A stretch of 64,000 bases of DNA. Source: Pseudomonas sp. P7548. GTDB lineage: Bacteria; Pseudomonadota; Gammaproteobacteria; Pseudomonadales; Pseudomonadaceae. A model generated the notes under the pieces. That model was not told where the DNA came from. It made no database searches and saw nothing but the letters and a program-made list of their open reading frames with translations. The position numbers were made by a program, and so were the translations under genes. Positions within the stretch are counted from its first letter, which is position 1, and every line of letters begins with the position of its first letter. Where the stretch lies: contig NZ_JACARO010000015.1 in the NCBI RefSeq assembly GCF_013386585.1, positions 62,001 through 126,000 on the forward strand, in the 5' to 3' direction. Below, piece by piece: positions 1 to 64,000 of this stretch.

Positions 1-1209
1 GTGGAACACCCCAACTTCGGCAATATCGTCCACGACCTGGTGCTGCTCCACAGCCTGGGCGTGCGGCTGGTGCTGGTCCATGGTTCACGCCCACAGATCG
101 AAACCCGTCTTGAAGCGCGTGGCCTCACCCCGGCTTACCACGAAGGCTTGCGCATCACCGATGCTGCAACGCTGGAGTGTGTGATCGACGCAGTCGGCCA
201 CTTGCGCATTGCCATTGAAGCGCGCCTGTCCATGGACATGGCTTCCTCGCCGATGCAGGGCTCGCGCCTGCGGGTAGCCAGCGGCAACCTGGTGACCGCA
301 CGGCCAATCGGTGTGCTCGAAGGGGTGGACTACCACCACACCGGCGAAGTGCGCCGGGTCGACCGCAAGGGCATCAACCGCCTGCTGGACGAGCGCTCCA
401 TCGTGCTGTTGTCGCCCCTGGGTTACTCGCCCACTGGCGAAATATTCAACCTGGCTTGCGAAGACGTCGCCACGCGCGCCGCCATCGACCTGGGCGCCGA
501 CAAACTGCTGCTGTTCGGCGCCGATCTGGGCCTGATCGATGAGCATGGCCGCCTGGTGCGCGAACTGCGCCCGCAACAAGTGCCAGCGCATCTGCAGCGC
601 CTGGGCAAAAGTAACTATCAGGCCGAATTGCTCGATGCAGCCGCAGAGGCATGCCGGGGCGGGGTTGGGCGCAGCCACATCGTGAGCTACGCCGAAGACG
701 GCGCCTTGCTCACCGAGCTATTTACCCGGGACGGCGGCGGTACGCTGGTGGCCCAGGAACAATTCGAGCAGGTGCGCGAAGCGGCGATTGAAGACGTCGG
801 TGGGTTGCTCGACCTGATCAGCCCGCTGGAAGAGCAGGGCATCCTGGTGCGCCGCTCGCGGGAAGTGTTGGAGCGTGAGATCGAACAGTTCAGCGTGGTG
901 GAGCGCGAGGGCATGATCATCGCCTGCGCGGCGCTGTACCAGATCGCGGATTCGGACGCGGGCGAGCTGGCGTGCCTGGCGGTCAACCCGGAGTACCGTC
1001 ATGGTGCGCGGGGTGATGTGTTGCTGGAACGCATCGAGACCCGGGCGCGGGCGCAGGGTTTGAAGACCTTGTTTGTCCTCACCACCCGTACCGCCCACTG
1101 GTTCCGTGAGCGCGGTTTTGAACCGAGCAGCGTGGACCGCCTGCCGTCAGCGCGGGCGTCGCTGTACAACTACCAGCGTAACTCGAAGATTTTCGAAAAG
1201 GCGCTGTAA
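1..1209 (+). CDS. argA: Amino-acid N-acetyltransferase (N-acetylglutamate synthase), 5' end cut by window
   Basis: Catalyses the first step of arginine synthesis, acetyl-CoA plus glutamate to N-acetylglutamate, in the cytoplasm. The visible 402 residues begin inside the amino-acid-kinase-like domain (VLVHGSRPQIE near residue 25) and finish with a GNAT acetyltransferase domain (roughly residues 265-400, with LACLAVNPEYRHGARG as the acetyl-CoA loop). ArgA proteins are normally about 430 residues, so about 30 N-terminal residues lie outside the window; the GTG at base 1 is an internal valine, not a start. The gene converges on the tauA-type gene, with a REP pair between them. Confidence 0.95.
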   Translation: MEHPNFGNIVHDLVLLHSLGVRLVLVHGSRPQIETRLEARGLTPAYHEGLRITDAATLECVIDAVGHLRIAIEARLSMDMASSPMQGSRLRVASGNLVTARPIGVLEGVDYHHTGEVRRVDRKGINRLLDERSIVLLSPLGYSPTGEIFNLACEDVATRAAIDLGADKLLLFGADLGLIDEHGRLVRELRPQQVPAHLQRLGKSNYQAELLDAAAEACRGGVGRSHIVSYAEDGALLTELFTRDGGGTLVAQEQFEQVREAAIEDVGGLLDLISPLEEQGILVRRSREVLEREIEQFSVVEREGMIIACAALYQIADSDAGELACLAVNPEYRHGARGDVLLERIETRARAQGLKTLFVLTTRTAHWFRERGFEPSSVDRLPSARASLYNYQRNSKIFEKAL

Positions 1210-1230
1210 CTAATAGCAGGGGCAGGTTTT

Positions 1231-1319
1231 TGTGGGAGCTGGCTTGCCTGCGATACAAGCACCTCGGTCTTTCAGTTGATCCGAGGTGATGCAATTGCAG
1301 GCAAGCCAGCTCTCACATT
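1231..1319. repeat. REP pair (inverted REPIN) between argA and tauA
   Basis: Two inverted copies of the GTGGGAGCTGGCTTGCCTGC unit face each other, about 40 nt apart. The interior carries a smaller stem (CACCTCGG with CCGAGGTG). The whole 89-nt element is nearly identical to the one at 38313-38399, interior included. Confidence 0.9.
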
Positions 1320-1328
1320 GGATTGCGT

Positions 1329-2315
1329 TTAATCTCGAGCGAATTTGTCAGTGACGAACGCCGAATAGTCCGGCAGCACCGTCTCAACCTTCCCCTGTTC
1401 CTTCAAGAACTTCGCTGTTTCCCCAATCGCCTTCGCCGTGCCGCCTTTAAGCAGCGCGTCGGTTTGCTGCGCCTGGGCGTCGGGGAATGTGGTGCCGGCC
1501 AGCAACTCAGGAATGTCGGCGGCGTTCGAGCCTGTCAATTTAGCGATTTTCTGCACGGGCTCGGAGTCGACTGTCCAGCTGTTTTTATGGGCGGCGTAAT
1601 CGGCGAATGAGTCGAGGGTGACCTTGGCAAACTTGGCCACTACGTCAGGATGTTTTTCGGCGAAATCCTTGCGGGCCACCCACACTTCAAAGGTGGGCGC
1701 GCCCCACAGGCCCACCTGGGCCGCGTCTGTCAGGGTTTTGCCGGTCTTGCGGATCTCGCCCAGGGCGGGCGACCACACGAAGGCGCCGTCAATATCGCCC
1801 CGTTTCCACGCGGCGGCGATTTCGGCTGGTTGCAGGTTCACGACTTTGACTTTTTTAGTGTCCAGGCCCCAGTGCTTCAACGCGCCGAGCAGGCTGTAAT
1901 GAGAGGTTGAGACAAAAGGCGTGGCGATGGTTTTGCCGACCAGGTCCTGCGGTGTGTCGATGCCGCTGCCGTTGCGCACTACCAAGGCTTCAGAAGCATT
2001 GATCTGCGCCGATACGATGAACGCCACGATCGGTAGATGGCGTGAAGCCGCCGCTGCGAGCGGGCTGGAACCCAGATTGCCGATCTGGACGTCGCCGGAC
2101 GCGATGGCCGTCACGACTTCAGGCCCACTGTTGAACCGGCGCCAGGCGATTTTCTCGCCGATGGCCTTCTCATAGAGGCCGTCGGCCTGAGGGACTTTGC
2201 TGGGGTCAATACCGGTTTGGTAGCCGATGGTTAAATCGGCCGCTTTGACACCAAAAGAAAGTATTAGTGACACAAAAACTGTAACAAATTGACGGGAGGA
2301 TGTGCGTTTGGCCAT
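1329..2315 (-). CDS. tauA: Taurine-type ABC transporter periplasmic binding protein (orphan)
   Basis: 328 residues with a signal peptide (cleavage probably after VKA, residue 25) followed by a TauA/SsuA-family binding protein. Family motifs include GNLGSSPLAAAASRHLPI, GKTIATPFVSTSHYSLL and GAFVWSPAL. It would bind taurine or a related sulfonate in the periplasm. In other pseudomonads tauA heads a tauABCD operon; here no ATPase, permease or dioxygenase follows, and the gene runs straight into a REP pair and convergent argA. It is divergent from the porin gene and close to the ssu operon, which fits sulfur-starvation control. Family assignment is firm; ligand is inferred. Confidence 0.88.
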   Translation of the reverse strand: MAKRTSSRQFVTVFVSLILSFGVKAADLTIGYQTGIDPSKVPQADGLYEKAIGEKIAWRRFNSGPEVVTAIASGDVQIGNLGSSPLAAAASRHLPIVAFIVSAQINASEALVVRNGSGIDTPQDLVGKTIATPFVSTSHYSLLGALKHWGLDTKKVKVVNLQPAEIAAAWKRGDIDGAFVWSPALGEIRKTGKTLTDAAQVGLWGAPTFEVWVARKDFAEKHPDVVAKFAKVTLDSFADYAAHKNSWTVDSEPVQKIAKLTGSNAADIPELLAGTTFPDAQAQQTDALLKGGTAKAIGETAKFLKEQGKVETVLPDYSAFVTDKFARD

Positions 2316-2685
2316 GATGGCGTCGCCTTTTTGATCGTGGGTGACGTATGCAACAGTACGGCCACACTAATCGATCTAAAAAAAGTCTGGTAAATACCCT
2401 TTAGGAATTAGCTTATGGAGCGGTTCGTTCCCCCGGACTTGTCCGCTTCATGGAAAGCCTTATTCCTGGATCGTATGAAAAAGAATGAAACAATTCTTTT
2501 TGGGTGTATGAAAAACTCATTACCCTGCAGGGACCAAATTAACTGCGGTTAGACGAAGGTAGTAGACACACAAGGTTACGATTGACTTGGTAGTCACTAT
2601 CTGGCGCTAATCGCGCATCTGTGGATCAAGGGCGTCAGACCCGAGACCTTAGAAATACAAAAATTAGAAATGAGAGGAGCGGTAC
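2316..2685. promoter_or_regulatory. Divergent control region between tauA and the porin gene
   Basis: 370 bp without a gene. A perfect 9-bp inverted repeat with 6-nt spacer lies at 2478-2501 (AAAAAGAAT, then ATTCTTTTT). A TTATTCC element precedes it at 2460-2466, resembling half-sites described for CysB-type regulators. A possible porin promoter is TTGACT (2582-2587), an 18-bp spacer and GCTAAT (2606-2611). Operator identity is inference; the repeat is seen directly. Confidence 0.5.
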
Positions 2686-4086
2686 ATGAAGAAGTCCACC
2701 TTGGCTTTGGCTGTAGCTTTGGGCGCAATTGCCCAGCAAGCAGGCGCTGCCGGTTTCATCGAAGACAGCAAGGCCACACTGGGTCTGCGTAACTTCTACA
2801 TCAACACTGACAACCGTGACGACGCTACCAAAGCGGCCGGTGCACAGAGCAAGCAAGAAGAATGGGGCCAAGCCTTCGACCTGCGTTTCACCTCGGGCTA
2901 TACCCAAGGTACTGTGGGTTTCGGTCTTGATGCAATCGGCCTGCTGGGCGTGCGCCTGGATTCGGGCGGTGGTACTAACGGCGCGACCAAACGCGGCGGC
3001 ACCAGCTACGGTTCCTACGGCGGCACTGTCTTCCCAAGCGAGTCCAACGGCAAAGCTGTTAACGACTTTTCCAGCCTGGGCCTGACTGCAAAAGCCAAGA
3101 TCTCCCAGACCGAACTGAAACTGGGCACCCTGATGCCTAAGTTGCCCGTTATTGTGTCCAACGACGGTCGCCTGCTGCCGCAGACCTTCCAGGGTGGCCA
3201 GATCACCACTAACGACATCAAGGACCTAACGCTGGTTGCCGGTCAGATCGAAAAGGCCAAGGGTCGTAACTCCAGCAACGTCGAGAACCTGTCGATTGCC
3301 GGTGCCAACGGTCGTAGTGCCACAGGTCGCGACAGCAACAAGTTCTACTACGCCGGCGGTGACTACAAAATCACCAAGGATCTGACTGCCCAGTACTACT
3401 ACGGCAATCTGGATCAGTTCTACAAGCAGCACTTCCTGGGCCTGCTGCATAACTGGGCAATCGGTCCTGGCGTGTTGAAAACCGACTTGCGCTACTTCAA
3501 TAGCCGCGACGATGGTGCCAACGGCCACGATGCGAACTACTACACCACCGGTGACTACGGTACTAACGCCGCTGGCGCTACCATCACTAAAGGTAAAGTC
3601 GACAACAACCTGTACAGCGGCTTGTTCCTGTACACCGTTGCAGGTCACACCTTCGGTGGCGGTTACCAGGTCAGCAACGGCAACAGCGACTTCCCTTGGT
3701 TGAACCAAGGCGACGGTTCCTCGGCCTATCTGACTACTGACATGCAGATCGCCAAGTTCGCCCGTGCCGGTGAACGTACCTGGCAAGCTCGCTACGCTTA
3801 CGACTTCGCCAAGGTTGGCGTGCCTGGCTTGACCGCCGGCGTGGTTTACCTGCGTGGTGACAATATCGACACCCGCGGCAACACCGGTACACCGCAACGG
3901 GCTACAAATGCCAATGGCGCGAACGAGTGGGAACGTGACATCACTGTTGCCTACGTCGTGCCAGAAGGCCCACTGAAAAACGTTGGTGTAGCCTGGAAAA
4001 ACGCTATGTGGCGCAACGACATTCCTGGCCAGCGTAACCAAGACGAAAACCGTCTGATCGTGAGCTACTCGCTGCCACTGTTCTAG
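2686..4086 (+). CDS. oprE: OprD-family outer-membrane porin (OprE-like)
   Basis: 466 residues: a signal peptide (cleavage near AGA-AGF, residues 21-22), then the FIEDSKATLGLRNFY start typical of the OprD family, and a C-terminal phenylalanine (SYSLPLF) as used for outer-membrane insertion. Length is about 20-25 residues above classical OprD. It forms a substrate-specific 18-strand channel; the substrate cannot be read from sequence. Strong Shine-Dalgarno AGAGGAG precedes the ATG. Its position between tauA and lsfA-ssu suggests uptake of sulfonates or sulfate esters, matching the arrangement I recall in P. putida. Confidence 0.88.
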   Translation: MKKSTLALAVALGAIAQQAGAAGFIEDSKATLGLRNFYINTDNRDDATKAAGAQSKQEEWGQAFDLRFTSGYTQGTVGFGLDAIGLLGVRLDSGGGTNGATKRGGTSYGSYGGTVFPSESNGKAVNDFSSLGLTAKAKISQTELKLGTLMPKLPVIVSNDGRLLPQTFQGGQITTNDIKDLTLVAGQIEKAKGRNSSNVENLSIAGANGRSATGRDSNKFYYAGGDYKITKDLTAQYYYGNLDQFYKQHFLGLLHNWAIGPGVLKTDLRYFNSRDDGANGHDANYYTTGDYGTNAAGATITKGKVDNNLYSGLFLYTVAGHTFGGGYQVSNGNSDFPWLNQGDGSSAYLTTDMQIAKFARAGERTWQARYAYDFAKVGVPGLTAGVVYLRGDNIDTRGNTGTPQRATNANGANEWERDITVAYVVPEGPLKNVGVAWKNAMWRNDIPGQRNQDENRLIVSYSLPLF

Positions 4087-4115
4087 TCGTCTGAGTCAAT
4101 TCCAAGTGTGCAAAA

Positions 4116-4142
4116 CCTTGCCCGGCGCAATGCCGGGCAAGG
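4116..4142 (+). terminator. Intrinsic terminator-like hairpin after the porin gene
   Basis: Perfect 11-bp stem (CCTTGCCCGGC at 4116-4126 with its complement at 4132-4142) and 5-nt loop, 29 nt after the porin stop. The following T tract is weak (TGTCTTGCTTTC), so efficiency is uncertain. Confidence 0.7.
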
Positions 4143-4269
4143 TGTCTTGCTTTCAGGTCGGGCTCAACCCCCGCAAGCCCTTCCCGAATCCCCTCTTGTA
4201 CAGCGTCTCAAGGCCTTCTCGAACCTTGAAAACGATGTTGCTCCTTGCTTGCACCCACGTCCAATGAAC

Positions 4270-4330
4270 AGATTTTTAATATTCCTATATCGTCTAGATA
4301 AATCGATATTTATTCTTTTTAAATAATCCG
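4270..4330 (+). promoter_or_regulatory. AT-rich upstream element of lsfA
   Basis: Contains TATTCCTATAT (4280-4290) and TTATTCTTTTTAAATAATCC (4310-4329). These share the TTATTC core with the region upstream of the porin and, inverted, with the region upstream of ssuE. Likely a sulfur-responsive activator site plus promoter; not proven. Confidence 0.4.
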
Positions 4331-4377
4331 CAATACATGCACAGTGGGCTCCATAAGCACTCACCAGGAGCCACACC

Positions 4378-5016
4378 ATGAGCCTAAGACTGGGCGACAT
4401 CGCCCCCGACTTTGAACAGGATTCCAGCGCCGGCAAGATTCGTTTCCACGAATGGCTGGGCGATAGCTGGGGTGTGCTGTTCTCCCACCCGGCGGACTTC
4501 ACTCCGGTGTGCACCACAGAGCTGGGCTTTACCGCCAAGCTCAAGGACGAATTTGCCAAGCGTGGCGTCAAGGCCATCGCCCTGTCGGTCGACCCGGTGG
4601 ACTCGCACCACAAGTGGATCGAAGACATCAACGAAACCCAGCACACCGTCGTCAACTTCCCGATTCTGGCTGATGCCGATCGCAAAGTATCGGACCTGTA
4701 CGACCTGATCCACCCGAATGCCAGCGACACCCTCACCGTGCGTTCCTTGTTCGTGATCGACCCGAACAAGAAGATCCGCCTGACCATCACCTACCCGGCC
4801 AGCACCGGTCGCAACTTCCACGAAATCCTGCGGGTCATCGACTCGTTGCAGCTGACCGACAACCACAAGGTCGCAACGCCCGCCAACTGGCAGGACGGTG
4901 ATGAAGTGGTGATCGTGCCGTCGCTCAAGGATGAGGAAGAGATCAAGAAACGCTTTCCAAAGGGTTACCGCGCGGTGAAGCCGTACCTGCGGCTCACCCC
5001 ACAACCCAACCGTTAA
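4378..5016 (+). CDS. lsfA: 1-Cys peroxiredoxin LsfA
   Basis: 212-residue Prx6-type thiol peroxidase that reduces hydroperoxides. The catalytic site DFTPVCTTE places the peroxidatic cysteine at residue 45 with the usual Pro and Thr nearby; the long C-terminal dimerisation arm of the Prx6 class is present (to PYLRLTPQPNR). Start chosen from AGGAG eight bases before ATG. LsfA is known in pseudomonads as a protein induced by sulfate starvation; here it sits between the porin and ssuE, as expected. A REP hairpin and a terminator follow, so it is probably transcribed alone. Confidence 0.95.
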   Translation: MSLRLGDIAPDFEQDSSAGKIRFHEWLGDSWGVLFSHPADFTPVCTTELGFTAKLKDEFAKRGVKAIALSVDPVDSHHKWIEDINETQHTVVNFPILADADRKVSDLYDLIHPNASDTLTVRSLFVIDPNKKIRLTITYPASTGRNFHEILRVIDSLQLTDNHKVATPANWQDGDEVVIVPSLKDEEEIKKRFPKGYRAVKPYLRLTPQPNR

Positions 5017-5024
5017 GGCTCAGG

Positions 5025-5100
5025 CCGCCATCGCGGGCAAGCCCGGCTCCCACAGTTGACCGCATTCCCCTGTGGGAGCCGGGCTTGCCCGCGATGGCGG
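5025..5100. repeat. REP pair forming a perfect 31-bp stem
   Basis: Arms 5025-5055 and 5070-5100 are exact reverse complements around a 14-nt loop; the unit is a GTGGGAGCCGGGCTTGCCCG variant not used elsewhere in the window. Confidence 0.9.
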
Positions 5101-5155
5101 TGGTACATCCACCACCGCATTGCGTTGTAAACCGAATCACATAGCAGGGGTTTTC

Positions 5156-5180
5156 AGGCCGTTTCGACGGCCTTTTTTTT
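5156..5180 (+). terminator. Intrinsic terminator of lsfA
   Basis: Seven-bp stem AGGCCGT/ACGGCCT with a TTCG loop (5156-5173) followed by eight T residues. A clean Rho-independent terminator separating lsfA from the ssu operon. Confidence 0.9.
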
Positions 5181-5332
5181 CGCCTGGAGAGGCCTGAATT
5201 GCATATGCACTTTAAGAATAAACAAATGAAAAAATAAGATTTATAGATATATAAATGTGCTGATAAGGTCTGTTCCATCTTGGCGACATCGCCACACAGC
5301 GAACCGCCGACACTTGCTCAAGGAATACCTGC

Positions 5333-5926
5333 ATGCTGGTCGTAACACTTGGAGGCAGTCCCAGCCAGCGTTCCCGCTCCGGGGTCTTGCTGGATAAAAC
5401 CCGTCAGTGGCTACAGCAGAAAGGCGTGGAAGTGGTGAGTTATCAGATACGGGACTTCCCGGCCGAAGACTTGCTGCACGCGCGCTTCGACAGCCCCAAG
5501 GTCATCGACCTGTTGCAGCAAGTCGCCAATGCCGATGGCTTGGTGATTGCCACGCCGGTGTACAAGGCCTCGTTCTCCGGCGCACTGAAAACTGTGCTGG
5601 ACCTGCTGCCTGAGCGCGCCCTGGCCCACAAGATCGTTCTGCCGATGGCCACGGGCGGCAGCATCGCCCACATGCTGGCGGTGGACTACGCCCTGAAGCC
5701 GGTGTTGTCGGCGCTCAAGGCCCAGGAATTGCTCCACGGTATCTTTGCCGAAGACAGCCAGATCGCCTATGGCGAAGGCAGTGCGCAGGCGCAACTGGTG
5801 CCGGTGCTTGAACACCGCTTGCACGAGGCCCTGGAAACTTTCTACAGCGCCATGGCCCGTCGCCCGAAACCGCTGGACCCTCATGTGTTGAATGAACGTT
5901 TGTTGAGTGCTCGCTGGAGCATCTGA
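5333..5926 (+). CDS. ssuE: NADPH-dependent FMN reductase SsuE
   Basis: 197-residue flavodoxin-fold reductase that supplies FMNH2 to the sulfonate monooxygenase SsuD. Visible features are the phosphate-binding loop [11 protein letters not shown] (residues 7-17) and PVYKASFSG (75-83), both typical of SsuE/MsuE. It is the first gene of ssuEADCBF; 94 bp separate it from ssuA. No strong Shine-Dalgarno is seen (CAAGGAATACCTGCATG, AAGGA ten bases upstream, is the best). Confidence 0.95.
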
Positions 5927-6020
5927 GCCTTACCGGATTTTGTAGTACTCACCTTACTCAGCCGCCAACGGCCAAGCAGGTGCAGCCAACCCCCTAAACG
6001 CACTATTTGGAGAGAGCGCC

Positions 6021-6989
6021 ATGCGCACTGTCATCTTGCGTCGTGGTCTGGTCGCACTGTTTGCTGCGGCTGTGTCCTTCGGCGCCATTGTTCAAGCCCA
6101 CGCCGCCGAAACCCTGCGGATCGGTTATCAGAAATACGGCACCCTGGTGCTGCTCAAGGCCAAGGGCTCGCTGGAAAAGCGCCTGGCTGCCCAAGGCGTG
6201 AACGTGCAGTGGACCGAGTTCCCTGGCGGCCCGCAATTGCTCGAAGGCCTGAACGTCGGCTCCATCGACTTCGGCGTCACCGGCGAGACCCCACCGGTAT
6301 TCGCCCAGGCCGCCGGTGCCGACCTGCTCTACGTCGCCTACGAACCGCCAGCACCGACCAGCGAAGCGATCCTGGTACCGAAAGATTCGCCGATCAAATC
6401 CGTGGCCGAGCTCAAGGGCAAGAAAGTCGTGCTCAACAAAGGCTCCAACGTGCACTACCTGCTGGTACGTGCGCTGGAAGACGCCGGCCTCAAATACACC
6501 GACGTGCAGACCGTATTCCTGCCGCCCGCCGATGCCCGTGCCGCGTTTGAACGTGGCAGCGTGGACGCCTGGGTGATCTGGGACCCGTACCAGGCTGCTG
6601 CCGAGAAACAACTGCAAGCCCGCACCCTGCGTGACGGCACCGGCATTGCCGACAACCACCAGTTCTACCTGGCCACCAAACCCTACGCCGAAAAACACCC
6701 GGAAGTGATCAAGGCACTGGTGGAAGAAGTGCGCGCGGTGGGCGAATGGTCCAAGTCCAACCCGCAGGAAGTCACTGAACAAGTTGCCCCGCTGCTTGGC
6801 CTGCCGGCTGACATCACCCTGACCTCGGTGAAACGCCAGGGCTACGGCGCGCTGTTCCTGACCCCGGAAGTGGTCGCCGCCCAGCAGAAAATCGCCGACA
6901 GCTTCTACCAACTCAAACTGATCCCCAAGCCCTTGAACATCAAGGACGTCATCTGGACGCCACCCGCCGCCGTTGCCAAAGCGCCGTAA
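6021..6989 (+). CDS. ssuA: Aliphatic sulfonate ABC transporter, periplasmic binding protein
   Basis: 322 residues with a signal peptide cleaved probably after AHA (residue 28), then an NMT1/SsuA-type binding protein ([44 protein letters not shown]). It captures alkanesulfonates for SsuBC. GGAGAGAG precedes the start. It is distinct from the TauA-type protein at 1329-2315, giving the locus two sulfonate-binding proteins of different type. Confidence 0.95.
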
Positions 6990-7014
6990 TCCGACTTCTT
7001 CAGGAGACAACTCC

Positions 7015-8163
7015 ATGAGCCTCAATATTTTCTGGTTTCTGCCTACCCACGGCGACGGCCATTACCTTGGCACCGCCGAAGGCGCTCGCGCCGTCGACCA
7101 CGGTTACCTGCAGCAAGTGGCCCAAGCCGCTGATCGCCTGGGCTTCGGCGGGGTGTTGATCCCCACCGGTCGCTCCTGCGAAGACTCGTGGCTGGTGGCC
7201 GCCTCGCTGATTCCGGTGACCCAGCGTCTGAAATTCCTCGTTGCCCTGCGCCCCGGGATCATTTCCCCGACGGTGGCTGCGCGCCAGGCCGCAACCCTGG
7301 ACCGCCTGTCCGGTGGCCGTGCGCTGTTCAACCTGGTCACCGGCGGTGATCCGGAAGAATTGGCCGGTGATGGCTTGTTCCTCAGCCACGAAGAGCGTTA
7401 CCAGGCCTCGGTGGAGTTCACCCGCATCTGGCGTCGTGTACTGGAAGGCGAAACCGTGGATTACGACGGCCAGCACATCAGCGTCAAAGGCGCAAAATTA
7501 CTCTACCCACCGATCCAGCAACCGCGTCCGCCGCTGTACTTCGGCGGTTCTTCCGAAGCCGCCCAGGACCTGGCTGCCGAGCAAGTGGAAATGGTGCTGA
7601 CCTGGGGCGAGCCGCCCGCTGCGGTCGCGGAGAAAATCGAGCAGGTGCGCGCCAAGGCCGCCAAGCTGGGGCGTACCGTGCGCTTTGGTATTCGCCTGCA
7701 CGTGATCGTGCGTGAAACCAACGACGAGGCGTGGAAAGCCGCCGACAAACTGATCTCCCATCTGGACGACGACACCATCGCCCGTGCCCAGGCCTCCCTG
7801 GCGCGCTTCGATTCCGTCGGCCAGCAACGCATGGCGGCCTTGCATGGTGGCAACCGCGACAACCTCGAAGTCAGCCCCAACCTGTGGGCAGGTGTTGGCC
7901 TGGTACGCGGTGGTGCCGGCACGGCGCTGGTGGGCGATGGGCCGACCGTTGCGGCGCGGGTCAAGGAATACGCAGCCCTGGGTATCGACACCTTTATCTT
8001 CTCCGGTTATCCCCACCTGGAAGAATCGTATCGGGTGGCCGAACTGCTGTTCCCGCACCTGGACATCGAACGTCCCGAGTTGCCGAAAAGCGCCGGTTAC
8101 GTCAGCCCGTTCGGCGAGATGGTCGCCAACGACATCCTTCCCAAAGCTGCGTCACAGAGTTGA
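7015..8163 (+). CDS. ssuD: FMNH2-dependent alkanesulfonate monooxygenase
   Basis: 382-residue bacterial-luciferase-type TIM-barrel oxygenase that cleaves C1-substituted alkanesulfonates to aldehyde and sulfite, using FMNH2 from SsuE. Characteristic segments are [16 protein letters not shown] at the N-terminus, RSCEDSW (cysteine 55), [11 protein letters not shown] and [11 protein letters not shown]. The start at 7015 follows CAGGAGA and begins MSLNIFW as in the family; the upstream in-frame extension to 6973 overlaps ssuA and is rejected. Confidence 0.96.
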
Positions 8164-8172
8164 GGCGCCGCC

Positions 8173-8961
8173 ATGAACTTTGAAAAATTGAGCCATCGCG
8201 TGGCCCCTTGGGTGCTGCCGATCCTGTTGTTGGCGATCTGGCAGTTGTCGGTGTCGGCCGGTTGGTTGTCGACGCGTATTCTGCCGGCGCCCAGCGCCGT
8301 GATCGAAGCCGGGATCAACCTGGTACGCAGCGGCGAAATCTGGACGCACCTGGCGATCAGCGGCTGGCGCGCGGGCCTGGGGTTTGTGATCGGTGGCAGC
8401 ATCGGTCTGGCCCTGGGCTTTATCACCGGTTTGTCGAAGTGGGGCGAGCGCCTGCTGGACAGCTCGGTGCAGATGATCCGCAACGTGCCGCACCTGGCGC
8501 TGATCCCGCTGGTGATCCTGTGGTTCGGCATTGACGAGACCGCGAAGATTTTCCTGGTCGCCCTCGGCACGCTGTTCCCGATCTACCTGAACACCTACCA
8601 CGGCATCCGCAACGTCGACCCGGCGCTGGTGGAAATGTCGCGCAGCTACGGCTTGTCCGGTTTCAGCCTGTTTCGCCAGGTGATCCTGCCGGGCGCGTTG
8701 CCGTCGATCCTGGTGGGCGTGCGCTTTGCCCTGGGCTTCATGTGGCTGACGCTGATCGTGGCGGAAACCATCTCGGCCAGCTCCGGCATCGGTTACCTGG
8801 CAATGAACGCCCGTGAATTCCTGCAGACCGACGTGGTGGTACTCGCCATCGTGATGTACGCCATCCTCGGCAAGCTGGCCGACCTGGCAGCGCGTGGCCT
8901 GGAGCGTGTGTGGCTGCGTTGGCACCCGGCTTATCAAGTGAATAAAGGAGGTGCGGCATGA
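8173..8961 (+). CDS. ssuC: Sulfonate ABC transporter permease
   Basis: 262-residue inner-membrane permease of the BPD_transp_1 type with about six hydrophobic segments and the EAA loop ([20 protein letters not shown]) that contacts the ATPase. Forms the channel for sulfonates with SsuB. Nine bp after ssuD; its TGA overlaps the ATG of ssuB by four bases, indicating translational coupling. Confidence 0.95.
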
Positions 8962-9764
8962 CCGCTCAACAACCTCCACGCCTGTTGAAAGGTATCCCGC
9001 TGGCGGTGCGCAGGTTGCGCAAGGCCTTTGGCACGCGGGAAGTGCTCAAAGAGATCGACCTGCACATCCCAGCTGGTCAGTTCGTGGCTGTGGTCGGCCG
9101 CAGTGGTTGCGGCAAAAGTACCTTGCTACGCCTGCTGGCCGGCTTGGATAAAGCCAGCGGCGGCGAGCTGCTGGCCGGCTCCGCGCCCTTGAGCGAAGCG
9201 ATTGAAGACACGCGGTTGATGTTCCAGGAAGCGCGCTTGCTGCCGTGGAAAAAGATCATCGACAACGTGGGCCTCGGTCTCAAGGGCAACTGGCGCCCCC
9301 AGGCGTTGGAAGCCTTGGAAGCCGTGGGCCTGGCCGAGCGCGCCAATGAGTGGCCAGCGGCCTTGTCCGGTGGCCAGAAGCAGCGTGTGGCCCTGGCTCG
9401 TGCCCTGATCCACCAGCCGCGCCTGCTGCTGCTCGATGAGCCGTTGGGCGCCCTGGATGCCCTGACCCGCATCGAGATGCAGCAACTGATCGAAAACCTC
9501 TGGCAGAAACACGGTTTCACCGTGTTGCTGGTAACCCACGACGTCAGCGAAGCCGTGGCAATTGCCGACCGCGTGATCCTGATCGAAGACGGCGAGATCG
9601 GCCTCGACCTGATCGTCGACCTGCCGCGCCCACGTGCCCGGGGCTCACACCGCCTGGCTGCGCTGGAAGCCGAAGTGCTCAACCGCGTGCTGTCGTTGCC
9701 GGGCTCGCCGCCGGAACCCGAACCTGTTTCACCGCTGCCTACGCAATTGCGTTGGGCTCAATAA
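8958..9764 (+). CDS. ssuB: Sulfonate ABC transporter ATPase
   Basis: 268-residue ABC ATPase energising SsuC. Walker [10 protein letters not shown] (residues 48-56), signature LSGGQ (136-140), Walker B LLLLDE (156-161) and the switch region VTHD are all intact. Preceded by AAAGGAGG. The last 30 residues are proline-rich ([14 protein letters not shown]) and of unknown role. Confidence 0.95.
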
Positions 9765-9791
9765 CTCACTCGTCCCTGAAGGAAGAACACC

Positions 9792-10007
9792 ATGACTATT
9801 AAAGCCATCAACGTGCGTAACCAGTTCAAAGGCACCATCAAGGAAATCGTCGAAGGCGACGTGCTGTCGGAAATCGACGTGCAGACTGCGTCCGGCATCG
9901 TGACGTCGGTGATCACCACTCGCTCGGTCAAAGAGCTGGAATTGGTGATTGGCAGTGAAGTGATTGCCTTCGTTAAATCCACCGAGGTGTCGATCGCCAA
10001 GTTGTGA
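9792..10007 (+). CDS. ssuF: Molybdopterin/TOBE-domain protein SsuF
   Basis: 71 residues comprising a single TOBE/molbindin domain (INVRNQFKGTIKEIVEGDV then GIVTSVITTRSVKEL). SsuF is the last gene of Pseudomonas ssu operons and was reported necessary for sulfonate use in P. putida, though its biochemical role is unsettled; binding of a small oxyanion or cofactor is inferred from the fold. It lies 27 bp after ssuB with AAGGAAG upstream. Confidence 0.92.
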   Translation: MTIKAINVRNQFKGTIKEIVEGDVLSEIDVQTASGIVTSVITTRSVKELELVIGSEVIAFVKSTEVSIAKL

Positions 10008-10035
10008 TCGAGATTTGCGGTGCTCTTAAGGCCGC

Positions 10036-10119
10036 TTTCGCGAGCAAGCCCGCTCCCACATTTGACCGAGTTTCAACTTTGAAATGCATTCAAATGTGGG
10101 AGCTGGCTTGCCTGCGAAG
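10036..10119. repeat. Hybrid REP pair between ssuF and the TetR gene
   Basis: Left arm is of the GCGAGCAAGCCCGCTCCCAC type, right arm of the GTGGGAGCTGGCTTGCCTGC type, so the two arms belong to different REP classes and pair imperfectly. Lies between convergent genes. Confidence 0.85.
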
Positions 10120-10143
10120 GGGCACGCCCAGCCACCACAAGGC

Positions 10144-10773
10144 TCAACGCTTGGGCAAATAGGCTGGCAGGTAGAGCCCCACATACGCATCAAACACCCG
10201 CATCCCTTCCTCCGCCATGCGCGGTGTGATCAGTCCATGCTGATGCACCGAACGCGCGTACACGCGGTCGCTCAGTTCCAGCGCCAGTGCAAACACATCC
10301 ACATCGTTTGGCAAGGTCGGCACTTCAAAGTGACGGTTGAACACGGCGAGCATCAGGTCGCCCAACTCCAGGTCATGCTGACGGTCCGCCTGGGTCACTT
10401 CCGTCAGCCCGTGCTGCGCCAGGATCAGCTGGCGAGCGGCGGCGTCCTGCTCATAGATGGTGAGCATGCGGTGTTCGACGATATAGGACAGGTCGCGCCA
10501 GTGCTTGAGTGATTCATGGTCGATGGGTGCCTGGATGGCGGCCCGGAAGGCCGCGTGCACATCGGCCGTCAGCGCTTCGAGAAGGGCCGGCACGCTGGCG
10601 AAGAAGTGGTACACCGACGACGGTGGAATCTGCGCCCGCTCGGCCACGCTGTAGATCGACAAGCCGGCCACGCCTTCGGCGGCCAGCAAGGTGCGGGCGG
10701 CGTCGAGAATCGCGTCGATCCGGGCCTGGCTGCGGGCGCGGGGTTTGCGAGGGGTGGCGGGGCGGGTGGTCAT
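10144..10773 (-). CDS. TetR-family transcriptional regulator
   Basis: 209 residues: a basic N-terminal tail, a TetR helix-turn-helix over roughly residues 15-60 (ILDAARTLLAAEGVAGLSIY then IPPSSVYHFFASVPALL), and a variable effector domain. No target can be read from sequence. It lies downstream of spuI on the same strand, but a strong terminator and a 28-bp inverted repeat separate them, so it is probably transcribed alone. A role in amine metabolism is only a guess from location (the agmatine regulator AguR of P. aeruginosa is also TetR-type). Start follows GGAGACTTCC. Confidence 0.88.
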   Translation of the reverse strand: MTTRPATPRKPRARSQARIDAILDAARTLLAAEGVAGLSIYSVAERAQIPPSSVYHFFASVPALLEALTADVHAAFRAAIQAPIDHESLKHWRDLSYIVEHRMLTIYEQDAAARQLILAQHGLTEVTQADRQHDLELGDLMLAVFNRHFEVPTLPNDVDVFALALELSDRVYARSVHQHGLITPRMAEEGMRVFDAYVGLYLPAYLPKR

Positions 10774-10830
10774 GGAAGTCTCCTACAAGGCAGCGGGCAT
10801 TGTACGCAGAGCCACTGGATGATCCATACC

Positions 10831-10964
10831 TTGTGGCGAGGGAGCTTGCTCCCGCTGGACTGCGCAGCAGGCCCAAAATCAGCGCCCCAGTACTGCCTGA
10901 AAGAACCGGGTAGCTTTATTGGGGCCGCTTCGCAGCCCAGCGGGAGCAAGCTCCCTCGCCACAA
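10831..10964. repeat. Long inverted repeat (GAGGGAGCTTGCTCCC class)
   Basis: 28-bp arms at 10831-10858 and 10937-10964 are perfect reverse complements around 78 nt. The unit differs from the other REP classes in the window. It fills most of the gap between the TetR start and the spuI terminator. Confidence 0.88.
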
Positions 10965-10971
10965 CGGCCAT

Positions 10972-11010
10972 AAAAAAACGCCGCAGGCCAATAGCCTGCG
11001 GCGTTCTTTT
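10972..11010. terminator. Bidirectional intrinsic terminator after spuI
   Basis: 12-bp stem (10977-10988 with 10994-11005), 5-nt loop, seven A residues on the left and TTCTTTT on the right. Read on the minus strand it is a strong terminator 15 nt after the spuI stop. Confidence 0.92.
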
Positions 11011-11024
11011 AATGCAGCCGCCGT

Positions 11025-12401
11025 TTAGACGGTATGCAGGTACCAGTTGTACTCAAGGTCGGAGATGGAGTGTTCAAACTCTTCCAGCTCACTTTCCTTA
11101 CAGGCGACGAAGATATCGATGTACTTAGGATCGATGTACTTGGCCATCACCTCGCTGTCGTCCAACTCGCGCAAGGCATCGCGCAGGTTGTTCGGCAGGC
11201 TCTGCTCGTTCTGCTCGTAGCTGTTGCCTTCCACCGGTGCGTTGGGCTCGATCTTGTTGGTCAGGCCGTGGTGCACGCCTGCCAAGACCGAAGCCATCAG
11301 CAGGTAAGGGTTGGCGTCGGCGCCGGCCACACGGTGTTCGATACGCACCGCGTCGGACGAGCCGGTCGGTACGCGAATCGCCACGGTACGGTTGTCCAGG
11401 CCCCAGCACGGCGAGTTCGGCACGTAGAACTGTGCGCCGAAACGACGGTAGGAGTTGACGTTGGGGCACAGGAACGCCATTTGGGCGGGTAGGGTCTCGA
11501 GCACACCGCCGATCGCGTGACGCAATGCGGCGTTCTGCTCGGGATCCTCGCTGGCAAAGATGTTCTTGCCTTCCTTGTCCAGGATCGAAATGTGCACGTG
11601 CAAACCGTTGCCTGCCTGGCCTGGGTAAGGCTTGGCCATGAAGGTGGTGTCCATCTCATGGTCGTAGGCGATGTTCTTGATCAGGCGCTTGAGCAGTACG
11701 GCGTAGTCGCAGGCCTTGATCGGGTCGGCCACGTGGTGCAGGTTCACTTCGAACTGCGCCGGGGCACTTTCCTTGACGATGGCGTCGGCCGGGATGCCTT
11801 GCTCCTTGGCACCTTCCAGGATGTCCTGGAGGCAGTCGACGTATTCGTCGAGGTCGTCGATCAGGTAGACCTGTGTCGAGTGCGGGCGTTTGCCGGAAAT
11901 CGGCGAGCGGGGCGGTTGTGGGCGGCCGTTCACGTTCTCCTGGTCGATCAGGTAGAACTCGAGTTCGAAGGCGGCGCAGATGGTCAGACCGAGGTCGTCG
12001 AATTTGGTTACAACTTGGCGGAGCACTTCGCGTGGATCGGCGAAGAAAGGTTCACCTTCAAGTTCGTGCATGGTCATCAGCAGTTGCGCGGTAGGGCGCT
12101 TTTGCCAGGGTTCATTGCACAGGGTGTCGGGGATCGGATAACAGATTCGGTCAGCATCACCGATGTCCAGGCCCAGGCCGGTGCTTTCCACCGTCGAGCC
12201 GTTGATATCCAGGGCAAATAAAGAGGCAGGCAGGTTAATGCCCTTCTCGTAAACCTTGTGGAGGCTGGTGCGTTCGATGCGCTTGCCGCGCACCACACCA
12301 TTCATATCCGCAATTAGAAGGTCTACGTACAGAACCTCAGGATGATCCTTAAGGAACGCGTTCGCTTCGTTAAGCTGAACGGCACGCGGGGGTACCGACA
12401 T
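11025..12401 (-). CDS. spuI: Gamma-glutamylpolyamine synthetase (glutamine-synthetase family) SpuI
   Basis: 458-residue glutamine-synthetase fold (beta-Grasp N-terminal domain about residues 20-115, catalytic domain 120-455). It ligates glutamate to an amine such as putrescine or spermidine using ATP, as PuuA does in E. coli. Visible motifs are AAFELEFYL, NGLHVHIS, ALRHAIGGVLETLP and HRVAGADANPYL. It is divergent from spuABCDEFGH, as in P. aeruginosa, and is paralogous to SpuB in this window. Amine specificity cannot be read from sequence. Confidence 0.92.
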   Translation of the reverse strand: MSVPPRAVQLNEANAFLKDHPEVLYVDLLIADMNGVVRGKRIERTSLHKVYEKGINLPASLFALDINGSTVESTGLGLDIGDADRICYPIPDTLCNEPWQKRPTAQLLMTMHELEGEPFFADPREVLRQVVTKFDDLGLTICAAFELEFYLIDQENVNGRPQPPRSPISGKRPHSTQVYLIDDLDEYVDCLQDILEGAKEQGIPADAIVKESAPAQFEVNLHHVADPIKACDYAVLLKRLIKNIAYDHEMDTTFMAKPYPGQAGNGLHVHISILDKEGKNIFASEDPEQNAALRHAIGGVLETLPAQMAFLCPNVNSYRRFGAQFYVPNSPCWGLDNRTVAIRVPTGSSDAVRIEHRVAGADANPYLLMASVLAGVHHGLTNKIEPNAPVEGNSYEQNEQSLPNNLRDALRELDDSEVMAKYIDPKYIDIFVACKESELEEFEHSISDLEYNWYLHTV

Positions 12402-12679
12402 GATGCAACACCTTTGTTGTTAAAAATATCAATCATTGATCTTTTCTGGTTTCAGTCAACCCGAACGGCATGCCGAAGTCAAGCGAGGCCTTTTTTGCCC
12501 TAAAAAAGCGCCTCGAAGGCTTTTTTGGGGCTTTTTGGGGCGGTTTTTTGGGTTTGGACGGCTTGGGACTAGCAGGCTTGAGCGGGCCGTGTTGTATTTT
12601 TTACGGGGGTGTTGTGTAAAAAAATGAACAAGGCTAAGCTCGATTCAAACCCATAACAGCAATAATACCGGGGTGCTTC
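12402..12679. promoter_or_regulatory. spuI-spuA divergent control region with hairpin
   Basis: 278 bp. Contains a 12-13-bp hairpin at 12484-12515 (CGAGGC arm, T6/A6 inner arm, one bulge) followed by runs of T6 and G4 to about 12550. It could act in the spuA leader. Promoters for both genes must lie here; none is convincing enough to fix. Confidence 0.5.
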
Positions 12680-13459
12680 ATGTCTCGCCTGCCGTTAATC
12701 GGCGTCACCGCCTGCTCCAAACAGGTCGGTCTGCATGCTTATCACATCAGTGGCGACAAATACGTCCGTGCAGTGGCCACCGCTGCCAAGGGCTTGCCAT
12801 TGATCATTCCGTCCCTTGGGCATCTGCTCGACCCGGCCAATATTCTTGACGGCCTGGATGGCATCCTCTTTACCGGCTCTCCCTCCAATATCGAACCCTT
12901 TCACTACGACGGTCCGGCCAGTGCGCCTGGGACTGCTCATGATTCTGCACGCGACCAGACCACATTGCCGTTGCTGCGCGCCGCGATTGCGGCAGGCGTT
13001 CCGGTACTGGGTATCTGCCGGGGCTTCCAGGAGATGAACGTGGCGTTTGGCGGCAGCCTGCACCAGAAGGTTCATGAAGTGCCGGGCATGATGGATCACC
13101 GCGAAGACGACACGCAGCCGCTGGACGTCCAGTACGGCCCGGCGCACGCCGTGGCGATCTCCCCGAATGGGGTATTGGCAAGCCTGGGGTTGCCACAGAC
13201 GATTGAGGTCAACTCGATCCACGGGCAGGGCGTTGACCGCCTAGCGCCTGGGCTTCTGGTCGAAGCGACGGCGCCGGACGGCCTGATCGAAGCTTTTTCG
13301 GTGAAACAGGGCAAGGCTTTTGCTTTAGGAGTGCAATGGCACCCCGAATGGCAGGTAAGCTCTAACCCGCACTACCTAGCGATCTTCCAGGCATTTGGCA
13401 CCGCCTGTCGAAAGCGGGCGATGCAACGCGACGCGGATGCTGCGTCAACCAACGCCTGA
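12680..13459 (+). CDS. spuA: Gamma-glutamyl-GABA hydrolase type class-I amidotransferase SpuA
   Basis: 259-residue peptidase C26 enzyme. The catalytic triad is visible as cysteine 113 in GICRGFQE, histidine 221 and glutamate 223 in QWHPEW. By analogy with E. coli PuuD it releases GABA (or another omega-amino acid) from its gamma-glutamyl derivative, the last step of the glutamylated polyamine route. First gene of the spu operon. Confidence 0.93.
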   Translation: MSRLPLIGVTACSKQVGLHAYHISGDKYVRAVATAAKGLPLIIPSLGHLLDPANILDGLDGILFTGSPSNIEPFHYDGPASAPGTAHDSARDQTTLPLLRAAIAAGVPVLGICRGFQEMNVAFGGSLHQKVHEVPGMMDHREDDTQPLDVQYGPAHAVAISPNGVLASLGLPQTIEVNSIHGQGVDRLAPGLLVEATAPDGLIEAFSVKQGKAFALGVQWHPEWQVSSNPHYLAIFQAFGTACRKRAMQRDADAASTNA

Positions 13460-13498
13460 CCTTTAATGGATGTCAGGAAACCCAGCCCAGAGGCATTT

Positions 13499-14857
13499 AT
13501 GAGTAACAACCTCGACCAGCTCACCGATTGGTTGAAAGACCACAAGATCACAGAAGTCGAATGCATGATTGGCGACCTCACGGGCATCACCCGGGGCAAG
13601 ATCTCGCCGACCAACAAGTTCATCGCCGAGAAAGGCATGCGCCTGCCCGAGAGCGTTCTGTTGCAGACCGTGACCGGCGACTATGTTGAAGACGACATCT
13701 ATTACGAACTGCTCGACCCGGCCGACATCGACATGATCTGCCGCCCCGACCAGAACGCCGTGTACCTGGTGCCTTGGGCCATCGAGCCGACCGCCCAGGT
13801 GATCCACGACACCTACGACAAGCAAGGCAACCCGATCGAGCTGTCGCCGCGCAACGTGCTCAAGAAAGTCCTCAAGCTCTATGCCGACAAAGGCTGGCAG
13901 CCTATCGTGGCGCCGGAGATGGAGTTCTACCTGACCAAGCGCTGCGAAGACCCGGACTTCCCGCTGCAACCGCCGATCGGCCGTTCCGGGCGCCCGGAGA
14001 CCGGTCGCCAGTCCTTCTCTATAGAAGCGGCCAACGAATTCGACCCGCTGTTCGAAGACGTCTACGACTGGTGCGAACTGCAGGAGCTGGACCTCGACAC
14101 CCTGATCCACGAGGACGGCACGGCACAGATGGAAATCAACTTCCGTCACGGCGATGCCCTGTCCCTGGCCGACCAGATCCTGGTGTTCAAGCGCACCATG
14201 CGCGAAGCCGCGCTCAAGCACGACGTGGCTGCCACCTTCATGGCCAAGCCGATGACCGGCGAGCCCGGCAGCGCGATGCACCTGCACCAGAGCATCATCG
14301 ACATCGCCACTGGCAAGAACGTCTTCTCCAATGAAGACGGGACCATGAGCCAGCTGTTCCTCAACCACATTGGCGGCCTGCAGAAATTCATCCCTGAATT
14401 GCTGCCGTTGTTTGCCCCCAACGTGAACTCGTTCCGCCGCTTTCTGCCGGACACCTCGGCGCCCGTGAACGTGGAATGGGGCGAAGAAAACCGCACCGTG
14501 GGCCTGCGCGTACCGGATGCCGGCCCGCAGAACCGCCGCGTGGAAAACCGCCTGCCGGGCGCCGACGCCAACCCGTACCTGGCGATTGCCGCCAGCCTGC
14601 TGTGTGGCTTCATCGGCATGGTCGAAGGCCATAACCCGAGCGCGCCGGTGGTCGGCCGTGGTTACGAGCGCCGCAACCTGCGCCTGCCGTTGACCATCGA
14701 AGACGCCCTGGAACGCATGGAAAACAGCAAGACCATCGAGAAATACCTGGGTCAGAAATTCATCACCGGCTACGTCGCGGTCAAGCGGGCCGAGCATGAA
14801 AACTTCAAGCGCGTGATCAGCTCATGGGAGCGGGAATTCCTGCTCTTTGCCGTCTGA
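13499..14857 (+). CDS. spuB: Gamma-glutamylpolyamine synthetase SpuB
   Basis: 452-residue glutamine-synthetase-family ligase, second of the locus after SpuI. Motifs are APEMEFYL, GSAMHLHQSI and NRLPGADANPYLAIAASL. It would condense glutamate with a polyamine. The ATG at 13499 (MSNNLDQLTDW) has AGAGG just upstream; the in-frame ATG at 13466 lacks a ribosome-binding site and would add 11 unconserved residues. Lies 39 bp after spuA. Confidence 0.92.
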   Translation: MSNNLDQLTDWLKDHKITEVECMIGDLTGITRGKISPTNKFIAEKGMRLPESVLLQTVTGDYVEDDIYYELLDPADIDMICRPDQNAVYLVPWAIEPTAQVIHDTYDKQGNPIELSPRNVLKKVLKLYADKGWQPIVAPEMEFYLTKRCEDPDFPLQPPIGRSGRPETGRQSFSIEAANEFDPLFEDVYDWCELQELDLDTLIHEDGTAQMEINFRHGDALSLADQILVFKRTMREAALKHDVAATFMAKPMTGEPGSAMHLHQSIIDIATGKNVFSNEDGTMSQLFLNHIGGLQKFIPELLPLFAPNVNSFRRFLPDTSAPVNVEWGEENRTVGLRVPDAGPQNRRVENRLPGADANPYLAIAASLLCGFIGMVEGHNPSAPVVGRGYERRNLRLPLTIEDALERMENSKTIEKYLGQKFITGYVAVKRAEHENFKRVISSWEREFLLFAV

Positions 14858-14915
14858 TGCGCCGGGCGGGCCGTGGGAACGGCTCGCCCTCACCTGAAAC
14901 ATCTAGGAGATTGGT

Positions 14916-16280
14916 ATGTCCAGCAACAACCCGCAAACCCGTGAATGGCAAGCCTTGAGCAGCGATCATCACTTGGCGCCGTTCAGCGATTTCAAGCAAT
15001 TGAAAGAGAAGGGCCCACGGATCATCACCAAAGCCCACGGCGTTTACCTGTGGGACAGCGAAGGCAACAAGATCCTCGATGGCATGGCTGGCTTGTGGTG
15101 CGTGGCGATCGGTTACGGTCGTGACGAACTGGCTGATGCTGCCGCCAAGCAGATGAAAGAACTGCCGTACTACAACCTGTTCTTCCAGACCGCCCACCCG
15201 CCTGTGCTGGAACTGGCCAAGGTTATTTCCGACGTCGCACCGGCCGGCATGAACCACGTGTTCTTCACCGGTTCCGGCTCGGAAGGCAACGACACCATGC
15301 TGCGTATGGTCCGCCACTACTGGGCGATCAAGGGCCAGCCGAACAAGAAAACCATCATCAGCCGCAAGAATGGCTACCACGGCTCCACCGTGGCCGGCGC
15401 CAGCCTGGGCGGCATGACCTACATGCATGAACAGGGCGACTTGCCGATCCCGGGCATCACTCACATCGCCCAGCCGTACTGGTATGGCGAAGGCGGCGAC
15501 ATGAGCCCGGAAGAGTTCGGGATCTGGGCCGCCAACCAGCTGGAAGAGAAGATCCTGGAAATCGGCGTGGACAACGTCGGTGCCTTCATTGCCGAGCCGA
15601 TCCAGGGCGCCGGCGGTGTGATCGTACCGCCAGACACCTACTGGCCGCGCATCAAGGAAATCCTTGCCAAGTACGACATCCTGTTTGTCGCCGACGAAGT
15701 GATCTGCGGTTTCGGCCGTACCGGTGAGTGGTTCGGTAGCGACTTCTACGACCTCAAGCCCCACATGATGACCATTGCCAAGGGCCTGACCTCGGGCTAC
15801 ATCCCCATGGGTGGCCTGATCGTACGCGACGACATCGTTGCCGTGCTCAACGAAGGCGGTGATTTCAACCACGGCTTTACCTACTCCGGTCACCCGGTGG
15901 CCGCCGCGGTCGCCCTGGAAAACATCCGCATCCTGCGTGATGAAAAAATCGTCAGCCGTGTCCACGAAGAAACGGCACCGTATTTGCAGAAACGTCTGAG
16001 GGAACTGGCTGATCACCCGTTGGTGGGTGAAGTGCGCGGTGTGGGCATGCTCGGTGCGATTGAGCTGGTGCAGGACAAAGCCACGCGCAAACGCTACGAA
16101 GGCAAAGGTGTGGGCATGATCTGCCGCACGTTCTGCTTCGAGAATGGCCTGATCATGCGCGCCGTGGGCGACACCATGATCATTTCGCCGTCGCTGGTGA
16201 TCAGCAAGGCTGAAATCGACGAGCTGGTGACCAAGGCTCGCCACTGCCTGGACCTGACTTTGGCGGCATTGCAGGGCTAA
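14916..16280 (+). CDS. spuC: Polyamine:pyruvate aminotransferase SpuC
   Basis: 454-residue class-III PLP aminotransferase. The PLP lysine is residue 289 in TIAKGLTSGYIPMGG; FTGSGSEGNDTMLRM (about 117-131) and FVADEVICGFGRTG (257-270) complete the cofactor site. It transfers the amino group of putrescine or related diamines to pyruvate, making an aldehyde and alanine. AGGAGA lies five bases before ATG. The stop is followed by a 7-bp GC hairpin (16296-16318) before spuD. Confidence 0.94.
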   Translation: MSSNNPQTREWQALSSDHHLAPFSDFKQLKEKGPRIITKAHGVYLWDSEGNKILDGMAGLWCVAIGYGRDELADAAAKQMKELPYYNLFFQTAHPPVLELAKVISDVAPAGMNHVFFTGSGSEGNDTMLRMVRHYWAIKGQPNKKTIISRKNGYHGSTVAGASLGGMTYMHEQGDLPIPGITHIAQPYWYGEGGDMSPEEFGIWAANQLEEKILEIGVDNVGAFIAEPIQGAGGVIVPPDTYWPRIKEILAKYDILFVADEVICGFGRTGEWFGSDFYDLKPHMMTIAKGLTSGYIPMGGLIVRDDIVAVLNEGGDFNHGFTYSGHPVAAAVALENIRILRDEKIVSRVHEETAPYLQKRLRELADHPLVGEVRGVGMLGAIELVQDKATRKRYEGKGVGMICRTFCFENGLIMRAVGDTMIISPSLVISKAEIDELVTKARHCLDLTLAALQG

Positions 16281-16295
16281 GTGCTAGGCTCAGTG

Positions 16296-16318
16296 CGCAG
16301 CGGCTTTCGGGCGCTGCG
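16296..16318 (+). other. Short GC hairpin between spuC and spuD
   Basis: CGCAGCG (16296-16302) pairs with CGCTGCG (16312-16318) around 9 nt, without a T tract. Possible mRNA processing or stability element. Confidence 0.45.
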
Positions 16319-16459
16319 TGCTGAGCAGTTATAAATGAGGCTTTGGTTGAAAGCCGGCCTCGGAACTTGCCAGACTGTCGCCCTGTTTTGTTGCCCTTAG
16401 ACGGGCCGCATAACGATGAAGAACGTGGCCCAAAAAAGAAAAAATTGGAGCATCACCAA

Positions 16460-17569
16460 ATGAAGGCATTAGGTTTGAAGAACGCTGGCAAGACCCTCCT
16501 CGCCTTGTCCCTGATGGGCGCAATGGCGGGCGCGGCCCAGGCAGACAATAAAGTGCTGCACGTGTACAACTGGTCCGACTACATTGCACCGGACACCATC
16601 GCCAACTTTGAAAAAGAGTCGGGCATCAAGGTGGTGTACGACGTTTTTGACAGCAACGAAACCCTGGAAGCCAAGTTGCTGGCAGGCAAGTCCGGTTATG
16701 ACATCGTCGTACCGTCGAACAACTTCCTCGCCAAGCAGATCAAGGCCGGTGTCTACCAGGAGCTGGACAAGTCCAAACTGTCCAACTACGACAACCTGAA
16801 CAAATCCCTGCTCAAAGCCGTGTCGGTCAGCGACCCGGACAACAAGCACGCCTTCCCGTACATGTGGGGTTCGATCGGCATCGGTTACAACCCGGAGAAG
16901 GTCAAGGCCGCACTGGGTATCGACAAGATCGACTCGTGGGATGTGATCCTCAAGCCGGAAAACCTCGCCAAGCTCAAAAGCTGCGGCGTGAGCTTCCTCG
17001 ACTCGCCAACCGAAATGCTGCCAGTCGCGCTGCATTACCTGGGCCTGCCGACCGACACCCAGAAGAAGGCTGACCTCAAGCAAGCCGAGGACCTGTTCCT
17101 CAAGCTGCGCCCATCGATCGGCTACTTCCACTCGTCCAAGTACATCTCGGACCTCGCCAACGGCAACATCTGCGTGGCCGTGGGTTACTCGGGTGACGTG
17201 CAGCAAGCCAAGTCCCGCGCGGCTGAAGCCGGTGGCAAGGTCAAGGTGGCCTACGACATTCCGAAAGAAGGCGCTGGCAGCTTCTATGACATGGTCGCCA
17301 TCCCTAAAGATGCCGAAAACGTCGACGCCGCCTACAAGTTCATGAACTACCTGCTCGAGCCTAAAGTGATGGCCGGGATCACCAACAGCGTACGTTTCCC
17401 GAACGGTAACGAGAAAGCCACTGCACTGGTGGACAAGGACATCACCAGCGACCCGGGCATCTACCCGCCAGCTGACGTGCAAGCCAAGCTCTACGCCATT
17501 GCTGACTTGCCGGCTGCAACCCAGCGTGAAATGACACGCAGCTGGACCAAGATCAAATCGGGCAAGTAA
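16460..17569 (+). CDS. spuD: Polyamine (putrescine-type) periplasmic binding protein SpuD
   Basis: 369 residues with a signal peptide cleaved probably after AQA (residue 28), then a PotF/PotD-type binding protein ([42 protein letters not shown]). In P. aeruginosa SpuD favours putrescine and SpuE spermidine. The ATG at 16460 starts [11 protein letters not shown]; the longer frame from 16343 has no ribosome-binding site and would bury the signal peptide. Confidence 0.93.
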
Positions 17570-17580
17570 GCCTTAAAACA

Positions 17581-17611
17581 GTAGGAGGGGCAGGTTGACT
17601 GCCCTTCTTAC
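17581..17611 (+). other. RNA hairpin between spuD and spuE
   Basis: A 13-bp stem with two G-U pairs (17581-17593 with 17599-17611) and a GTTGA loop, 11 nt after the spuD stop. The wobble pairs occur only in the plus-strand RNA, which argues for an mRNA structure rather than a DNA site. No T tract follows. Confidence 0.6.
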
Positions 17612-17708
17612 ACATTAAATGACAGAAAGTTTTGCCGGATCGGTTTATCGAGGGTAAGTTGCGCGCCGGTTTTGTTGCCGGGCAACAACTTTGGGCCCAA
17701 CTATTTAA

Positions 17709-18815
<1,107 letters not shown>

Positions 18816-18879
18816 GGCTCAAACTATCCAAGGTTCGCCCGCCTCGGGCGCACAGAATTTTTTGTTGGGAGTTTCGTAA

Positions 18880-20022
18880 ATGGCAGTTGCCTCCGGCGCC
18901 TATAAGAAAGCCCTCGAGGGCGACCAGACACCGAAAAAGGTGTTGGTCAAAATCGACCGGGTCACGAAGAAGTTCGACGAGACGATTGCCGTGGACGATG
19001 TGTCCCTGGAAATCAAGAAAGGCGAGATCTTCGCCTTGCTCGGCGGTTCGGGTTCGGGCAAATCCACCTTGCTGCGCATGCTCGCAGGCTTCGAGCGCCC
19101 AACGGAAGGTCGCATCTACCTCGACGGTGTGGACATCACCGACATGCCGCCCTACGAGCGGCCGATCAACATGATGTTCCAGTCCTATGCCCTGTTCCCG
19201 CACATGACCGTGGCGCAAAACATCGCCTTCGGCCTGCAACAGGACAAGATCCCCAAGGCCGAGATCGACGCCCGTGTGGCCGAGATGCTCAAGCTGGTGC
19301 AGATGAGCCAGTTCGCCAAGCGCAAGCCGCACCAGTTGTCCGGTGGCCAGCGTCAGCGTGTGGCCCTGGCGCGTTCCCTGGCCAAACGCCCGAAACTGCT
19401 GCTGCTCGATGAGCCCATGGGCGCGCTGGACAAGAAGCTGCGTTCGCAGATGCAGCTGGAGCTGGTGGAGATCATCGAGCGCGTGGGCGTGACCTGCGTG
19501 ATGGTGACCCACGACCAGGAAGAGGCCATGACCATGGCCGAGCGCATCGCGATCATGCACCTGGGCTGGATCGCCCAGATCGGCAGCCCGATCGACATCT
19601 ACGAAACCCCCACCAGCCGCCTGGTGTGCGAGTTCATCGGCAACGTCAACATCTTCGACACCCAGGTGGTGGACGACGCCGAAGGCCACGCGGTGCTCAA
19701 GTGCCCGGACCTGGACCGCGACATCTACGTGGGCTATGGCATCGCCACCGCCGTGGAAGACAAGTCGGTGACTTACGCCATCCGCCCTGAAAAGCTGCTG
19801 GTGACCACCGAAATGCCGACCTGCGAGCACAACTGGTCCAGCGGCAAGGTGCACGACATTGCCTACCTGGGTGGCCACTCGGTGTTCTACGTGGAACTGC
19901 CCAGCGGCAAGCTGGTGCAGTCGTTCGTGGCCAACGCCGAGCGCCGTGGCCAACGCCCAACCTGGGGTGACCAGGTGTACGTGTGGTGGGAAGACGACAG
20001 CGGCGTGGTACTTCGCTCATGA
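18880..20022 (+). CDS. spuF: Polyamine ABC transporter ATPase SpuF
   Basis: 380-residue PotA/PotG-type ATPase: Walker A GGSGSGKST (residues 55-63), LSGGQ (153-157), Walker B LLLLDE (173-178), and a C-terminal TOBE domain (about 300-380). Drives polyamine uptake through SpuGH. TTGGGAG precedes the ATG. Its stop overlaps the spuG start. Confidence 0.94.
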   Translation: MAVASGAYKKALEGDQTPKKVLVKIDRVTKKFDETIAVDDVSLEIKKGEIFALLGGSGSGKSTLLRMLAGFERPTEGRIYLDGVDITDMPPYERPINMMFQSYALFPHMTVAQNIAFGLQQDKIPKAEIDARVAEMLKLVQMSQFAKRKPHQLSGGQRQRVALARSLAKRPKLLLLDEPMGALDKKLRSQMQLELVEIIERVGVTCVMVTHDQEEAMTMAERIAIMHLGWIAQIGSPIDIYETPTSRLVCEFIGNVNIFDTQVVDDAEGHAVLKCPDLDRDIYVGYGIATAVEDKSVTYAIRPEKLLVTTEMPTCEHNWSSGKVHDIAYLGGHSVFYVELPSGKLVQSFVANAERRGQRPTWGDQVYVWWEDDSGVVLRS

Positions 20023-20939
20023 ACATGAAGAAGCTCAAGCGCCAGCTGCAACGAATAACACCCGGTGGCCGGCATGTGGTCATCGGGATCCCTTTCCTCT
20101 GGCTATTCCTGTTCTTCATGCTGCCGTTCTTCATCGTCTTGAAGATCAGCTTTGCCGAAGCCGACGTCGCGATCCCGCCTTACACCGAGATCTACACCTT
20201 CGTTGAGCAGAAGCTGCAGTTGGTGCTCAACCTGGCCAACTACGCGATGCTGGGCGACGACGAGTTGTACATCGCCGCCTACCTGGGCTCGCTGAAGATG
20301 GCGTTTTTCAGCACGCTGCTGTGCCTGCTGATCGGCTATCCGATGGCCTACGCCATTGCCAGTGCGCGCAAAGAGATGCAGACCGTGCTGGTGCTGCTGA
20401 TCATGATGCCGACCTGGACCGCGATCCTGATCCGTGTGTATGCGTGGATGGGCATCCTCAGCAACAACGGTTTGCTCAACGGTTTCCTGATGTCCATGGG
20501 GCTGATCAACGAGCCGCTGCAGATCCTCAACACCAACATCGCGGTGTATATCGGCGTGGTCTATTCGTACCTGCCGTTCATGATCCTGCCGCTGTACGCC
20601 AACCTGGTGAAACACGACCAGAGTCTGCTGGAAGCCGCATCCGACCTGGGTTCGAGCACCTTCAACAGCTTCTGGAAAATCACCGTGCCGCTGTCCAAGA
20701 ACGGCATCATCGCCGGCTGCATGCTGGTGTTCATCCCGGTCGTGGGTGAGTTCGTGATTCCCGAGCTGCTCGGCGGCCCGGAAACCCTGATGATCGGTAA
20801 AGTGCTGTGGCAAGAATTCTTCAACAACCGTGACTGGCCGGTGGCGTCTGCCCTGGCGGTGGTGATGCTGGCGATCCTGATCGTGCCGATCATCCTGTTC
20901 AACCGCAGCCAAGCCAAAGAGATGGAGGGCAAGATATGA
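20019..20939 (+). CDS. spuG: Polyamine ABC transporter permease SpuG
   Basis: 306-residue PotH/PotB-type inner-membrane permease with about six transmembrane segments and an EAA-type loop (EAASDLGSSTFNSFWKITVPL). The start at 20019 overlaps the spuF stop (ATGA), giving MNMKKLKRQLQR; the open frame upstream from 19983 lies wholly inside spuF. A second ATG at 20025 is possible. Confidence 0.92.
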   Translation: MNMKKLKRQLQRITPGGRHVVIGIPFLWLFLFFMLPFFIVLKISFAEADVAIPPYTEIYTFVEQKLQLVLNLANYAMLGDDELYIAAYLGSLKMAFFSTLLCLLIGYPMAYAIASARKEMQTVLVLLIMMPTWTAILIRVYAWMGILSNNGLLNGFLMSMGLINEPLQILNTNIAVYIGVVYSYLPFMILPLYANLVKHDQSLLEAASDLGSSTFNSFWKITVPLSKNGIIAGCMLVFIPVVGEFVIPELLGGPETLMIGKVLWQEFFNNRDWPVASALAVVMLAILIVPIILFNRSQAKEMEGKI

Positions 20940-21820
20940 AGCGCGTCAGTTTCTCAAGCTTCATGCTGGTGGCGGGGTTGTTGTTCATCTACCTGCCAAT
21001 GCTGATCCTGGTGATCTACTCGTTCAACGAATCCAAGCTGGTGACCGTGTGGGGCGGTTGGTCGGTGAAGTGGTACGTGGGCCTGCTGGACAACACCCAG
21101 TTGATGGGCTCGGTGGCCCGCTCCCTGGAAATCGCCTGCTACACGGCGGTGGCTGCGGTGGCGCTGGGTACATTGGCGGCCTTCGTGCTGACGCGTATCA
21201 GCCACTTCAAGGGCCGCACGCTGTTCGGCGGCCTGGTGACGGCGCCGTTGGTGATGCCGGAAGTGATCACCGGTCTGTCGCTGTTGCTGCTGTTCGTGGC
21301 CATGGCGCAGATGATCGGTTGGCCCCAGGAACGTGGCATCGTGACTATCTGGATCGCCCACACTACGTTCTGCGCGGCGTATGTGGCGGTGGTGGTGTCG
21401 GCGCGCTTGCGTGAGCTGGACCTGTCGATCGAAGAAGCGGCGATGGACCTGGGTGCGCGGCCGTGGAAGGTGTTCTTCCTGATCACCATCCCGATGATCG
21501 CGCCATCGTTGGCGGCGGGCGGCATGATGTCGTTCGCGCTGTCCCTCGATGACCTGGTACTGGCCAGCTTCGTGTCGGGCCCGGGCTCGACCACCTTGCC
21601 GATGGAAGTGTTCTCGGCGGTGCGCCTGGGGGTTAAACCCGAGATCAACGCCGTGGCCAGCCTCATCCTGCTGGCGGTGTCGCTGGTGACCTTCCTGGTG
21701 TGGTTCTTCAGCCGTCGTGCCGAAGAACACCGCAAGAAAGCCATTCAGCAAGCCATTGAAGAAGCGGCGGCGGACGGCTGGCAACAGCCTGACAAGCGCC
21801 GCGCGCCTGCACCGGTCTAA
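20936..21820 (+). CDS. spuH: Polyamine ABC transporter permease SpuH
   Basis: 294-residue PotI/PotC-type permease, partner of SpuG, with EAA loop EEAAMDLGARPWKVFFLITI. It starts within the spuG stop (ATGA overlap). The C-terminus is a charged tail after the last membrane segment. Last gene of the operon; a REP pair follows. Confidence 0.94.
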   Translation: MKRVSFSSFMLVAGLLFIYLPMLILVIYSFNESKLVTVWGGWSVKWYVGLLDNTQLMGSVARSLEIACYTAVAAVALGTLAAFVLTRISHFKGRTLFGGLVTAPLVMPEVITGLSLLLLFVAMAQMIGWPQERGIVTIWIAHTTFCAAYVAVVVSARLRELDLSIEEAAMDLGARPWKVFFLITIPMIAPSLAAGGMMSFALSLDDLVLASFVSGPGSTTLPMEVFSAVRLGVKPEINAVASLILLAVSLVTFLVWFFSRRAEEHRKKAIQQAIEEAAADGWQQPDKRRAPAPV

Positions 21821-21841
21821 CTGGCACAACGCGGTAAAAAA

Positions 21842-21930
21842 TGTGGGAGCTGGCTTGCCTGCGATAGCAATCTATCAGTGATTGATTGGTTTACTGATAC
21901 ATCGCTATCGCAGGCAAGCCAGCTCCCACA
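21842..21930. repeat. REP pair after spuH
   Basis: 27-bp perfectly complementary arms (21842-21868, 21904-21930) of the GTGGGAGCTGGCTTGCCTGC class, between convergent spuH and the HD-domain gene. Confidence 0.9.
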
Positions 21931-21959
21931 GTGGTTTTGTGGTGTTATAGGGTTGTGTT

Positions 21960-22601
21960 TCAGGCAACCCACGGCGACTTGCGAATCACCTCCACAAAGT
22001 TCATCGGCTTGAACCCTGGCTCCTGATCCACCAGCACATCCGTCTTCACGTTACCAAACGTGGTCTGCGGGCGATGGCGCAAGCCGTCGGCGAATGCGCA
22101 GATGATGCACTCCTTGAACCCTTCACCCCGTGGATGCGCATGCACCACCGCTTCGCGCTGCACGCTGGAAAATGCCGCGTAGTCCATGCCCAGCACGTCC
22201 ATTTCCACGCCCGCCGTCACCAGTGCCACGGTGGGGCGCAAATGCTGCGGCACCCCCGGTGTGGTGTGCAGGGCGATGGACAACCACACCTGTTCGATAT
22301 CGTCATCGCTCAGCCCGTAAGGCTTGAGGAACGCCGCCGCGGCGTTGGCGCCGTCCACTTCGAAACGCTCGTTGTCACTGCGATGGCCTTCGACCAGGCC
22401 CAGGTCGTGGAACATCGCGCCGACGTACAGCAGCTCCGGGTTGTAGGCCAGTTGTTTGCGCTCACCGCTCAAGGCGCCGAACAGGAATACACGGCGGGAG
22501 TGGTGGTACAGCAGGTCCGATTCGACGTCGCGGATGTATTCGGTGGTGGCCTTGGCCAGGGCGCTGTCCGGGATCTGGATGCCGGCGATGGTGGTGCTCA
22601 T
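21960..22601 (-). CDS. HD-domain protein (putative phosphohydrolase)
   Basis: 213 residues with an HD metal-site signature (AMFHDLGLV, His-Asp at 65-66, further histidines near 33-34). Resembles cyanamide-hydratase-like or general HD hydrolases, but substrate cannot be assigned. The ATG at 22601 has GAGGAG at good spacing; a TTG five codons earlier overlaps the Shine-Dalgarno and is rejected. Transcribed alone toward the spu operon; the GlxA-type regulator lies divergently across a REP pair. Confidence 0.85.
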   Translation of the reverse strand: MSTTIAGIQIPDSALAKATTEYIRDVESDLLYHHSRRVFLFGALSGERKQLAYNPELLYVGAMFHDLGLVEGHRSDNERFEVDGANAAAAFLKPYGLSDDDIEQVWLSIALHTTPGVPQHLRPTVALVTAGVEMDVLGMDYAAFSSVQREAVVHAHPRGEGFKECIICAFADGLRHRPQTTFGNVKTDVLVDQEPGFKPMNFVEVIRKSPWVA

Positions 22602-22757
22602 GGTCGTTCTCCTCAAGAAAGCGCCGGGGGTGGCGCCGATGAGTCCAGTCTGGTCGCGCGCCCGCGAAGGGGCTATCGCCGCGAGGGCGCGATCCCGGCC
22701 AACCTGCCGTCATATCGCGCCAGCCTTAATCATCTCTTGAGGCTTGAGCAGATCAAA

Positions 22758-22847
22758 TGTGGGAGCGGGCTTGCTCGCGAATGCGGTATGTCAGTTAATA
22801 CCTGTGGTGACTGAAAAATCGCATTCGCGAGCAAGCCCGCTCCCACA
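22758..22847. repeat. REP pair (GCGGGCTTGCTCGCGAA class)
   Basis: 28-bp complementary arms (22758-22785, 22820-22847) in the 286-bp gap between divergent genes. The left part of the gap holds the HD-gene leader and nothing else recognisable. Confidence 0.9.
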
Positions 22848-22887
22848 GGGGATTTGTGTTTATCCAGCTAGATAAGGTGTGTTGTTC

Positions 22888-23853
22888 ATGGGCAAAACCG
22901 TCGGCATCCTGATCTTCCCCGGCGTCCAGTCACTGGACGTGACCGGCCCCCTGGATGTGTTCTGCGAAGCCAACCGCTTTTTGCCGCCCCAGGATCACTA
23001 CCGGCTGGAAGTGATCGGCTTCGGCCACGGCAGCCTGGCCGCGTCCAATGGTTTGTCGTTGCAGGCCCACCGGCACTACAGCGAAGCCCTGCAGGCCTAC
23101 GACCTATTGCTGGTGGCGGGCGGCCCGCAATTGCCGTTCGAAGATTTCGGTGCCGAATTCGATGATTGGCTGCGCGGCGCCACCGCCCGAGCGCAACGCT
23201 TCGGCTCGATCTGCAACGGCGCCTTCATGCTCGCCCGCGCCGGGCTGCTCGACGGCAAGACTGTGACCACCCACTGGAACGACGCCGCTGACCTGGCGCG
23301 CCTGTGCCCCACGGCCCAGGTCGAGGCCGATCGCCTGTATGTGCAGGACGGCAACCTCTACACCTCGGCGGGGGTCACGGCGGGCATCGACTTGTCGCTG
23401 TATTTGCTGGCCCAGGACCACGGCCCGGAAGTCGCGCTGAGCGTGGCTAAGCGCCTGGTGGTGTTCACCCAGCGTTCGGGCGGGCAGTCGCAGTTCAGCC
23501 CGTTCCTTACGCCTCACGCCGAAACCACCTCGGCGGTGGCACTGGTGCAGTTGTACGTGCTGGCGAACCTGACGGGAGACCTGACCATTGCGGACTTAGC
23601 CAAGGCGGCCAACATGAGTGCGCGCAACTTCTCCCGGGTGTTCGCCCGGGAAGCGCGGATAACGCCGGCCGAGTTCGTCGAGCGGGCGAGGGTGGATGCG
23701 GCGCGGGTGATGCTCGAAAGCAGCCCCGCACCGCTCAAGACCGTGGCCTATCAGTGCGGCTTTCGCGACGCCCAGCACATGCGCAGTGTGTTCAACCGCC
23801 GGCTGGGCGTGACGCCGCAACAGTTTCGGCTCAACTTTGCGGCGCCGGTTTGA
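22888..23853 (+). CDS. GlxA-type AraC-family regulator with DJ-1/PfpI domain
   Basis: 321 residues: an N-terminal DJ-1/PfpI-like domain (residues 5-180; nucleophile-elbow-like GSICNGAFMLA with cysteine 109) and a C-terminal AraC helix-turn-helix (about 215-315; NMSARNFSRVFAREARITPA and YQCGFRDAQHMRSVFNRRLG). Such proteins act as effector-responsive regulators of amine or amino-acid catabolism. Start ATG 22888 chosen over GTG 22879 by ribosome-site spacing. Its 3' end overlaps the convergent CXXC gene by 23 bp. Confidence 0.9.
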   Translation: MGKTVGILIFPGVQSLDVTGPLDVFCEANRFLPPQDHYRLEVIGFGHGSLAASNGLSLQAHRHYSEALQAYDLLLVAGGPQLPFEDFGAEFDDWLRGATARAQRFGSICNGAFMLARAGLLDGKTVTTHWNDAADLARLCPTAQVEADRLYVQDGNLYTSAGVTAGIDLSLYLLAQDHGPEVALSVAKRLVVFTQRSGGQSQFSPFLTPHAETTSAVALVQLYVLANLTGDLTIADLAKAANMSARNFSRVFAREARITPAEFVERARVDAARVMLESSPAPLKTVAYQCGFRDAQHMRSVFNRRLGVTPQQFRLNFAAPV

Positions 23854-24184
23854 GGGTGTCGTAGGCTTCCAGGGCGCGCAGGGAGTAGATGTACGCAGCG
23901 CCGGCGTTCAGCGAGATGGCGGTCGCCAGGGTCGCAGCGACTTCTTCGCGGGTGGCGCCGGCCTTGATTGCCGCATCCGCATGCACACCGATGCAACCGT
24001 CGCAGCGGGTGGTGATGGCCACGGCGATGGAGATCAGCTCACGGGTCTTGGCGTCGAGGACGTTGTTTTCCTCGGCAGCTTCGCCCAGCGCCATGTAGGC
24101 TTTGACCATCTTCGGATTGCTCTTGCCCAGCGCGCCAAAGGCTTTCTTCACGGTAGGCAGCAAGTCGGACCAGTTATTGAACAT
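23831..24184 (-). CDS. Carboxymuconolactone decarboxylase/AhpD-like protein
   Basis: 117 residues of the CMD family with the AhpD-type redox motif CDGC and a following histidine (C61, C64, H68 in RCDGCIGVHAD), implying a thiol peroxidase or disulfide-reductase role rather than decarboxylation. The true start is 24184 (AGGAG eight bases upstream, MFNNWSDLLP); the open frame continues far upstream across the neighbouring gene and is spurious there. Divergent from an AraC gene that probably controls it. Confidence 0.9.
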   Translation of the reverse strand: MFNNWSDLLPTVKKAFGALGKSNPKMVKAYMALGEAAEENNVLDAKTRELISIAVAITTRCDGCIGVHADAAIKAGATREEVAATLATAISLNAGAAYIYSLRALEAYDTLKPAPQS

Positions 24185-24283
24185 TGCGGTAACTCCTGAA
24201 CGGGTTGGGTGTGAAGCCAGTGTGTGCCGTTCGGGGTTGGCGTTATTGTTCAATCCGCTCATCTTTTTGACCGATGTTCGCAA

Positions 24284-25186
24284 ATGAATTCGATCGACAC
24301 CCTTATCGCGCTGGCCAACCTGCGCGGCAGCCTGGACCTGCGGTGCCAGTTCCAGGGCGACTGGGCCATGGACCACGCGCCGGAAGCATTTGGCGTGGCG
24401 CCATACCACATCGTGCTCAGCGGCACCTGCCGGGCCGAGTTGTCGGGCGGCCAGCAGGTGACCCTGGAACCCGGGGATATTCTGTTGATGCCCGGTGGCG
24501 CCACCCACTTGCTGCGCAGCCAGGGCGCACGGACTGCGCCGAAGCCGCCACAGGTGATCGACGGCGGGCTGCTCAAGGTGCATCGCCTGGGCGGCAACCA
24601 GCCGGACATCGATATGCTGTGTGGCTCCTTTCACTACAACCGCCAGTCGTTGCTGTTCGGTGCGCTGCCGGAATACCTGGTGGTGTCCAGCCGCGAGTGG
24701 CAGGGCGATGGGCAACTGGCGGCGTTGATCGCCCTGATGCGCAGTGAAGCGGACGGGCAGCAGCTGGGCGCACGGACTTTTATCGATGCGCTGTCATCGG
24801 CGCTCTTCACCCTCATCCTGCGCACCTGGCTGAACCGCCAGGCGCCGGTCGCCGGCACGTTCGCGCTGTTGGCTGACAAACGCCTGAGCAAGGCCTGGCA
24901 AGCAATGTTGGCCGAGCCTGGGCACGAATGGACCATCGACAATCTGGCGGCGGTGGCAACGATGTCGCGGGCGACCTTCATGCGGGCTTTTGTGAAAGTC
25001 GCGGGTGTCTCGCCGTGGCTGTTGTTGACACAGTTGCGCATGGAGCTGGCGTACAACCTGCTGCGCCAATCGCGCCTGAGCCTGCTGGATATCGCCGCCC
25101 AGGTGGGTTACCAGTCCCAGGCGGCGTTCAGCAAGAAATTCAAGGAGACCTACGGCGAGGCGCCGGGGCGGTTGCGGGCACGATAG
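24284..25186 (+). CDS. AraC-family regulator with cupin sensor domain
   Basis: 300 residues: an N-terminal cupin_6 domain (about 5-190; HIVLSGTCRAELSGGQQVTL, PGDILLMPGGATHLL) and a C-terminal AraC DNA-binding domain (about 200-300; TMSRATFMRAFVKVAGVSPW, VGYQSQAAFSKKFKETYG). In many pseudomonads such regulators are divergent from the CMD/AhpD or alkylhydroperoxidase-like gene they control, as here with 99 bp between starts. ATG 24284 preferred; the upstream frame crosses the intergenic region. Confidence 0.9.
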   Translation: MNSIDTLIALANLRGSLDLRCQFQGDWAMDHAPEAFGVAPYHIVLSGTCRAELSGGQQVTLEPGDILLMPGGATHLLRSQGARTAPKPPQVIDGGLLKVHRLGGNQPDIDMLCGSFHYNRQSLLFGALPEYLVVSSREWQGDGQLAALIALMRSEADGQQLGARTFIDALSSALFTLILRTWLNRQAPVAGTFALLADKRLSKAWQAMLAEPGHEWTIDNLAAVATMSRATFMRAFVKVAGVSPWLLLTQLRMELAYNLLRQSRLSLLDIAAQVGYQSQAAFSKKFKETYGEAPGRLRAR

Positions 25187-25203
25187 TCGCCACAACACAA
25201 ATC

Positions 25204-25299
25204 AAATGTGGGAGCGGGCTTGCTCGCGAATGCGGGGTATCAGTCACCAGAAATATCGACTGCTCCACCGTATTCGCGAGCAAGCCCGCTCCCACATTT
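25204..25299. repeat. REP pair between AraC and acylase genes
   Basis: 28-bp arms (25204-25231, 25272-25299) of the GCGGGCTTGCTCGCGAA class, including AAATGTGGGAGC ends, between convergent genes. Confidence 0.9.
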
Positions 25300-25317
25300 T
25301 GACCCTATTTCAAGTTG

Positions 25318-27672
25318 CTATCGGGCGGGCAGCAATTTCAGGGTGCCGCGCGTATTCGCCGTCACTTCCTCGTCACTGAAATGCGCCTGCTCATACCCGC
25401 CCTCGATGTACGTCTCCGCCTGATCCCCATAATGCGCATCAAACGGCACGCCGCTTTGCCCCACCGGGTTGATGGTGAGGGCGTGGGCCGGGTCGGCGAA
25501 GTCGATCAGGCGGCGGGTCGACGGGCCGTAGGTCACGGGCCACGGCGCCGGGCCGATCATGGCGGATTGGTTGTTGGGTACTTCGTGGGTGCCCGGCGCA
25601 GGGAACGGGCCGACGTTGAACACCTTGTCCAATGGCTTCTGCGTGCCCAGCGGGTGGCCGTGGGTCAGGGTGTGCGCCTTGCCCCATTGCCATTGGCTGG
25701 GGTCATCGCCGAAGGTGGCTTTGAGGTGCGCCAGGCTGTTGTCCCAGGCGAGCTTGACGGTGTCGGCGCGCTTGCCATCCCACCACGGCGAATCCGGCGT
25801 GGCTGCCAGGCGTGGCAGGGCGGCGTCGATCACGCGGGTGCCGAGCAGGGTCTTGAACAGGGCGTCGCCCAGCTTGGGGTGGAAGGCGGCGTCGGTGAGG
25901 TTGAACAGGAACTGGTTGAACAGCGTGGCACTGGTGGAGTCCAGCGGGTAGTCGCCTTTCCAGGCGGCCAGTTGCTCCACCAGCTTGAGCTGCGCCGGGT
26001 CCTTGACCACGTCGCGCAATACCGGCAACAGCGGCGCCAGCAACCGAGGGCCGTAGGCGGTGGTGGTGCCTAGCTGCAGTGCCTGGCTGTTGTTCACGTC
26101 CCACTTCACGCTCTTGTCGCTCAACTGCGCGTTCAACTGTTGGCCACGATCGGGCAGGTTGTAATAGCCCGGAATCTCCATGCCCGTGGGCGAGACCGGC
26201 TGGGCATTGGCCGACACCACATAGCCGCGCGCCGGGTTTTCTTCCTGGGGGTTGGCGCTGAAGGGGTAGAAGCCCAGCTTGTCGGCCTGGGCGGTGCTGC
26301 CGTCGAGGATGAACCCGGCATTGGCACCGGCCGGGCGGATCGGCAACTGCGCCGCCGCCCACCAGCCGATATCGCCCTTGGCGTTCGCCCACACGATGTT
26401 CAGGCCCGGCGCGGACACCTTGGCCGCTGCCGCCCGGGCCTTGGCCAGGGTGTCGGCACGGTTGAGCTGGTAGAACCCTTCGAGGATCGGGTTTTGGGTA
26501 TCGAGGAAGGCCCACCACATGGCAATCGGCGTCTTGCCGGCGTTCTCACCCAGCACGTCATTGACGATCGGGCCGTGGGGCGACTGGCGTAGGGTGATGG
26601 TCACCGGCGCCTGGCCTTTCACGGCAATCTGCTGCTCGCTGGTGGTCATGTTCACCCATTGGTCGTGGTACCAGACCTGGTTGGGGTTGTCCGGGTTGAC
26701 CTTCTCGGCGATCAGGTCGAGGTCATCGTTCTGGAACATGGTCAGGCTCCAACCGAAGTCCAGGTTGTGCCCCAGGAACGCCACCGGCACCAGCGCGTTG
26801 TGATAGCCGTACAACTCAAACCCCGGCGCCGACAGTTGCGCCTCGTACCACACCGACGGCACCGAAAAGCGAATGTGCGGGTCGCCCGCCAGCAACGGCT
26901 TGCCGCTCTTGGTGCGGCTGCCGCTGATGGCCCAGGCGTTGCTGCCTTCGAACTGCGGCAAGCCATTTTCGGCCAGGGCCTGCTCGCTGAGGGAGGCCAG
27001 GGCGCCGAGGTTTTGCCAGTCGCTGGCAGCCAGGTTCAGCGCGCCCTTGGGTTGCCAGTCCAGGTCGAAGACTTTCAGGTAGTCGCTGCCCAGTTGGTCG
27101 CGTACGTAAGTCAGCAGGGGTTCGGTGCGAAACGCGGCGGCAAAGCTGTAGGCCATGTAGCCGGCGACGCTGATGGTGTCTTCAGCGGTAAACGGCCGCT
27201 TGGGGATGCCCAGCACGTCGAACTCCATGGGGCTGGCGTGGCTGTCCTGATACTGGTTGATCCCGTCCAGGTAGGCTTGCAGTGCCTTCCACGCAGGCGA
27301 GTCGTGGTCCAGCTGTTCCACGTAACTCAAGGCGCGTTCGCGAATGCGCAGGCTGCGAAACAGCTTGTCGGTGTCCAGCAGCTTGGGGCCGAGTACTTCA
27401 GCCAGTTCGCCCCGCGCCAGGCGCCGCATGATTTCCATCTGGAACAGGCGGTCCTGGGCGTGCACATAGCCCAGGGCACGGTACAGGTCGGTCTCGTTCT
27501 CGGCGCGGATATGCGGCACGCCCCGGTCGTCGTAGCGCACCGTAACCGAGCCTTGCAGGCCGGCCAGCGTGACCGTGCCCTGGCGGGTGGGTTGCTTGCT
27601 GTACACGTACCAACCGCCCGCGAAGGCGAGCAGCACCACCAGAACCGCGAAAACCTGCAAGACGCGCTTCAT
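25318..27672 (-). CDS. hacB: Penicillin-acylase-family Ntn hydrolase, HacB-like (acyl-homoserine-lactone acylase candidate)
   Basis: 784 residues. The order is a hydrophobic N-terminal segment (about 4-24), an alpha region, and the autocatalytic beta-chain start at serine 244 in EGSNAWAISGS, then the large beta chain (NAGFILDG, RGYVVSANAQPVSPTG). It should cleave amide bonds of acylated substrates after self-processing. In P. aeruginosa the acylase HacB lies just downstream of the spu operon, the same neighbourhood. Lactone specificity is unproven. The start at 27672 is favoured over 27678 because AAGGA overlaps the first ATG. Follows the DUF6436-type gene by 31 bp, probably as an operon. Confidence 0.85.
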   Translation of the reverse strand: MKRVLQVFAVLVVLLAFAGGWYVYSKQPTRQGTVTLAGLQGSVTVRYDDRGVPHIRAENETDLYRALGYVHAQDRLFQMEIMRRLARGELAEVLGPKLLDTDKLFRSLRIRERALSYVEQLDHDSPAWKALQAYLDGINQYQDSHASPMEFDVLGIPKRPFTAEDTISVAGYMAYSFAAAFRTEPLLTYVRDQLGSDYLKVFDLDWQPKGALNLAASDWQNLGALASLSEQALAENGLPQFEGSNAWAISGSRTKSGKPLLAGDPHIRFSVPSVWYEAQLSAPGFELYGYHNALVPVAFLGHNLDFGWSLTMFQNDDLDLIAEKVNPDNPNQVWYHDQWVNMTTSEQQIAVKGQAPVTITLRQSPHGPIVNDVLGENAGKTPIAMWWAFLDTQNPILEGFYQLNRADTLAKARAAAAKVSAPGLNIVWANAKGDIGWWAAAQLPIRPAGANAGFILDGSTAQADKLGFYPFSANPQEENPARGYVVSANAQPVSPTGMEIPGYYNLPDRGQQLNAQLSDKSVKWDVNNSQALQLGTTTAYGPRLLAPLLPVLRDVVKDPAQLKLVEQLAAWKGDYPLDSTSATLFNQFLFNLTDAAFHPKLGDALFKTLLGTRVIDAALPRLAATPDSPWWDGKRADTVKLAWDNSLAHLKATFGDDPSQWQWGKAHTLTHGHPLGTQKPLDKVFNVGPFPAPGTHEVPNNQSAMIGPAPWPVTYGPSTRRLIDFADPAHALTINPVGQSGVPFDAHYGDQAETYIEGGYEQAHFSDEEVTANTRGTLKLLPAR

Positions 27673-27703
27673 GAACATTCCTTACCAAGAGTGAGGGTAA
27701 CGG

Positions 27704-28279
27704 CTACAGATCCTTAGGCCACGAACAATAGCAGCCCACCGCCAGGGTGTGCGTGGCATTCACCTCGCGTCCGGCTTCAAGGGCTTTGAGGATCGGCTCG
27801 ATAAAACTGTTGCTGGAATTGCACGTCAGCCCTTCGCTGTAGGGCCCGAAATACGCGAGCTTGCCGCTGCGGTCCCAGATACCCACGGCGGGGCTGGCGG
27901 GCACCTGGTCGGCGCCGGACAGGACGGTGAGGGTTTTCATCTGGCGCAGGTTGTCGGGCAGCTTGCCGTGGCTGCCGGCTTTTTGCAGGGCATAGAACTG
28001 GACGCCGTGGGGCGCGTATTGCTCGATCAGCTCGCCCAGGTGTTGCTGGTTGCCGACATTGCACGGGCAGGCCGGGTCCCAGAAATGCACCAGGCGAATC
28101 GGACCCGGGCCGCTCAGCTCGGCGGGCAGGCGCAGGGCATCACCGGAAAACACCGCCGTGTGCTCGCTGAAGGCCCGCAGGTAGCGGCCCTGGAACCAGT
28201 CGTAGGCCGCCCACAGCACGCCGGCGCAGATGATCAGGATCAGGCTGGCGAACAAGGCGGTACGGTAAGGCTGTCGCAT
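27704..28279 (-). CDS. Membrane-anchored thioredoxin-fold protein (DUF6436-like)
   Basis: 191 residues: an N-terminal transmembrane segment (about 8-27) and a thioredoxin-like domain with FWDPACPCNVGN, a CPC motif in place of CXXC, and a cysteine-rich tail (VGCYCSWPKDL). Probably periplasmic and redox active; no known substrate. Upstream gene of the acylase and perhaps involved in its maturation, which is only inferred from adjacency. Divergent from the alpha/beta hydrolase. Confidence 0.8.
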   Translation of the reverse strand: MRQPYRTALFASLILIICAGVLWAAYDWFQGRYLRAFSEHTAVFSGDALRLPAELSGPGPIRLVHFWDPACPCNVGNQQHLGELIEQYAPHGVQFYALQKAGSHGKLPDNLRQMKTLTVLSGADQVPASPAVGIWDRSGKLAYFGPYSEGLTCNSSNSFIEPILKALEAGREVNATHTLAVGCYCSWPKDL

Positions 28280-28326
28280 TCAGATCAATCCTCGAAGGTC
28301 GCGTAGCTTGCCATGCTTGTCCTGAC

Positions 28327-28355
28327 AGATGAATATCGCAGCTCGATATTCATCT
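28327..28355. promoter_or_regulatory. 29-bp palindrome between divergent genes
   Basis: Perfect 12-bp arms (28327-28338 and 28344-28355; core GAATATCG, then CGATATTC) around a 5-nt spacer, 48 bp before the DUF6436 start and 24 bp before the chosen hydrolase start. Size and position fit an operator. No T tract follows. Confidence 0.65.
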
Positions 28356-28378
28356 TCGCCGTCAGTCTGGAACCCTTT

Positions 28379-29320
28379 ATGCCCGTCACCTTTGACCCCG
28401 ATCATCTGCGCGACAGCTTGCGCCCCCTGGTGGATGCGCAACCGCTGAGTGCCGAGGCGCGGGTCTACCAGCGTTTCTACGGGCTCGACCTGGCCAAGCG
28501 CACGGTGCCTGCGGTGAGCCGCCTGGGGCGCTTCGAGGTCGACGGTTTCGAGGTGGTGGCGCAGGTCTGGTGGCCAAAGGCGCCGGTGGCGACGATGTTC
28601 CTGTTCCACGGTTTCTACGACCATATGGGGCTGTACCGCAACGTGGTGGACTGGGCGTTGGACCAGGGCTTCGTGGTGATCGCCTGCGACCTGCCGGGCC
28701 ATGGCCTGTCCAGTGGCGCGCGGGCCAGCATCAATGATTTTTCGGTGTATCAGGACGTGGTCCAGGCGCTGTTTGCCCAGGCATCGGCCCTGCAATTGCC
28801 CCAACCCTGGCACCTGTTCGGGCAAAGCACCGGCGGGGCGGTGGTGGTGGATCACCTGCTCAACCATGGCGTCGACAGCCCGGCCCAGGGCAAGACCTTC
28901 CTGCTGTCACCGCTGGTACGGCCGCGTGCGTGGGGCTGGTCGCAGGTCAGCTATTACCTGCTGCGCCCGTTTGTAAAAGGCATTGCGCGGCGGTTCAGCG
29001 AGAACACCAACGACCCCGCGTTCAAGCCGTTCCTGGAAGCCGACCCGCTGCAGCCGCGCCAACTGCCCACCGCCTGGGTGGGCGCGCTCGCCCGCTGGAT
29101 CAAGCGCATCGAAGCCGCACCGCGCAGCCCACGGCGGCTGGTGATTATCCAGGGGGAGGAGGACATGACGGTGGACTGGCAGCACAACCTGCAGGTGCTG
29201 CGGGGCAAGTTCAACCAGCCTGAGGTGCTGATGCTGCCGCGTGGCAGGCATCACCTGGCCAATGAGATTCCCGAGATTCGTGAAGAGTACTTCCGGTATC
29301 TAACAGCCCACCTGAAATAA
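28379..29320 (+). CDS. Alpha/beta hydrolase, monoacylglycerol-lipase/lysophospholipase-like
   Basis: 313-residue serine hydrolase: oxyanion region FLFHGFYDHMG (HG at 77-78), nucleophile elbow GQSTGG (serine 150), acid in QGEEDMTVDW, histidine in PRGRHHLAN. Similar to YtpA/PldB-type hydrolases; it is probably cytoplasmic because no signal is seen. The ATG at 28379 is chosen because the alternative (28313) would place the 29-bp palindrome inside the coding region. Confidence 0.87.
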   Translation: MPVTFDPDHLRDSLRPLVDAQPLSAEARVYQRFYGLDLAKRTVPAVSRLGRFEVDGFEVVAQVWWPKAPVATMFLFHGFYDHMGLYRNVVDWALDQGFVVIACDLPGHGLSSGARASINDFSVYQDVVQALFAQASALQLPQPWHLFGQSTGGAVVVDHLLNHGVDSPAQGKTFLLSPLVRPRAWGWSQVSYYLLRPFVKGIARRFSENTNDPAFKPFLEADPLQPRQLPTAWVGALARWIKRIEAAPRSPRRLVIIQGEEDMTVDWQHNLQVLRGKFNQPEVLMLPRGRHHLANEIPEIREEYFRYLTAHLK

Positions 29321-29331
29321 CGCCGCCCCTG

Positions 29332-29359
29332 TGTAGGAGCCGGCAAGCCAGCGCCTACA
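29332..29359. repeat. Collapsed REP hairpin
   Basis: TGTAGGAGCCGG (29332-29343) faces CCAGCGCCTACA (29348-29359) with only four bases between; a shortened form of the GTAGGAGCCGG class between convergent genes. Confidence 0.7.
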
Positions 29360-29366
29360 AGGCGGG

Positions 29367-30119
29367 TTATTGCGACAGGCTTGAGGTGCTTTGGCCGACC
29401 GCCAGGCCGGCGCGAATGGCCGCCAACGCTGCCTGGTAATACGCCTTGCCTTCCGGCGACTCGGCAAACGTGGCGAACTCTTCCAGCTCCGGGTCGGACA
29501 AATCCCGATAGACGTACAGCAGCGTGTTGTTCAGGTCATTGCCGATCTGCTGCATCAACCGCTCGCGCTGACCGTTCAGCATGCCTTGGGCCTGACCGCC
29601 CCCCAGCAGGCCGGGGATCATCTGGCTCAGGCTGTCGGCGGCCACACCGGCAATCGCCAGGCTGACCTCGGCGCCCGCTTCGCGTGCCGGCAGCGCCTGG
29701 GCCAGGTGGCCGATGATCAGGCTACGGGTGGCGTCGGCTTCAATTTTCGGCAGGCCTTGGGCGTTCTTTGCCAGTTGGTCACGGCGGGTGGCGAGCAGCT
29801 CGGCGGCGACAATCTTGCGGCCCAGGGGCGACTGGAAAAACGCCAGGGCGGGCTTGGGGTCCGCCAGGTTCTTGCGCAGTTGCGCCTCGGCGCGCTGGTC
29901 CACGGCCTGGGCGGCGAAGCGTTTATTGCTGTTGTCCACCAGTGCCTGGTACACCGCTGGCGGCAGACTATTGCGATAGCGTTGCTGGGCGGCACTCAGG
30001 GCGTCATTGAAATGCGCACGTTGTTCGGCCCAGCCGGCGACCTTGTACAACTGGTCATGGCCGTCTGCCCAAGCGGGCAAAACGCAGAACATCAGCACGG
30101 AAAAAAACAAACGACGCAT
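29367..30119 (-). CDS. DUF2059-domain periplasmic protein
   Basis: 250 residues with a signal peptide (MRRLFFSVLMFCVLPAWADG, cleavage near residue 18) and a C-terminal DUF2059-type segment (about 170-230; YVYRDLSDPELEEFATFAES and KAYYQAALAAI). Function unknown for the family; periplasmic location inferred. AGGAG lies seven bases before the ATG. Divergent from the oxygenase gene. Confidence 0.85.
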   Translation of the reverse strand: MRRLFFSVLMFCVLPAWADGHDQLYKVAGWAEQRAHFNDALSAAQQRYRNSLPPAVYQALVDNSNKRFAAQAVDQRAEAQLRKNLADPKPALAFFQSPLGRKIVAAELLATRRDQLAKNAQGLPKIEADATRSLIIGHLAQALPAREAGAEVSLAIAGVAADSLSQMIPGLLGGGQAQGMLNGQRERLMQQIGNDLNNTLLYVYRDLSDPELEEFATFAESPEGKAYYQAALAAIRAGLAVGQSTSSLSQ

Positions 30120-30241
30120 ATGGACTCCTGTCAGTCGGCCACTATTGTCCGTGTCGGGCGTAGGATTTGTCGAGAAATCCTATAGGTCACCTGACTAAAG
30201 TGTATTCAGACGCTCGGCGGCTCTGTCGGATTCACAGGCGT

Positions 30242-30883
30242 ATGGATACTATGCGCGCCATGCAAATTCCCCTCGATCACTCGCTGTTGCAACGTATTGT
30301 CGACGACCTCGCCGAAAAAGGCTGGTCCCGGCAGGACGGCTTCCTGCCCCAGGCTCTGACCCTGGAATTGGCGGCTGAGTGCCGTAAACGTAAAGCCGAA
30401 GGTGAGTTGGCACCGGCTGCGGTCGGGCGCGGCCCGGCCCAGGAGATCCGCGAGGGGATTCGCGGTGACCATATCCAGTGGCTGGAAGAGGGTGATGCTG
30501 CTGTCTGCGGCACCTACATGGGCTTGATGGACGGCCTGCGCCAGGCGATGAATCGCGACCTGTTCCTGGGCCTTGAGGATTTCGAAAGCCACTTTGCGAT
30601 GTACCCGCCAGGAGCGTTCTACCTAAAACATGTGGACCGCTTTCGCGACGATGACCGGCGCATGGTGTCGGCAGTGGTCTATTTGAATGATGCCTGGCTG
30701 CCCGAACACGGCGGCCAGTTGCGCATGTACCTCAAGGACGGCGCAGAGTACGACGTAGACCCCAACGGCGGTTGCCTGGTGGTGTTCTTGTCGGGCGAGG
30801 TGCCCCACGAAGTCTTGCCGGCGACGCGTGAGCGGCTGTCCCTCACGGGCTGGTTCCGTCGGCGTGGCAACGAGCCGTTTTAA
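30242..30883 (+). CDS. 2-oxoglutarate/Fe(II)-dependent dioxygenase (SM-20/PiuC-like)
   Basis: 213 residues with a jelly-roll prolyl-hydroxylase-type domain. The iron triad is visible as H130 and D132 in LKHVDRF and H189 in EVPHEVL, with R198 as 2-oxoglutarate ligand. Substrate unknown; it could hydroxylate a protein or small molecule. ATG codons at 30242, 30251 and 30260 are all possible and none has a strong ribosome site. The DUF523 gene follows after 2 bp, so the two are co-translated. Confidence 0.85.
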   Translation: MDTMRAMQIPLDHSLLQRIVDDLAEKGWSRQDGFLPQALTLELAAECRKRKAEGELAPAAVGRGPAQEIREGIRGDHIQWLEEGDAAVCGTYMGLMDGLRQAMNRDLFLGLEDFESHFAMYPPGAFYLKHVDRFRDDDRRMVSAVVYLNDAWLPEHGGQLRMYLKDGAEYDVDPNGGCLVVFLSGEVPHEVLPATRERLSLTGWFRRRGNEPF

Positions 30884-30885
30884 CC

Positions 30886-31368
30886 ATGGAAAAGATCCTC
30901 GTCAGCCGTTGCCTGCTCGGGCACAAGGTGCGCTACGACGGCGCTGGCAGCGGGCCGTTCGATCAGTTGGCCGCATGGCAGGCCGAGGGGCGGGTGGTCG
31001 CGATCTGTCCGGAAGTGGCGGGTGGGTTGCCCACCCCCAGGCCTGCGGCCGAAATCCCGGGCGGGCAAGGGCTGGATGTGTGGGAAGGCCGTGCCCGGGT
31101 GCTGACCGCCGATGGCGAGGATTTCAGCGAGGCGTTTCTCGACGGTGCCCGCCAGGCCCTGGCGCTGGTGCAGCAACACAATATCCGTATCGCCATTCTC
31201 AAGGCCAATAGCCCGTCGTGCGGCAACCTGCTGACCTATGACGGCACATTCTCGGGGGTGAAGGTGAGCGGCGAGGGGGTGACGGCGGCGCTGCTCAAGC
31301 GCCATGGCGTGCACGTCTTCAGCGAGTTGGAACTCCCCCAAGCCGCCCAGGCACTCAACAACCTGTAG
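30886..31368 (+). CDS. DUF523-family protein
   Basis: 160 residues of the YbbK/DUF523 family, recognised by VSRCLLG (C9), AICPEVAGGLPTPRPAAEI (C41) and KANSPSCG (C112). The three conserved cysteines suggest metal or iron-sulfur binding; no activity is established. Coupled to the dioxygenase. Its TAG stop is formed by the first bases of the REP unit that follows. Confidence 0.88.
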   Translation: MEKILVSRCLLGHKVRYDGAGSGPFDQLAAWQAEGRVVAICPEVAGGLPTPRPAAEIPGGQGLDVWEGRARVLTADGEDFSEAFLDGARQALALVQQHNIRIAILKANSPSCGNLLTYDGTFSGVKVSGEGVTAALLKRHGVHVFSELELPQAAQALNNL

Positions 31369-31447
31369 GCGCCGGCTTGCCGGCGATGAGGCCCTTAAGG
31401 TTTGCGAACAACTTGAGGCCGCTATCGCCGGCAAGCCGGCTCCTACA
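31364..31447. repeat. REP pair (GCCGGCTTGCCGGCGAT class)
   Basis: 24-nt arms (31364-31387, 31424-31447) with one mismatch, between convergent genes; the left arm supplies the stop codon of the DUF523 gene. Confidence 0.88.
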
Positions 31448-31452
31448 GCGTG

Positions 31453-31944
31453 TTATTGGGTCTTGGCGACGGGCTCGGTTTCAAACCACTTTTGCGTCAG
31501 CGCCTTCAAGCGGCCATCGGCCTTGATGTGCTGCAGCGCCTTGTCCAGGCTATTTTTGAAGGCCGGGTTGCCTTTATGGAATGGAATCGCCAGTTCAGGT
31601 GTTTCCTTATAAGCCTCACTGAAATCGAACCGATCCCGCAGCTCGGCAGTCATAGCGATATGGTTGATGGCCACGTCGTACTTGCCGGTTTCCACGCCGG
31701 GTAGCAGGTCGCTGTCGTCGGTGGTGATGAATGAGGGGCGCACGTCCATTTCCTTGGCCAGTTGTTCACCCAGCTCCACTTCAAAGCCGGTGAGTTTGTC
31801 GCCGTCCTTGAAGTTAAAGGGTGGGGTGTTGGCTTCGAGGGCGATACGCAGTTCGCCGCGATCGAACACATCGTCGATCAACTCGGCATGAGCCAGAGGG
31901 CTCAGGAAGGAAAGCAAAAGTACAAGGCCAGGCGAAAGGCGCAT
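31453..31944 (-). CDS. Short amino-acid-type periplasmic binding protein (central lobe missing)
   Basis: 163 residues: signal peptide (MRLSPGLVLLLSFLSPLAHA, cleavage about residue 20), then SBP_bac_3 segments ELRIALEANTPPFNFKDG, LTGFEVELGEQLAKEM and GKYDVAINHIAMTAELR, then directly the C-terminal end (AIPFHKGNPAFKNSLDKAL). Normal members run about 225-240 residues; some 65-80 residues of the second lobe are absent between EAYKETPE and LAIPF, in frame. No permease or ATPase is adjacent. Start 31944 follows AGGAG. Either a degraded cystine-type binding protein or a minimal variant. Confidence 0.8.
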   Translation of the reverse strand: MRLSPGLVLLLSFLSPLAHAELIDDVFDRGELRIALEANTPPFNFKDGDKLTGFEVELGEQLAKEMDVRPSFITTDDSDLLPGVETGKYDVAINHIAMTAELRDRFDFSEAYKETPELAIPFHKGNPAFKNSLDKALQHIKADGRLKALTQKWFETEPVAKTQ

Positions 31945-32080
31945 GGTCACTCCTAAAGTATTCATCTGTGCGAGGCGCCGTTCAGCATCGCTTTGCTATG
32001 GTGTGTTGAGTGCCTTGGACAGCAATTTGCCGCGAAGTTGTCATAACCCAACAGATTTCCTGGAAAAACTGGAGAAGCGA

Positions 32081-32521
32081 ATGAAAGCCCTTTTGTCCCG
32101 AGCAACGATTGCCAGCCTGCTGCTGGGTGCTTCAATGTTGGCCACCGCCGCCGACGGTATCCCGCGCAGTGCTCCACCTGAAGGCGCCAAGGTGTTTATC
32201 GTTTCGCCAAAAGACGGCGCCACCGTCGACAAGACCTTCACCGTCAAATTCGGCATGGAAGGCTTGAAACTGGCTCCGGCCACTGACCAGACCCCAGGCA
32301 CCGGCCACCACCACTTGCTGGTCGACCAGAAAGAACTGCCTGACGCCAGCGTGCCAATCCCGGCCACCGACACCGTGATCCACTACGGCAAGGCCCAGAC
32401 CGAAACAGAACTGACCCTCACCCCAGGCAAGCACACCTTGCAACTGGTGGCGGGCGACAAACTGCACATGCAGTTCAACCCGACTGTAGCGTCCAAAGTG
32501 ATCACGGTTAACGTTAAGTAA
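32081..32521 (+). CDS. DUF4399-domain periplasmic protein
   Basis: 146 residues: signal peptide (cleavage probably after ATA, about residue 23) and a DUF4399 beta-sandwich (KVFIVSPKDGATVDKTFTV, GTGHHHLLVD). The HHH motif suggests metal binding, but function is unknown. ATG at 32081 follows GGAGAAGCG; the frame opens earlier but without a ribosome site. Divergent from the short binding protein. Confidence 0.87.
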   Translation: MKALLSRATIASLLLGASMLATAADGIPRSAPPEGAKVFIVSPKDGATVDKTFTVKFGMEGLKLAPATDQTPGTGHHHLLVDQKELPDASVPIPATDTVIHYGKAQTETELTLTPGKHTLQLVAGDKLHMQFNPTVASKVITVNVK

Positions 32522-32535
32522 GATTTGTTCAGATG

Positions 32536-32568
32536 AAAAAAAGGGAGCCCCTGAGGGCTCCCTTTTTT
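32536..32568. terminator. Bidirectional terminator between the DUF4399 gene and serA
   Basis: GGGAGCCC/GGGCTCCC stem (32543-32550, 32555-32562) with CTGA loop, seven A residues before and six T after. Serves both converging genes. Confidence 0.95.
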
Positions 32569-32585
32569 ATGGTGCAGGTGAAACC

Positions 32586-33815
32586 TTAGAACAACACGCG
32601 GCTACGAATCGTGCCGTTGATGTGCTGCAGCTTCTCTTGCGCCAGGTCCGAGTACTCGGCGTCGACGTCGATTACCACGTAGCCAACCTTCTCGTTGGTC
32701 TGCAGGAACTGACCAGAGATGTTGATGCCGTTTTCCGCGAAGACCTTGTTGATCTCCATCATCACGCCAGGAATGTTCTGGTGGATGTGCAGCAGGCGGT
32801 GCTTGCCAGGGTGAGCCGGCAGGGCCACTTCCGGGAAGTTCACGGACGATACGGAAGTACCGTTGTCGCTGTACTTGACCAGCTTCTCCGACACTTCCAG
32901 GCCGATGTTGGCCTGGGCTTCAGCGGTGGAGCCGCCGATGTGCGGGGTCAGGATCACGTTGTCCAGGCCGCGCAGCGGGCTTTCGAAGATGTCGTCGTTG
33001 GAGCGTGGCTCCACCGGGAACACGTCGATGGCGGCGCCGATCAGGTGCTTGTCCTTGATCGCGTCGGCCAGGGCGTCCAGCTCGACCACGGTGCCACGTG
33101 CTGCGTTGATCAGGATGCCGCCTTTCTTGATGGCGCGGATTTCCTTCTCGCCGATCATCCACTGGGTCTCAGCGGTTTCCGGAACGTGCAGGGTGACGAT
33201 GTCGGACATGCCCAGCAGTTCGGTCAGGCTGGCCACTTGGGTGGCGTTGCCCAATGGCAGCTTGGTCAGGGTGTCGTAGAAGAACACCTGCATGCCCAGG
33301 CCCTCGGCCAGGACCGACAGTTGAGTACCGATCGAACCGTAACCGACGATACCCAGCTTCTTGCCACGGATTTCAAAGGAGTTGGCCGCGCTCTTGATCC
33401 AGCCGCCACGGTGGCAGGAAGCGTTCTTCTCAGGGATGCCGCGCAGCAGCAGGATGGCCTCGGCCAGCACCAGCTCCGCAACGGAACGGGTGTTGGAGTA
33501 CGGTGCGTTGAACACCGCGATGCCGCGCTCGCGCGCTGCGTTGAGGTCGACCTGGTTGGTGCCGATGCAGAAACAGCCAACCGCCACGAGTTTCTTGGCG
33601 TGATCGAAGATCTCTTCGGTCAGCTGAGTGCGGGAGCGAATGCCGATAAAGTGCGCGTCGGCGATCTTTTCCTTTAACTGGGCTTCCGGCAGAGAACTGG
33701 TGATGTACTCAATGCTGGTGTACCCGGCGGCTTTCAGAACGTCGACAGCCGATGGGTGGACGCCTTCCAGAAGAAGGAACTTGATCTTGCTCTTATCGAG
33801 AGAAGTCTTGCTCAT
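32586..33815 (-). CDS. serA: D-3-phosphoglycerate dehydrogenase
   Basis: 409 residues. First step of serine synthesis, NAD-dependent oxidation of 3-phosphoglycerate. Contains the 2-hydroxyacid dehydrogenase fold (GIVGYGSIGTQL nucleotide loop; catalytic Arg in NAARGTVVEL and His in HIGGSTAEAQ) and a C-terminal ACT domain (about 335-409) for serine feedback. SerA of this type can also reduce 2-oxoglutarate to D-2-hydroxyglutarate, which explains the divergent D2HGDH gene. Confidence 0.97.
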   Translation of the reverse strand: MSKTSLDKSKIKFLLLEGVHPSAVDVLKAAGYTSIEYITSSLPEAQLKEKIADAHFIGIRSRTQLTEEIFDHAKKLVAVGCFCIGTNQVDLNAARERGIAVFNAPYSNTRSVAELVLAEAILLLRGIPEKNASCHRGGWIKSAANSFEIRGKKLGIVGYGSIGTQLSVLAEGLGMQVFFYDTLTKLPLGNATQVASLTELLGMSDIVTLHVPETAETQWMIGEKEIRAIKKGGILINAARGTVVELDALADAIKDKHLIGAAIDVFPVEPRSNDDIFESPLRGLDNVILTPHIGGSTAEAQANIGLEVSEKLVKYSDNGTSVSSVNFPEVALPAHPGKHRLLHIHQNIPGVMMEINKVFAENGINISGQFLQTNEKVGYVVIDVDAEYSDLAQEKLQHINGTIRSRVLF

Positions 33816-33908
33816 CTGCGTAAACCTGTATCCCGGAGAAAAATGGCAGGGAATCGGATCGCTTAAGCTGACCCGGACGGCAGGAAAGCCGTCACCGCAG
33901 AAACGCCC

Positions 33909-33955
33909 TTGGGCTCTGTCCTGCGGGGGCGGTATGCTAGCATACGCGCCCCGCT
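33909..33955. promoter_or_regulatory. serA-D2HGDH promoter region with palindrome
   Basis: A perfect 14-bp palindrome GTATGCTAGCATAC (33932-33945) is flanked by complementary GC arms (GCGGGG, CCCCGC). Plus-strand candidate promoter: TTGGGC (33909-33914), 18-bp spacer, TATGCT (33933-33938). The palindrome gives a TATGCT on the minus strand too, so it may join back-to-back -10 boxes. Inferred. Confidence 0.5.
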
Positions 33956-34020
33956 AAACACTCATTCCTGCGACGTGAAGCGTTCTCAGGATGACCATGA
34001 ATTGTTCGAGAGTTCTGTCG

Positions 34021-35415
34021 ATGACCCATCCTGCCCTGATTGATGAGCTAAAGACCCTGGTTGAGCCTGGCAAAGTGCTGACCGATGCAGACTCCCTGGA
34101 GGCTTACGGCAAGGATTGGACCAAGCATTTCGCCCCCGCACCCACGGCCATCGTCTTCCCCAAGACCATCGAGCAGGTGCAGGCCATCGTCCGTTGGGCC
34201 AATGAACACAAGGTGGCGCTGGTGCCATCTGGTGGGCGTACCGGCCTGTCGGCAGCCGCTGTGGCGGCCAATGGCGAAGTGGTCGTGTCGTTCGACTACA
34301 TGAACCAGATTCTCGACGTGAACCTCACCGACCGCACCGCCGTGTGCCAGCCGGGCGTGGTCACCAAGCAGTTGCAGAACGTCGCCGAAGAAAAAGGCTT
34401 GTACTACCCGGTGGACTTCGCGTCGTCCGGTTCGAGCCAGATTGGCGGCAATATCGGCACCAATGCCGGCGGGATCAAGGTTATTCGCTACGGCATGACC
34501 CGCAACTGGGTGGCTGGCATGAAGGTCGTCACCGGCAAGGGTGATGTGCTGGAGCTGAACCGCGACCTGATCAAGAACGCCACCGGCTATGACATGCGCC
34601 AGCTGTTCATCGGCGCCGAAGGCACCCTGGGCTTCGTGGTGGAAGCCACCATGCGCCTGGACCGTGCACCGAAAAACCTCACTGCCATGGTGCTGGGTAC
34701 CACCGACTTCGACTCGATCATGCCGGTATTGCACGCGTTCCAGAGCAAGCTGGACCTGACCGCTTTTGAATTCTTCTCCGACAAGGCCCTGGCCAAGGTC
34801 CTCGGCCGTGGTGACGTGCCAGCGCCGTTCGAGACCGAATGCCCGTTCTACGCCCTGCTGGAATTCGAAGCCACTACCGAAGAAGTCGCCAACCACGCGC
34901 TGGAAACCTTCGAACACTGCGTGGAGCAAGGCTGGGTGCTCGACGGCGTGATGAGCCAGAGCGAAACCCAACTGCACAACCTGTGGAAACTGCGCGAGTA
35001 CATCTCCGAGACCATTTCCCACTGGACCCCGTACAAGAACGATATTTCGGTCACTGTCTCCAAAGTCCCGGCGTTCTTGCAGGAAATCGACGCGATCGTC
35101 GGCGAACACTACCCGGATTTCGAAATCGTCTGGTTCGGCCACATTGGCGACGGCAACCTGCACCTGAACATCCTCAAGCCGGAAAACCTGAGCAAGGATG
35201 AGTTCTTCGCCAAGTGCGCCACCGTGAACAAGTGGGTGTTCGAAACCGTCGAGAAGTACAACGGCTCGATCTCCGCTGAGCACGGCGTGGGCATGACCAA
35301 GCGTGATTACCTGACCTACAGCCGTTCGCCGGTGGAAATCGAGTACATGAAAGCTGTGAAAGCCGTGTTCGACCCGAACGGGATCATGAACCCTGGCAAG
35401 ATCTTCGCTGTTTAA
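34021..35415 (+). CDS. d2hgdh: FAD-dependent D-2-hydroxyglutarate dehydrogenase
   Basis: 464 residues: PCMH-type FAD-binding domain (about 35-215; PSGGRTGLSAAA, SSGSSQIGGNIGTNAGG) and FAD-oxidase C-terminal domain (to HGVGMTKRDY and FDPNGIMNPGKIF). In P. stutzeri the equivalent enzyme next to serA oxidises the D-2-hydroxyglutarate formed by SerA and passes electrons to ETF. The arrangement here is the same. Start ATG 34021 (MTHPALIDEL) matches family length; ATGs at 33991 or 33997 would add up to 10 residues. Confidence 0.9.
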   Translation: MTHPALIDELKTLVEPGKVLTDADSLEAYGKDWTKHFAPAPTAIVFPKTIEQVQAIVRWANEHKVALVPSGGRTGLSAAAVAANGEVVVSFDYMNQILDVNLTDRTAVCQPGVVTKQLQNVAEEKGLYYPVDFASSGSSQIGGNIGTNAGGIKVIRYGMTRNWVAGMKVVTGKGDVLELNRDLIKNATGYDMRQLFIGAEGTLGFVVEATMRLDRAPKNLTAMVLGTTDFDSIMPVLHAFQSKLDLTAFEFFSDKALAKVLGRGDVPAPFETECPFYALLEFEATTEEVANHALETFEHCVEQGWVLDGVMSQSETQLHNLWKLREYISETISHWTPYKNDISVTVSKVPAFLQEIDAIVGEHYPDFEIVWFGHIGDGNLHLNILKPENLSKDEFFAKCATVNKWVFETVEKYNGSISAEHGVGMTKRDYLTYSRSPVEIEYMKAVKAVFDPNGIMNPGKIFAV

Positions 35416-35437
35416 TCGCCCCTGAAGGAGTCGTTCC

Positions 35438-36103
35438 ATGAGCTACCAGCACAAGTATGTCGACGGCACCAACATCCACTTTCCCCTGGGTAAAGTGGTG
35501 TGCATCGGGCGTAACTACGCCGAACATGCCAAGGAACTGGACAACCCGGTACCGACCGAGCCGCTGCTGTTCATCAAGCCTGGCAGTTGCGTGGTCGCGC
35601 TGGAAGGTGGCTTCGCCATCCCGACCGAGCGCGGTTCGGTGCACTACGAGGCGGAAATCGCGGTATTGATCGGCAAGCCGTTGTCGACCAAGCCGAGCCG
35701 TGAAGAAGTGCTGGACGCCATCTCCGGTTTCGCCCCGGCCCTGGACCTGACCCTGCGCGACAAGCAGGCCGAGCTGAAAGCCAAGGGCCTGCCGTGGGAA
35801 ATCGCCAAGTCCTTTGACGGCGCGGCGGTGATTGCACCCTTCGTGGTGGGCAGCACCTTCCCGGACGTGACCGATATCGGCATCCGCCTGACCATCAACG
35901 GTGAGGTTCGCCAGGACGGCAACAGCGCGATCATGCTCAACCCGATCATCCCGATGATCCAGTACATGGCCGGTTGCTTCTCGCTGCAGGCCGGCGACGT
36001 GATCCTCACCGGCACCCCGGTGGGCGTGGGCCCGCTGAATGTCGGCGACGAGCTGGTGCTGGAACTGCCAGGCGTCAGCCGCTTCGAAAGCCACGTTCGC
36101 TAA
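35438..36103 (+). CDS. Fumarylacetoacetate-hydrolase-fold protein (YcgM-like)
   Basis: 221 residues of the FAH family, short acylpyruvase/oxaloacetate tautomerase type. Metal-site motifs: VVCIGRNYAEHAKEL, VHYEAEIAVLIGK, APALDLTLRD and TGTPVGVGPL. It probably hydrolyses acylpyruvates or handles oxaloacetate enol. It starts 22 bp after D2HGDH with AAGGAG upstream, so they form an operon; a shared job in keto-acid housekeeping is inferred. Confidence 0.88.
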   Translation: MSYQHKYVDGTNIHFPLGKVVCIGRNYAEHAKELDNPVPTEPLLFIKPGSCVVALEGGFAIPTERGSVHYEAEIAVLIGKPLSTKPSREEVLDAISGFAPALDLTLRDKQAELKAKGLPWEIAKSFDGAAVIAPFVVGSTFPDVTDIGIRLTINGEVRQDGNSAIMLNPIIPMIQYMAGCFSLQAGDVILTGTPVGVGPLNVGDELVLELPGVSRFESHVR

Positions 36104-36117
36104 ACCCCTCTCCCTTC

Positions 36118-36203
36118 GTAGGAGCCGGCTTGCCGGCGATAGCATCACCTCGGTGTAACTGACAGACCGAGCTGCCCGCATCGCAGGCAAGCCAGCTCCC
36201 ACA
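36118..36203. repeat. Hybrid REP pair
   Basis: Left arm of the GTAGGAGCCGGCTTGCCGGC class, right arm of the GCAGGCAAGCCAGCTCCCAC class. The interior has CACCTCGGT as in two other elements. Confidence 0.85.
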
Positions 36204-36337
36204 GGGGTTTGTGTTCATCCCCAAGCATCGTTCTTTGCATTTTTTTCACACGTCATCCGGATAATCCTCAGCCTTCAGCACGCGGGCCCGTTGATCCTGT
36301 GCTATCACCTTAAGCTGACTTTCTGGAAAAGCGCTCA

Positions 36338-37261
36338 ATGGCCGTGCCTCTGCCTTCCGCCACACCCCAGCCCCGCTCCCGTTTTGCCCTGCGTTGGTAT
36401 TCCTGGCTGTTCCTGGCGGGGGCCATCGTCTATGGCGTTTCGTGGGCGATGCATTGGGACGATCGCGGCGTGTTGTGGGTGATGGAGCGCTTCGAAACCC
36501 AGGCAGAGCGCCAGGAAAGTGTGTGGCTGCCGGACTACCACGCGGTCATCGATGGCAAGTTGCTGCCCGGCATGGAGAAGGACGAAGCTTCGGATGTGTC
36601 CTATAACCCGCAGACCAAAACCCTGTTTTCCGTCATGGGCAAGAACCCTTTTCTTGTTGAGTTGAGCCTGCAAGGCGATGTGCTGCGCAAGATGCCGCTC
36701 AATGGCTGGAACAACCCGGAAGGCGTCACGGTGATGGAAAACGGCCAGATGGCCATCGTCGATGAGCGCATGCACACCCTGACGGTGGTCAAGGTCGACG
36801 CCAGCACCCAGCAACTGAACATCGCTGACTTCAAAAGCTACGACCTGGGCCCTTCCAAGGACCAGAACAAAGCTTTTGAAGGCGTCACCTGGGACAAGCG
36901 TAACCAGCACATTGTGCTCGGTGAAGAGCGCCCGCCCGCGCTGTTCACCTGGAAAAGCGATGGCAGCACGCTGACCGGCGACAAGCAAAAAGTCGCCACG
37001 ACCGAGCTGGACATGCGCAATCTCTCTGCCCTGGCCGTCGACCCGCGCACGGGCCACTTGCTGGCACTGTCGGCCGACTCCCACTTGCTGCTGGAACTGG
37101 ATGAAAAGGGCGAGCAAGTCAGTTTCATGACCTTGCTCGGCGGTTTCAACGGCCTCAAGAACACCATCCCCCGCGCCGAAGGCGTGACCATGGATGAAGA
37201 CGGCACCCTGTACATGGTCAGTGAGCCCAACTTGTTCTACCGCTTCGAAAAGCAGAAGTAA
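36338..37261 (+). CDS. SdiA-regulated-domain protein, paralogue 1
   Basis: 307 residues: a short cytoplasmic stretch, one transmembrane segment (about 22-40) and a periplasmic beta-propeller-like SdiA-regulated/YjiK domain (SDVSYNPQTKTLFSVMGK, NPEGVTVMENGQMAIVDER, LSALAVDPRTGHLLALS, EGVTMDEDGTLYMVSEPNLF). Function unknown. A near-copy follows 120 bp downstream. The stop overlaps an 8-bp hairpin (37261-37280, ATTA loop). Confidence 0.87.
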   Translation: MAVPLPSATPQPRSRFALRWYSWLFLAGAIVYGVSWAMHWDDRGVLWVMERFETQAERQESVWLPDYHAVIDGKLLPGMEKDEASDVSYNPQTKTLFSVMGKNPFLVELSLQGDVLRKMPLNGWNNPEGVTVMENGQMAIVDERMHTLTVVKVDASTQQLNIADFKSYDLGPSKDQNKAFEGVTWDKRNQHIVLGEERPPALFTWKSDGSTLTGDKQKVATTELDMRNLSALAVDPRTGHLLALSADSHLLLELDEKGEQVSFMTLLGGFNGLKNTIPRAEGVTMDEDGTLYMVSEPNLFYRFEKQK

Positions 37262-37280
37262 TCCGACGATTACGTCGGAT
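37261..37280 (+). other. 8-bp hairpin at the stop codon of paralogue 1
   Basis: ATCCGACG pairs with CGTCGGAT around ATTA, starting on the last base of the stop codon; no T tract follows. May stabilise the upstream message. Confidence 0.4.
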
Positions 37281-37381
37281 AAGTCTCTATTAGCGGCATT
37301 CGCCAGACACTCCGCAGCGTTTAAGTTTAAATTCAGACGGGCGTGATATTCCTTCGCCACTTTTGACTTTGAGCCCGTCCG

Positions 37382-38296
37382 ATGCGTCGATTTGCCCGCC
37401 CCAAACCCCTTCTATTCATGCTGGTGCTGATTGCCCTGATCAGCGCCGGGGCCTTTGCGCAGCACTTTCGCTTGTTCGAGCGTGCATGGTTCAACTGGCA
37501 GGCCTGGCGTCAGCCTGCCAATGAGCGTTCCATCGGCCTGGCGGATTACCGCGTCGCGGTCGAAGCGCGGGTGATCGAGGGCCTCGATAATGATGTCTCG
37601 GCGCTCACCTACGACCCGGTGCGCAAGAGCCTGTTTACCGTCACCAATAAAAATGCCGAGCTGATCGAGCTGTCCCTGGAGGGCAAGATCCTGCGGCGTA
37701 TTGCGTTGGTGGGTTTTGGCGATGCCGAGGCGGTGGAGTTCATCAGCGACAACATTTATGTGATCAGCGACGAGCGCCAGCAGCGCTTGATCAAGGTGCA
37801 TGTGGACGACGACACCCAGTTCCTCGACGCCGCCGATGCAGAGCAAATGACCCTGGGTGTGCATATTGGGGGCAACAAGGGCTTTGAAGGCCTGGCGTAT
37901 GACTCGGTGGGCAAGCGGCTGTTTGTCGCCAAGGAGCGCGACCCGATGCTGATCTACGAGGTGCACGGGTTTCCCCATTTCAAGCCGGAAAAAACCTACT
38001 CAGTCCACGTGATCAACAACCCCAGGCGCGACGCCGGGCTGTTTGTGCGGGACCTGTCGAGCCTGCAGTACGACGAGCGCAGCGGCCACTTGCTGGCGCT
38101 GTCGGATGAGTCGTTCCTGGTGTTGGAACTGGATATTGACGGTCGCCCGTTGAGCAGCCTGTCTTTGCTGGCTGGGCGCCACGGCCTGAAAAAGCGTGTG
38201 CCGCAAGCGGAAGGGATCGCGATGGACGACGATGGCACCCTGTACCTGACCAGTGAGCCGAACCTGTTCTACGTCTTCAAGAAACCCAATCCCTGA
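37382..38296 (+). CDS. SdiA-regulated-domain protein, paralogue 2
   Basis: 304 residues, same build as its upstream neighbour: N-terminal membrane segment (about 10-27) and periplasmic YjiK-type propeller (SALTYDPVRKSLFTVTNKN, LSSLQYDERSGHLLALSDES, EGIAMDDDGTLYLTSEPNLF). The match covers the full length, so a tandem duplication is likely. Function unknown. Confidence 0.87.
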   Translation: MRRFARPKPLLFMLVLIALISAGAFAQHFRLFERAWFNWQAWRQPANERSIGLADYRVAVEARVIEGLDNDVSALTYDPVRKSLFTVTNKNAELIELSLEGKILRRIALVGFGDAEAVEFISDNIYVISDERQQRLIKVHVDDDTQFLDAADAEQMTLGVHIGGNKGFEGLAYDSVGKRLFVAKERDPMLIYEVHGFPHFKPEKTYSVHVINNPRRDAGLFVRDLSSLQYDERSGHLLALSDESFLVLELDIDGRPLSSLSLLAGRHGLKKRVPQAEGIAMDDDGTLYLTSEPNLFYVFKKPNP

Positions 38297-38312
38297 AACG
38301 CCGCCGGCCAAC

Positions 38313-38399
38313 TGTGGGAGCTGGCTTGCCTGCGATGCAGGCACCTCGGTCTTTCAGTAGCACCGGGGTGATGCTATCGCAGGCAAGCCAGCTCCCACA
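38313..38399. repeat. REP pair between paralogue 2 and rpiA
   Basis: 24-bp perfect arms (38313-38336, 38376-38399) with an interior nearly identical to that of 1231-1319 (GCACCTCGGTCTTTCAGT shared). Confidence 0.9.
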
Positions 38400-38418
38400 T
38401 AAAGCACAGCGGATTTGC

Positions 38419-39090
38419 TTAGGCCTTGAGGGTTTTTACGCCTTCGGAAGTCCCCAGCAGCAGCACGTCGGCAGGGCGCGCCGCGAACAAGCCATTGGTC
38501 ACCACACCCACGATCGCGTTGATCTGGGTCTCCAGCTCCACGGGGTTGGTGATCTGCATATTGAACACGTCGAGGATAATGTTGCCGTTATCGGTCAACA
38601 CGCCTTCGCGGTACACCGGGTCGCCGCCCAGTTTCACCAGTTCGCGGGCCACGTGGCTGCGGGCCATCGGGATCACTTCCACCGGCAGCGGGAATGCACC
38701 GAGTACCGGCACCAGCTTGCTGGCGTCGGCGATGCAGATGAACGTCTTGGCCACGGCCGCGACGATCTTCTCGCGGGTCAGGGCTGCGCCGCCGCCTTTG
38801 ATCAGGTTCAGGTGCGCGTCGCTTTCATCGGCGCCGTCGACGTAGAACTCCAGGTCGCTCACGGTGTTGAGCTCGTACACCGGAATACCGTGACCCTTGA
38901 GGCGTGCAGCGGTGGCTTCGGAGCTGGCCACGGCGCCGTCGAAGGCGCCCTTGTGCTGGGCCAGTGCATCGATGAAGCAGTTGGCGGTGGAGCCGGTGCC
39001 GACACCGACGATGCTCTTGTCGTCGAGTTTAGGAAGGATTAAATCGACGGCGGCCTGGGCCACTGCCTGTTTGAGTTGATCCTGGGTCAT
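38419..39090 (-). CDS. rpiA: Ribose-5-phosphate isomerase A
   Basis: 223 residues. Interconverts ribose-5-phosphate and ribulose-5-phosphate. Contains [15 protein letters not shown] (phosphate loop), DGADESD (catalytic aspartates), [13 protein letters not shown] (lysine and glutamate). This is the housekeeping copy, divergent from ilvA as in other pseudomonads; a more distant copy is at 55815-56525. Confidence 0.97.
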
Positions 39091-39228
39091 GCGGGCTCCG
39101 GAACGGGCGGGGAGTTATCGAGGGCGGCGAGTATAACCCAACAAAACCTCGGGATTCGTGTGGTCGCCCGGCCAAAAGCCGGGTTAGACTCCTTGGCCCT
39201 GCCAAACCGTGAAAGTAGAAGCCCGCCG

Positions 39229-40743
39229 ATGCTTGAACAGTACGTCAAAAAGATCCTCACCTCGCGCGTCTACGACGTTGCCGTAGAAACCCCGCTGCAG
39301 ACCGCTCGCCAGCTCTCCGAGCGGCTGGGCAACACGGTCTGGCTCAAGCGCGAAGACTTGCAGCCGGTGTTCTCGTTCAAGATTCGCGGCGCCTACAACA
39401 AGCTGACCCAACTGAGCAGCGAAGAGCGCGCGCGCGGCGTGGTCACGGCCTCGGCGGGCAACCATGCCCAGGGCCTGGCCCTGGCGGCCAAGGTACTGGG
39501 GGTCAAAGCCACCATCGTGATGCCCAAGACCACCCCGGAGATCAAGGTCGAAGGTGTGCGCTCCCGTGGCGGCAAAGTGGTGCTGCACGGTGATTCCTTC
39601 CCGGAAGCCCTGGCCTACTCGCTGAAACTGGTCGACGAAAAAGGCTACGTCTACATTCACCCCTACGATGATCCGCACACCATTGCCGGGCAGGGCACCG
39701 TGGCGATGGAAATCCTGCGCCAGCACCCGGGGCCGCTGGACGCGATTTTCGTACCGGTGGGCGGCGGCGGGCTGATCGCCGGTATTGCGGCGTACGTGAA
39801 ATACCTGCGCCCGGACATCAAGATCATTGGCGTCGAGCCCGACGACTCCAACTGCCTGCAAGCTGCGATGGCAGCCGGTGAGCGCGTGGTATTGCCGACC
39901 GTCGGCATTTTCGCCGACGGCGTGGCGGTGGCGCAGATTGGCCAGCACACCTTCGACATCTGCAAGGACTATGTCGATGAAGTGATCACCGTGAGCACCG
40001 ATGAAATCTGTGCGGCAATCAAGGACATCTACGACGACACCCGCTCCATCACCGAGCCTGCAGGCGCCCTGGGCGTGGCCGGGATCAAGAAGTACGTCGA
40101 AACCCGCGGCGTGACCGGGCAAACCCTGGTGGCCATCGACTCCGGCGCCAACGTCAATTTCGACCGCCTGCGCCACGTGGCCGAGCGGGCCGAGCTGGGT
40201 GAGGGCCGCGAAGCCATCATCGCCGTGACCATTCCCGAGAAGCCGGGCAGCTTCAAGGCGTTCTGCGAAGCCGTGGGCAAGCGCCAGATCACCGAATTCA
40301 ACTACCGCTACCACTCCGGCAGCGAGGCGCACATCTTTGTTGGCGTGCAGACCCACCCGGAAAACGACCCGCGCAGCGCGCTGATCGCCAGCCTGACCAG
40401 CCAGGGTTTCCCGGTGCTGGACCTGACCGAAAACGAACTGGCCAAGCTGCACATTCGTCATATGGTCGGTGGGCACGCGGCCAAAGTCAGCGATGAAGTG
40501 GTGTTGCGTTTCGAATTCCCCGAGCGCCCGGGCGCCTTGTTCAACTTTCTTAACAAATTGGGCGGGCGCTGGAACATCTCGATGTTCCACTATCGCAACC
40601 ACGGCGCAGCCGACGGCCGTGTGGTCGCCGGCCTGCAAGTGCCGGCGGACGAGCGTCACCTAGTACCGGCAGCCCTGGAGGCCATCGGCTACCCGTACTG
40701 GGATGAAAGCGATAACCCGGCCTACACACTGTTCCTCGGTTGA
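39229..40743 (+). CDS. ilvA: Threonine ammonia-lyase (threonine deaminase), biosynthetic
   Basis: 504 residues. Converts threonine to 2-oxobutyrate for isoleucine synthesis. PLP lysine 51 in FSFKIRGAYNK; glycine loop PVGGGGLIAG; two C-terminal ACT-like domains (about 330-405 and 425-500) for isoleucine control, giving the long E. coli-type enzyme. The ATG at 39229 gives the family N-terminus MLEQYVKKIL; the frame continues upstream to 39076 across the rpiA start and is rejected there. Confidence 0.96.
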   Translation: MLEQYVKKILTSRVYDVAVETPLQTARQLSERLGNTVWLKREDLQPVFSFKIRGAYNKLTQLSSEERARGVVTASAGNHAQGLALAAKVLGVKATIVMPKTTPEIKVEGVRSRGGKVVLHGDSFPEALAYSLKLVDEKGYVYIHPYDDPHTIAGQGTVAMEILRQHPGPLDAIFVPVGGGGLIAGIAAYVKYLRPDIKIIGVEPDDSNCLQAAMAAGERVVLPTVGIFADGVAVAQIGQHTFDICKDYVDEVITVSTDEICAAIKDIYDDTRSITEPAGALGVAGIKKYVETRGVTGQTLVAIDSGANVNFDRLRHVAERAELGEGREAIIAVTIPEKPGSFKAFCEAVGKRQITEFNYRYHSGSEAHIFVGVQTHPENDPRSALIASLTSQGFPVLDLTENELAKLHIRHMVGGHAAKVSDEVVLRFEFPERPGALFNFLNKLGGRWNISMFHYRNHGAADGRVVAGLQVPADERHLVPAALEAIGYPYWDESDNPAYTLFLG

Positions 40744-40784
40744 GCGACTACGCTGATTGGGGCGGCCTATAAGGAAGACGAGAC

Positions 40785-41198
40785 ATGGAAACCCTGACCA
40801 CCCTGAAAGTTATTCACATCGCGGCCACGGCGTTGCTGCTGCTCAGCGGCCTCGGCCTGGCGCTGCTGGCCTGGCGCAAACGCAGTGCCGGCGCGGCGGC
40901 GACCGTACAGCGGCCGTGGGCGTTCGTGTGGCTGTTGATGGGCGTGTGCGTGGTCAGCATGCCGTTTACCGGCTGGTGGCTGGTGCACCTGATCGGCTGG
41001 CCGTTGGGGCAGACCTGGATCCTGGGTTCCAGCATCCTCTATACCGTGGCGGCGCTGGCCTGGTTCTGGCTGGTGGCGCGGCTCAACCGCCTGCGTAAAG
41101 GCGAGGGCGGTAGCCTGAACTTCACGCTGGTGCTGGCGGTGGTCAGCCTGGTGGGGTTTGTGGCGATTGCCGGGCTGATGGGTGCCAAGCCGGTTTAA
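40785..41198 (+). CDS. DUF2269-family inner-membrane protein
   Basis: 137 residues, four hydrophobic segments (about 5-27, 45-67, 77-97, 110-130). DUF2269 proteins are integral membrane proteins of unknown function. Lies 41 bp after ilvA with AAGGAAG upstream; conserved next to ilvA in Pseudomonas as I recall. Confidence 0.85.
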   Translation: METLTTLKVIHIAATALLLLSGLGLALLAWRKRSAGAAATVQRPWAFVWLLMGVCVVSMPFTGWWLVHLIGWPLGQTWILGSSILYTVAALAWFWLVARLNRLRKGEGGSLNFTLVLAVVSLVGFVAIAGLMGAKPV

Positions 41199-41220
41199 GG
41201 CTTGAGACCGAGTCGTCTGC

Positions 41221-41304
41221 ATTCGCGAGCAAGCCCGCTCCCACACTCGACCGAGTACCAACATGAGCATGCGGTCAAAATGTGGGAGCTGGCTTGCCTG
41301 CGAT
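41221..41304. repeat. Hybrid REP pair
   Basis: Left arm GCGAGCAAGCCCGCTCCCAC type, right arm GTGGGAGCTGGCTTGCCTGC type, facing each other between convergent genes; same hybrid combination as 10036-10119. Confidence 0.85.
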
Positions 41305-41311
41305 GGGGCCC

Positions 41312-41968
41312 TCAGCTACGCAGCGTAATCACCGGCCACCCGCGTTTTTCAGCCTCAGCCCGCAGATTCGGGTCCGGATCCACCGCCACCGCATGGGTCA
41401 CCTGCTCCAGCAACGGCAGGTCATTCATCGAATCGCTATAGAAGTAGCTGTCTTCCAGGCTATACCCAGTCTCTTCCAGCCAACGGTTCAGGCGTGTCAC
41501 CTTGCCTTCGCGGAAGCACGGCACGTCGGTGCTGCGCCCGGTGTAGCGGCCGTTTTCCATCTCGCACTCGGTGGCGATCAGGGTATCCACGCCCAGGCGT
41601 GCGGCAATCGGTGCGGTGACGAAGCGGTTGGTGGCGGTGATGATCACCAGCTTGTCGCCGGCGGCGCGGTGCTTGGCCAGCAGCTCTGCAGCCAGGGGCA
41701 GCATCAGCGCGTCGATGCAATCGCGCATGAAATCGTTGTGCCACTCGTCAAGTTGGGCCATCTCGGTGCGCCCGAGGATCTCCAGGCTGAAGTTCAGGTA
41801 GGCGGCATTGTCCAGCTTGCCGGCCAGGTAATCCTGGTAGAACTCGTCGTTGCGGGCCTTGTAGGCCACCGGGTCGAGAATCCCGCGTTCACAGAGGTAA
41901 TCGCCCCAGGCGTGATCGCTGTCACCGCCGAGGAGGGTGTTGTCCAAGTCGAATAAAGCCAGGCGCAT
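41312..41968 (-). CDS. HAD-IB hydrolase, histidinol-phosphatase type
   Basis: 218 residues. HAD motifs: FDLDNTL (Asp 7 and Asp 9), IITATNR, a lysine near GKVTRLN, and [10 protein letters not shown]. The orthologue at this position in P. aeruginosa (PA0335) has been described as histidinol-phosphate phosphatase needed for histidine synthesis, which is the best guess here; phosphoserine-phosphatase-like activity is an alternative. Divergent from rppH. Confidence 0.88.
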
Positions 41969-42111
41969 TGCAGTTACTCGCTGAAAAGTCTGTAAAAAGG
42001 CGTCCAGAATACGGTCTTTTCACAAGAGTGCACATAAGGTAAGAAGCCTCGTTGCCGCTTGATCAACCTTTGTGGAACAATGCGGCGACATGCGTTTGCG
42101 AGGTTGTTGCC

Positions 42112-42591
42112 GTGATCGACCCCGATGGTTTCCGTCCTAATGTCGGGATTATTCTTACGAATGATGCCGGACAGGTGCTATGGGCTCGCCGAATCAACCA
42201 AGATGCCTGGCAGTTTCCTCAAGGCGGAATCAACCCCGACGAAACCCCTGAAGACGCCTTGTACCGTGAGTTGAATGAAGAAGTCGGCCTGGAGCGCGAA
42301 GATGTGCAAATTCTGGCCTGCACCCGAGGCTGGTTGCGCTATCGTTTGCCGCAACGCCTGGTGCGTACCCACAGCCAGCCGCTGTGCATCGGCCAGAAGC
42401 AGAAATGGTTTCTCCTGCGCCTGATCTCCAACGAGCAGCGGGTGCGGATGGATTTGACCGGTAAACCGGAGTTCGATGGCTGGCGCTGGGTCAGCTATTG
42501 GTACCCGTTGGGCCAGGTGGTGACATTCAAGCGCGAAGTTTATCGTCGCGCTCTCAAAGAGCTTGCCCCGCGCCTTTTAGCGCGCGACTGA
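42112..42591 (+). CDS. rppH: RNA pyrophosphohydrolase, GTG start
   Basis: 159-residue Nudix enzyme that removes pyrophosphate from mRNA 5' ends to start decay. The Nudix box runs residues 38-61 ([17 protein letters not shown] onward, with EEVGLE). GTG at 42112 ([12 protein letters not shown]) gives the family N-terminus; an in-frame extension to 42052 has no ribosome site. 22 bp before ptsP, forming the conserved rppH-ptsP operon. Confidence 0.95.
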
Positions 42592-42613
42592 CGACGGAGT
42601 TCGACCCCGAGCC

Positions 42614-44893
42614 ATGCTCAATACGCTGCGCAAGATCGTCCAGGAAGTTAACTCCGCCAAGGATCTCAAGGCGGCGTTGGGGATTATTGTGTTGCGCGTC
42701 AAGGAAGCCATGGGCAGCCAGGTCTGCTCGGTTTACCTGCTGGACCCCGAGACCAACCGTTTTGTCCTGATGGCCACCGAGGGCTTGAACAAGCGCTCCA
42801 TCGGCAAGGTCAGCATGGCGCCCAATGAAGGTCTGGTGGGCCTGGTGGGGACGCGTGAAGAACCCCTGAACCTTGAAAACGCGGCTGATCACCCGCGTTA
42901 TCGCTACTTTGCCGAAACCGGCGAAGAGCGCTACGCCTCGTTCCTCGGCGCACCGATCATTCACCACCGCCGCGTCGTCGGCGTGTTGGTCATCCAGCAG
43001 AAAGAACGCCGCCAGTTCGACGAAGGTGAAGAAGCCTTCCTCGTGACCATGAGCGCGCAACTCGCCGGGGTTATCGCCCACGCCGAGGCTACCGGCTCGA
43101 TTCGCGGCCTGGGCCGTGAAGGCAAGGGCATCCAGGAAGCCAAGTTCGTCGGCGTGCCGGGATCGCCGGGCGCTGCTGTCGGTACGGCGGTGGTCATGTT
43201 GCCACCCGCGGACCTGGACGTGGTGCCGGACAAGACCGTCACCGACATCGACGCCGAAATCAAACTGTTCAAGACGGCCCTGGAAGGTGTGCGCGCCGAC
43301 ATGCGCAACCTGTCGAACAAGCTGGCCACTCAACTGCGCCCCGAAGAGCGCGCGCTGTTCGACGTGTACCAGATGATGCTCGACGACGCGTCCCTGGGGA
43401 ATGAAGTCAAGACTGTGATCAAGACCGGCCAGTGGGCCCAGGGCGCGCTGCGCCAGGTGGTCACCGATCACGTCAACCGCTTTGAAATGATGGACGACGA
43501 CTACCTGCGCGAGCGGGCCTCGGACGTGCGCGACCTGGGTCGCCGACTGCTGGCCTACCTGCAGGAAGACCGGAGCACCAACATGGTGTTCCCCGACAAC
43601 ACCATTCTGGTCAGTGAAGAACTGACGGCCACCCAGCTCGGCGAAGTGCCGGAAGGCAAGCTGGTAGGCCTGGTCTCGGTACTCGGTTCGGGCAACTCCC
43701 ACGTCGCGATCCTGGCACGCGCCATGGGCATTCCGACGGTGATGGGCCTGGTCGACCTGCCGTATGCCAAGGTTGACGGCATCGACATGATCGTCGATGG
43801 CCATCGCGGCGAAGTGTTCACCAACCCCAGCGACGTGCTGCGCAAGCAATACGGCGAAGTGGTCGAGGAAGAGAAACAACTGGCCCTGGGCCTGGATTCC
43901 TTGCGCGAACTGCCGTGCGTGACCCTCGACGGCCACCGTGTGCCGCTGTTGGTCAACACCGGCCTGCTGGCCGACGTGGCTCGCGCGCAACAGCGCGGCG
44001 CCGAAGGAGTGGGCCTGTACCGCACCGAAGTGCCGTTCATGATCAACCAGCGTTTCCCGAGTGAGAAGGAGCAACTGGCGATTTATCGCGAGCAACTGCA
44101 GGCCTTCCACCCGTTGCCGGTGACCATGCGCAGCCTGGACATCGGCGGCGACAAGTCACTGTCGTATTTCCCGATCAAGGAAGACAACCCCTTCCTCGGC
44201 TGGCGCGGCATTCGTGTCACCCTCGACCACCCTGAAATCTTCCTCGTCCAGACCCGCGCCATGCTCAAGGCCAGCGAAGGCCTGAACAACCTGCGCATCC
44301 TGTTGCCGATGATCTCCGGCACCCATGAGCTGGAAGAGGCGCTGCACCTGATCCACCGCGCCTGGGGCGAAGTGCGCGACGAAGGCGCCGACGTACCGAT
44401 GCCGCCGATTGGCGTGATGATCGAAATCCCGGCAGCGGTGTACCAGGCCAAGGAACTGGCGCGGCAGGTGGACTTCCTGTCGGTGGGCTCCAACGACTTG
44501 ACCCAATACCTGCTGGCCGTGGACCGCAACAATCCACGGGTGGCCGACCTCTATGACTACCTGCACCCGGCGGTGCTGCAAGCCCTGCAACATGTGGTGC
44601 GCGACGCCCATGCCGAAGGCAAGCCGGTGAGTATCTGCGGTGAAATGGCCGGTGACCCGGCGGCGGCGGTGCTGTTGATGGCGATGGGCTTTGACAGCCT
44701 GTCGATGAACGCCACCAACTTGCCGAAGGTGAAGTGGATGCTGCGCCAGGTTGAACTGGGCATGGCCAAGGAGCTGCTGGAGGAGTTGATGACCATCGAC
44801 AACCCGCAAGTTATCCACAGCTCGCTGCAGTTGGCGCTGAAAAACCTGGGGCTGACGCGCATGATCAACCCGGCTTCTGCGAAAACCCTTTAG
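42614..44893 (+). CDS. ptsP: Phosphoenolpyruvate-protein phosphotransferase of the nitrogen PTS
   Basis: 759 residues: GAF sensor domain (about 17-160), then enzyme I with the phosphohistidine at residue 363 (GSGNSHVAILARAMGIP) and the PEP-binding barrel (about 430-730; GLYRTEVPFM, SLDIGGDKSLSYF, SICGEMAGDP). It starts the PtsP-NPr-PtsN relay that senses nitrogen/carbon state. ACGGAGT precedes the start. Confidence 0.97.
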   Translation: MLNTLRKIVQEVNSAKDLKAALGIIVLRVKEAMGSQVCSVYLLDPETNRFVLMATEGLNKRSIGKVSMAPNEGLVGLVGTREEPLNLENAADHPRYRYFAETGEERYASFLGAPIIHHRRVVGVLVIQQKERRQFDEGEEAFLVTMSAQLAGVIAHAEATGSIRGLGREGKGIQEAKFVGVPGSPGAAVGTAVVMLPPADLDVVPDKTVTDIDAEIKLFKTALEGVRADMRNLSNKLATQLRPEERALFDVYQMMLDDASLGNEVKTVIKTGQWAQGALRQVVTDHVNRFEMMDDDYLRERASDVRDLGRRLLAYLQEDRSTNMVFPDNTILVSEELTATQLGEVPEGKLVGLVSVLGSGNSHVAILARAMGIPTVMGLVDLPYAKVDGIDMIVDGHRGEVFTNPSDVLRKQYGEVVEEEKQLALGLDSLRELPCVTLDGHRVPLLVNTGLLADVARAQQRGAEGVGLYRTEVPFMINQRFPSEKEQLAIYREQLQAFHPLPVTMRSLDIGGDKSLSYFPIKEDNPFLGWRGIRVTLDHPEIFLVQTRAMLKASEGLNNLRILLPMISGTHELEEALHLIHRAWGEVRDEGADVPMPPIGVMIEIPAAVYQAKELARQVDFLSVGSNDLTQYLLAVDRNNPRVADLYDYLHPAVLQALQHVVRDAHAEGKPVSICGEMAGDPAAAVLLMAMGFDSLSMNATNLPKVKWMLRQVELGMAKELLEELMTIDNPQVIHSSLQLALKNLGLTRMINPASAKTL

Positions 44894-44904
44894 ACCGAGG
44901 CGCG

Positions 44905-44973
44905 GCCATCGCAGGCAAGCCAGCTCCCACAGTTGAAATGCATTCGAACTGTGGGAGCTGGCTTGCCTGCGAT
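44905..44973. repeat. REP pair after ptsP
   Basis: 25-bp arms (44908-44932, 44949-44973); interior TTGAAATGCATTC matches that of the 10036-10119 element. Confidence 0.9.
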
Positions 44974-44992
44974 GAGGCCGGTCCAAGCGCTG

Positions 44993-45739
44993 TCAAATAT
45001 GCAGTTCCACCTCGCCAAGCCGCCCGCCATGCGGCCCGAAACTGTGCTCCACCATCCGCCGCGTCCCGTCAGCATTCACAATCAACGCCGTACTGGCCCG
45101 CGTCCCATAACTGGGGCTGGCAATAAACACGCTCGACAACAGACTTTCCGTCGCCAACCCCACCCCGGTATCCGGCAAGTTAGCAAACGGCGCCGTCTGC
45201 GGGTCACTCAAAATATCCAGCAAAGCCTCCGGCTGCGGATCATCCAGCACGGCGTTCAACGCCGCCTTGGCCTTGAGCAACTTGGGCCACGGCGTATCCA
45301 GCCCCGCATTCGACAGCCCATAAACCCCGGCCTTCAACCGTGTGGGCTCGGAGTCATTGGCGTTGTAATGCCACAGCTCATCCCGCGTGCCCACCAGCAG
45401 GTTGAACCCGGCATATTCAATGGAACGTCCGTTAACGTCGGCCAAATACTCATCAATGGGCAGCGAACCGCTGAGAAAACGCGCCACCAGCTCCCCCCGG
45501 GACTTGCGTGCCGGCGGCTGGTGCGGGTTGCGGATGTTGGTCAGGGCAGCAAAACGCCCGTCGGCGTTCACCCCCAGCCAGGTGCCGCCCGCTTCCTGGT
45601 CGCGGCCGGCATAGACCTCGGGCGCATCCGGCCACTGGGCCAGGGGCAGGCTGGGGCGGGCGTAGAACTCATCACGGTTGGCCGCGACGATCAGCGGCTG
45701 GGCGTGGCCCGGCCGCCAGGCGAAAACAATCAGGCACAT
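44993..45739 (-). CDS. NRDE-family (TANGO2-like) protein
   Basis: 248 residues starting MCLIVFAW with the AANRDEF signature that names the family (about residues 18-25) and GGTWLGVNADGRFAALTN. An Ntn-hydrolase-like fold with cysteine 2 as possible nucleophile. TANGO2 homologues have been linked to heme handling; bacterial role uncertain. Divergent from lgt. Confidence 0.87.
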   Translation of the reverse strand: MCLIVFAWRPGHAQPLIVAANRDEFYARPSLPLAQWPDAPEVYAGRDQEAGGTWLGVNADGRFAALTNIRNPHQPPARKSRGELVARFLSGSLPIDEYLADVNGRSIEYAGFNLLVGTRDELWHYNANDSEPTRLKAGVYGLSNAGLDTPWPKLLKAKAALNAVLDDPQPEALLDILSDPQTAPFANLPDTGVGLATESLLSSVFIASPSYGTRASTALIVNADGTRRMVEHSFGPHGGRLGEVELHI

Positions 45740-45902
45740 CAGGCGATCCCTTTTGTGTTTCTTGCCACTCTACCCACTCGGGCGGAGGCGTTCCATCGTA
45801 TCCAGTTGGGTCGCGTGCCTTCCATCCGTTAACATGCCAAGCGATTCGGTGCGTGTGAACTTCTTAATTTGAAATAGCGGCTGTAACGCAGGCTTAATCG
45901 CA

Positions 45903-45920
45903 CACCGGCATGGTCCGGTG
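45903..45920 (+). other. Hairpin in the lgt leader
   Basis: CACCGG (45903-45908) and CCGGTG (45915-45920) pair around six bases, 33 nt before the lgt start, in the 214-bp NRDE-lgt gap. No promoter could be fixed. Confidence 0.35.
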
Positions 45921-45953
45921 CGTCATGACTAAATGATTTAACGAGGAGTCGCA

Positions 45954-46766
45954 ATGCTGCCTTACCCGCAGATCGACCCGGTGGCCTTGGCCATCGGTCC
46001 GCTGAAAATCCACTGGTACGGGTTGATGTACCTGATCGGCATCGGTGGTGCCTGGGTGCTGGCCTCCCGGCGCCTGAACCGCTTCGACCCGACCTGGACC
46101 AAGGAGAAACTCTCCGACATGGTGTTCTGGATGTCGATGGGGGTGATCGTCGGCGGACGCCTGGGGTATGTGCTGTTTTACGATTTGTCGGCCTACATCG
46201 CCAACCCGACGCTGATCTTCGAGGTGTGGAAGGGCGGCATGGCGTTCCACGGCGGGTTTATCGGCGTGATGATCGCCGCCTGGTGGTTCGGCCGTCGCAA
46301 CGGCAAGTCGTTCTTCCAACTGATGGACTTCGTCGCGCCGTTCGTGCCGATCGGCCTGGGTGCCGGGCGTATCGGCAACTTCATCAACGCCGAGCTGTGG
46401 GGCAAGCCTAGCGACGTGCCGTGGGCGATGGTGTTCCCGCCGTTCAGCGACCCGGCGCAACTGCCGCGCCACCCGTCGCAGCTTTACCAATTCGCGTTGG
46501 AAGGCGTGGCGCTGTTCCTTATCCTCTACATCTTCTCGCGCAAGCCGCGTCCGACCATGGCCGTGTCCGGCATGTTCGCGCTGTTCTACGGGATCTTCCG
46601 CTTCATCGTCGAGTTCGTCCGCGTGCCGGATGCACAGCTGGGCTACCTGGCGTGGGGTTGGGTGACCATGGGGCAGATCCTCAGCCTGCCGATGATCCTG
46701 GGTGGCCTGGGCCTGCTGTGGTGGGCGTACAATCGCCCGCAGCCGTTGAAGAATGCCGCGCTTTAA
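45954..46766 (+). CDS. lgt: Prolipoprotein diacylglyceryl transferase
   Basis: 270-residue polytopic inner-membrane enzyme that adds diacylglycerol to the lipobox cysteine of prolipoproteins. Family motifs are [20 protein letters not shown] and [17 protein letters not shown]. Start follows GAGGAG. Conserved partner of thyA. Confidence 0.96.
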
Positions 46767-46774
46767 ATTCGAAT

Positions 46775-46802
46775 GCCGGGGCTTGCGAGCCCCGGCTTCT
46801 TT
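46775..46802 (+). terminator. Terminator-like hairpin between lgt and thyA
   Basis: Nine-bp GC stem GCCGGGGCT/AGCCCCGGC (46775-46783, 46788-46796), TGCG loop, then TTCTTT. It ends 15 nt before the thyA ATG. Confidence 0.8.
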
Positions 46803-46817
46803 GATACAGGTACACAC

Positions 46818-47651
46818 ATGAAGCAATATCTCGAACTACTGAACGACGTCGTGACCAATGGATTGACCAAGGGCGATCGCACCGGCACCGGCACCAAGGC
46901 CGTGTTTGCCCGTCAGTATCGGCATAACTTGGCCGACGGCTTCCCGCTGCTGACCACCAAGAAGCTTCACTTCAAAAGCATCGCCAACGAATTGATCTGG
47001 ATGTTGAGCGGCAACACCAACATCAAGTGGCTCAACGAAAACGGTGTGCGTATCTGGGACGAATGGGCCACCGAAGATGGCGACCTCGGCCCGGTGTACG
47101 GCGAGCAGTGGACCGCCTGGCCGACCAAGGACGGCGGCACGATCAACCAGATCGACTACATGGTCGACACGTTGAAGAACAACCCCAACAGCCGGCGCAT
47201 CCTGTTCCACGGCTGGAACGTCGAGTACCTGCCCGACGAAACCAAGAGCCCGCAGCAAAACGCGCTCGACGGCAAACAAGCCCTGCCGCCGTGCCACCTG
47301 CTGTACCAGGCGTTTGTGCACGACGGCCACCTGTCGATGCAGTTGTATATCCGCAGCTCTGACGTCTTCCTCGGCCTGCCGTACAACACCGCCGCCCTGG
47401 CGTTGCTTACCCACATGCTGGCCCAGCAGTGCGACCTGATCCCTCACGAGATCATCGTCACCACCGGCGACACCCATGCCTACAGCAACCACATGGAACA
47501 GATCCGCACCCAACTGGCGCGTACGCCGAAGAAGTTGCCGGAGCTGGTGATCAAACGCAAACCGGCGTCGATCTACGACTACAAGTTCGAAGACTTTGAA
47601 ATCGTGGGCTACGACGCCGACCCAAGCATCAAGGCCGACGTCGCTATCTGA
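46818..47651 (+). CDS. thyA: Thymidylate synthase
   Basis: 277 residues. Makes dTMP from dUMP with methylene-tetrahydrofolate. The catalytic cysteine is residue 159 in [28 protein letters not shown] and [12 protein letters not shown] are family motifs. The ATG at 46818 is correct ([10 protein letters not shown]); the open frame extends back through the terminator hairpin. Converges on the SDR gene with 3 bp between stops. Confidence 0.96.
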
Positions 47652-47654
47652 TGG

Positions 47655-48416
47655 CTAGATGCAGGTGTAGCCCGCATCCGCATTGATGATCGAGCCTGTC
47701 AGCAGGCTCGACGCATCGGAAGCCAGGAACTGCACCAGCGACGCGACCTCATGAGGCTGCCCCATGCGCCCGGCGGGGGTCATGTCCAGCCAGCGCTGGA
47801 TCAACCCCGGCTGGCTTTCCAGCCCATGCAGCAGCGGTGTTTCGATATACGTCGGCGCCACCGCGTTCACCCGCACCCCGCGCGTTGCCCACTCCACCGC
47901 CAATGACTTAGTCAGTTGATGCACACCCGCCTTTGACGCGTTGTAGTGGCATTGCGGCTGCGGCACGTTGACCACCTGCCCCGACATCGACCCGATATTG
48001 ATCACCGAGCCGCGCCCGGCCTCCAGCATGCGCCGGCCAAAACCCCGACAGGTACGAAACACGCCGGTCAGGTTGACGGTGATGACCTTGTCCCACTCCT
48101 CGTCAGTCATCTCCTCGGCCGGCGTGTTGGTGACAATGCCAGCGTTGCACACCAGCACATCCAGCGGCGGCAGCGACGTCGCCAACGCATTGATCGCGGC
48201 GCTGTTCGTCACATCCAGCACTTGCGCCCGCGCGGCGTAGCCTTTTTCGATCAACTGCTGTGCCGTCGCCAAGGCCCGAGCCTGCAGGATATCGGTGCAA
48301 ATCACCTCCGCACCCGTCGCCGCCAAGGCTTCAGCGATCGCCGCCCCAATGCCTTGACCGGCCCCCGTCACCAACGCCAGCTTGCCGTTCAGCGCCTGTT
48401 TTTCCGAATAATTCAT
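47655..48416 (-). CDS. Short-chain dehydrogenase/reductase, sugar/polyol type
   Basis: 253 residues with TGAGQGIG (18-24), NAG (91-93) and the catalytic S143, Y158 and K162 (YNASK). Resembles D-arabitol/sorbitol dehydrogenases and keto-deoxy-sugar-acid dehydrogenases; substrate undefined. Start 48416 has GAGGG upstream; the open frame runs on through an 11-bp tandem repeat, not coding. Its closeness to the FAH and hydroxyacid dehydrogenase genes suggests membership of the sugar island. Confidence 0.87.
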   Translation of the reverse strand: MNYSEKQALNGKLALVTGAGQGIGAAIAEALAATGAEVICTDILQARALATAQQLIEKGYAARAQVLDVTNSAAINALATSLPPLDVLVCNAGIVTNTPAEEMTDEEWDKVITVNLTGVFRTCRGFGRRMLEAGRGSVINIGSMSGQVVNVPQPQCHYNASKAGVHQLTKSLAVEWATRGVRVNAVAPTYIETPLLHGLESQPGLIQRWLDMTPAGRMGQPHEVASLVQFLASDASSLLTGSIINADAGYTCI

Positions 48417-48456
48417 CCCGCGTCCCTCACCACAAATGGAAGCCAGCCAAACACCC

Positions 48457-48500
48457 GCTTTTGCTCTGCTTTTGCTCTGCTTTTGCTCTGCTTTTGTTCT
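48457..48500. repeat. 11-bp tandem repeat upstream of the SDR gene
   Basis: Four head-to-tail copies of GCTTTTGCTCT (48457-48467, 48468-48478, 48479-48489, and 48490-48500 with one change). Immediately followed by three TTGATC units (about 48505-48522). Lies 41-84 bp upstream of the SDR start. Confidence 0.95.
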
Positions 48501-48562
48501 GCTGTTGATCTTGATCTTGATCCTAGGCGCCCCGTTAACCACGCTGGCCGGAATTCGATATT

Positions 48563-48757
48563 GATTTGGGGGGTAAACCGGCAGGGATGCCGGTTTAGCC
48601 GCCCCGCGCCATGGATGGCGCGTGGCGGCGGCCCCCCAAATCACTGTCGGATTACGGGCACACCGAGCTTAAGCGAGGTGCCGAGTGGTGGGGCAAGAGC
48701 CTTTTGGTTACTTTTGGCTGGGCCGGCATTCCGGCTGTTCAAAAGTGACCCGCTGTA
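48563..48757. repeat. Nested inverted-repeat (cruciform or structured RNA) element
   Basis: Outer stem GATTTGGGGGG/CCCCCCAAATC (48563-48573, 48632-48642) encloses two hairpins: 10-bp TAAACCGGCA/TGCCGGTTTA (48574-48597) and GCCGCC-CGCGCCAT/ATGGCGCG-GGCGGC (48598-48629, one mismatch). A second part follows: GGTTACTTTTG/CAAAAGTGACC (48706-48716, 48740-48750, one G-T) around GCCGG/CCGGC, then CCGCT/AGCGG. Probably one copy of a dispersed P. fluorescens intergenic repeat family; from memory, not checked. Confidence 0.75.
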
Positions 48758-48816
48758 AGAGCGGAACCAATAGAGGCCGTAATCCCAATAACGGATATGT
48801 ACCCAGACAAACCGCC

Positions 48817-48840
48817 ATCGCAGGCAAGCCAGCTCCCACA
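48817..48840. repeat. Solitary REP unit
   Basis: One GCAGGCAAGCCAGCTCCCAC unit without a partner arm nearby. Confidence 0.85.
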
Positions 48841-48899
48841 TTTAGAATGCGGTGAGCCAAGCTAATCCAATCCGAGCCAGCTGCCTGCCCTGATTCAGC

Positions 48900-49856
48900 T
48901 CAAGTCAACGCACAGCGCAACGCTTCTCCGCGTAACCCGCGCAAGGCTTCCTCACTGGCCAACCGCTGCAACGCATCCACCGACGCATCAGAAAAAAACG
49001 CCGCATGCGGCGACACCAATAAATGCGGCGCACTGCGCAACGGCGAATCCGCCGGCAACGGCTCCTTCTCGAACACATCCAACCCCGCCCCCGACAACTG
49101 CCCGCTGACCAGCGCCTGGGCCAGGGCTGTTTCATCGATCAAACCACCCCGGGAGCAGTTGATCAGAATAGCCCCCCTGGGCATCTGCGCGATGGCATCG
49201 GCATCGATCACATGGCGCGTCTCGGGCGTCAGCGGCACATGCAGCGACAGCACGTTGGCGCAAGCAATCACCTCGGCCCGCGACATCGGCTCGATCCCCG
49301 ACTCCCGCGCCTGCTGGTTGGTCACGTACGGGTCATAACCCACAATCGTGCAGCCAAACGCCGTCATGCGTGACGCAAAGGCGCGGGCAATGCGGCCCAA
49401 GCCAATAAGGCCAACCGTGGTGTCACGCAGGGAGCGCACACCGTCGACCATCTGCGCGATCTTCCACTCGCCGTTGCGAATACCGGTGCCGTAATGATCG
49501 AGCTTGCGCGCCAGGGCCAGGGTCATCGCGGCAGCATGGTCGGCCACCTCTTCGACGCCGTAGTCCGGCACGTTGCACACGCGAATCCCCAGTTCCTTGG
49601 CCGCCGCGAGGTCGACGTTATCCACGCCGACGCCGTAGCGCACCACCACCGCGCCCGGCGCCATGGCCGCCATCACGCGATGGGTCATCGGCGCGAAGTT
49701 GTTGATCACCGCATGGGCGCCGCGTACCGCTTCCAGGGTTTCGTCTTCGCTGCGGCATTGGTGCTCGGAAAACTGCGCGCCGACCAGTGCGGCGGCGGCC
49801 TGTTCATGGCGTGTGTTGCCAAACGCCTGGTCAGTCACGACCAACTTCTGGCTCAT
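48900..49856 (-). CDS. D-2-hydroxyacid dehydrogenase (C-terminal-binding-protein type)
   Basis: 318 residues: NAD loop GLGRIA (152-157) and catalytic R236 (CSRGGLID), E265 (VFEKEP) and H284 (SPHAAF). Would reduce a 2-keto acid or oxidise a D-2-hydroxyacid such as glyoxylate/glycolate or a sugar-derived acid. Its start overlaps the stop of the upstream FAH gene by four bases (ATGA), so the two are translationally coupled. Confidence 0.9.
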   Translation of the reverse strand: MSQKLVVTDQAFGNTRHEQAAAALVGAQFSEHQCRSEDETLEAVRGAHAVINNFAPMTHRVMAAMAPGAVVVRYGVGVDNVDLAAAKELGIRVCNVPDYGVEEVADHAAAMTLALARKLDHYGTGIRNGEWKIAQMVDGVRSLRDTTVGLIGLGRIARAFASRMTAFGCTIVGYDPYVTNQQARESGIEPMSRAEVIACANVLSLHVPLTPETRHVIDADAIAQMPRGAILINCSRGGLIDETALAQALVSGQLSGAGLDVFEKEPLPADSPLRSAPHLLVSPHAAFFSDASVDALQRLASEEALRGLRGEALRCALT

Positions 49857-50995
49857 AGCAGCCCCCGTTTTGCCAGGTTGCGCATGAGTGCGCGGGTGCC
49901 GAAGGTCCAGGGCGCGGCTTCGTCGGAGTACACGACGGTATTGCGCAAGGTGCCCAGCAGCGGCGTGGAAATTTCCACCAGGTCGCCGGCCTTATGGGTA
50001 AAGCCCGAGCCCTTTTTCTCGCGGTCCTGGGTCGGCGCAAACATGGTGCCGAGGAACAGCATGAAGCCGTCCGGGTACTGGTGCGAATTGTTGCGGGTCT
50101 GCTCGACCAGGTTCGCCGGCTTGCGGCTGATCTCGGCCATGTTCGAACCGCCGGACATTTCAAAACCGTCGAGGCCGCTGACCGACAGGGTGAGGGTCGC
50201 GTTTTCAATGTCGGTCAGGGTGAAGTGCTCGTCGAACAGGCGAATAAACGGCCCGATGGAGCACGAGGCGTTGTTGTCCTTGGCCTTGCCCAGCAGCAGC
50301 GCCGAGCGGCCTTCCACGTCGCGCAGGTTCACGTCATTGCCCAGGGTGGCGCCACGGATATTGCCCTGGCTGTCCACCGCCAGCACCACTTCGGGCTCGG
50401 GGTTGTTCCACTCGGAAATACGGTTGATGCCCACCTGTGCGCCGTAACCGACTGCCGCCATGGGCTGGGATTTGGTGAACACCTCGGCGTCCGGGCCGAT
50501 GCCCACTTCCAGGTATTGCGACCACAGGCCTTCGGCTATCAGCGCAGCCTTGATCTCGGCCGCCTTGGCGGAACCGGCCTGCACATTGGACAGGCTGTCG
50601 CCGATCAACGAACCGATCAGCGCGCGCAGTTCATTGGCCCGGCCGGGATCGCCCGCCGTGCGCTCATCAATCACGCGTTCGACCATACTTCTGGCAAAGG
50701 TCACGCCGCAGGCCTTGAGCGCCTGGAAATCGCACGGTGCCAGCAGGCAAGGGCGGTCCGAGTGATAGCCCATCTCGGAAGGCTCAAGGATCAAGTCTGC
50801 GAGGTCGCCCACCGGCTCACCGGCCAGGGTGTCGAAGCGTTCGGCAGGGTTGTTGTCGAGAAAATCGGCCATGGAGACCACGGACGGCGTGACGTCGATC
50901 AGCACGTTTTCGCGCAGGATCACCACGCTGGGGCCCTTGCCGGGAAGCCAGACCCGACCGACCAATTTGGCGTGCTTGAGTGAGATGGGCAGCAT
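49853..50995 (-). CDS. FAH-fold sugar-acid enzyme (XylX/AraD1-like 2-keto-3-deoxy-pentonate dehydratase or diketo-acid hydrolase)
   Basis: 380 residues, the long FAH subfamily. Motifs: VGYGAQVGINRISEWNNPEPEVVL (metal glutamates), LGNDVNLRDVEGRSALLL and LFLGTMFAP. Relatives dehydrate 2-keto-3-deoxy-D-xylonate or L-arabonate to alpha-ketoglutarate semialdehyde (Weimberg route); others in this superfamily hydrolyse 2,4-diketo-pentonates to pyruvate and glycolate. The semialdehyde dehydrogenase at 60333 favours the first reading; the adjacent SDR and hydroxyacid dehydrogenase fit the second. AAGGA upstream. Confidence 0.85.
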   Translation of the reverse strand: MLPISLKHAKLVGRVWLPGKGPSVVILRENVLIDVTPSVVSMADFLDNNPAERFDTLAGEPVGDLADLILEPSEMGYHSDRPCLLAPCDFQALKACGVTFARSMVERVIDERTAGDPGRANELRALIGSLIGDSLSNVQAGSAKAAEIKAALIAEGLWSQYLEVGIGPDAEVFTKSQPMAAVGYGAQVGINRISEWNNPEPEVVLAVDSQGNIRGATLGNDVNLRDVEGRSALLLGKAKDNNASCSIGPFIRLFDEHFTLTDIENATLTLSVSGLDGFEMSGGSNMAEISRKPANLVEQTRNNSHQYPDGFMLFLGTMFAPTQDREKKGSGFTHKAGDLVEISTPLLGTLRNTVVYSDEAAPWTFGTRALMRNLAKRGLL

Positions 50996-51283
50996 GAGGG
51001 TGATCCTTTATTGTTTGATATCTAGTAATGCTACGTTTCGATTTTAAGCACGGTCAAGCGCTCTCGTATGAAAGAAACTGCATTTTTCGCGATAAAAACC
51101 GCGTTTTAAGACTAATTTGCTGAAAAATAAGGCGAATATTAAGTGTTTCAGCCGTTCGTGAGCAGTTTTGGTGCAAAACGAAGTTGAGTGAATTTTCGCC
51201 AGGCTATTGCAAAAAGCTAGCAATACTATATTTTCGAATTAAGCGAGTGGTTCAACCGCCAAGACCGGTGACGGAGCAGTTCG
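50996..51283. promoter_or_regulatory. Divergent control region of the sugar island
   Basis: 288 bp, AT-rich relative to its neighbours. ATTTTCG or TTTTTCG recurs (about 51083, 51192, 51230) and an inverted ATTGC/GCAAT pair lies around 51206-51224. Probable operator region for the RpiR regulator, but no site is proven. Confidence 0.45.
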
Positions 51284-52768
51284 ATGCATAACAATAAGAT
51301 TCACGGCGACACGATTGCCGCGCTGCAAGGCGCTTTGTTTATCGAGGGTCAGCTGCGCAAAGGCGCCGGCGCTCAGTTGCCGGTGGAGAACCCGGCGACC
51401 GGTGAGGTGCTGGGGCATATCGCCGCTGCCACGCCGCAAGAAATCAACGAGACCGTGGCCGCTGCACGCCGTGCCTTTCTACTGTGGTCCCGCGAACTGC
51501 CGAAAACCCGCGCCAGCGCCTTGCATCGTTTGGGCGACTTGATCGCCGCCGATGCGCAGACCCTGGCACAGGTGATGACCGCCGAGCAGGGCAAGCCCGT
51601 CAATGAAGCCCGTGGCGAAGTGCTCAAGCTCGCCGAGGCCTGCCACTTCTATGCAGAAGAAGCCACCCGCGTGCACGGCGAGATCGTGCCCAACGACCAA
51701 CCGGGTTTCCAGAGCCTGGTGGTGCGCGAGCCGATTGGCGTCGTCGCTGCGATTACGCCGTGGAACTACCCGGCCGAGCTGGTCGGCTGGAAGCTCTGTG
51801 CGAGCCTGGCCGCTGGTTGCACCATCGTGATCAAGCCTGCCGAGCTGACGCCGTTCACCGCGCTGGCCATTGCGCAAAAATGCATCGAAGCCGGGATCCC
51901 CGCAGGCGTGGTCAATGTGTTGACCGGCAAGGGTTCGGTGGTCGGCCAGGCGCTGGTCGAACACCCGGACGTCAGCAAAGTCGCGTTTACCGGTTCCAGT
52001 GCCGTGGGCCTGCATATCCAGCGCAGTTGCCCGCAGGTCAAGCGCCTGTCCCTGGAACTGGGTGGCAACTGCCCGATGGTGGTCACCGCCAGCGCGGATA
52101 TCGCCGCTGCCGTCAAAGGCGCCACGCGCCGCAGCTTCCGTAACTGCGGGCAGATCTGCATCGCGATCAACCGCATCTATGTGCACCGTTCGATCTACGA
52201 AACATTCGTCACCCAGCTGGGCGCCGCCGCCGAGGCGCTGACGGTGCGCAACGGCCTGGAAAACCCCGGCGCCGATTTGGGCGCCATGGCCTCCGCTGAG
52301 CCCCTGAACAAAACCCGCGCCCACCTTGAAGACGCACTGGCCAAAGGCGCACGTCTGGTCGCTGGCGGTAAGGCGCCCGAAGGCGAGGAGTTCGCCCACG
52401 GGCATTTCTTCCGCCCCACCGTGGTCGCCGACTGTACCCACCAGATGCTGGTCATGAGCGAAGAAACCTTCGGCCCGCTGGTGGGTGTCGCGCCCTTCGA
52501 TGACCTGGCCGAAGCCGTGCACCTGGCCAACGACACGCCTTACGGGCTGGCCGCGTATGTGTACGCCCGGGACCTGGTGGACATCCACACCCTGTCGGCT
52601 CAACTCGACTACGGCAACGTGGCGATCAATAACGTCGACGCCGGGATCATGAATGCGCCCTATGGCGGCCGCAAACAGAGTGGCGTGGGTTACGAGCACG
52701 GGCGCGAAGGGTTGCTGGAGTACTTCAACTTCAAGCATGTGCGCCTGCACCACGGCGTCGGGAATTGA
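51284..52768 (+). CDS. NAD(P)-dependent aldehyde dehydrogenase, succinate-semialdehyde type
   Basis: 494-residue ALDH with catalytic E258 (LELGGNCP) and C292 (NCGQIC), Rossmann motif FTGSSAVG and SEETFGPL near the end. Closest in appearance to succinate/glutarate semialdehyde or lactaldehyde/glycolaldehyde dehydrogenases. First gene of the rightward operon, GGAG upstream; three bp before the kinase gene. Substrate presumably an aldehyde arising in the sugar route. Confidence 0.9.
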   Translation: MHNNKIHGDTIAALQGALFIEGQLRKGAGAQLPVENPATGEVLGHIAAATPQEINETVAAARRAFLLWSRELPKTRASALHRLGDLIAADAQTLAQVMTAEQGKPVNEARGEVLKLAEACHFYAEEATRVHGEIVPNDQPGFQSLVVREPIGVVAAITPWNYPAELVGWKLCASLAAGCTIVIKPAELTPFTALAIAQKCIEAGIPAGVVNVLTGKGSVVGQALVEHPDVSKVAFTGSSAVGLHIQRSCPQVKRLSLELGGNCPMVVTASADIAAAVKGATRRSFRNCGQICIAINRIYVHRSIYETFVTQLGAAAEALTVRNGLENPGADLGAMASAEPLNKTRAHLEDALAKGARLVAGGKAPEGEEFAHGHFFRPTVVADCTHQMLVMSEETFGPLVGVAPFDDLAEAVHLANDTPYGLAAYVYARDLVDIHTLSAQLDYGNVAINNVDAGIMNAPYGGRKQSGVGYEHGREGLLEYFNFKHVRLHHGVGN

Positions 52769-52771
52769 GCC

Positions 52772-54271
52772 ATGCAGGCCCTTATTGGTATCGACATCGG
52801 CACCTCCGGGTGCAAGGCGTTGCTGCTGGACGCCCATGGCGCGGTGATTGCCGCCGACACGGCGACGTATCCGCTGTCCCAACCGCGGCCCGGCTGGACC
52901 GAACAAGACCCTGAACTGTGGATCGATGGCGCCCGCCGTGCGATTGCCGGGGTACTGGCCAAGGCGCCCGGCGTGGAATTGCTGGCGGTGGGTTTGTCCG
53001 GCCAGATGCACGGGCTGGTGCCGTTGGACGCCACACACAACGTCCTGCGCCCGGCGATCCTGTGGAACGACCAGCGCAACGCCGCCGAATGCGAGTGGAT
53101 CACCCAGGCAGCCGGTGGCCTTGAAGGCCTGCTGGCGGCCACCGACAACCGCATGCTGGTGGGTTACACCGGCGGCAAGATCGTGTGGATGCAGCGCCAT
53201 GAACCCGAGCTGTTCGCACGCCTGGCCACGGTGCTCAACCCTAAGGACTATTTGCGCCTGCGCCTGACCGGTGAAGTCGCCAGCGAAGTGTCCGATGCGT
53301 CGGGGACCGGCCTGTTCAATGTGCGCTCGCGGCAGTGGGCGACGGGGCTGGTCGAGACGTTGGGGATTGACCCCGCGTTGTTGCCACCGGTGTTTGAATC
53401 CCAAGTGATTTCCGGCCGGGTCAGCGCCCAGGGCGCCCAGCTGTTTGGCCTGCCCGTGGGCACGCCCGTGGCGGGTGGCGGTGGTGATTCGGTGATCCAG
53501 ACCCTCGGCTCCGGTGTGATTGCGCCGGGCGAATTGCAAACCACCATCGGCACCGCCGGCATCCTCGCGGCGGCGCTGGACACCCCCCAGGACAACCCGG
53601 ACGGCCGCCTGCAGATCTTCTGCAACGTCGCCGCCGACAAGTGGCATTGCATGGGCGTGTCGCTGAACGCCGGTGGTTCGATGAACTGGTTTCGCGACAC
53701 CTTCTGCGCCGGCGTGCCCTTCGAGCAGATCGCTGCCGAAGCTGCCGACAGCCCGCCCGGCGCCCATGGCCTGCTGTTTTTGCCCTACCTCAATGGCGAA
53801 CGCTGCCCTTATCCGGACCCGGTTCTGCGGGCTGCCTTTATCGGCCTCACCGGTCGCCATCAACGCGGTGATATGGCCCGCGCCGTGATGGAAGGCTCGG
53901 TCTATGCCCTCGCCGATATGTACGCGTTGATGCGCCCGCTGGGCATTGCCGGGCAGGTGATCAAGGCGTCTGGTGGCGGTGCGCGCTCGGTGCTGTGGCG
54001 CCAGTTGCAGGCAGATATTTTCGGCTGCGACGTGGTGACCACCGAAGGCGCGGCCGAGGGGGCAGCATTCGGCGCGGCGCTGGTGGCCGGGCTGGCGGTC
54101 AACGTATGGCCCGACGCAGCGAGTGCCGCCGCCAGCTGCCGTGCAATGACCCGCCAGGCGCCAGACGGCGCCACGGCCGAGGTTCACGCTCAGGCCCATC
54201 GCATCTATCGCCATTTGTACCCGACGCTCAGGGAAACCTTTGTTGAGCTCGGCGCCCCTCTTTTCGATTAG
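52772..54271 (+). CDS. FGGY-family carbohydrate kinase, xylulokinase-like
   Basis: 499 residues: GIDIGTSGCKALLLD (ATP loop), SGQMHGLVPLD, WNDQRNAAECEWI, GGGGDSVIQTLGSG (catalytic Asp) and KASGGGARSVLWRQLQADI. All hallmarks of XylB-type kinases that phosphorylate a pentulose at C5. Exact sugar unknown; the neighbouring RpiA-type isomerase hints at a ribulose-like product rather than xylulose. Three bp after the aldehyde dehydrogenase; its TAG overlaps the Shine-Dalgarno of the next gene. Confidence 0.88.
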   Translation: MQALIGIDIGTSGCKALLLDAHGAVIAADTATYPLSQPRPGWTEQDPELWIDGARRAIAGVLAKAPGVELLAVGLSGQMHGLVPLDATHNVLRPAILWNDQRNAAECEWITQAAGGLEGLLAATDNRMLVGYTGGKIVWMQRHEPELFARLATVLNPKDYLRLRLTGEVASEVSDASGTGLFNVRSRQWATGLVETLGIDPALLPPVFESQVISGRVSAQGAQLFGLPVGTPVAGGGGDSVIQTLGSGVIAPGELQTTIGTAGILAAALDTPQDNPDGRLQIFCNVAADKWHCMGVSLNAGGSMNWFRDTFCAGVPFEQIAAEAADSPPGAHGLLFLPYLNGERCPYPDPVLRAAFIGLTGRHQRGDMARAVMEGSVYALADMYALMRPLGIAGQVIKASGGGARSVLWRQLQADIFGCDVVTTEGAAEGAAFGAALVAGLAVNVWPDAASAAASCRAMTRQAPDGATAEVHAQAHRIYRHLYPTLRETFVELGAPLFD

Positions 54272-54281
54272 GAGTCTTTTC

Positions 54282-54956
54282 ATGGCCGTCTATAACGCGC
54301 TGATTTTTGATCTCGACGGGACGCTGATCGACAGCGCCTGCGATATCGCGAAGGCCCTGAATGTTGGCTTCACGCTCAACGGCTGGCCGGAACTGGCCCC
54401 GGACCACGTGGAGACATTCCTGGGCAACGGGCCTCGGCGCTTGATCGTCGACATCCTCGAAGACCTGGATATTCCCTACACCGAGGCCCAGGTGCAGCGC
54501 GCGTTTGAAGGCTACTTGCAGGCCTATATGGACGACCCGGCCGGGCGCACGCGGTTCTACCCCCATGTGCGCGAAGACCTGGTGGCGCTGCGCGAAGCCG
54601 GTATCCGCCTGGGCATCTGCACCAACAAGAACCACGCCGTCACCGGCAAGGTGCTGCAGCAACTGGGCCTGGCGGATCTGTTCGATGCCGCGATTGGCGC
54701 CGACGCCGTGCCGGCCTGCAAACCGGACCCCGGCCACTTGCTTGCCGTGGCCGATGCCATGGCGCTGGCCGACCACACTTGGGCCTATGTGGGCGATACC
54801 CGGGTTGACCAGCAAACCGCGCAGGCCGCTGGTGTCATGTTTTTTGTGGTGCCGTGGGGCGGTGGCCCACTGGTGGAGATTTCCCCGGCGCAGCGCTTGA
54901 ACCGTTTGGCTGATCTGTTACAACGCAGCCCACCAATCGCCAAGGAGCGGATATGA
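54282..54956 (+). CDS. HAD-superfamily phosphatase, phosphoglycolate-phosphatase-like
   Basis: 224 residues: FDLDGTLID (D10, D12), GICTNKN, a lysine in PACKPDPGHLL and VGDTRVD. Fits the Gph/sugar-phosphatase clade; may clear phosphoglycolate or a toxic sugar phosphate made by the kinase. ATG 54282 follows AGGAG overlapping the kinase stop; ends with ATGA overlap into the RpiR gene. Confidence 0.88.
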   Translation: MAVYNALIFDLDGTLIDSACDIAKALNVGFTLNGWPELAPDHVETFLGNGPRRLIVDILEDLDIPYTEAQVQRAFEGYLQAYMDDPAGRTRFYPHVREDLVALREAGIRLGICTNKNHAVTGKVLQQLGLADLFDAAIGADAVPACKPDPGHLLAVADAMALADHTWAYVGDTRVDQQTAQAAGVMFFVVPWGGGPLVEISPAQRLNRLADLLQRSPPIAKERI

Positions 54957-55792
54957 GCGACAGTTTGCTGCAACGCATTATTGATGAAAGCAAGAACATG
55001 CACCGCGCCGAGCGCCGGGTGGCCAATTTCGTCTCCACATCACCGTCCAAAGTGCTGCAGATGAGCATGGCCAAGTTGTCGGAAACCTGTTCGGTCAGCG
55101 ACCCGACCGTGATGCGTTTCTGCCGGCGTTTCGGTTTCGAGAGCTATCAGGAATTGAAGCTGCACCTGGTGCAGAGCCTGGTGCCGTCGGCGCCGTTTGC
55201 CTACGAGCAGATCATCCCGGATGACAGCATCGACAACATTGTGCGCAAGACCTGCCGCAATTCGTTGAACGCGATCCAGCGTTTGGAAGAAGACCTGAAA
55301 CCGGAAAAAGTCGCCGAGGCCGCGCAGCTGTTGCAGGCCGCGAGCTGGGTAGGCATCTACGCCACCGGCATTTCGGTGGTCAACGCGCTGGACGCCGAGC
55401 ACAAGTTCCAGCGCCTGGGCATGCGCTGTCAGGCCTTGCTCGGCGGCAAGCGCCAGGAAATGCACGCCGAAGGCGCACGCAGCGGTGAAGTCGCGCTGAT
55501 CTTTTCGCAGTCGGGGCACACCCGGCAGATGGTCGACATGGCCATTGCCGCGCGCAAAGCCGGGGCCAAGGTGGTGTCGATTGCCGCCGATGACAGCCCG
55601 CTGGCGAAAGTCTCGGACGTGCTGATCGCCGTGAAGCCCTACGAACACACCGAGCTGATGACGCCCTTGGCATCACGGCTCAACCACCATTTGGTCACCA
55701 ACATGCTGGTGGCGGCGATTGCCATCGCCAGCGGCAGTCAGTTCCCCGATCAACTGACCGCTCTCGATTCCTGGCGTACCGACAAAATTTAA
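54953..55792 (+). CDS. RpiR-family transcriptional regulator
   Basis: 279 residues: N-terminal HTH_6 domain (1-77; VLQMSMAKLSETCSVSDPTV, MRFCRRFGFESYQELK) and a SIS sugar-phosphate-binding domain (about 125-260; GIYATGISVVNALDAEHKFQ, FSQSGHTRQMVDMAIAARKAG). Likely senses a phosphosugar of this pathway and controls both arms of the island. Coupled to the HAD gene by a 4-bp overlap. Confidence 0.92.
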   Translation: MSDSLLQRIIDESKNMHRAERRVANFVSTSPSKVLQMSMAKLSETCSVSDPTVMRFCRRFGFESYQELKLHLVQSLVPSAPFAYEQIIPDDSIDNIVRKTCRNSLNAIQRLEEDLKPEKVAEAAQLLQAASWVGIYATGISVVNALDAEHKFQRLGMRCQALLGGKRQEMHAEGARSGEVALIFSQSGHTRQMVDMAIAARKAGAKVVSIAADDSPLAKVSDVLIAVKPYEHTELMTPLASRLNHHLVTNMLVAAIAIASGSQFPDQLTALDSWRTDKI

Positions 55793-55814
55793 ACACCGAT
55801 CCGTGGAGCAGGTA

Positions 55815-56525
55815 ATGAGTAATCAACAGAACGAAGCCAAGAAGGTCGCCGCCCGCCGGGTGATCGAGGAATTTGTGCGCGATGGCATGCAGCTGGGCCT
55901 GGGCTCCGGGACCACCTCGCATTTCTTCGTTCGCGAGCTGGGCAAGCACGTGGCCAACGGCTTGAAACTGACCTGCACCACCACCTCGCGCTCCACCAAT
56001 GACGTGGCGCGGGAAGTCGGCATCGAAATCACCGACCCCAACGAGATCGGCGAGCTGGACCTGACCGTCGATGGCCCCGACGAGATCGACCGCCAGTTCA
56101 ACATGATCAAGGGCGGCGGCGCTTGCCTGCTGTGGGAAAAGATCATCGCCCACGCCTCCAAACGCATGATCTGCGTGACCGACGAAACCAAGATCGTCGA
56201 CCGCCTGGGCGCCTTCCCGCTGCCGGTGGAAGTGGTGCAGTTCGGCTGGAAGCAGACCGAGCGCCTGGTCCAGCGCGTGCTGGCCGAACATGGCATCCGC
56301 GAGGTGCAGATCATCCGCCGCGAACGCAACGGCGAGACTGTGGTGACCGACAGCGGCAACTTCATTCTCGACTGCCATTGCGGCCCGGTGCTCACCGACC
56401 CGGCGCCCCTGGAAATCGAGCTGAACCGAATCCCGGGCGTGGTGGAAAACGGCCTGTTCACCCGCGAAGCGGTGGGCATGGTAGTGGGCTGTTTTGACGG
56501 CACGTCCTACGTACAGATGCGCTGA
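55815..56525 (+). CDS. Ribose-5-phosphate isomerase A, second divergent copy
   Basis: 236 residues. The RpiA core is visible: GLGSGTTSHFFVREL, DGPDEID (DGADE in the housekeeping copy), KGGGACLLWEKI (ALTREKI in the other copy), LPVEVVQFGW. Key Asp, Lys and Glu are kept, so an isomerase is expected, but the neighbouring changes suggest a different pentose or tetrose phosphate. Start 55815 has GGAG seven bases upstream; GTG 55803 is less likely. Confidence 0.88.
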   Translation: MSNQQNEAKKVAARRVIEEFVRDGMQLGLGSGTTSHFFVRELGKHVANGLKLTCTTTSRSTNDVAREVGIEITDPNEIGELDLTVDGPDEIDRQFNMIKGGGACLLWEKIIAHASKRMICVTDETKIVDRLGAFPLPVEVVQFGWKQTERLVQRVLAEHGIREVQIIRRERNGETVVTDSGNFILDCHCGPVLTDPAPLEIELNRIPGVVENGLFTREAVGMVVGCFDGTSYVQMR

Positions 56526-56613
56526 TTTCCCGATTTGTCTGGAGCTATACCGCACGACGCGTGAAGAAAGGAAAGACGTACTCAACCAACAATAATAAGT
56601 CGGAGTCACTTCC

Positions 56614-57702
56614 ATGAAAAAAGTCGATTTTTCGAGCGTGAGCCGCCGCAGTGTCCTGGCAGGCGGTGTGGTACTGGGGCTGGGTTCGCTGCTGGGGCGC
56701 ACGGCCATGGCGCAGACCCCGCTGTCGGTGGCCTATTCGAACAAGAGCCTGGATTACTACTTCTTCGTGATCCAGGAAGAGTCGGTCAAGCGTGCGGTGC
56801 TGGCCCAGTCCGGCAAGTTCCAGGCGACCAATGCCAGCTTCGACACCACCACCCAGCTGGGCCAATGGCAAAGCCTGATGCTGTCCCAGCCGTCGGCGAT
56901 CATCTCCGACCCCATCGACAGCCAGGCCATCGTTTCGGCGATCAAGCGCTATAACCAACGCAAGATCCCGGTGGGCATTATCGACACCCCGGCCGACGGC
57001 GGCGACGTGGCGATCACCGTGAGCTTCGACAACTTCAAGGGCGGCGTGATGGCCGCTGAAGAAATCGTCAAACGCCTGGTGGCCAAATACGGCAGCCCCA
57101 AAGGCACCGTGCTCAACTGCTTCGGCGCCCTGGCCTCGGTGGCGTGGCGCCTGCGCAAAGAGGGCATGGACTCGGTATTCGCCAAATACCCCGAGATCAA
57201 ATACCTCGCACGGCCCACCGAAGGCCAGTTGGACAAGATGCAGTCGGTCACGCTCTCGACCCTCTCGGAGTTCCCTGACCTGGACGCCGTGCACGCCCCG
57301 TCGGATTCGCCGTCACGGGGGATCGCCGCCGCGCTGAAGCAGAAGGACCGCTGGAAAAAAGTCGGCGAAAAAGGCCACGTCATCTTCATCAATATCGACG
57401 GCGAACCCGTGGCGCTGGACTGGATCAAGGACGGCTACATGGACGGCTGCGTGTCCCAGGACCCGGTTGCCTACGGCCAGATCGCCGTGGAAATGATCAC
57501 CAAGTACGCCCTCAACGGCCAGGCCGTGCCGCTGGGTACCTACCAGAACAAGGATTATTTCTGGGAAACCGGCGAGATCGTGCAGGGCAAGACGGGCCCG
57601 GCGCTGGTGATCCCGGCGTTCATGATCACCCCTGAAAACGCCGACGATAAACGCCACTGGGGCTACGTCGCGGAGAAGGTGTGGGGCGTGGCCTCCAAGT
57701 GA
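56614..57702 (+). CDS. Ribose-type ABC transporter periplasmic binding protein with Tat-like signal
   Basis: 362 residues. The N-terminus has a twin-arginine motif, SRRSVLAGG, then a hydrophobic stretch and a cleavage site at AMA (about residue 32). The mature part is a Peripla_BP_4 sugar-binding protein (SVAYSNKSLDYYFFV, QAIVSAIKRYNQRKIPVGI, DGYMDGCVSQDPVAYGQIA). GGAGT precedes the start. First gene of a binding-protein/ATPase/permease set typical of pentose or polyol uptake; ligand unknown. Confidence 0.9.
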   Translation: MKKVDFSSVSRRSVLAGGVVLGLGSLLGRTAMAQTPLSVAYSNKSLDYYFFVIQEESVKRAVLAQSGKFQATNASFDTTTQLGQWQSLMLSQPSAIISDPIDSQAIVSAIKRYNQRKIPVGIIDTPADGGDVAITVSFDNFKGGVMAAEEIVKRLVAKYGSPKGTVLNCFGALASVAWRLRKEGMDSVFAKYPEIKYLARPTEGQLDKMQSVTLSTLSEFPDLDAVHAPSDSPSRGIAAALKQKDRWKKVGEKGHVIFINIDGEPVALDWIKDGYMDGCVSQDPVAYGQIAVEMITKYALNGQAVPLGTYQNKDYFWETGEIVQGKTGPALVIPAFMITPENADDKRHWGYVAEKVWGVASK

Positions 57703-57773
57703 TGGGCCGTCGCGCGGCGTGAGCAACGGCTGGCGCGATGTTTATCCGACAAGGTGATGGTGAGAACAACAAA

Positions 57774-59282
57774 ATGACCTTACACCCAACGCCCGACGAC
57801 ACGATCCTGAGCATCGAGAATGTCGCCAAAAGCTATGGCCCGGTCCGCGCCTTGCGCGGGGTGACCACGCAAATCCGTCGCGGCTCGATCCATGGGCTGC
57901 TGGGGGAAAACGGTGCGGGCAAATCCACGCTGGTGGGGATTATTTCCGGGCAGGTCATCCCCACCTCCGGGCAGATCCTCATGAACGGGCAGCCGCTCAA
58001 GCAGGTGGACGTCAAGGTGATGGAGCAGGCCGGGGTGTTCCTGGTGACCCAGGAGCCGATGATCATCGGCAACCTCACCGCCGCGGAAAACCTGATGCTC
58101 GGTATCTGGCCGACGCGCAATGGCCTGGTCGATTGGAAGCAGTTGAACGCGGACGCGGCGCGCATGCTCGACGGCTCCGGCATCGACCCCAAGGCGCTCG
58201 CGGGTCAGCTCGACGCCGTGGCGCGGCGCAAGCTGAACATCCTGCGGGCGATGTTTTCCGGAGGCAAGGTCATCATCCTCGATGAGCCAACCGCGTCACT
58301 GACCGTGGTCGACCGGCGCCAGTTGTTCGACTTCATGCTGCGCCTCAAAGGCGAGGGCGTGACCTTCATCTTCATCTCCCACTACAACGACGAGATCCTC
58401 GAAATCTGCGACGCGGTCACCGTGCTGCGCGACGGCGCCCTGGCGGGTACGCGTTCGGACATCACCGGGCTGACCTCCGAGCAGCTCACCGAACTGGTGA
58501 TCGGCCACGGCGTGCAGCTGTTCCAGCGCAAGCGCCGTGACCACAACGGCAAGGCGCCGGCGATTTCCCTGCGCGGTGTGCGTGGCAAGTGGTTGGCGCT
58601 CGACAGCCTGGACATCGCGCCAGGTGAGGTGGTCGGGTTTACCGGGTTGCCCGGTGCCGGCGCGAAGGAAATGGCCCGGGCGATTTTCGGCCTGCACCCG
58701 GCCATCGGCACCCTGGCGATGAACGGCGAAGACGTGCGCCCACTGCCACGTTCCCCCAATGCGGCGTTCGAGGCGGGCATTGCCTACCTCTCCGACGACC
58801 GCCGCAAGGACGGCGCCGTGGGGCAGATGTCGATTGGCAGCAACATCGCCATGTCGTCCCTCGCCACGCGCAGCCGGTTGGGGTTTATCGACGCCGACGC
58901 CGAAGCCTCGGTGATCAATCACTACTTCGCGGCGATGGGCGTGAAATCGCCCAATCCGGACTACTCGGTGAACACCCTCAGCGGCGGCAACCAGCAAAAG
59001 GTCTGCCTGGGCCGGGTGCTGGCGACCCAGCCACGCCTGTTGATGGTGGACGAGCCAACGCGGGGTATCGACATGGGCGTGAAGCAGGACGTGTTGCGCA
59101 TCATCGACGAACTCAGTGATGCCGGCGTGGCGGTAATCATCGTGTCCAGCGACACCGATGAACTGGTGCGCGCGGTGGACCGGGTGTGCATCTTCGATCA
59201 GGGCACGATCAAGGAAACATTGACGGGAGAGGACATCAGCGTCGAGCGCATCCGCGCATCCGTACAAGGATCCAGCAGTTGA
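57774..59282 (+). CDS. Sugar ABC transporter ATPase, RbsA-type tandem domains
   Basis: 502 residues, two ATPase domains. Domain 1: Walker A GENGAGKST (44-52), Walker B VIILDE (166-171), switch FISHYND, but the signature is LDAVAR (146-151) instead of LSxGQ. Domain 2: degenerate Walker A (FTGLPGAGAKE), normal signature LSGGNQQK and Walker B LLMVDE. The composite site made by these two degenerate parts should be inactive, the other intact. Start 57774 (MTLHP) preferred; ATG 57738 is possible. Confidence 0.9.
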   Translation: MTLHPTPDDTILSIENVAKSYGPVRALRGVTTQIRRGSIHGLLGENGAGKSTLVGIISGQVIPTSGQILMNGQPLKQVDVKVMEQAGVFLVTQEPMIIGNLTAAENLMLGIWPTRNGLVDWKQLNADAARMLDGSGIDPKALAGQLDAVARRKLNILRAMFSGGKVIILDEPTASLTVVDRRQLFDFMLRLKGEGVTFIFISHYNDEILEICDAVTVLRDGALAGTRSDITGLTSEQLTELVIGHGVQLFQRKRRDHNGKAPAISLRGVRGKWLALDSLDIAPGEVVGFTGLPGAGAKEMARAIFGLHPAIGTLAMNGEDVRPLPRSPNAAFEAGIAYLSDDRRKDGAVGQMSIGSNIAMSSLATRSRLGFIDADAEASVINHYFAAMGVKSPNPDYSVNTLSGGNQQKVCLGRVLATQPRLLMVDEPTRGIDMGVKQDVLRIIDELSDAGVAVIIVSSDTDELVRAVDRVCIFDQGTIKETLTGEDISVERIRASVQGSSS

Positions 59283-59308
59283 ATAAGAAAAAGAGTGGAG
59301 ACACGGGT

Positions 59309-60307
59309 ATGAGTACTTTAGTGAAACCCGGCAACGGGGTAGCGCCTGCCGCAACCAAAATCAACGGCCCGGCCGTGCTGGGCTGGGTGCTGCACAACGT
59401 GGTGTGGATCTGGCTGATCGCGCTGGTGGCGGGCTTCGGCCTGTTCAACGAATTCTTCTTCACCCTGTTCAACCTGCAGAACGTGATGGTGCAAGCCACG
59501 GTGCTCGGTATGTTGGGGCTCGCGGTGGCGCTGCCGTTGCTGGTGGCGGAGATCGATTTGTCGATCCCGGCCAATGCCGGGTTCTCTTCGGCGGTGGGCG
59601 CACTGGCCTATTCCAGCTGGGGGTTGCCGTGGTACCTGGCCGTGATCATCGGCTTGCTGGTGGGCACTGCGATCGGCTTCTTCAACGGGCTGTGCATCAC
59701 CCGGCTGAAAATGGTCTCGCTGATCGAAACCCTGGCGATGATGATCATTCTGCAAGGCGCGCTGCTGGCGCTGACCCAGGGCACCACGCTGACCAACATG
59801 GCTGACGGCTACATCTGGATCGGCCAAGTCACCCTCGGTGGCTGGCCGCTGATGCCGGTGGTGTTCCTGGTCGCGCTGGTGGTAATGGGCGTGGTGCTGC
59901 GCCGCACGGTGCTGGGTCGCTCGATCTACGCAGTGGGCGGCAACCCGATTGCGTCGAACTCGGCGGGTATCCGCGTGGACCGGGTCAAGATCATCACCTA
60001 CACCATCTCCGGTTTTCTCGCGGCGGCGGCGGGCTTTCTGCTGGCGTCCTGGCAGATGGCGATCACCTCCAGCCAGGGTTCCAGCTACCTGTTGTATGCG
60101 ATTGCCGCGCCGATCATCGGTGGCGTCAGCGTGTTCGGCGGGCGCGGTAACGTCAAAGGCGTACTGGGCGGCGTATTGTTGCTGACGGTGATCCAGGTCG
60201 GCCTGGCGATTGTGAATGTGCCGTCGTTTTATGTCGGCATGATCGGTGGCGTGATGATCTTTATCGCCGTGGCCATTGACGCTATCCGCGTGCGCTATTT
60301 CGGTTAA
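59309..60307 (+). CDS. Sugar ABC transporter permease, RbsC-type
   Basis: 332-residue inner-membrane permease with about 8-10 hydrophobic segments; LVAEIDLSIPANAGFSSAVG and GRSIYAVGGNPIASNSAGI, AAPIIGGVSVFGGRGNV are the BPD_transp_2 signatures. Start 59309 follows GAGTGGAG; the upstream frame overlaps the ATPase gene. Pairs with the ATPase 26 bp upstream. Confidence 0.92.
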   Translation: MSTLVKPGNGVAPAATKINGPAVLGWVLHNVVWIWLIALVAGFGLFNEFFFTLFNLQNVMVQATVLGMLGLAVALPLLVAEIDLSIPANAGFSSAVGALAYSSWGLPWYLAVIIGLLVGTAIGFFNGLCITRLKMVSLIETLAMMIILQGALLALTQGTTLTNMADGYIWIGQVTLGGWPLMPVVFLVALVVMGVVLRRTVLGRSIYAVGGNPIASNSAGIRVDRVKIITYTISGFLAAAAGFLLASWQMAITSSQGSSYLLYAIAAPIIGGVSVFGGRGNVKGVLGGVLLLTVIQVGLAIVNVPSFYVGMIGGVMIFIAVAIDAIRVRYFG

Positions 60308-60332
60308 TCCATTTCAACTTCGGGAAACGCCC

Positions 60333-61853
60333 ATGTCTTTTACACCCCACGGCAAGCACCTGATCGCAGGCGTTTGGGTCGCCGGCGACAGCACCTTTTC
60401 CAACGCACCGACCCAGGGCCCGGCCCAGTGGTTTTCGGCAGGCAGCATCGAACTGGTGAACCGCGCCTGCGAGGCAGCGGAAGCGGCGTTCTGGAGCTTC
60501 GGTTATTCGAGCCGGGAGGCGCGGGCCGAATTGTTGAACGCCATCGCTGATGAAATCGAAGCGCGTGCCGCGATCATCACCACCGTGGGCGCGCTGGAAA
60601 CCGGCCTGCCGGAAGGGCGCTTGCAAGGTGAGCGTGGGCGCACCGTGGGGCAGTTGCGATTGTTTGCGTCGCATATTCTGGCGGGGGATTACCTGGACCG
60701 TCGCCGCGATGTGCCGTTGCCCGATCGCCAGCCGCTGCCGCGCCCGGACATTCGCTTGATCCAGCGCCCGATCGGGCCGGTGGCGGTGTTTGGGGCGTCG
60801 AACTTCCCGCTGGCGTTTTCCACCGCAGGCGGTGACGTGGCGTCGGCGTTGGCTGCCGGTTGCCCGGTGGTGGTGAAGGGGCACGAGGCGCACCCTGGCA
60901 CCAGCGAGATCGTGGCCGAGGCGATTCATGCGGCGATCAAGCAGTGCGACGTTCACCCGGGCGTCTTCAGCCTGGTGCACGGCGGTTCGCGGGCGGTGGG
61001 GCAACGGCTGGTGCAGCATCCGCTGATCAAGGCGGTGGGTTTCACCGGTTCGCTGGGGGCGGGCAGGGCGTTGTTTGATCTGTGTGCCAAGCGATTCGAG
61101 CCGATTCCGTTTTTTGGCGAGTTGGGTTCGGTGAACCCGATGTTCCTGATGCCCCATGCGGTGGCAGCGCGCGGGGTGGAGATTGCCAAGGGTTGGGCCG
61201 GTTCATTGACCATGGGCGCGGGGCAGTTCTGCACCAACCCTGGCGTGGCGGTGTTGGCTGAAGGTGAGGCGGCCAATGCGTTTATCGACGCGGCGGTCAC
61301 CGCGTTGGCGCCGGTCGGCGCCCAGGTGATGCTGACCGAAGGCATTGCCGCCGCGTATCGCGATGGCCGTGAACGTGTGGCCAATGCCGTGGGTGTGCGT
61401 GAAGTGCTGTCCAACACCTGCGAGCCGCGCCAGGCGATGCCGTATCTGTTCGCCACCACGGGCCGCGAATGGCTGGCCAATGCGTCATTGGGTCATGAAG
61501 TGTTCGGCCCGTTGGGGCTGGTGGTGACGGTCAAGGATGGCGAGGAGATGCTGGAGGTTGCGCGTTCGCTGGAAGGCCAGCTGACTTGCACGGTTCATCT
61601 GGATGCAGCGGACAGCGCCGAGGTCAGCCGCTTGCTGCCGATTCTGGAGCGCAAGGCCGGGCGCATTCTTGCCAATGGCTTCCCGACCGGTGTGGAAGTG
61701 AGCGAGGCCATGGTGCATGGCGGGCCGTATCCGGCGTCGACCAACTTTGGCGCGACGTCGGTGGGCACGATGGCGATCCGCCGGTTCCTGCGGCCGGTGA
61801 GTTACCAGAACATCCCCGAGGCTCTATTGCCCGAAGACTTGCAGCAACACTAA
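60333..61853 (+). CDS. Alpha-ketoglutarate-semialdehyde-type aldehyde dehydrogenase
   Basis: 506 residues of the KGSADH/NADP-ALDH clade: FGASNFPLAFSTAGGDVASA, catalytic Glu in FFGELGSVNP and Cys in GAGQFCTNPG, NGFPTGVEVSEAMVHGGPYP. Enzymes of this clade end the Weimberg-type routes (L-arabonate, D-xylonate, glucarate) by making 2-oxoglutarate. Last gene of the rightward operon, 25 bp after the permease. Together with the FAH enzyme it supports a non-phosphorylative branch. Confidence 0.88.
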   Translation: MSFTPHGKHLIAGVWVAGDSTFSNAPTQGPAQWFSAGSIELVNRACEAAEAAFWSFGYSSREARAELLNAIADEIEARAAIITTVGALETGLPEGRLQGERGRTVGQLRLFASHILAGDYLDRRRDVPLPDRQPLPRPDIRLIQRPIGPVAVFGASNFPLAFSTAGGDVASALAAGCPVVVKGHEAHPGTSEIVAEAIHAAIKQCDVHPGVFSLVHGGSRAVGQRLVQHPLIKAVGFTGSLGAGRALFDLCAKRFEPIPFFGELGSVNPMFLMPHAVAARGVEIAKGWAGSLTMGAGQFCTNPGVAVLAEGEAANAFIDAAVTALAPVGAQVMLTEGIAAAYRDGRERVANAVGVREVLSNTCEPRQAMPYLFATTGREWLANASLGHEVFGPLGLVVTVKDGEEMLEVARSLEGQLTCTVHLDAADSAEVSRLLPILERKAGRILANGFPTGVEVSEAMVHGGPYPASTNFGATSVGTMAIRRFLRPVSYQNIPEALLPEDLQQH

Positions 61854-61857
61854 TCAC

Positions 61858-61947
61858 TGTGGGAGCTGGCTTGCCGGCGATAGCGGTGGGTCAGGCGACC
61901 TCTCTATTGGCTGTGCCGTCGCCATCGCAGGCAAGCCAGCTCCTACA
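61858..61947. repeat. Mixed REP pair
   Basis: Left arm GTGGGAGCTGGCTTGCCGGC, right arm GCAGGCAAGCCAGCTCCTAC; the two arms mix bases of two REP classes. Between convergent genes. Confidence 0.85.
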
Positions 61948-61997
61948 GTGGATCTCCGTCGCTGCACAAGTCCCCTGTGGGGCGCCATCCATCTGGG

Positions 61998-62438
61998 TTA
62001 GTGCCCGTGGCTACGGCCCACATGTGAGTGCTCGGCCTCGCTGGCCGCGACACTCCCGCTGACTTCCAGACGCTGCAGAATCCCGCATTCCGGCCCGCCG
62101 CCGCAGCGTTGGCGCAGGTCGAGCAATTGTTCCTGCAACGCCAGCAGCCCATCAATCCGCGCTTTCACGTGGTGGATGTGCTCGTCGATCAACGCATTCA
62201 CGCTTTCGCACTGGTCCTGGGGGCTGTCGCGCAGGCCCAGCAGGCTGCGGATTTCTTCCAGGGTCATGTCGAGGCTGCGGCAGTTGCGGATAAAGATCAG
62301 CCGTTCGGTGTGCGCCTGGGTGTACACGCGGTAGTTGGCGTCTGTGCGGGCTGGCGGTGGCAGCAGGCCTTCTTTCTCGTAATACCGGATGGTTTCCACC
62401 TGACAGTCGGTCAGTTTGGCCAGTTCGCCGATCTTCAT
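61998..62438 (-). CDS. cadR: Cadmium/lead-responsive MerR-family regulator CadR
   Basis: 146 residues: MerR helix-turn-helix (MKIGELAKLTDCQVETIRYY), coiled-coil dimer helix, and metal cysteines C77, C112 and C118 plus a histidine tail (EHSHVGRSHGH), as in P. putida CadR. It would bend the divergent cadA promoter when Cd(II) or Zn(II)/Pb(II) binds. Start 62438 has GGAG upstream; the frame opening earlier at 62498 would cross its own operator. Confidence 0.94.
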   Translation of the reverse strand: MKIGELAKLTDCQVETIRYYEKEGLLPPPARTDANYRVYTQAHTERLIFIRNCRSLDMTLEEIRSLLGLRDSPQDQCESVNALIDEHIHHVKARIDGLLALQEQLLDLRQRCGGGPECGILQRLEVSGSVAASEAEHSHVGRSHGH

Positions 62439-62461
62439 CGCAGCAATCTCCAAATGGGTGC

Positions 62462-62492
62462 TTGACCCTATAGTGGCTACAGGGTCTTTACT
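62462..62492 (+). promoter_or_regulatory. MerR-type cadA promoter and operator
   Basis: Dyad ACCCTATAG-TGG-CTACAGGGT (62465-62485, one mismatch) overlaps a -35 box TTGACC (62462-62467) and a weak -10 (TTTACT, 62487-62492). The 19-bp spacer is the hallmark of MerR-activated promoters. Confidence 0.8.
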
Positions 62493-62523
62493 TGGCAACA
62501 GGCACCTTTACGGACGCGACAGA

Positions 62524-64000
62524 ATGAGCGATTCCCTCCACACCCCACACAAGCACGACCACGGTCATGACCATGACCACGATCATGCCCCGAAGAAACT
62601 CACGCCTGTGCACAACCATGGCCACGGCGGTTCCTGCTGTTCCGGCACGCCAGCCCCTGCGGTGGTGCAGCTGAGCGAAGCCCCCACCGCCGGCTCGCGC
62701 CTGAGCACCTTCCGCATCGAAGCCATGGACTGCCCCACCGAGCAGACGCTGATCCAGAACAAACTGGGCAAGCTGGCCGGCGTGCAGCAACTGGAATTCA
62801 ACCTGATCAACCGCATCCTCGGCGTCACCCATGACCTGCCGACTACAGCGCCGATCATCGACGCGATCAAATCCCTCGGCATGCAGGCTGACCCTATCGA
62901 GGAAGGCACCCCGGCCGCCGAGCCGCCTGCCAAGAAACACGGGTGGCCGCTGGCGGTGTCTGGCGTCGGCGCGTTAGGCGCCGAAGTGCTGCACTTCACC
63001 AACGCCGCGCCGACATGGGTGATTGCAGTGGTGGCGCTGGTGTCGATCCTCAGCGGCGGTCTCACCACCTACAAAAAGGGCTGGATCGCCCTGAAAAACC
63101 TCAACCTGAACATCAATGCCCTGATGAGCATCGCCGTCACCGGCGCCGTGCTGATTGGCCAGTGGCCGGAAGCGGCCATGGTGATGTTCCTGTTTACCGT
63201 GGCCGAGCTGATCGAAGCCAAGTCCCTGGACCGTGCACGCAACGCCATCAGCGGCTTGATGCAGATGACACCCGAGCAGGCCACAGTTCGGCAGGCGGAC
63301 GGTTCGTGGGCTGAACAGGACGTCAAAAGTATTGAGATTGGCGCGATCGTGAGGGTAAAACCCGGCGAACGCATCGGCCTGGACGGTGAAGTCACCGCTG
63401 GCCAGTCCACCATCGACCAGGCGCCGATCACCGGCGAAAGCCTGCCGATTGAAAAGACCGTGGGCGATAAAGTCTTCGCCGGCACCATCAACCAGGCCGG
63501 CTCCCTGGAATACGAGGTGACGGCTGCGGCCAACAACTCCACCCTGGCGCGCATCATCCACGCCGTGGAGCAGGCCCAAGGCGCAAGGGCGCCGACCCAG
63601 CGCTTTGTCGACAGCTTCTCGAAGGTCTACACCCCGGCCGTGTTCCTGTTTGCCCTGGGCGTGGCAGTGATCCCGCCGCTGTTCATGGCCGGCGCCTGGT
63701 TTGACTGGATCTACCGCGCCCTCGTGCTGCTGGTGGTCGCGTGCCCTTGTGCACTGGTGATTTCCACCCCGGTGACCATCGTCAGCGGTCTTGCGGCAGC
63801 GGCGCGCAAAGGCATTCTGATCAAGGGCGGCGTGTACCTGGAGGGCGGTTACAAGCTTGATTATCTGGCCCTCGACAAGACCGGCACCATCACCCACGGC
63901 AAGCCGGTGCAAACCGACTACTTGCCACTGTTCCCCAACGTCGAGGGCAGCGCGCCGGCCCTGGCCGCCAGTTTGGCCGGGCGGTCCGACCACCCGGTGT
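62524..64000 (+). CDS. cadA: P1B-type heavy-metal-exporting ATPase CadA, 3' end beyond window
   Basis: 492 codons visible and open to the window end. N-terminus is histidine-rich (HDHGHDHDHDHA), followed by a GGSCCSG cysteine pair, an HMA domain with MDCPTEQ, membrane segments, the actuator motif TGESLPIEK, the metal-channel CPC (VACPCALVIS) and the phosphorylation site DKTGT. Exports Cd(II), Zn(II) or Pb(II) from the cytoplasm. Divergent from cadR with 85 bp between starts. Ribosome site is weak. Confidence 0.95.
   Translation, partial: MSDSLHTPHKHDHGHDHDHDHAPKKLTPVHNHGHGGSCCSGTPAPAVVQLSEAPTAGSRLSTFRIEAMDCPTEQTLIQNKLGKLAGVQQLEFNLINRILGVTHDLPTTAPIIDAIKSLGMQADPIEEGTPAAEPPAKKHGWPLAVSGVGALGAEVLHFTNAAPTWVIAVVALVSILSGGLTTYKKGWIALKNLNLNINALMSIAVTGAVLIGQWPEAAMVMFLFTVAELIEAKSLDRARNAISGLMQMTPEQATVRQADGSWAEQDVKSIEIGAIVRVKPGERIGLDGEVTAGQSTIDQAPITGESLPIEKTVGDKVFAGTINQAGSLEYEVTAAANNSTLARIIHAVEQAQGARAPTQRFVDSFSKVYTPAVFLFALGVAVIPPLFMAGAWFDWIYRALVLLVVACPCALVISTPVTIVSGLAAAARKGILIKGGVYLEGGYKLDYLALDKTGTITHGKPVQTDYLPLFPNVEGSAPALAASLAGRSDHPV

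Follow-up and report, generated by a model that had tools for sequence, protein, structure and literature searches.

A divergent twelve-gene cassette of Pseudomonas that may convert a five-carbon sugar-like compound to 2-oxoglutarate

Genes of phosphorylative sugar catabolism and genes resembling the end of the Weimberg pathway stand together at this locus, and the question arises whether such a mixture could serve one substrate. A possible answer, put forward tentatively, is that the locus is one RpiR-controlled, horizontally spread cassette which takes a five-carbon (C5) sugar-like compound to 2-oxoglutarate.

Gene content and spread of the cassette

Positions 47655 to 61853 of the window (the whole stretch of 64,000 nucleotides analysed) are a divergent 12-gene cassette in Pseudomonas, which confirms an earlier observation (Table 1). 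All genes named in the preliminary description were recovered as ORFs matching family models; families of both the phosphorylative and the Weimberg-like kind were found, and the models agreed on one RpiR and one ABC transporter. The left arm (minus strand) carries a polyol-type SDR, a D-2-hydroxyacid dehydrogenase (HADH) and an FAH-family enzyme, the latter two encoded by genes with a 4-bp overlap. The right arm (plus strand) carries ALDH1, the FGGY kinase, HAD, RpiR, RpiA, the binding protein, ATPase, permease and ALDH2. The start codon of the SDR gene is the ATG at 48416, and ALDH2 most likely starts at 60333 rather than 60276. The gap between the SDR and HADH genes is 483 bp here, whereas four further cassettes from Pseudomonas (L030, L031, L032 and L092) have ∼10 to 40 bp at this place.

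Table 1. Features of the cassette, in window coordinates
Feature	Coordinates	Strand	Family or evidence
SDR, polyol-dehydrogenase type	47655..48416	-	PF13561/PF00106
SDR-HADH gap, 483 bp	48417..48899		imperfect inverted repeats and a short element recurring elsewhere in the window
HADH, D-2-hydroxyacid dehydrogenase (NAD-binding type)	48900..49856	-	PF02826 and PF00389
FAH-family protein, candidate 2-keto-3-deoxypentonate dehydratase	49853..50995	-	PF01557
Putative RpiR operator 1, TAGTAATGCTA	51023..51033		palindrome; overlaps leftward promoter-like -10
Putative RpiR operator 2, TAGCAATACTA	51218..51228		palindrome
ALDH1, succinate-semialdehyde-dehydrogenase type	51284..52768	+	PF00171; TIGR01780 479 bits (below cut-off of 646)
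FGGY kinase, xylulokinase type	52772..54271	+	TIGR01312 508 bits (cut-off 380); PDB 2itm
HAD phosphatase, phosphoglycolate-phosphatase-like	54282..54956	+	PF13419; TIGR01449 152.5 bits (below cut-off of 180)
RpiR/HexR-type regulator	54953..55792	+	PF01418 and PF01380; NF008451 183 bits (below cut-off of 296)
Second RpiA	55803..56525	+	TIGR00021 257 bits (cut-off 126)
Sugar-binding protein, CUT2 type	56614..57702	+	PF13407; distant, ribose-type PDB relatives
ABC ATPase, CUT2 (sugar) type	57738..59282	+	family models
ABC permease, CUT2 (sugar) type	59309..60307	+	family models
ALDH2, candidate ketoglutarate-semialdehyde dehydrogenase	60333..61853	+	PF00171

The best PDB matches of the SDR were 3awd, a putative polyol dehydrogenase (248 bits), and the galactitol dehydrogenase 2wdz (213 bits). 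The catalytic Arg, Glu and His of HADH were seen by eye in its translation, and the binding protein has a leader that looks twin-arginine-like. The FAH-family protein matched 9kkt, titled only "fumarylacetoacetate hydrolase family protein," end to end (410 bits, residues 2 to 380) and the archaeal 2-keto-3-deoxy-D-arabinonate dehydratase 2q18 with 73 bits; no NCBIfam model matched it, and we assume it to be of the XylX/COG3970 type. By eye, no His was seen at the position expected for a hydrolase. ALDH2 matched 3v4c, "Aldehyde dehydrogenase (NADP+)," with 776 bits and no NCBIfam model near its cut-off; its ketoglutarate-semialdehyde label is presumptive and contextual. No family model identified the function of ALDH1 or ALDH2, which counts against the proposed C5 route.

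The second RpiA is real: the other copy, at 38437 to 39078 (minus strand), is 40% identical. The catalytic Asp, Asp, Lys and Glu positions are conserved in the cassette copy in an alignment with E. coli RpiA. RpiA proteins of Caballeronia-type cassettes have only ∼50% identity to it, and in one such genome (G589) the noncassette RpiA is the closer (53% versus 49%); hence, a single dedicated RpiA lineage is not established, which counts against the C5 route.

In a relative without the island, the counterparts of window positions 47649 and 61994 are only 175 bp apart, an empty site. Two Paracoccus plasmids carry the identical 12-gene set in identical order, with 68 to 86% protein identity; their annotation is piecemeal (xylulokinase, NAD-dependent succinate-semialdehyde dehydrogenase, C-terminal binding protein). 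Both findings indicate a grouping beyond chance, and the earlier view of a single island was right. There was no tRNA in the window, and no integrase or transposase was recognised among the twelve cassette genes. A core, defined as at least 7 of 8 genes, was present in 72 of 82 examined loci, with ALDH1, HAD and RpiA each in all 72, the SDR in 64 and a zinc polyol dehydrogenase (X2) in 15. The cassette looks horizontally spread, with a core common to many unrelated bacteria. This wide distribution and the exchange of HADH for other oxidases go beyond the preliminary description, and no account of such a cassette appeared in the paper listings consulted.

A possible route from a five-carbon substrate

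We infer the activities, step order and substrate of the proposed C5 route, and the substrate is most likely a five-carbon polyol or ketose; an unusual C5 substrate, as suggested earlier, is plausible. Following uptake through the CUT2 ABC transporter, a polyol would be oxidised to a ketose by the SDR, the ketose phosphorylated by the XylB-type kinase, the ketose phosphate converted to an aldose phosphate by RpiA and the phosphate removed by HAD, such that kinase, RpiA and HAD would form an upstream phosphorylate-isomerise-dephosphorylate shuttle. ALDH1 would then oxidise the aldose to an aldonate, HADH would oxidise C2 to give 2-keto-3-deoxypentonate (KDP), FAH would dehydrate KDP to 2-ketoglutarate semialdehyde and ALDH2 would yield 2-oxoglutarate. 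The steps from phosphorylation to aldonate formation are the least certain. A kinase followed by a phosphatase would waste ATP, a point against the route.

As the last three steps would replace an IlvD/EDD dehydratase, the acid produced by ALDH1 must already be 3-deoxy. To our knowledge, no 3-deoxy C5 compound is common enough in nature to warrant an operon of this kind, and this counts against the C5 route. The specific version, in which a 3-deoxy C5 polyol or ketose passes through the shuttle to an aldose, then to a 3-deoxyaldonate and, by any of three interchangeable oxidoreductases, to KDP, would be a new pathway and a dehydratase-free entry into the Weimberg endgame; we consider it doubtful. 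An Acidisoma locus (L090) has the transporter, an oxidoreductase of family X0 (see below) and an SDR without kinase, RpiA, HAD or ALDH1, indicating that the kinase part is separable and again counting against a single C5 route.

If the C5 route is correct, it would account for a mixed cluster whose genes annotation has labelled one by one, reach KDP without an Fe-S sugar-acid dehydratase and point to an unrecognised C5 nutrient of very different bacteria. The Fe-S sugar-acid dehydratase step limits engineered Weimberg routes. Through the operator and the three oxidases that replace one another, the proposal is open to direct tests.

Putative operators and regulation

The palindrome TAGYAWTRCTA occurs twice between the divergent arms, 195 bp apart, and these are the sole exact copies in the genome; a backwards control pattern likewise occurs at two places. 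Shuffles of the window alone reached at least two sites in 6 of 100 cases, so the pair is unremarkable within the window. Across loci, with one mismatch allowed, 84 sites were detected in 56 divergent regions compared to a mean of 1.24 and a maximum of 5 in 200 shuffles; 50 of the regions had at least one site and 34 at least two. Caballeronia-type loci (n = 12) have the binding-protein gene first, and the operator was present within 450 bp before that gene in 11. Conservation between the arms, and before the first gene where the order differs, indicated one regulon. Control of the cassette as one unit by its RpiR, through these putative operators, is the best explanation. The conserved operator pair and the joint conservation of the genes oppose the alternative, raised earlier, that the arms serve unrelated substrates. 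The exact pattern TAGYWWWRCTA was absent from all 39 stretches around FAH genes outside cassettes (two of which, L147 and L148, adjoin a cassette), a point against the C5 route.

Hydroxyacid oxidation, dehydratases and known systems

A D-2-hydroxyacid oxidoreductase from any of three families was present in 60 of the 72 cores (HADH in 19, X0 in 24, X1 in 16 and X0 with X1 in 1), and 59 of these 60 had a single kind. The other 12 cores had none in the stretch examined, which counts against the C5 route. One cassette, from Labrys (L034), has X0 in place of HADH among the HADH/FAH cassettes, in a tree without shown support. Of 35 loci with FAH, 34 also had one of the three oxidoreductases; of 18 with ALDH2, 17 had FAH. 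The FAH gene lies in the left arm in most loci and at the right end in L073 and L074; in two Paraburkholderia cassettes it follows X0, with the end order X0, FAH, ALDH.

Where a core had no FAH in or beside it, FAH was found elsewhere in the genome in 29 of 30 cases (30 of 37 such cores tested). The base rate in the order of Kaistia adipata was 96 of 249 genomes, and all 7 binding-protein-positive genomes among the 249 had FAH. Xylose isomerase had an equal base rate there (96/249 over the cut-off) and was found in 23 of 42 cassette genomes over the cut-off, or 30 of 42 at E ≤ 0.001; being somewhat commoner in cassette genomes, it suggests that part of the FAH excess may reflect general sugar use.

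X0 was nearest 3pm9 and human D-2-hydroxyglutarate dehydrogenase, with glycolate and D-lactate enzymes also matched, and X1 matched the D-lactate dehydrogenase of E. coli very closely (744 bits). The reference substrates of these relatives carry no 3-OH. Such matches, and the likeness of HAD to phosphoglycolate phosphatase (below cut-off), would suit salvage of C2/C3 by-products, in which ALDH1 oxidises an aldehyde to glycolate or D-lactate, HAD forms glycolate from phosphoglycolate, HADH, X0 or X1 oxidises the hydroxyacid and a distinct pool of KDP is left to FAH and ALDH2. This is improbable: the core has no recognisable aldolase or phosphoketolase to supply the aldehyde, the occurrence of FAH is linked to these very oxidases, and NAD-dependent oxidation of glycolate is unfavourable.

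Pentitol utilisation operons combine a polyol dehydrogenase with xylulokinase, and the cassette shares with them sugar ABC uptake, a polyol-type SDR, XylB and sometimes the zinc polyol dehydrogenase. A pentitol operon with two exits would have the SDR (in some loci X2) make D-xylulose or D-ribulose, XylB and RpiA feed the pentose phosphate pathway, HAD clear sugar phosphates and HADH, FAH and ALDH2 form a second exit for pentonate-derived KDP. XylB and RpiA, both over their NCBIfam cut-offs, the nearest relatives of the SDR and the 15 cores with X2 agree with it, and transketolase genes (by eye) close to the cassette in L043 and L084 favour a pentose-phosphate exit over the C5 route. We nevertheless regard it as somewhat unlikely, since the cassette shows no recognisable enzyme for forming or dehydrating a pentonate, FAH goes together with hydroxyacid oxidases from three families and ALDH1, present in every core, is roleless in the scheme. 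In the standard pathway, HAD, ALDH1, the hydroxyacid oxidase, FAH and ALDH2 have no role. The earlier interpretation was partly supported; its less supported part is the two exits, a linear path fitting the co-occurrence at least as well.

The genome search for dehydratases covered the IlvD/EDD and PF04295 (UxaA/GarD) families. All three IlvD/EDD genes lie outside the island, as previously claimed; inspection by eye identifies two of them as ilvD and edd, and the third, on contig C33, neighbours genes that look by eye like those for its own GntR regulator, an MFS transporter, an ALDH and an FAH-family protein of 329 aa. The sole PF04295 gene, on another contig, looks by eye like a galactarate dehydratase. 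Of the 39 stretches outside cassettes, 4 (L131, L145, L146 and L158) had FAH next to an IlvD-type gene. These neighbours and the 73-bit match to 2q18 oppose an action of FAH on aromatics, and by sequence FAH resembles sugar-acid enzymes more closely than aromatic ones. The neighbours and the C33 gene would also be expected of an ordinary Weimberg cluster with its dehydratase encoded elsewhere. That reading is very improbable: within the two dehydratase families covered, the C33 gene comes with a separate FAH-family gene, ALDH and transporter and the PF04295 gene looks galactarate dehydratase-like; no exact operator occurs outside the cassette, and many hosts carry the cassette with no dehydratase recognised in it.

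For the proposed C5 route, COG3970 FAH enzymes of Herbaspirillum, which convert KDP to ketoglutarate semialdehyde (PMC6336799), offer a precedent. In the Weimberg pathway or Route II (Herbaspirillum, PMC6336799; Pseudomonas xylDXA, PMC10107873), an FAH-family KDP dehydratase and an ALDH of the ketoglutarate-semialdehyde type catalyse the final two steps, and the cassette has candidates for both. Unlike these systems, it encodes no sugar-acid dehydratase of the IlvD/EDD or PF04295 family, neither an aldose 1-dehydrogenase nor a lactonase was recognised among its ORFs, the lone SDR being nearest polyol dehydrogenases, and it has an extra kinase, RpiA, HAD and D-2-hydroxyacid dehydrogenase. Route III (PMC6336799) consists of a KDP 4-dehydrogenase and a 2,4-diketo-acid hydrolase marked by a His-Glu pair; an SDR with an FAH-superfamily enzyme is common to both, whereas the cassette has a polyol-type SDR, an FAH apparently without His at the hydrolase place (by eye) and an added 2-hydroxyacid oxidation.

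A Rhizobium leguminosarum cluster (L116; eda, glucose-6-phosphate isomerase, FGGY, HAD, SDR) shares the ABC transporter, kinase, sugar-phosphate isomerase, HAD phosphatase and polyol SDR, the last 53% identical to the cassette SDR. It likewise has its own enzyme consuming a 2-keto-3-deoxy acid and no dehydratase annotated in the stretch examined, and differs in its isomerase family and in an aldolase in place of FAH. By analogy, this rhizobial cluster may be a six-carbon counterpart of the 3-deoxy C5 pathway.

Insertion of the divergent block

The source genome (7.05 Mb in 255 contigs) belongs to Pseudomonas as judged by its relatives. The window spans 62001-126000 of its contig C53. In the island, a minus-strand arm encodes FAH, a candidate 2-keto-3-deoxypentonate (KDP) dehydratase, together with a D-2-hydroxyacid dehydrogenase (HADH) and an SDR. 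The plus-strand arm encodes ALDH1 (succinate-semialdehyde-dehydrogenase type), XylB, HAD, RpiR, RpiA, the binding protein, ATPase and permease of a transporter, and ALDH2 (a candidate ketoglutarate-semialdehyde dehydrogenase). The block is flanked by thyA on one side and a MerR-like gene on the other. Only 175 bp separate these flanks in the relative G004, indicating that the block is an insertion; the island and its boundaries, as drawn in the preliminary description, were thus borne out by twelve genes, two divergent arms and an empty site. Neither mobility genes nor a tRNA were recognised within the island. The gap between SDR and HADH is 483 bp here and ~10 to 40 bp in four other Pseudomonas cassettes; it holds imperfect inverted repeats and a ~30-bp element found about a dozen times across the window.

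Positions of the features discussed (window coordinates unless a contig or locus is named)
Feature	Position	Strand	Remark
thyA	ends at 47651		flank
Island	47655-61853	both	divergent
SDR-HADH gap	48417-48899
Putative operator site	51023-51033		divergent region
Putative operator site	51218-51228		divergent region
MerR-like gene	61998-62498	minus	flank; by eye
Set with third IlvD/EDD gene	L110:13351-19499		contig C33
RpiA with internal stop	G594:C8:81970-82677		genome of L078

Core genes, optional genes and putative operator in related cassettes

Gene content was compared in 82 loci, leaving out L009 and L010, which are short, and L048, whose record is identical to L004. Each locus reached at most 10 kb to either side of the binding-protein gene, so that absences can be false (L072, L094 and L095 gained genes upon extension); ORFs in part of the stretches were heuristic and many gene names were assigned by eye. 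At least seven of eight core genes (ALDH1, XylB, HAD, RpiR, RpiA, binding protein, ATPase and permease) were present in 72 loci, and 64 of these 72 cores also had the SDR. HADH, FAH and ALDH2 were add-ons to this core. A D-2-hydroxyacid oxidoreductase was found in 60/72 cores, being HADH in 19, a second type (X0) in 24, a third (X1) in 16 and X0 plus X1 in one, while none was found within the stretch of up to 10 kb per side in the other 12. The nearest relatives of X0 were 3pm9 and human D-2-hydroxyglutarate dehydrogenase, and X1 scored 744 bits against E. coli D-lactate dehydrogenase. FAH occurred in 35 cores, 34 of them with HADH, X0 or X1 (L037, on a contig of 13 kb, is the one without), and ALDH2 in 18, of which 17 had FAH. 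Most loci place the FAH gene in the left arm, and L073 and L074 carry it at the right end. Two Paraburkholderia cassettes, whose enzymes and regulator are 37 to 55% identical to those of the window, finish with X0, FAH and ALDH, with FAH directly after X0. That three dissimilar enzymes occupy one step, each adjoined by FAH, suggests that hydroxyacid oxidation supplies the substrate of FAH.

Other gene sets accompanied related transporters. An Amidohydro_2 and FeS_assembly_P pair adjoins the same transporter in L046, L047, L049, L058, L068, L089, L090 and L096; Kaistia and Mesorhizobium have the core alongside it, and the Acidisoma locus L090 lacks the kinase part; in L089 and L096 the sequence stops at a contig end. 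By eye, L105, L106 and L028 combine a related binding protein with a GMC oxidoreductase and another ALDH, plus a BKACE-like protein in L105 and L106, and may belong to a separate pathway acting on a related substrate.

The motif TAGYAWTRCTA occurs twice in the divergent region, and we infer a putative operator bound by RpiR. With up to one mismatch it was detected in 50/56 divergent regions. The regions held 84 sites in total, and 200 mononucleotide shuffles averaged 1.24. Of the 12 loci of the Caballeronia type, with another gene order, 11 have it ahead of the first gene. The two sites are the only exact matches in the whole genome; as the backwards control pattern was likewise present at two places and 6 of 100 shuffles of the window attained two matches, the strength of this result comes from conservation and position rather than from the number of sites. 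A leftward promoter-like -10, identified by consensus only, overlaps one of the sites.

The presence of FAH elsewhere in the genome was examined for 42 of the 80 retained loci, hand-picked and mostly lacking FAH in the locus. Nine of these genomes have FAH within or immediately adjoining the cassette, three lack the kinase core, and the other 30, taken from the 37 cores without FAH, served as test cases. At E <= 1e-50, an FAH gene was detected in 41/42 genomes and in 29 of the 30 test cases; only Palleronia (L045, a contig of 13 kb) lacked a match. The base rate in the order of Kaistia adipata was 96/249, although related genomes are not independent and this rate comes from one order whereas the 42 genomes are mixed; seven of these 249 carried the binding protein, all with FAH. 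A xylose isomerase control at its curated cut-off gave 23/42 versus 96/249 (30/42 versus 99/249 at E <= 0.001). The dependence on FAH therefore looks largely specific, and the control led us to reject the idea that cassette genomes are mere sugar generalists, a habit that may still contribute a part. Against this, none of the 39 sequence stretches taken around FAH genes, two of them adjoining a cassette, contained an exact TAGYWWWRCTA; hence the distal copies seem not to belong to the regulon.

Candidate route through the cassette

KDP usually arises from a pentonate through a dehydratase, and no sugar-acid dehydratase is present in the cassette. FAH, which we take to be of the XylX/COG3970 type, aligned along its full length with PDB 9kkt, an entry titled simply as an FAH-family protein, and scored 73 bits against the archaeal 2-keto-3-deoxy-D-arabinonate dehydratase. 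A study of Herbaspirillum (PMC6336799) describes COG3970 enzymes that dehydrate KDP to ketoglutarate semialdehyde. The third IlvD/EDD gene of the source genome lies away from the island in a set of its own, comprising by eye GntR, the IlvD-type dehydratase, an MFS transporter, a 329-aa FAH-family protein and an ALDH, which looks like a complete pentonate pathway. The single PF04295 gene has, by eye, the look of a galactarate dehydratase.

No dehydratase would be needed if HADH oxidised 3-deoxypentonate directly to KDP, which would then pass to FAH; the substrate of HADH would have to be 3-deoxypentonate. 2-Hydroxyglutarate and lactate, on which the reference enzymes for X0 and X1 act, likewise carry no C3 hydroxyl, which fits this substrate. 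We tentatively favour, at somewhat below an even chance, one linear C5 route in which each enzyme would have one job and all five carbons would end in 2-oxoglutarate. Such a route would require a kinase-isomerase-phosphatase detour, and one weak point is that it calls for a natural 3-deoxy substrate. Other weak points are the separable kinase part (absent from the Acidisoma variant L090), the uncertain kinship of the Caballeronia-type RpiA and transketolase genes close to two cassettes. The preliminary description had proposed a mixture of phosphorylative and Weimberg-like functions without a local IlvD/EDD dehydratase, which stands, and possibly two exits, which did not fare as well. A two-exit pentitol operon is retained as the less probable of the two readings.

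The detour of the linear route has a parallel in R. leguminosarum (L116), where an ABC-FGGY-HAD-SDR set is divergent to eda and a gene annotated as glucose-6-phosphate isomerase. By eye, X0 in one Caballeronia stretch (L173) is followed by what seem to be this isomerase, a shikimate-dehydrogenase-like gene, FGGY and HAD. The rhizobial loci L116 and L117 have eda, glucose-6-phosphate isomerase, a shikimate-dehydrogenase-like gene and polyol dehydrogenases, with FGGY and HAD also in L116, and are possibly one more kinase-isomerase-phosphatase set besides that of the cassette. In function the cassette resembles the last part of the Weimberg pathway, yet it was not classed as a Weimberg cluster because it lacks the defining dehydratase; nor was it classed as a plain pentitol operon, in which about half of its enzymes would have no role.

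Several other roles were considered. Action of FAH on aromatic intermediates, which the preliminary description named as an outcome contrary to its reading, is opposed by the sugar-acid context of the FAH relatives; aromatic degradation was discarded since these act on sugar acids or adjoin sugar-acid enzymes. A Route III hydrolase role for FAH appears less likely, as no His was seen by eye at the position expected of a hydrolase, an observation that is not decisive. AI-2 uptake was discarded with a kinase score of 162 bits for the AI-2 kinase model versus 508 for XylB, and an altered RpiA with its catalytic residues intact. The binding protein gave no answer on the substrate, its best PDB relative being too distant (118 bits). 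No description of the cassette or of a 3-deoxypentose route was found in the open-licence papers searched. The cassette appears to encode a pathway that is conserved, has spread horizontally and seems to be undescribed; it offers sharp predictions, but its enzyme families are familiar.

Distribution and spread

The binding-protein scan, from which the best 80 of 85 relatives were retained as loci, gave hosts in Pseudomonas, Yersinia, Erwinia, Acinetobacter, Herbaspirillum, Caballeronia, Rhizobiales, Rhodobacterales and others. FAH at an identity of at least 95% was present in 3/298 genomes of the genus, the source genome counted, and FAH at E <= 1e-60 in 88/298. Plasmids of Paracoccus kondratievae and P. 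pantotrophus carry the identical twelve-gene set in identical order. In two P. gingeri strains (L031 and L092) the cassette showed 82 to 83% DNA identity and the window flanks were unaligned. Identity for the plasmid RpiA fell from 83% in cassettes to 46% outside cassettes, and for the plasmid ALDH1 from 84% to 45%. By these sequence comparisons, the cassette is seen to spread as a unit. In a concatenated tree (without L036 and without support values), the Pseudomonas, Erwinia and Acinetobacter cassettes adjoin those of Paracoccus and Labrys, a placement that fits horizontal transfer.

In the Yersinia similis cassette (L036), RpiR and ALDH2 had no match over half their length, and this cassette may be degenerate or differently regulated. 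The RpiA of another cassette has one internal TAG stop, either real or an assembly error. Two records filed as Acinetobacter phage MD-2021a (H176 and H177) carry an FAH gene of 54% identity and are possibly mis-binned host DNA.
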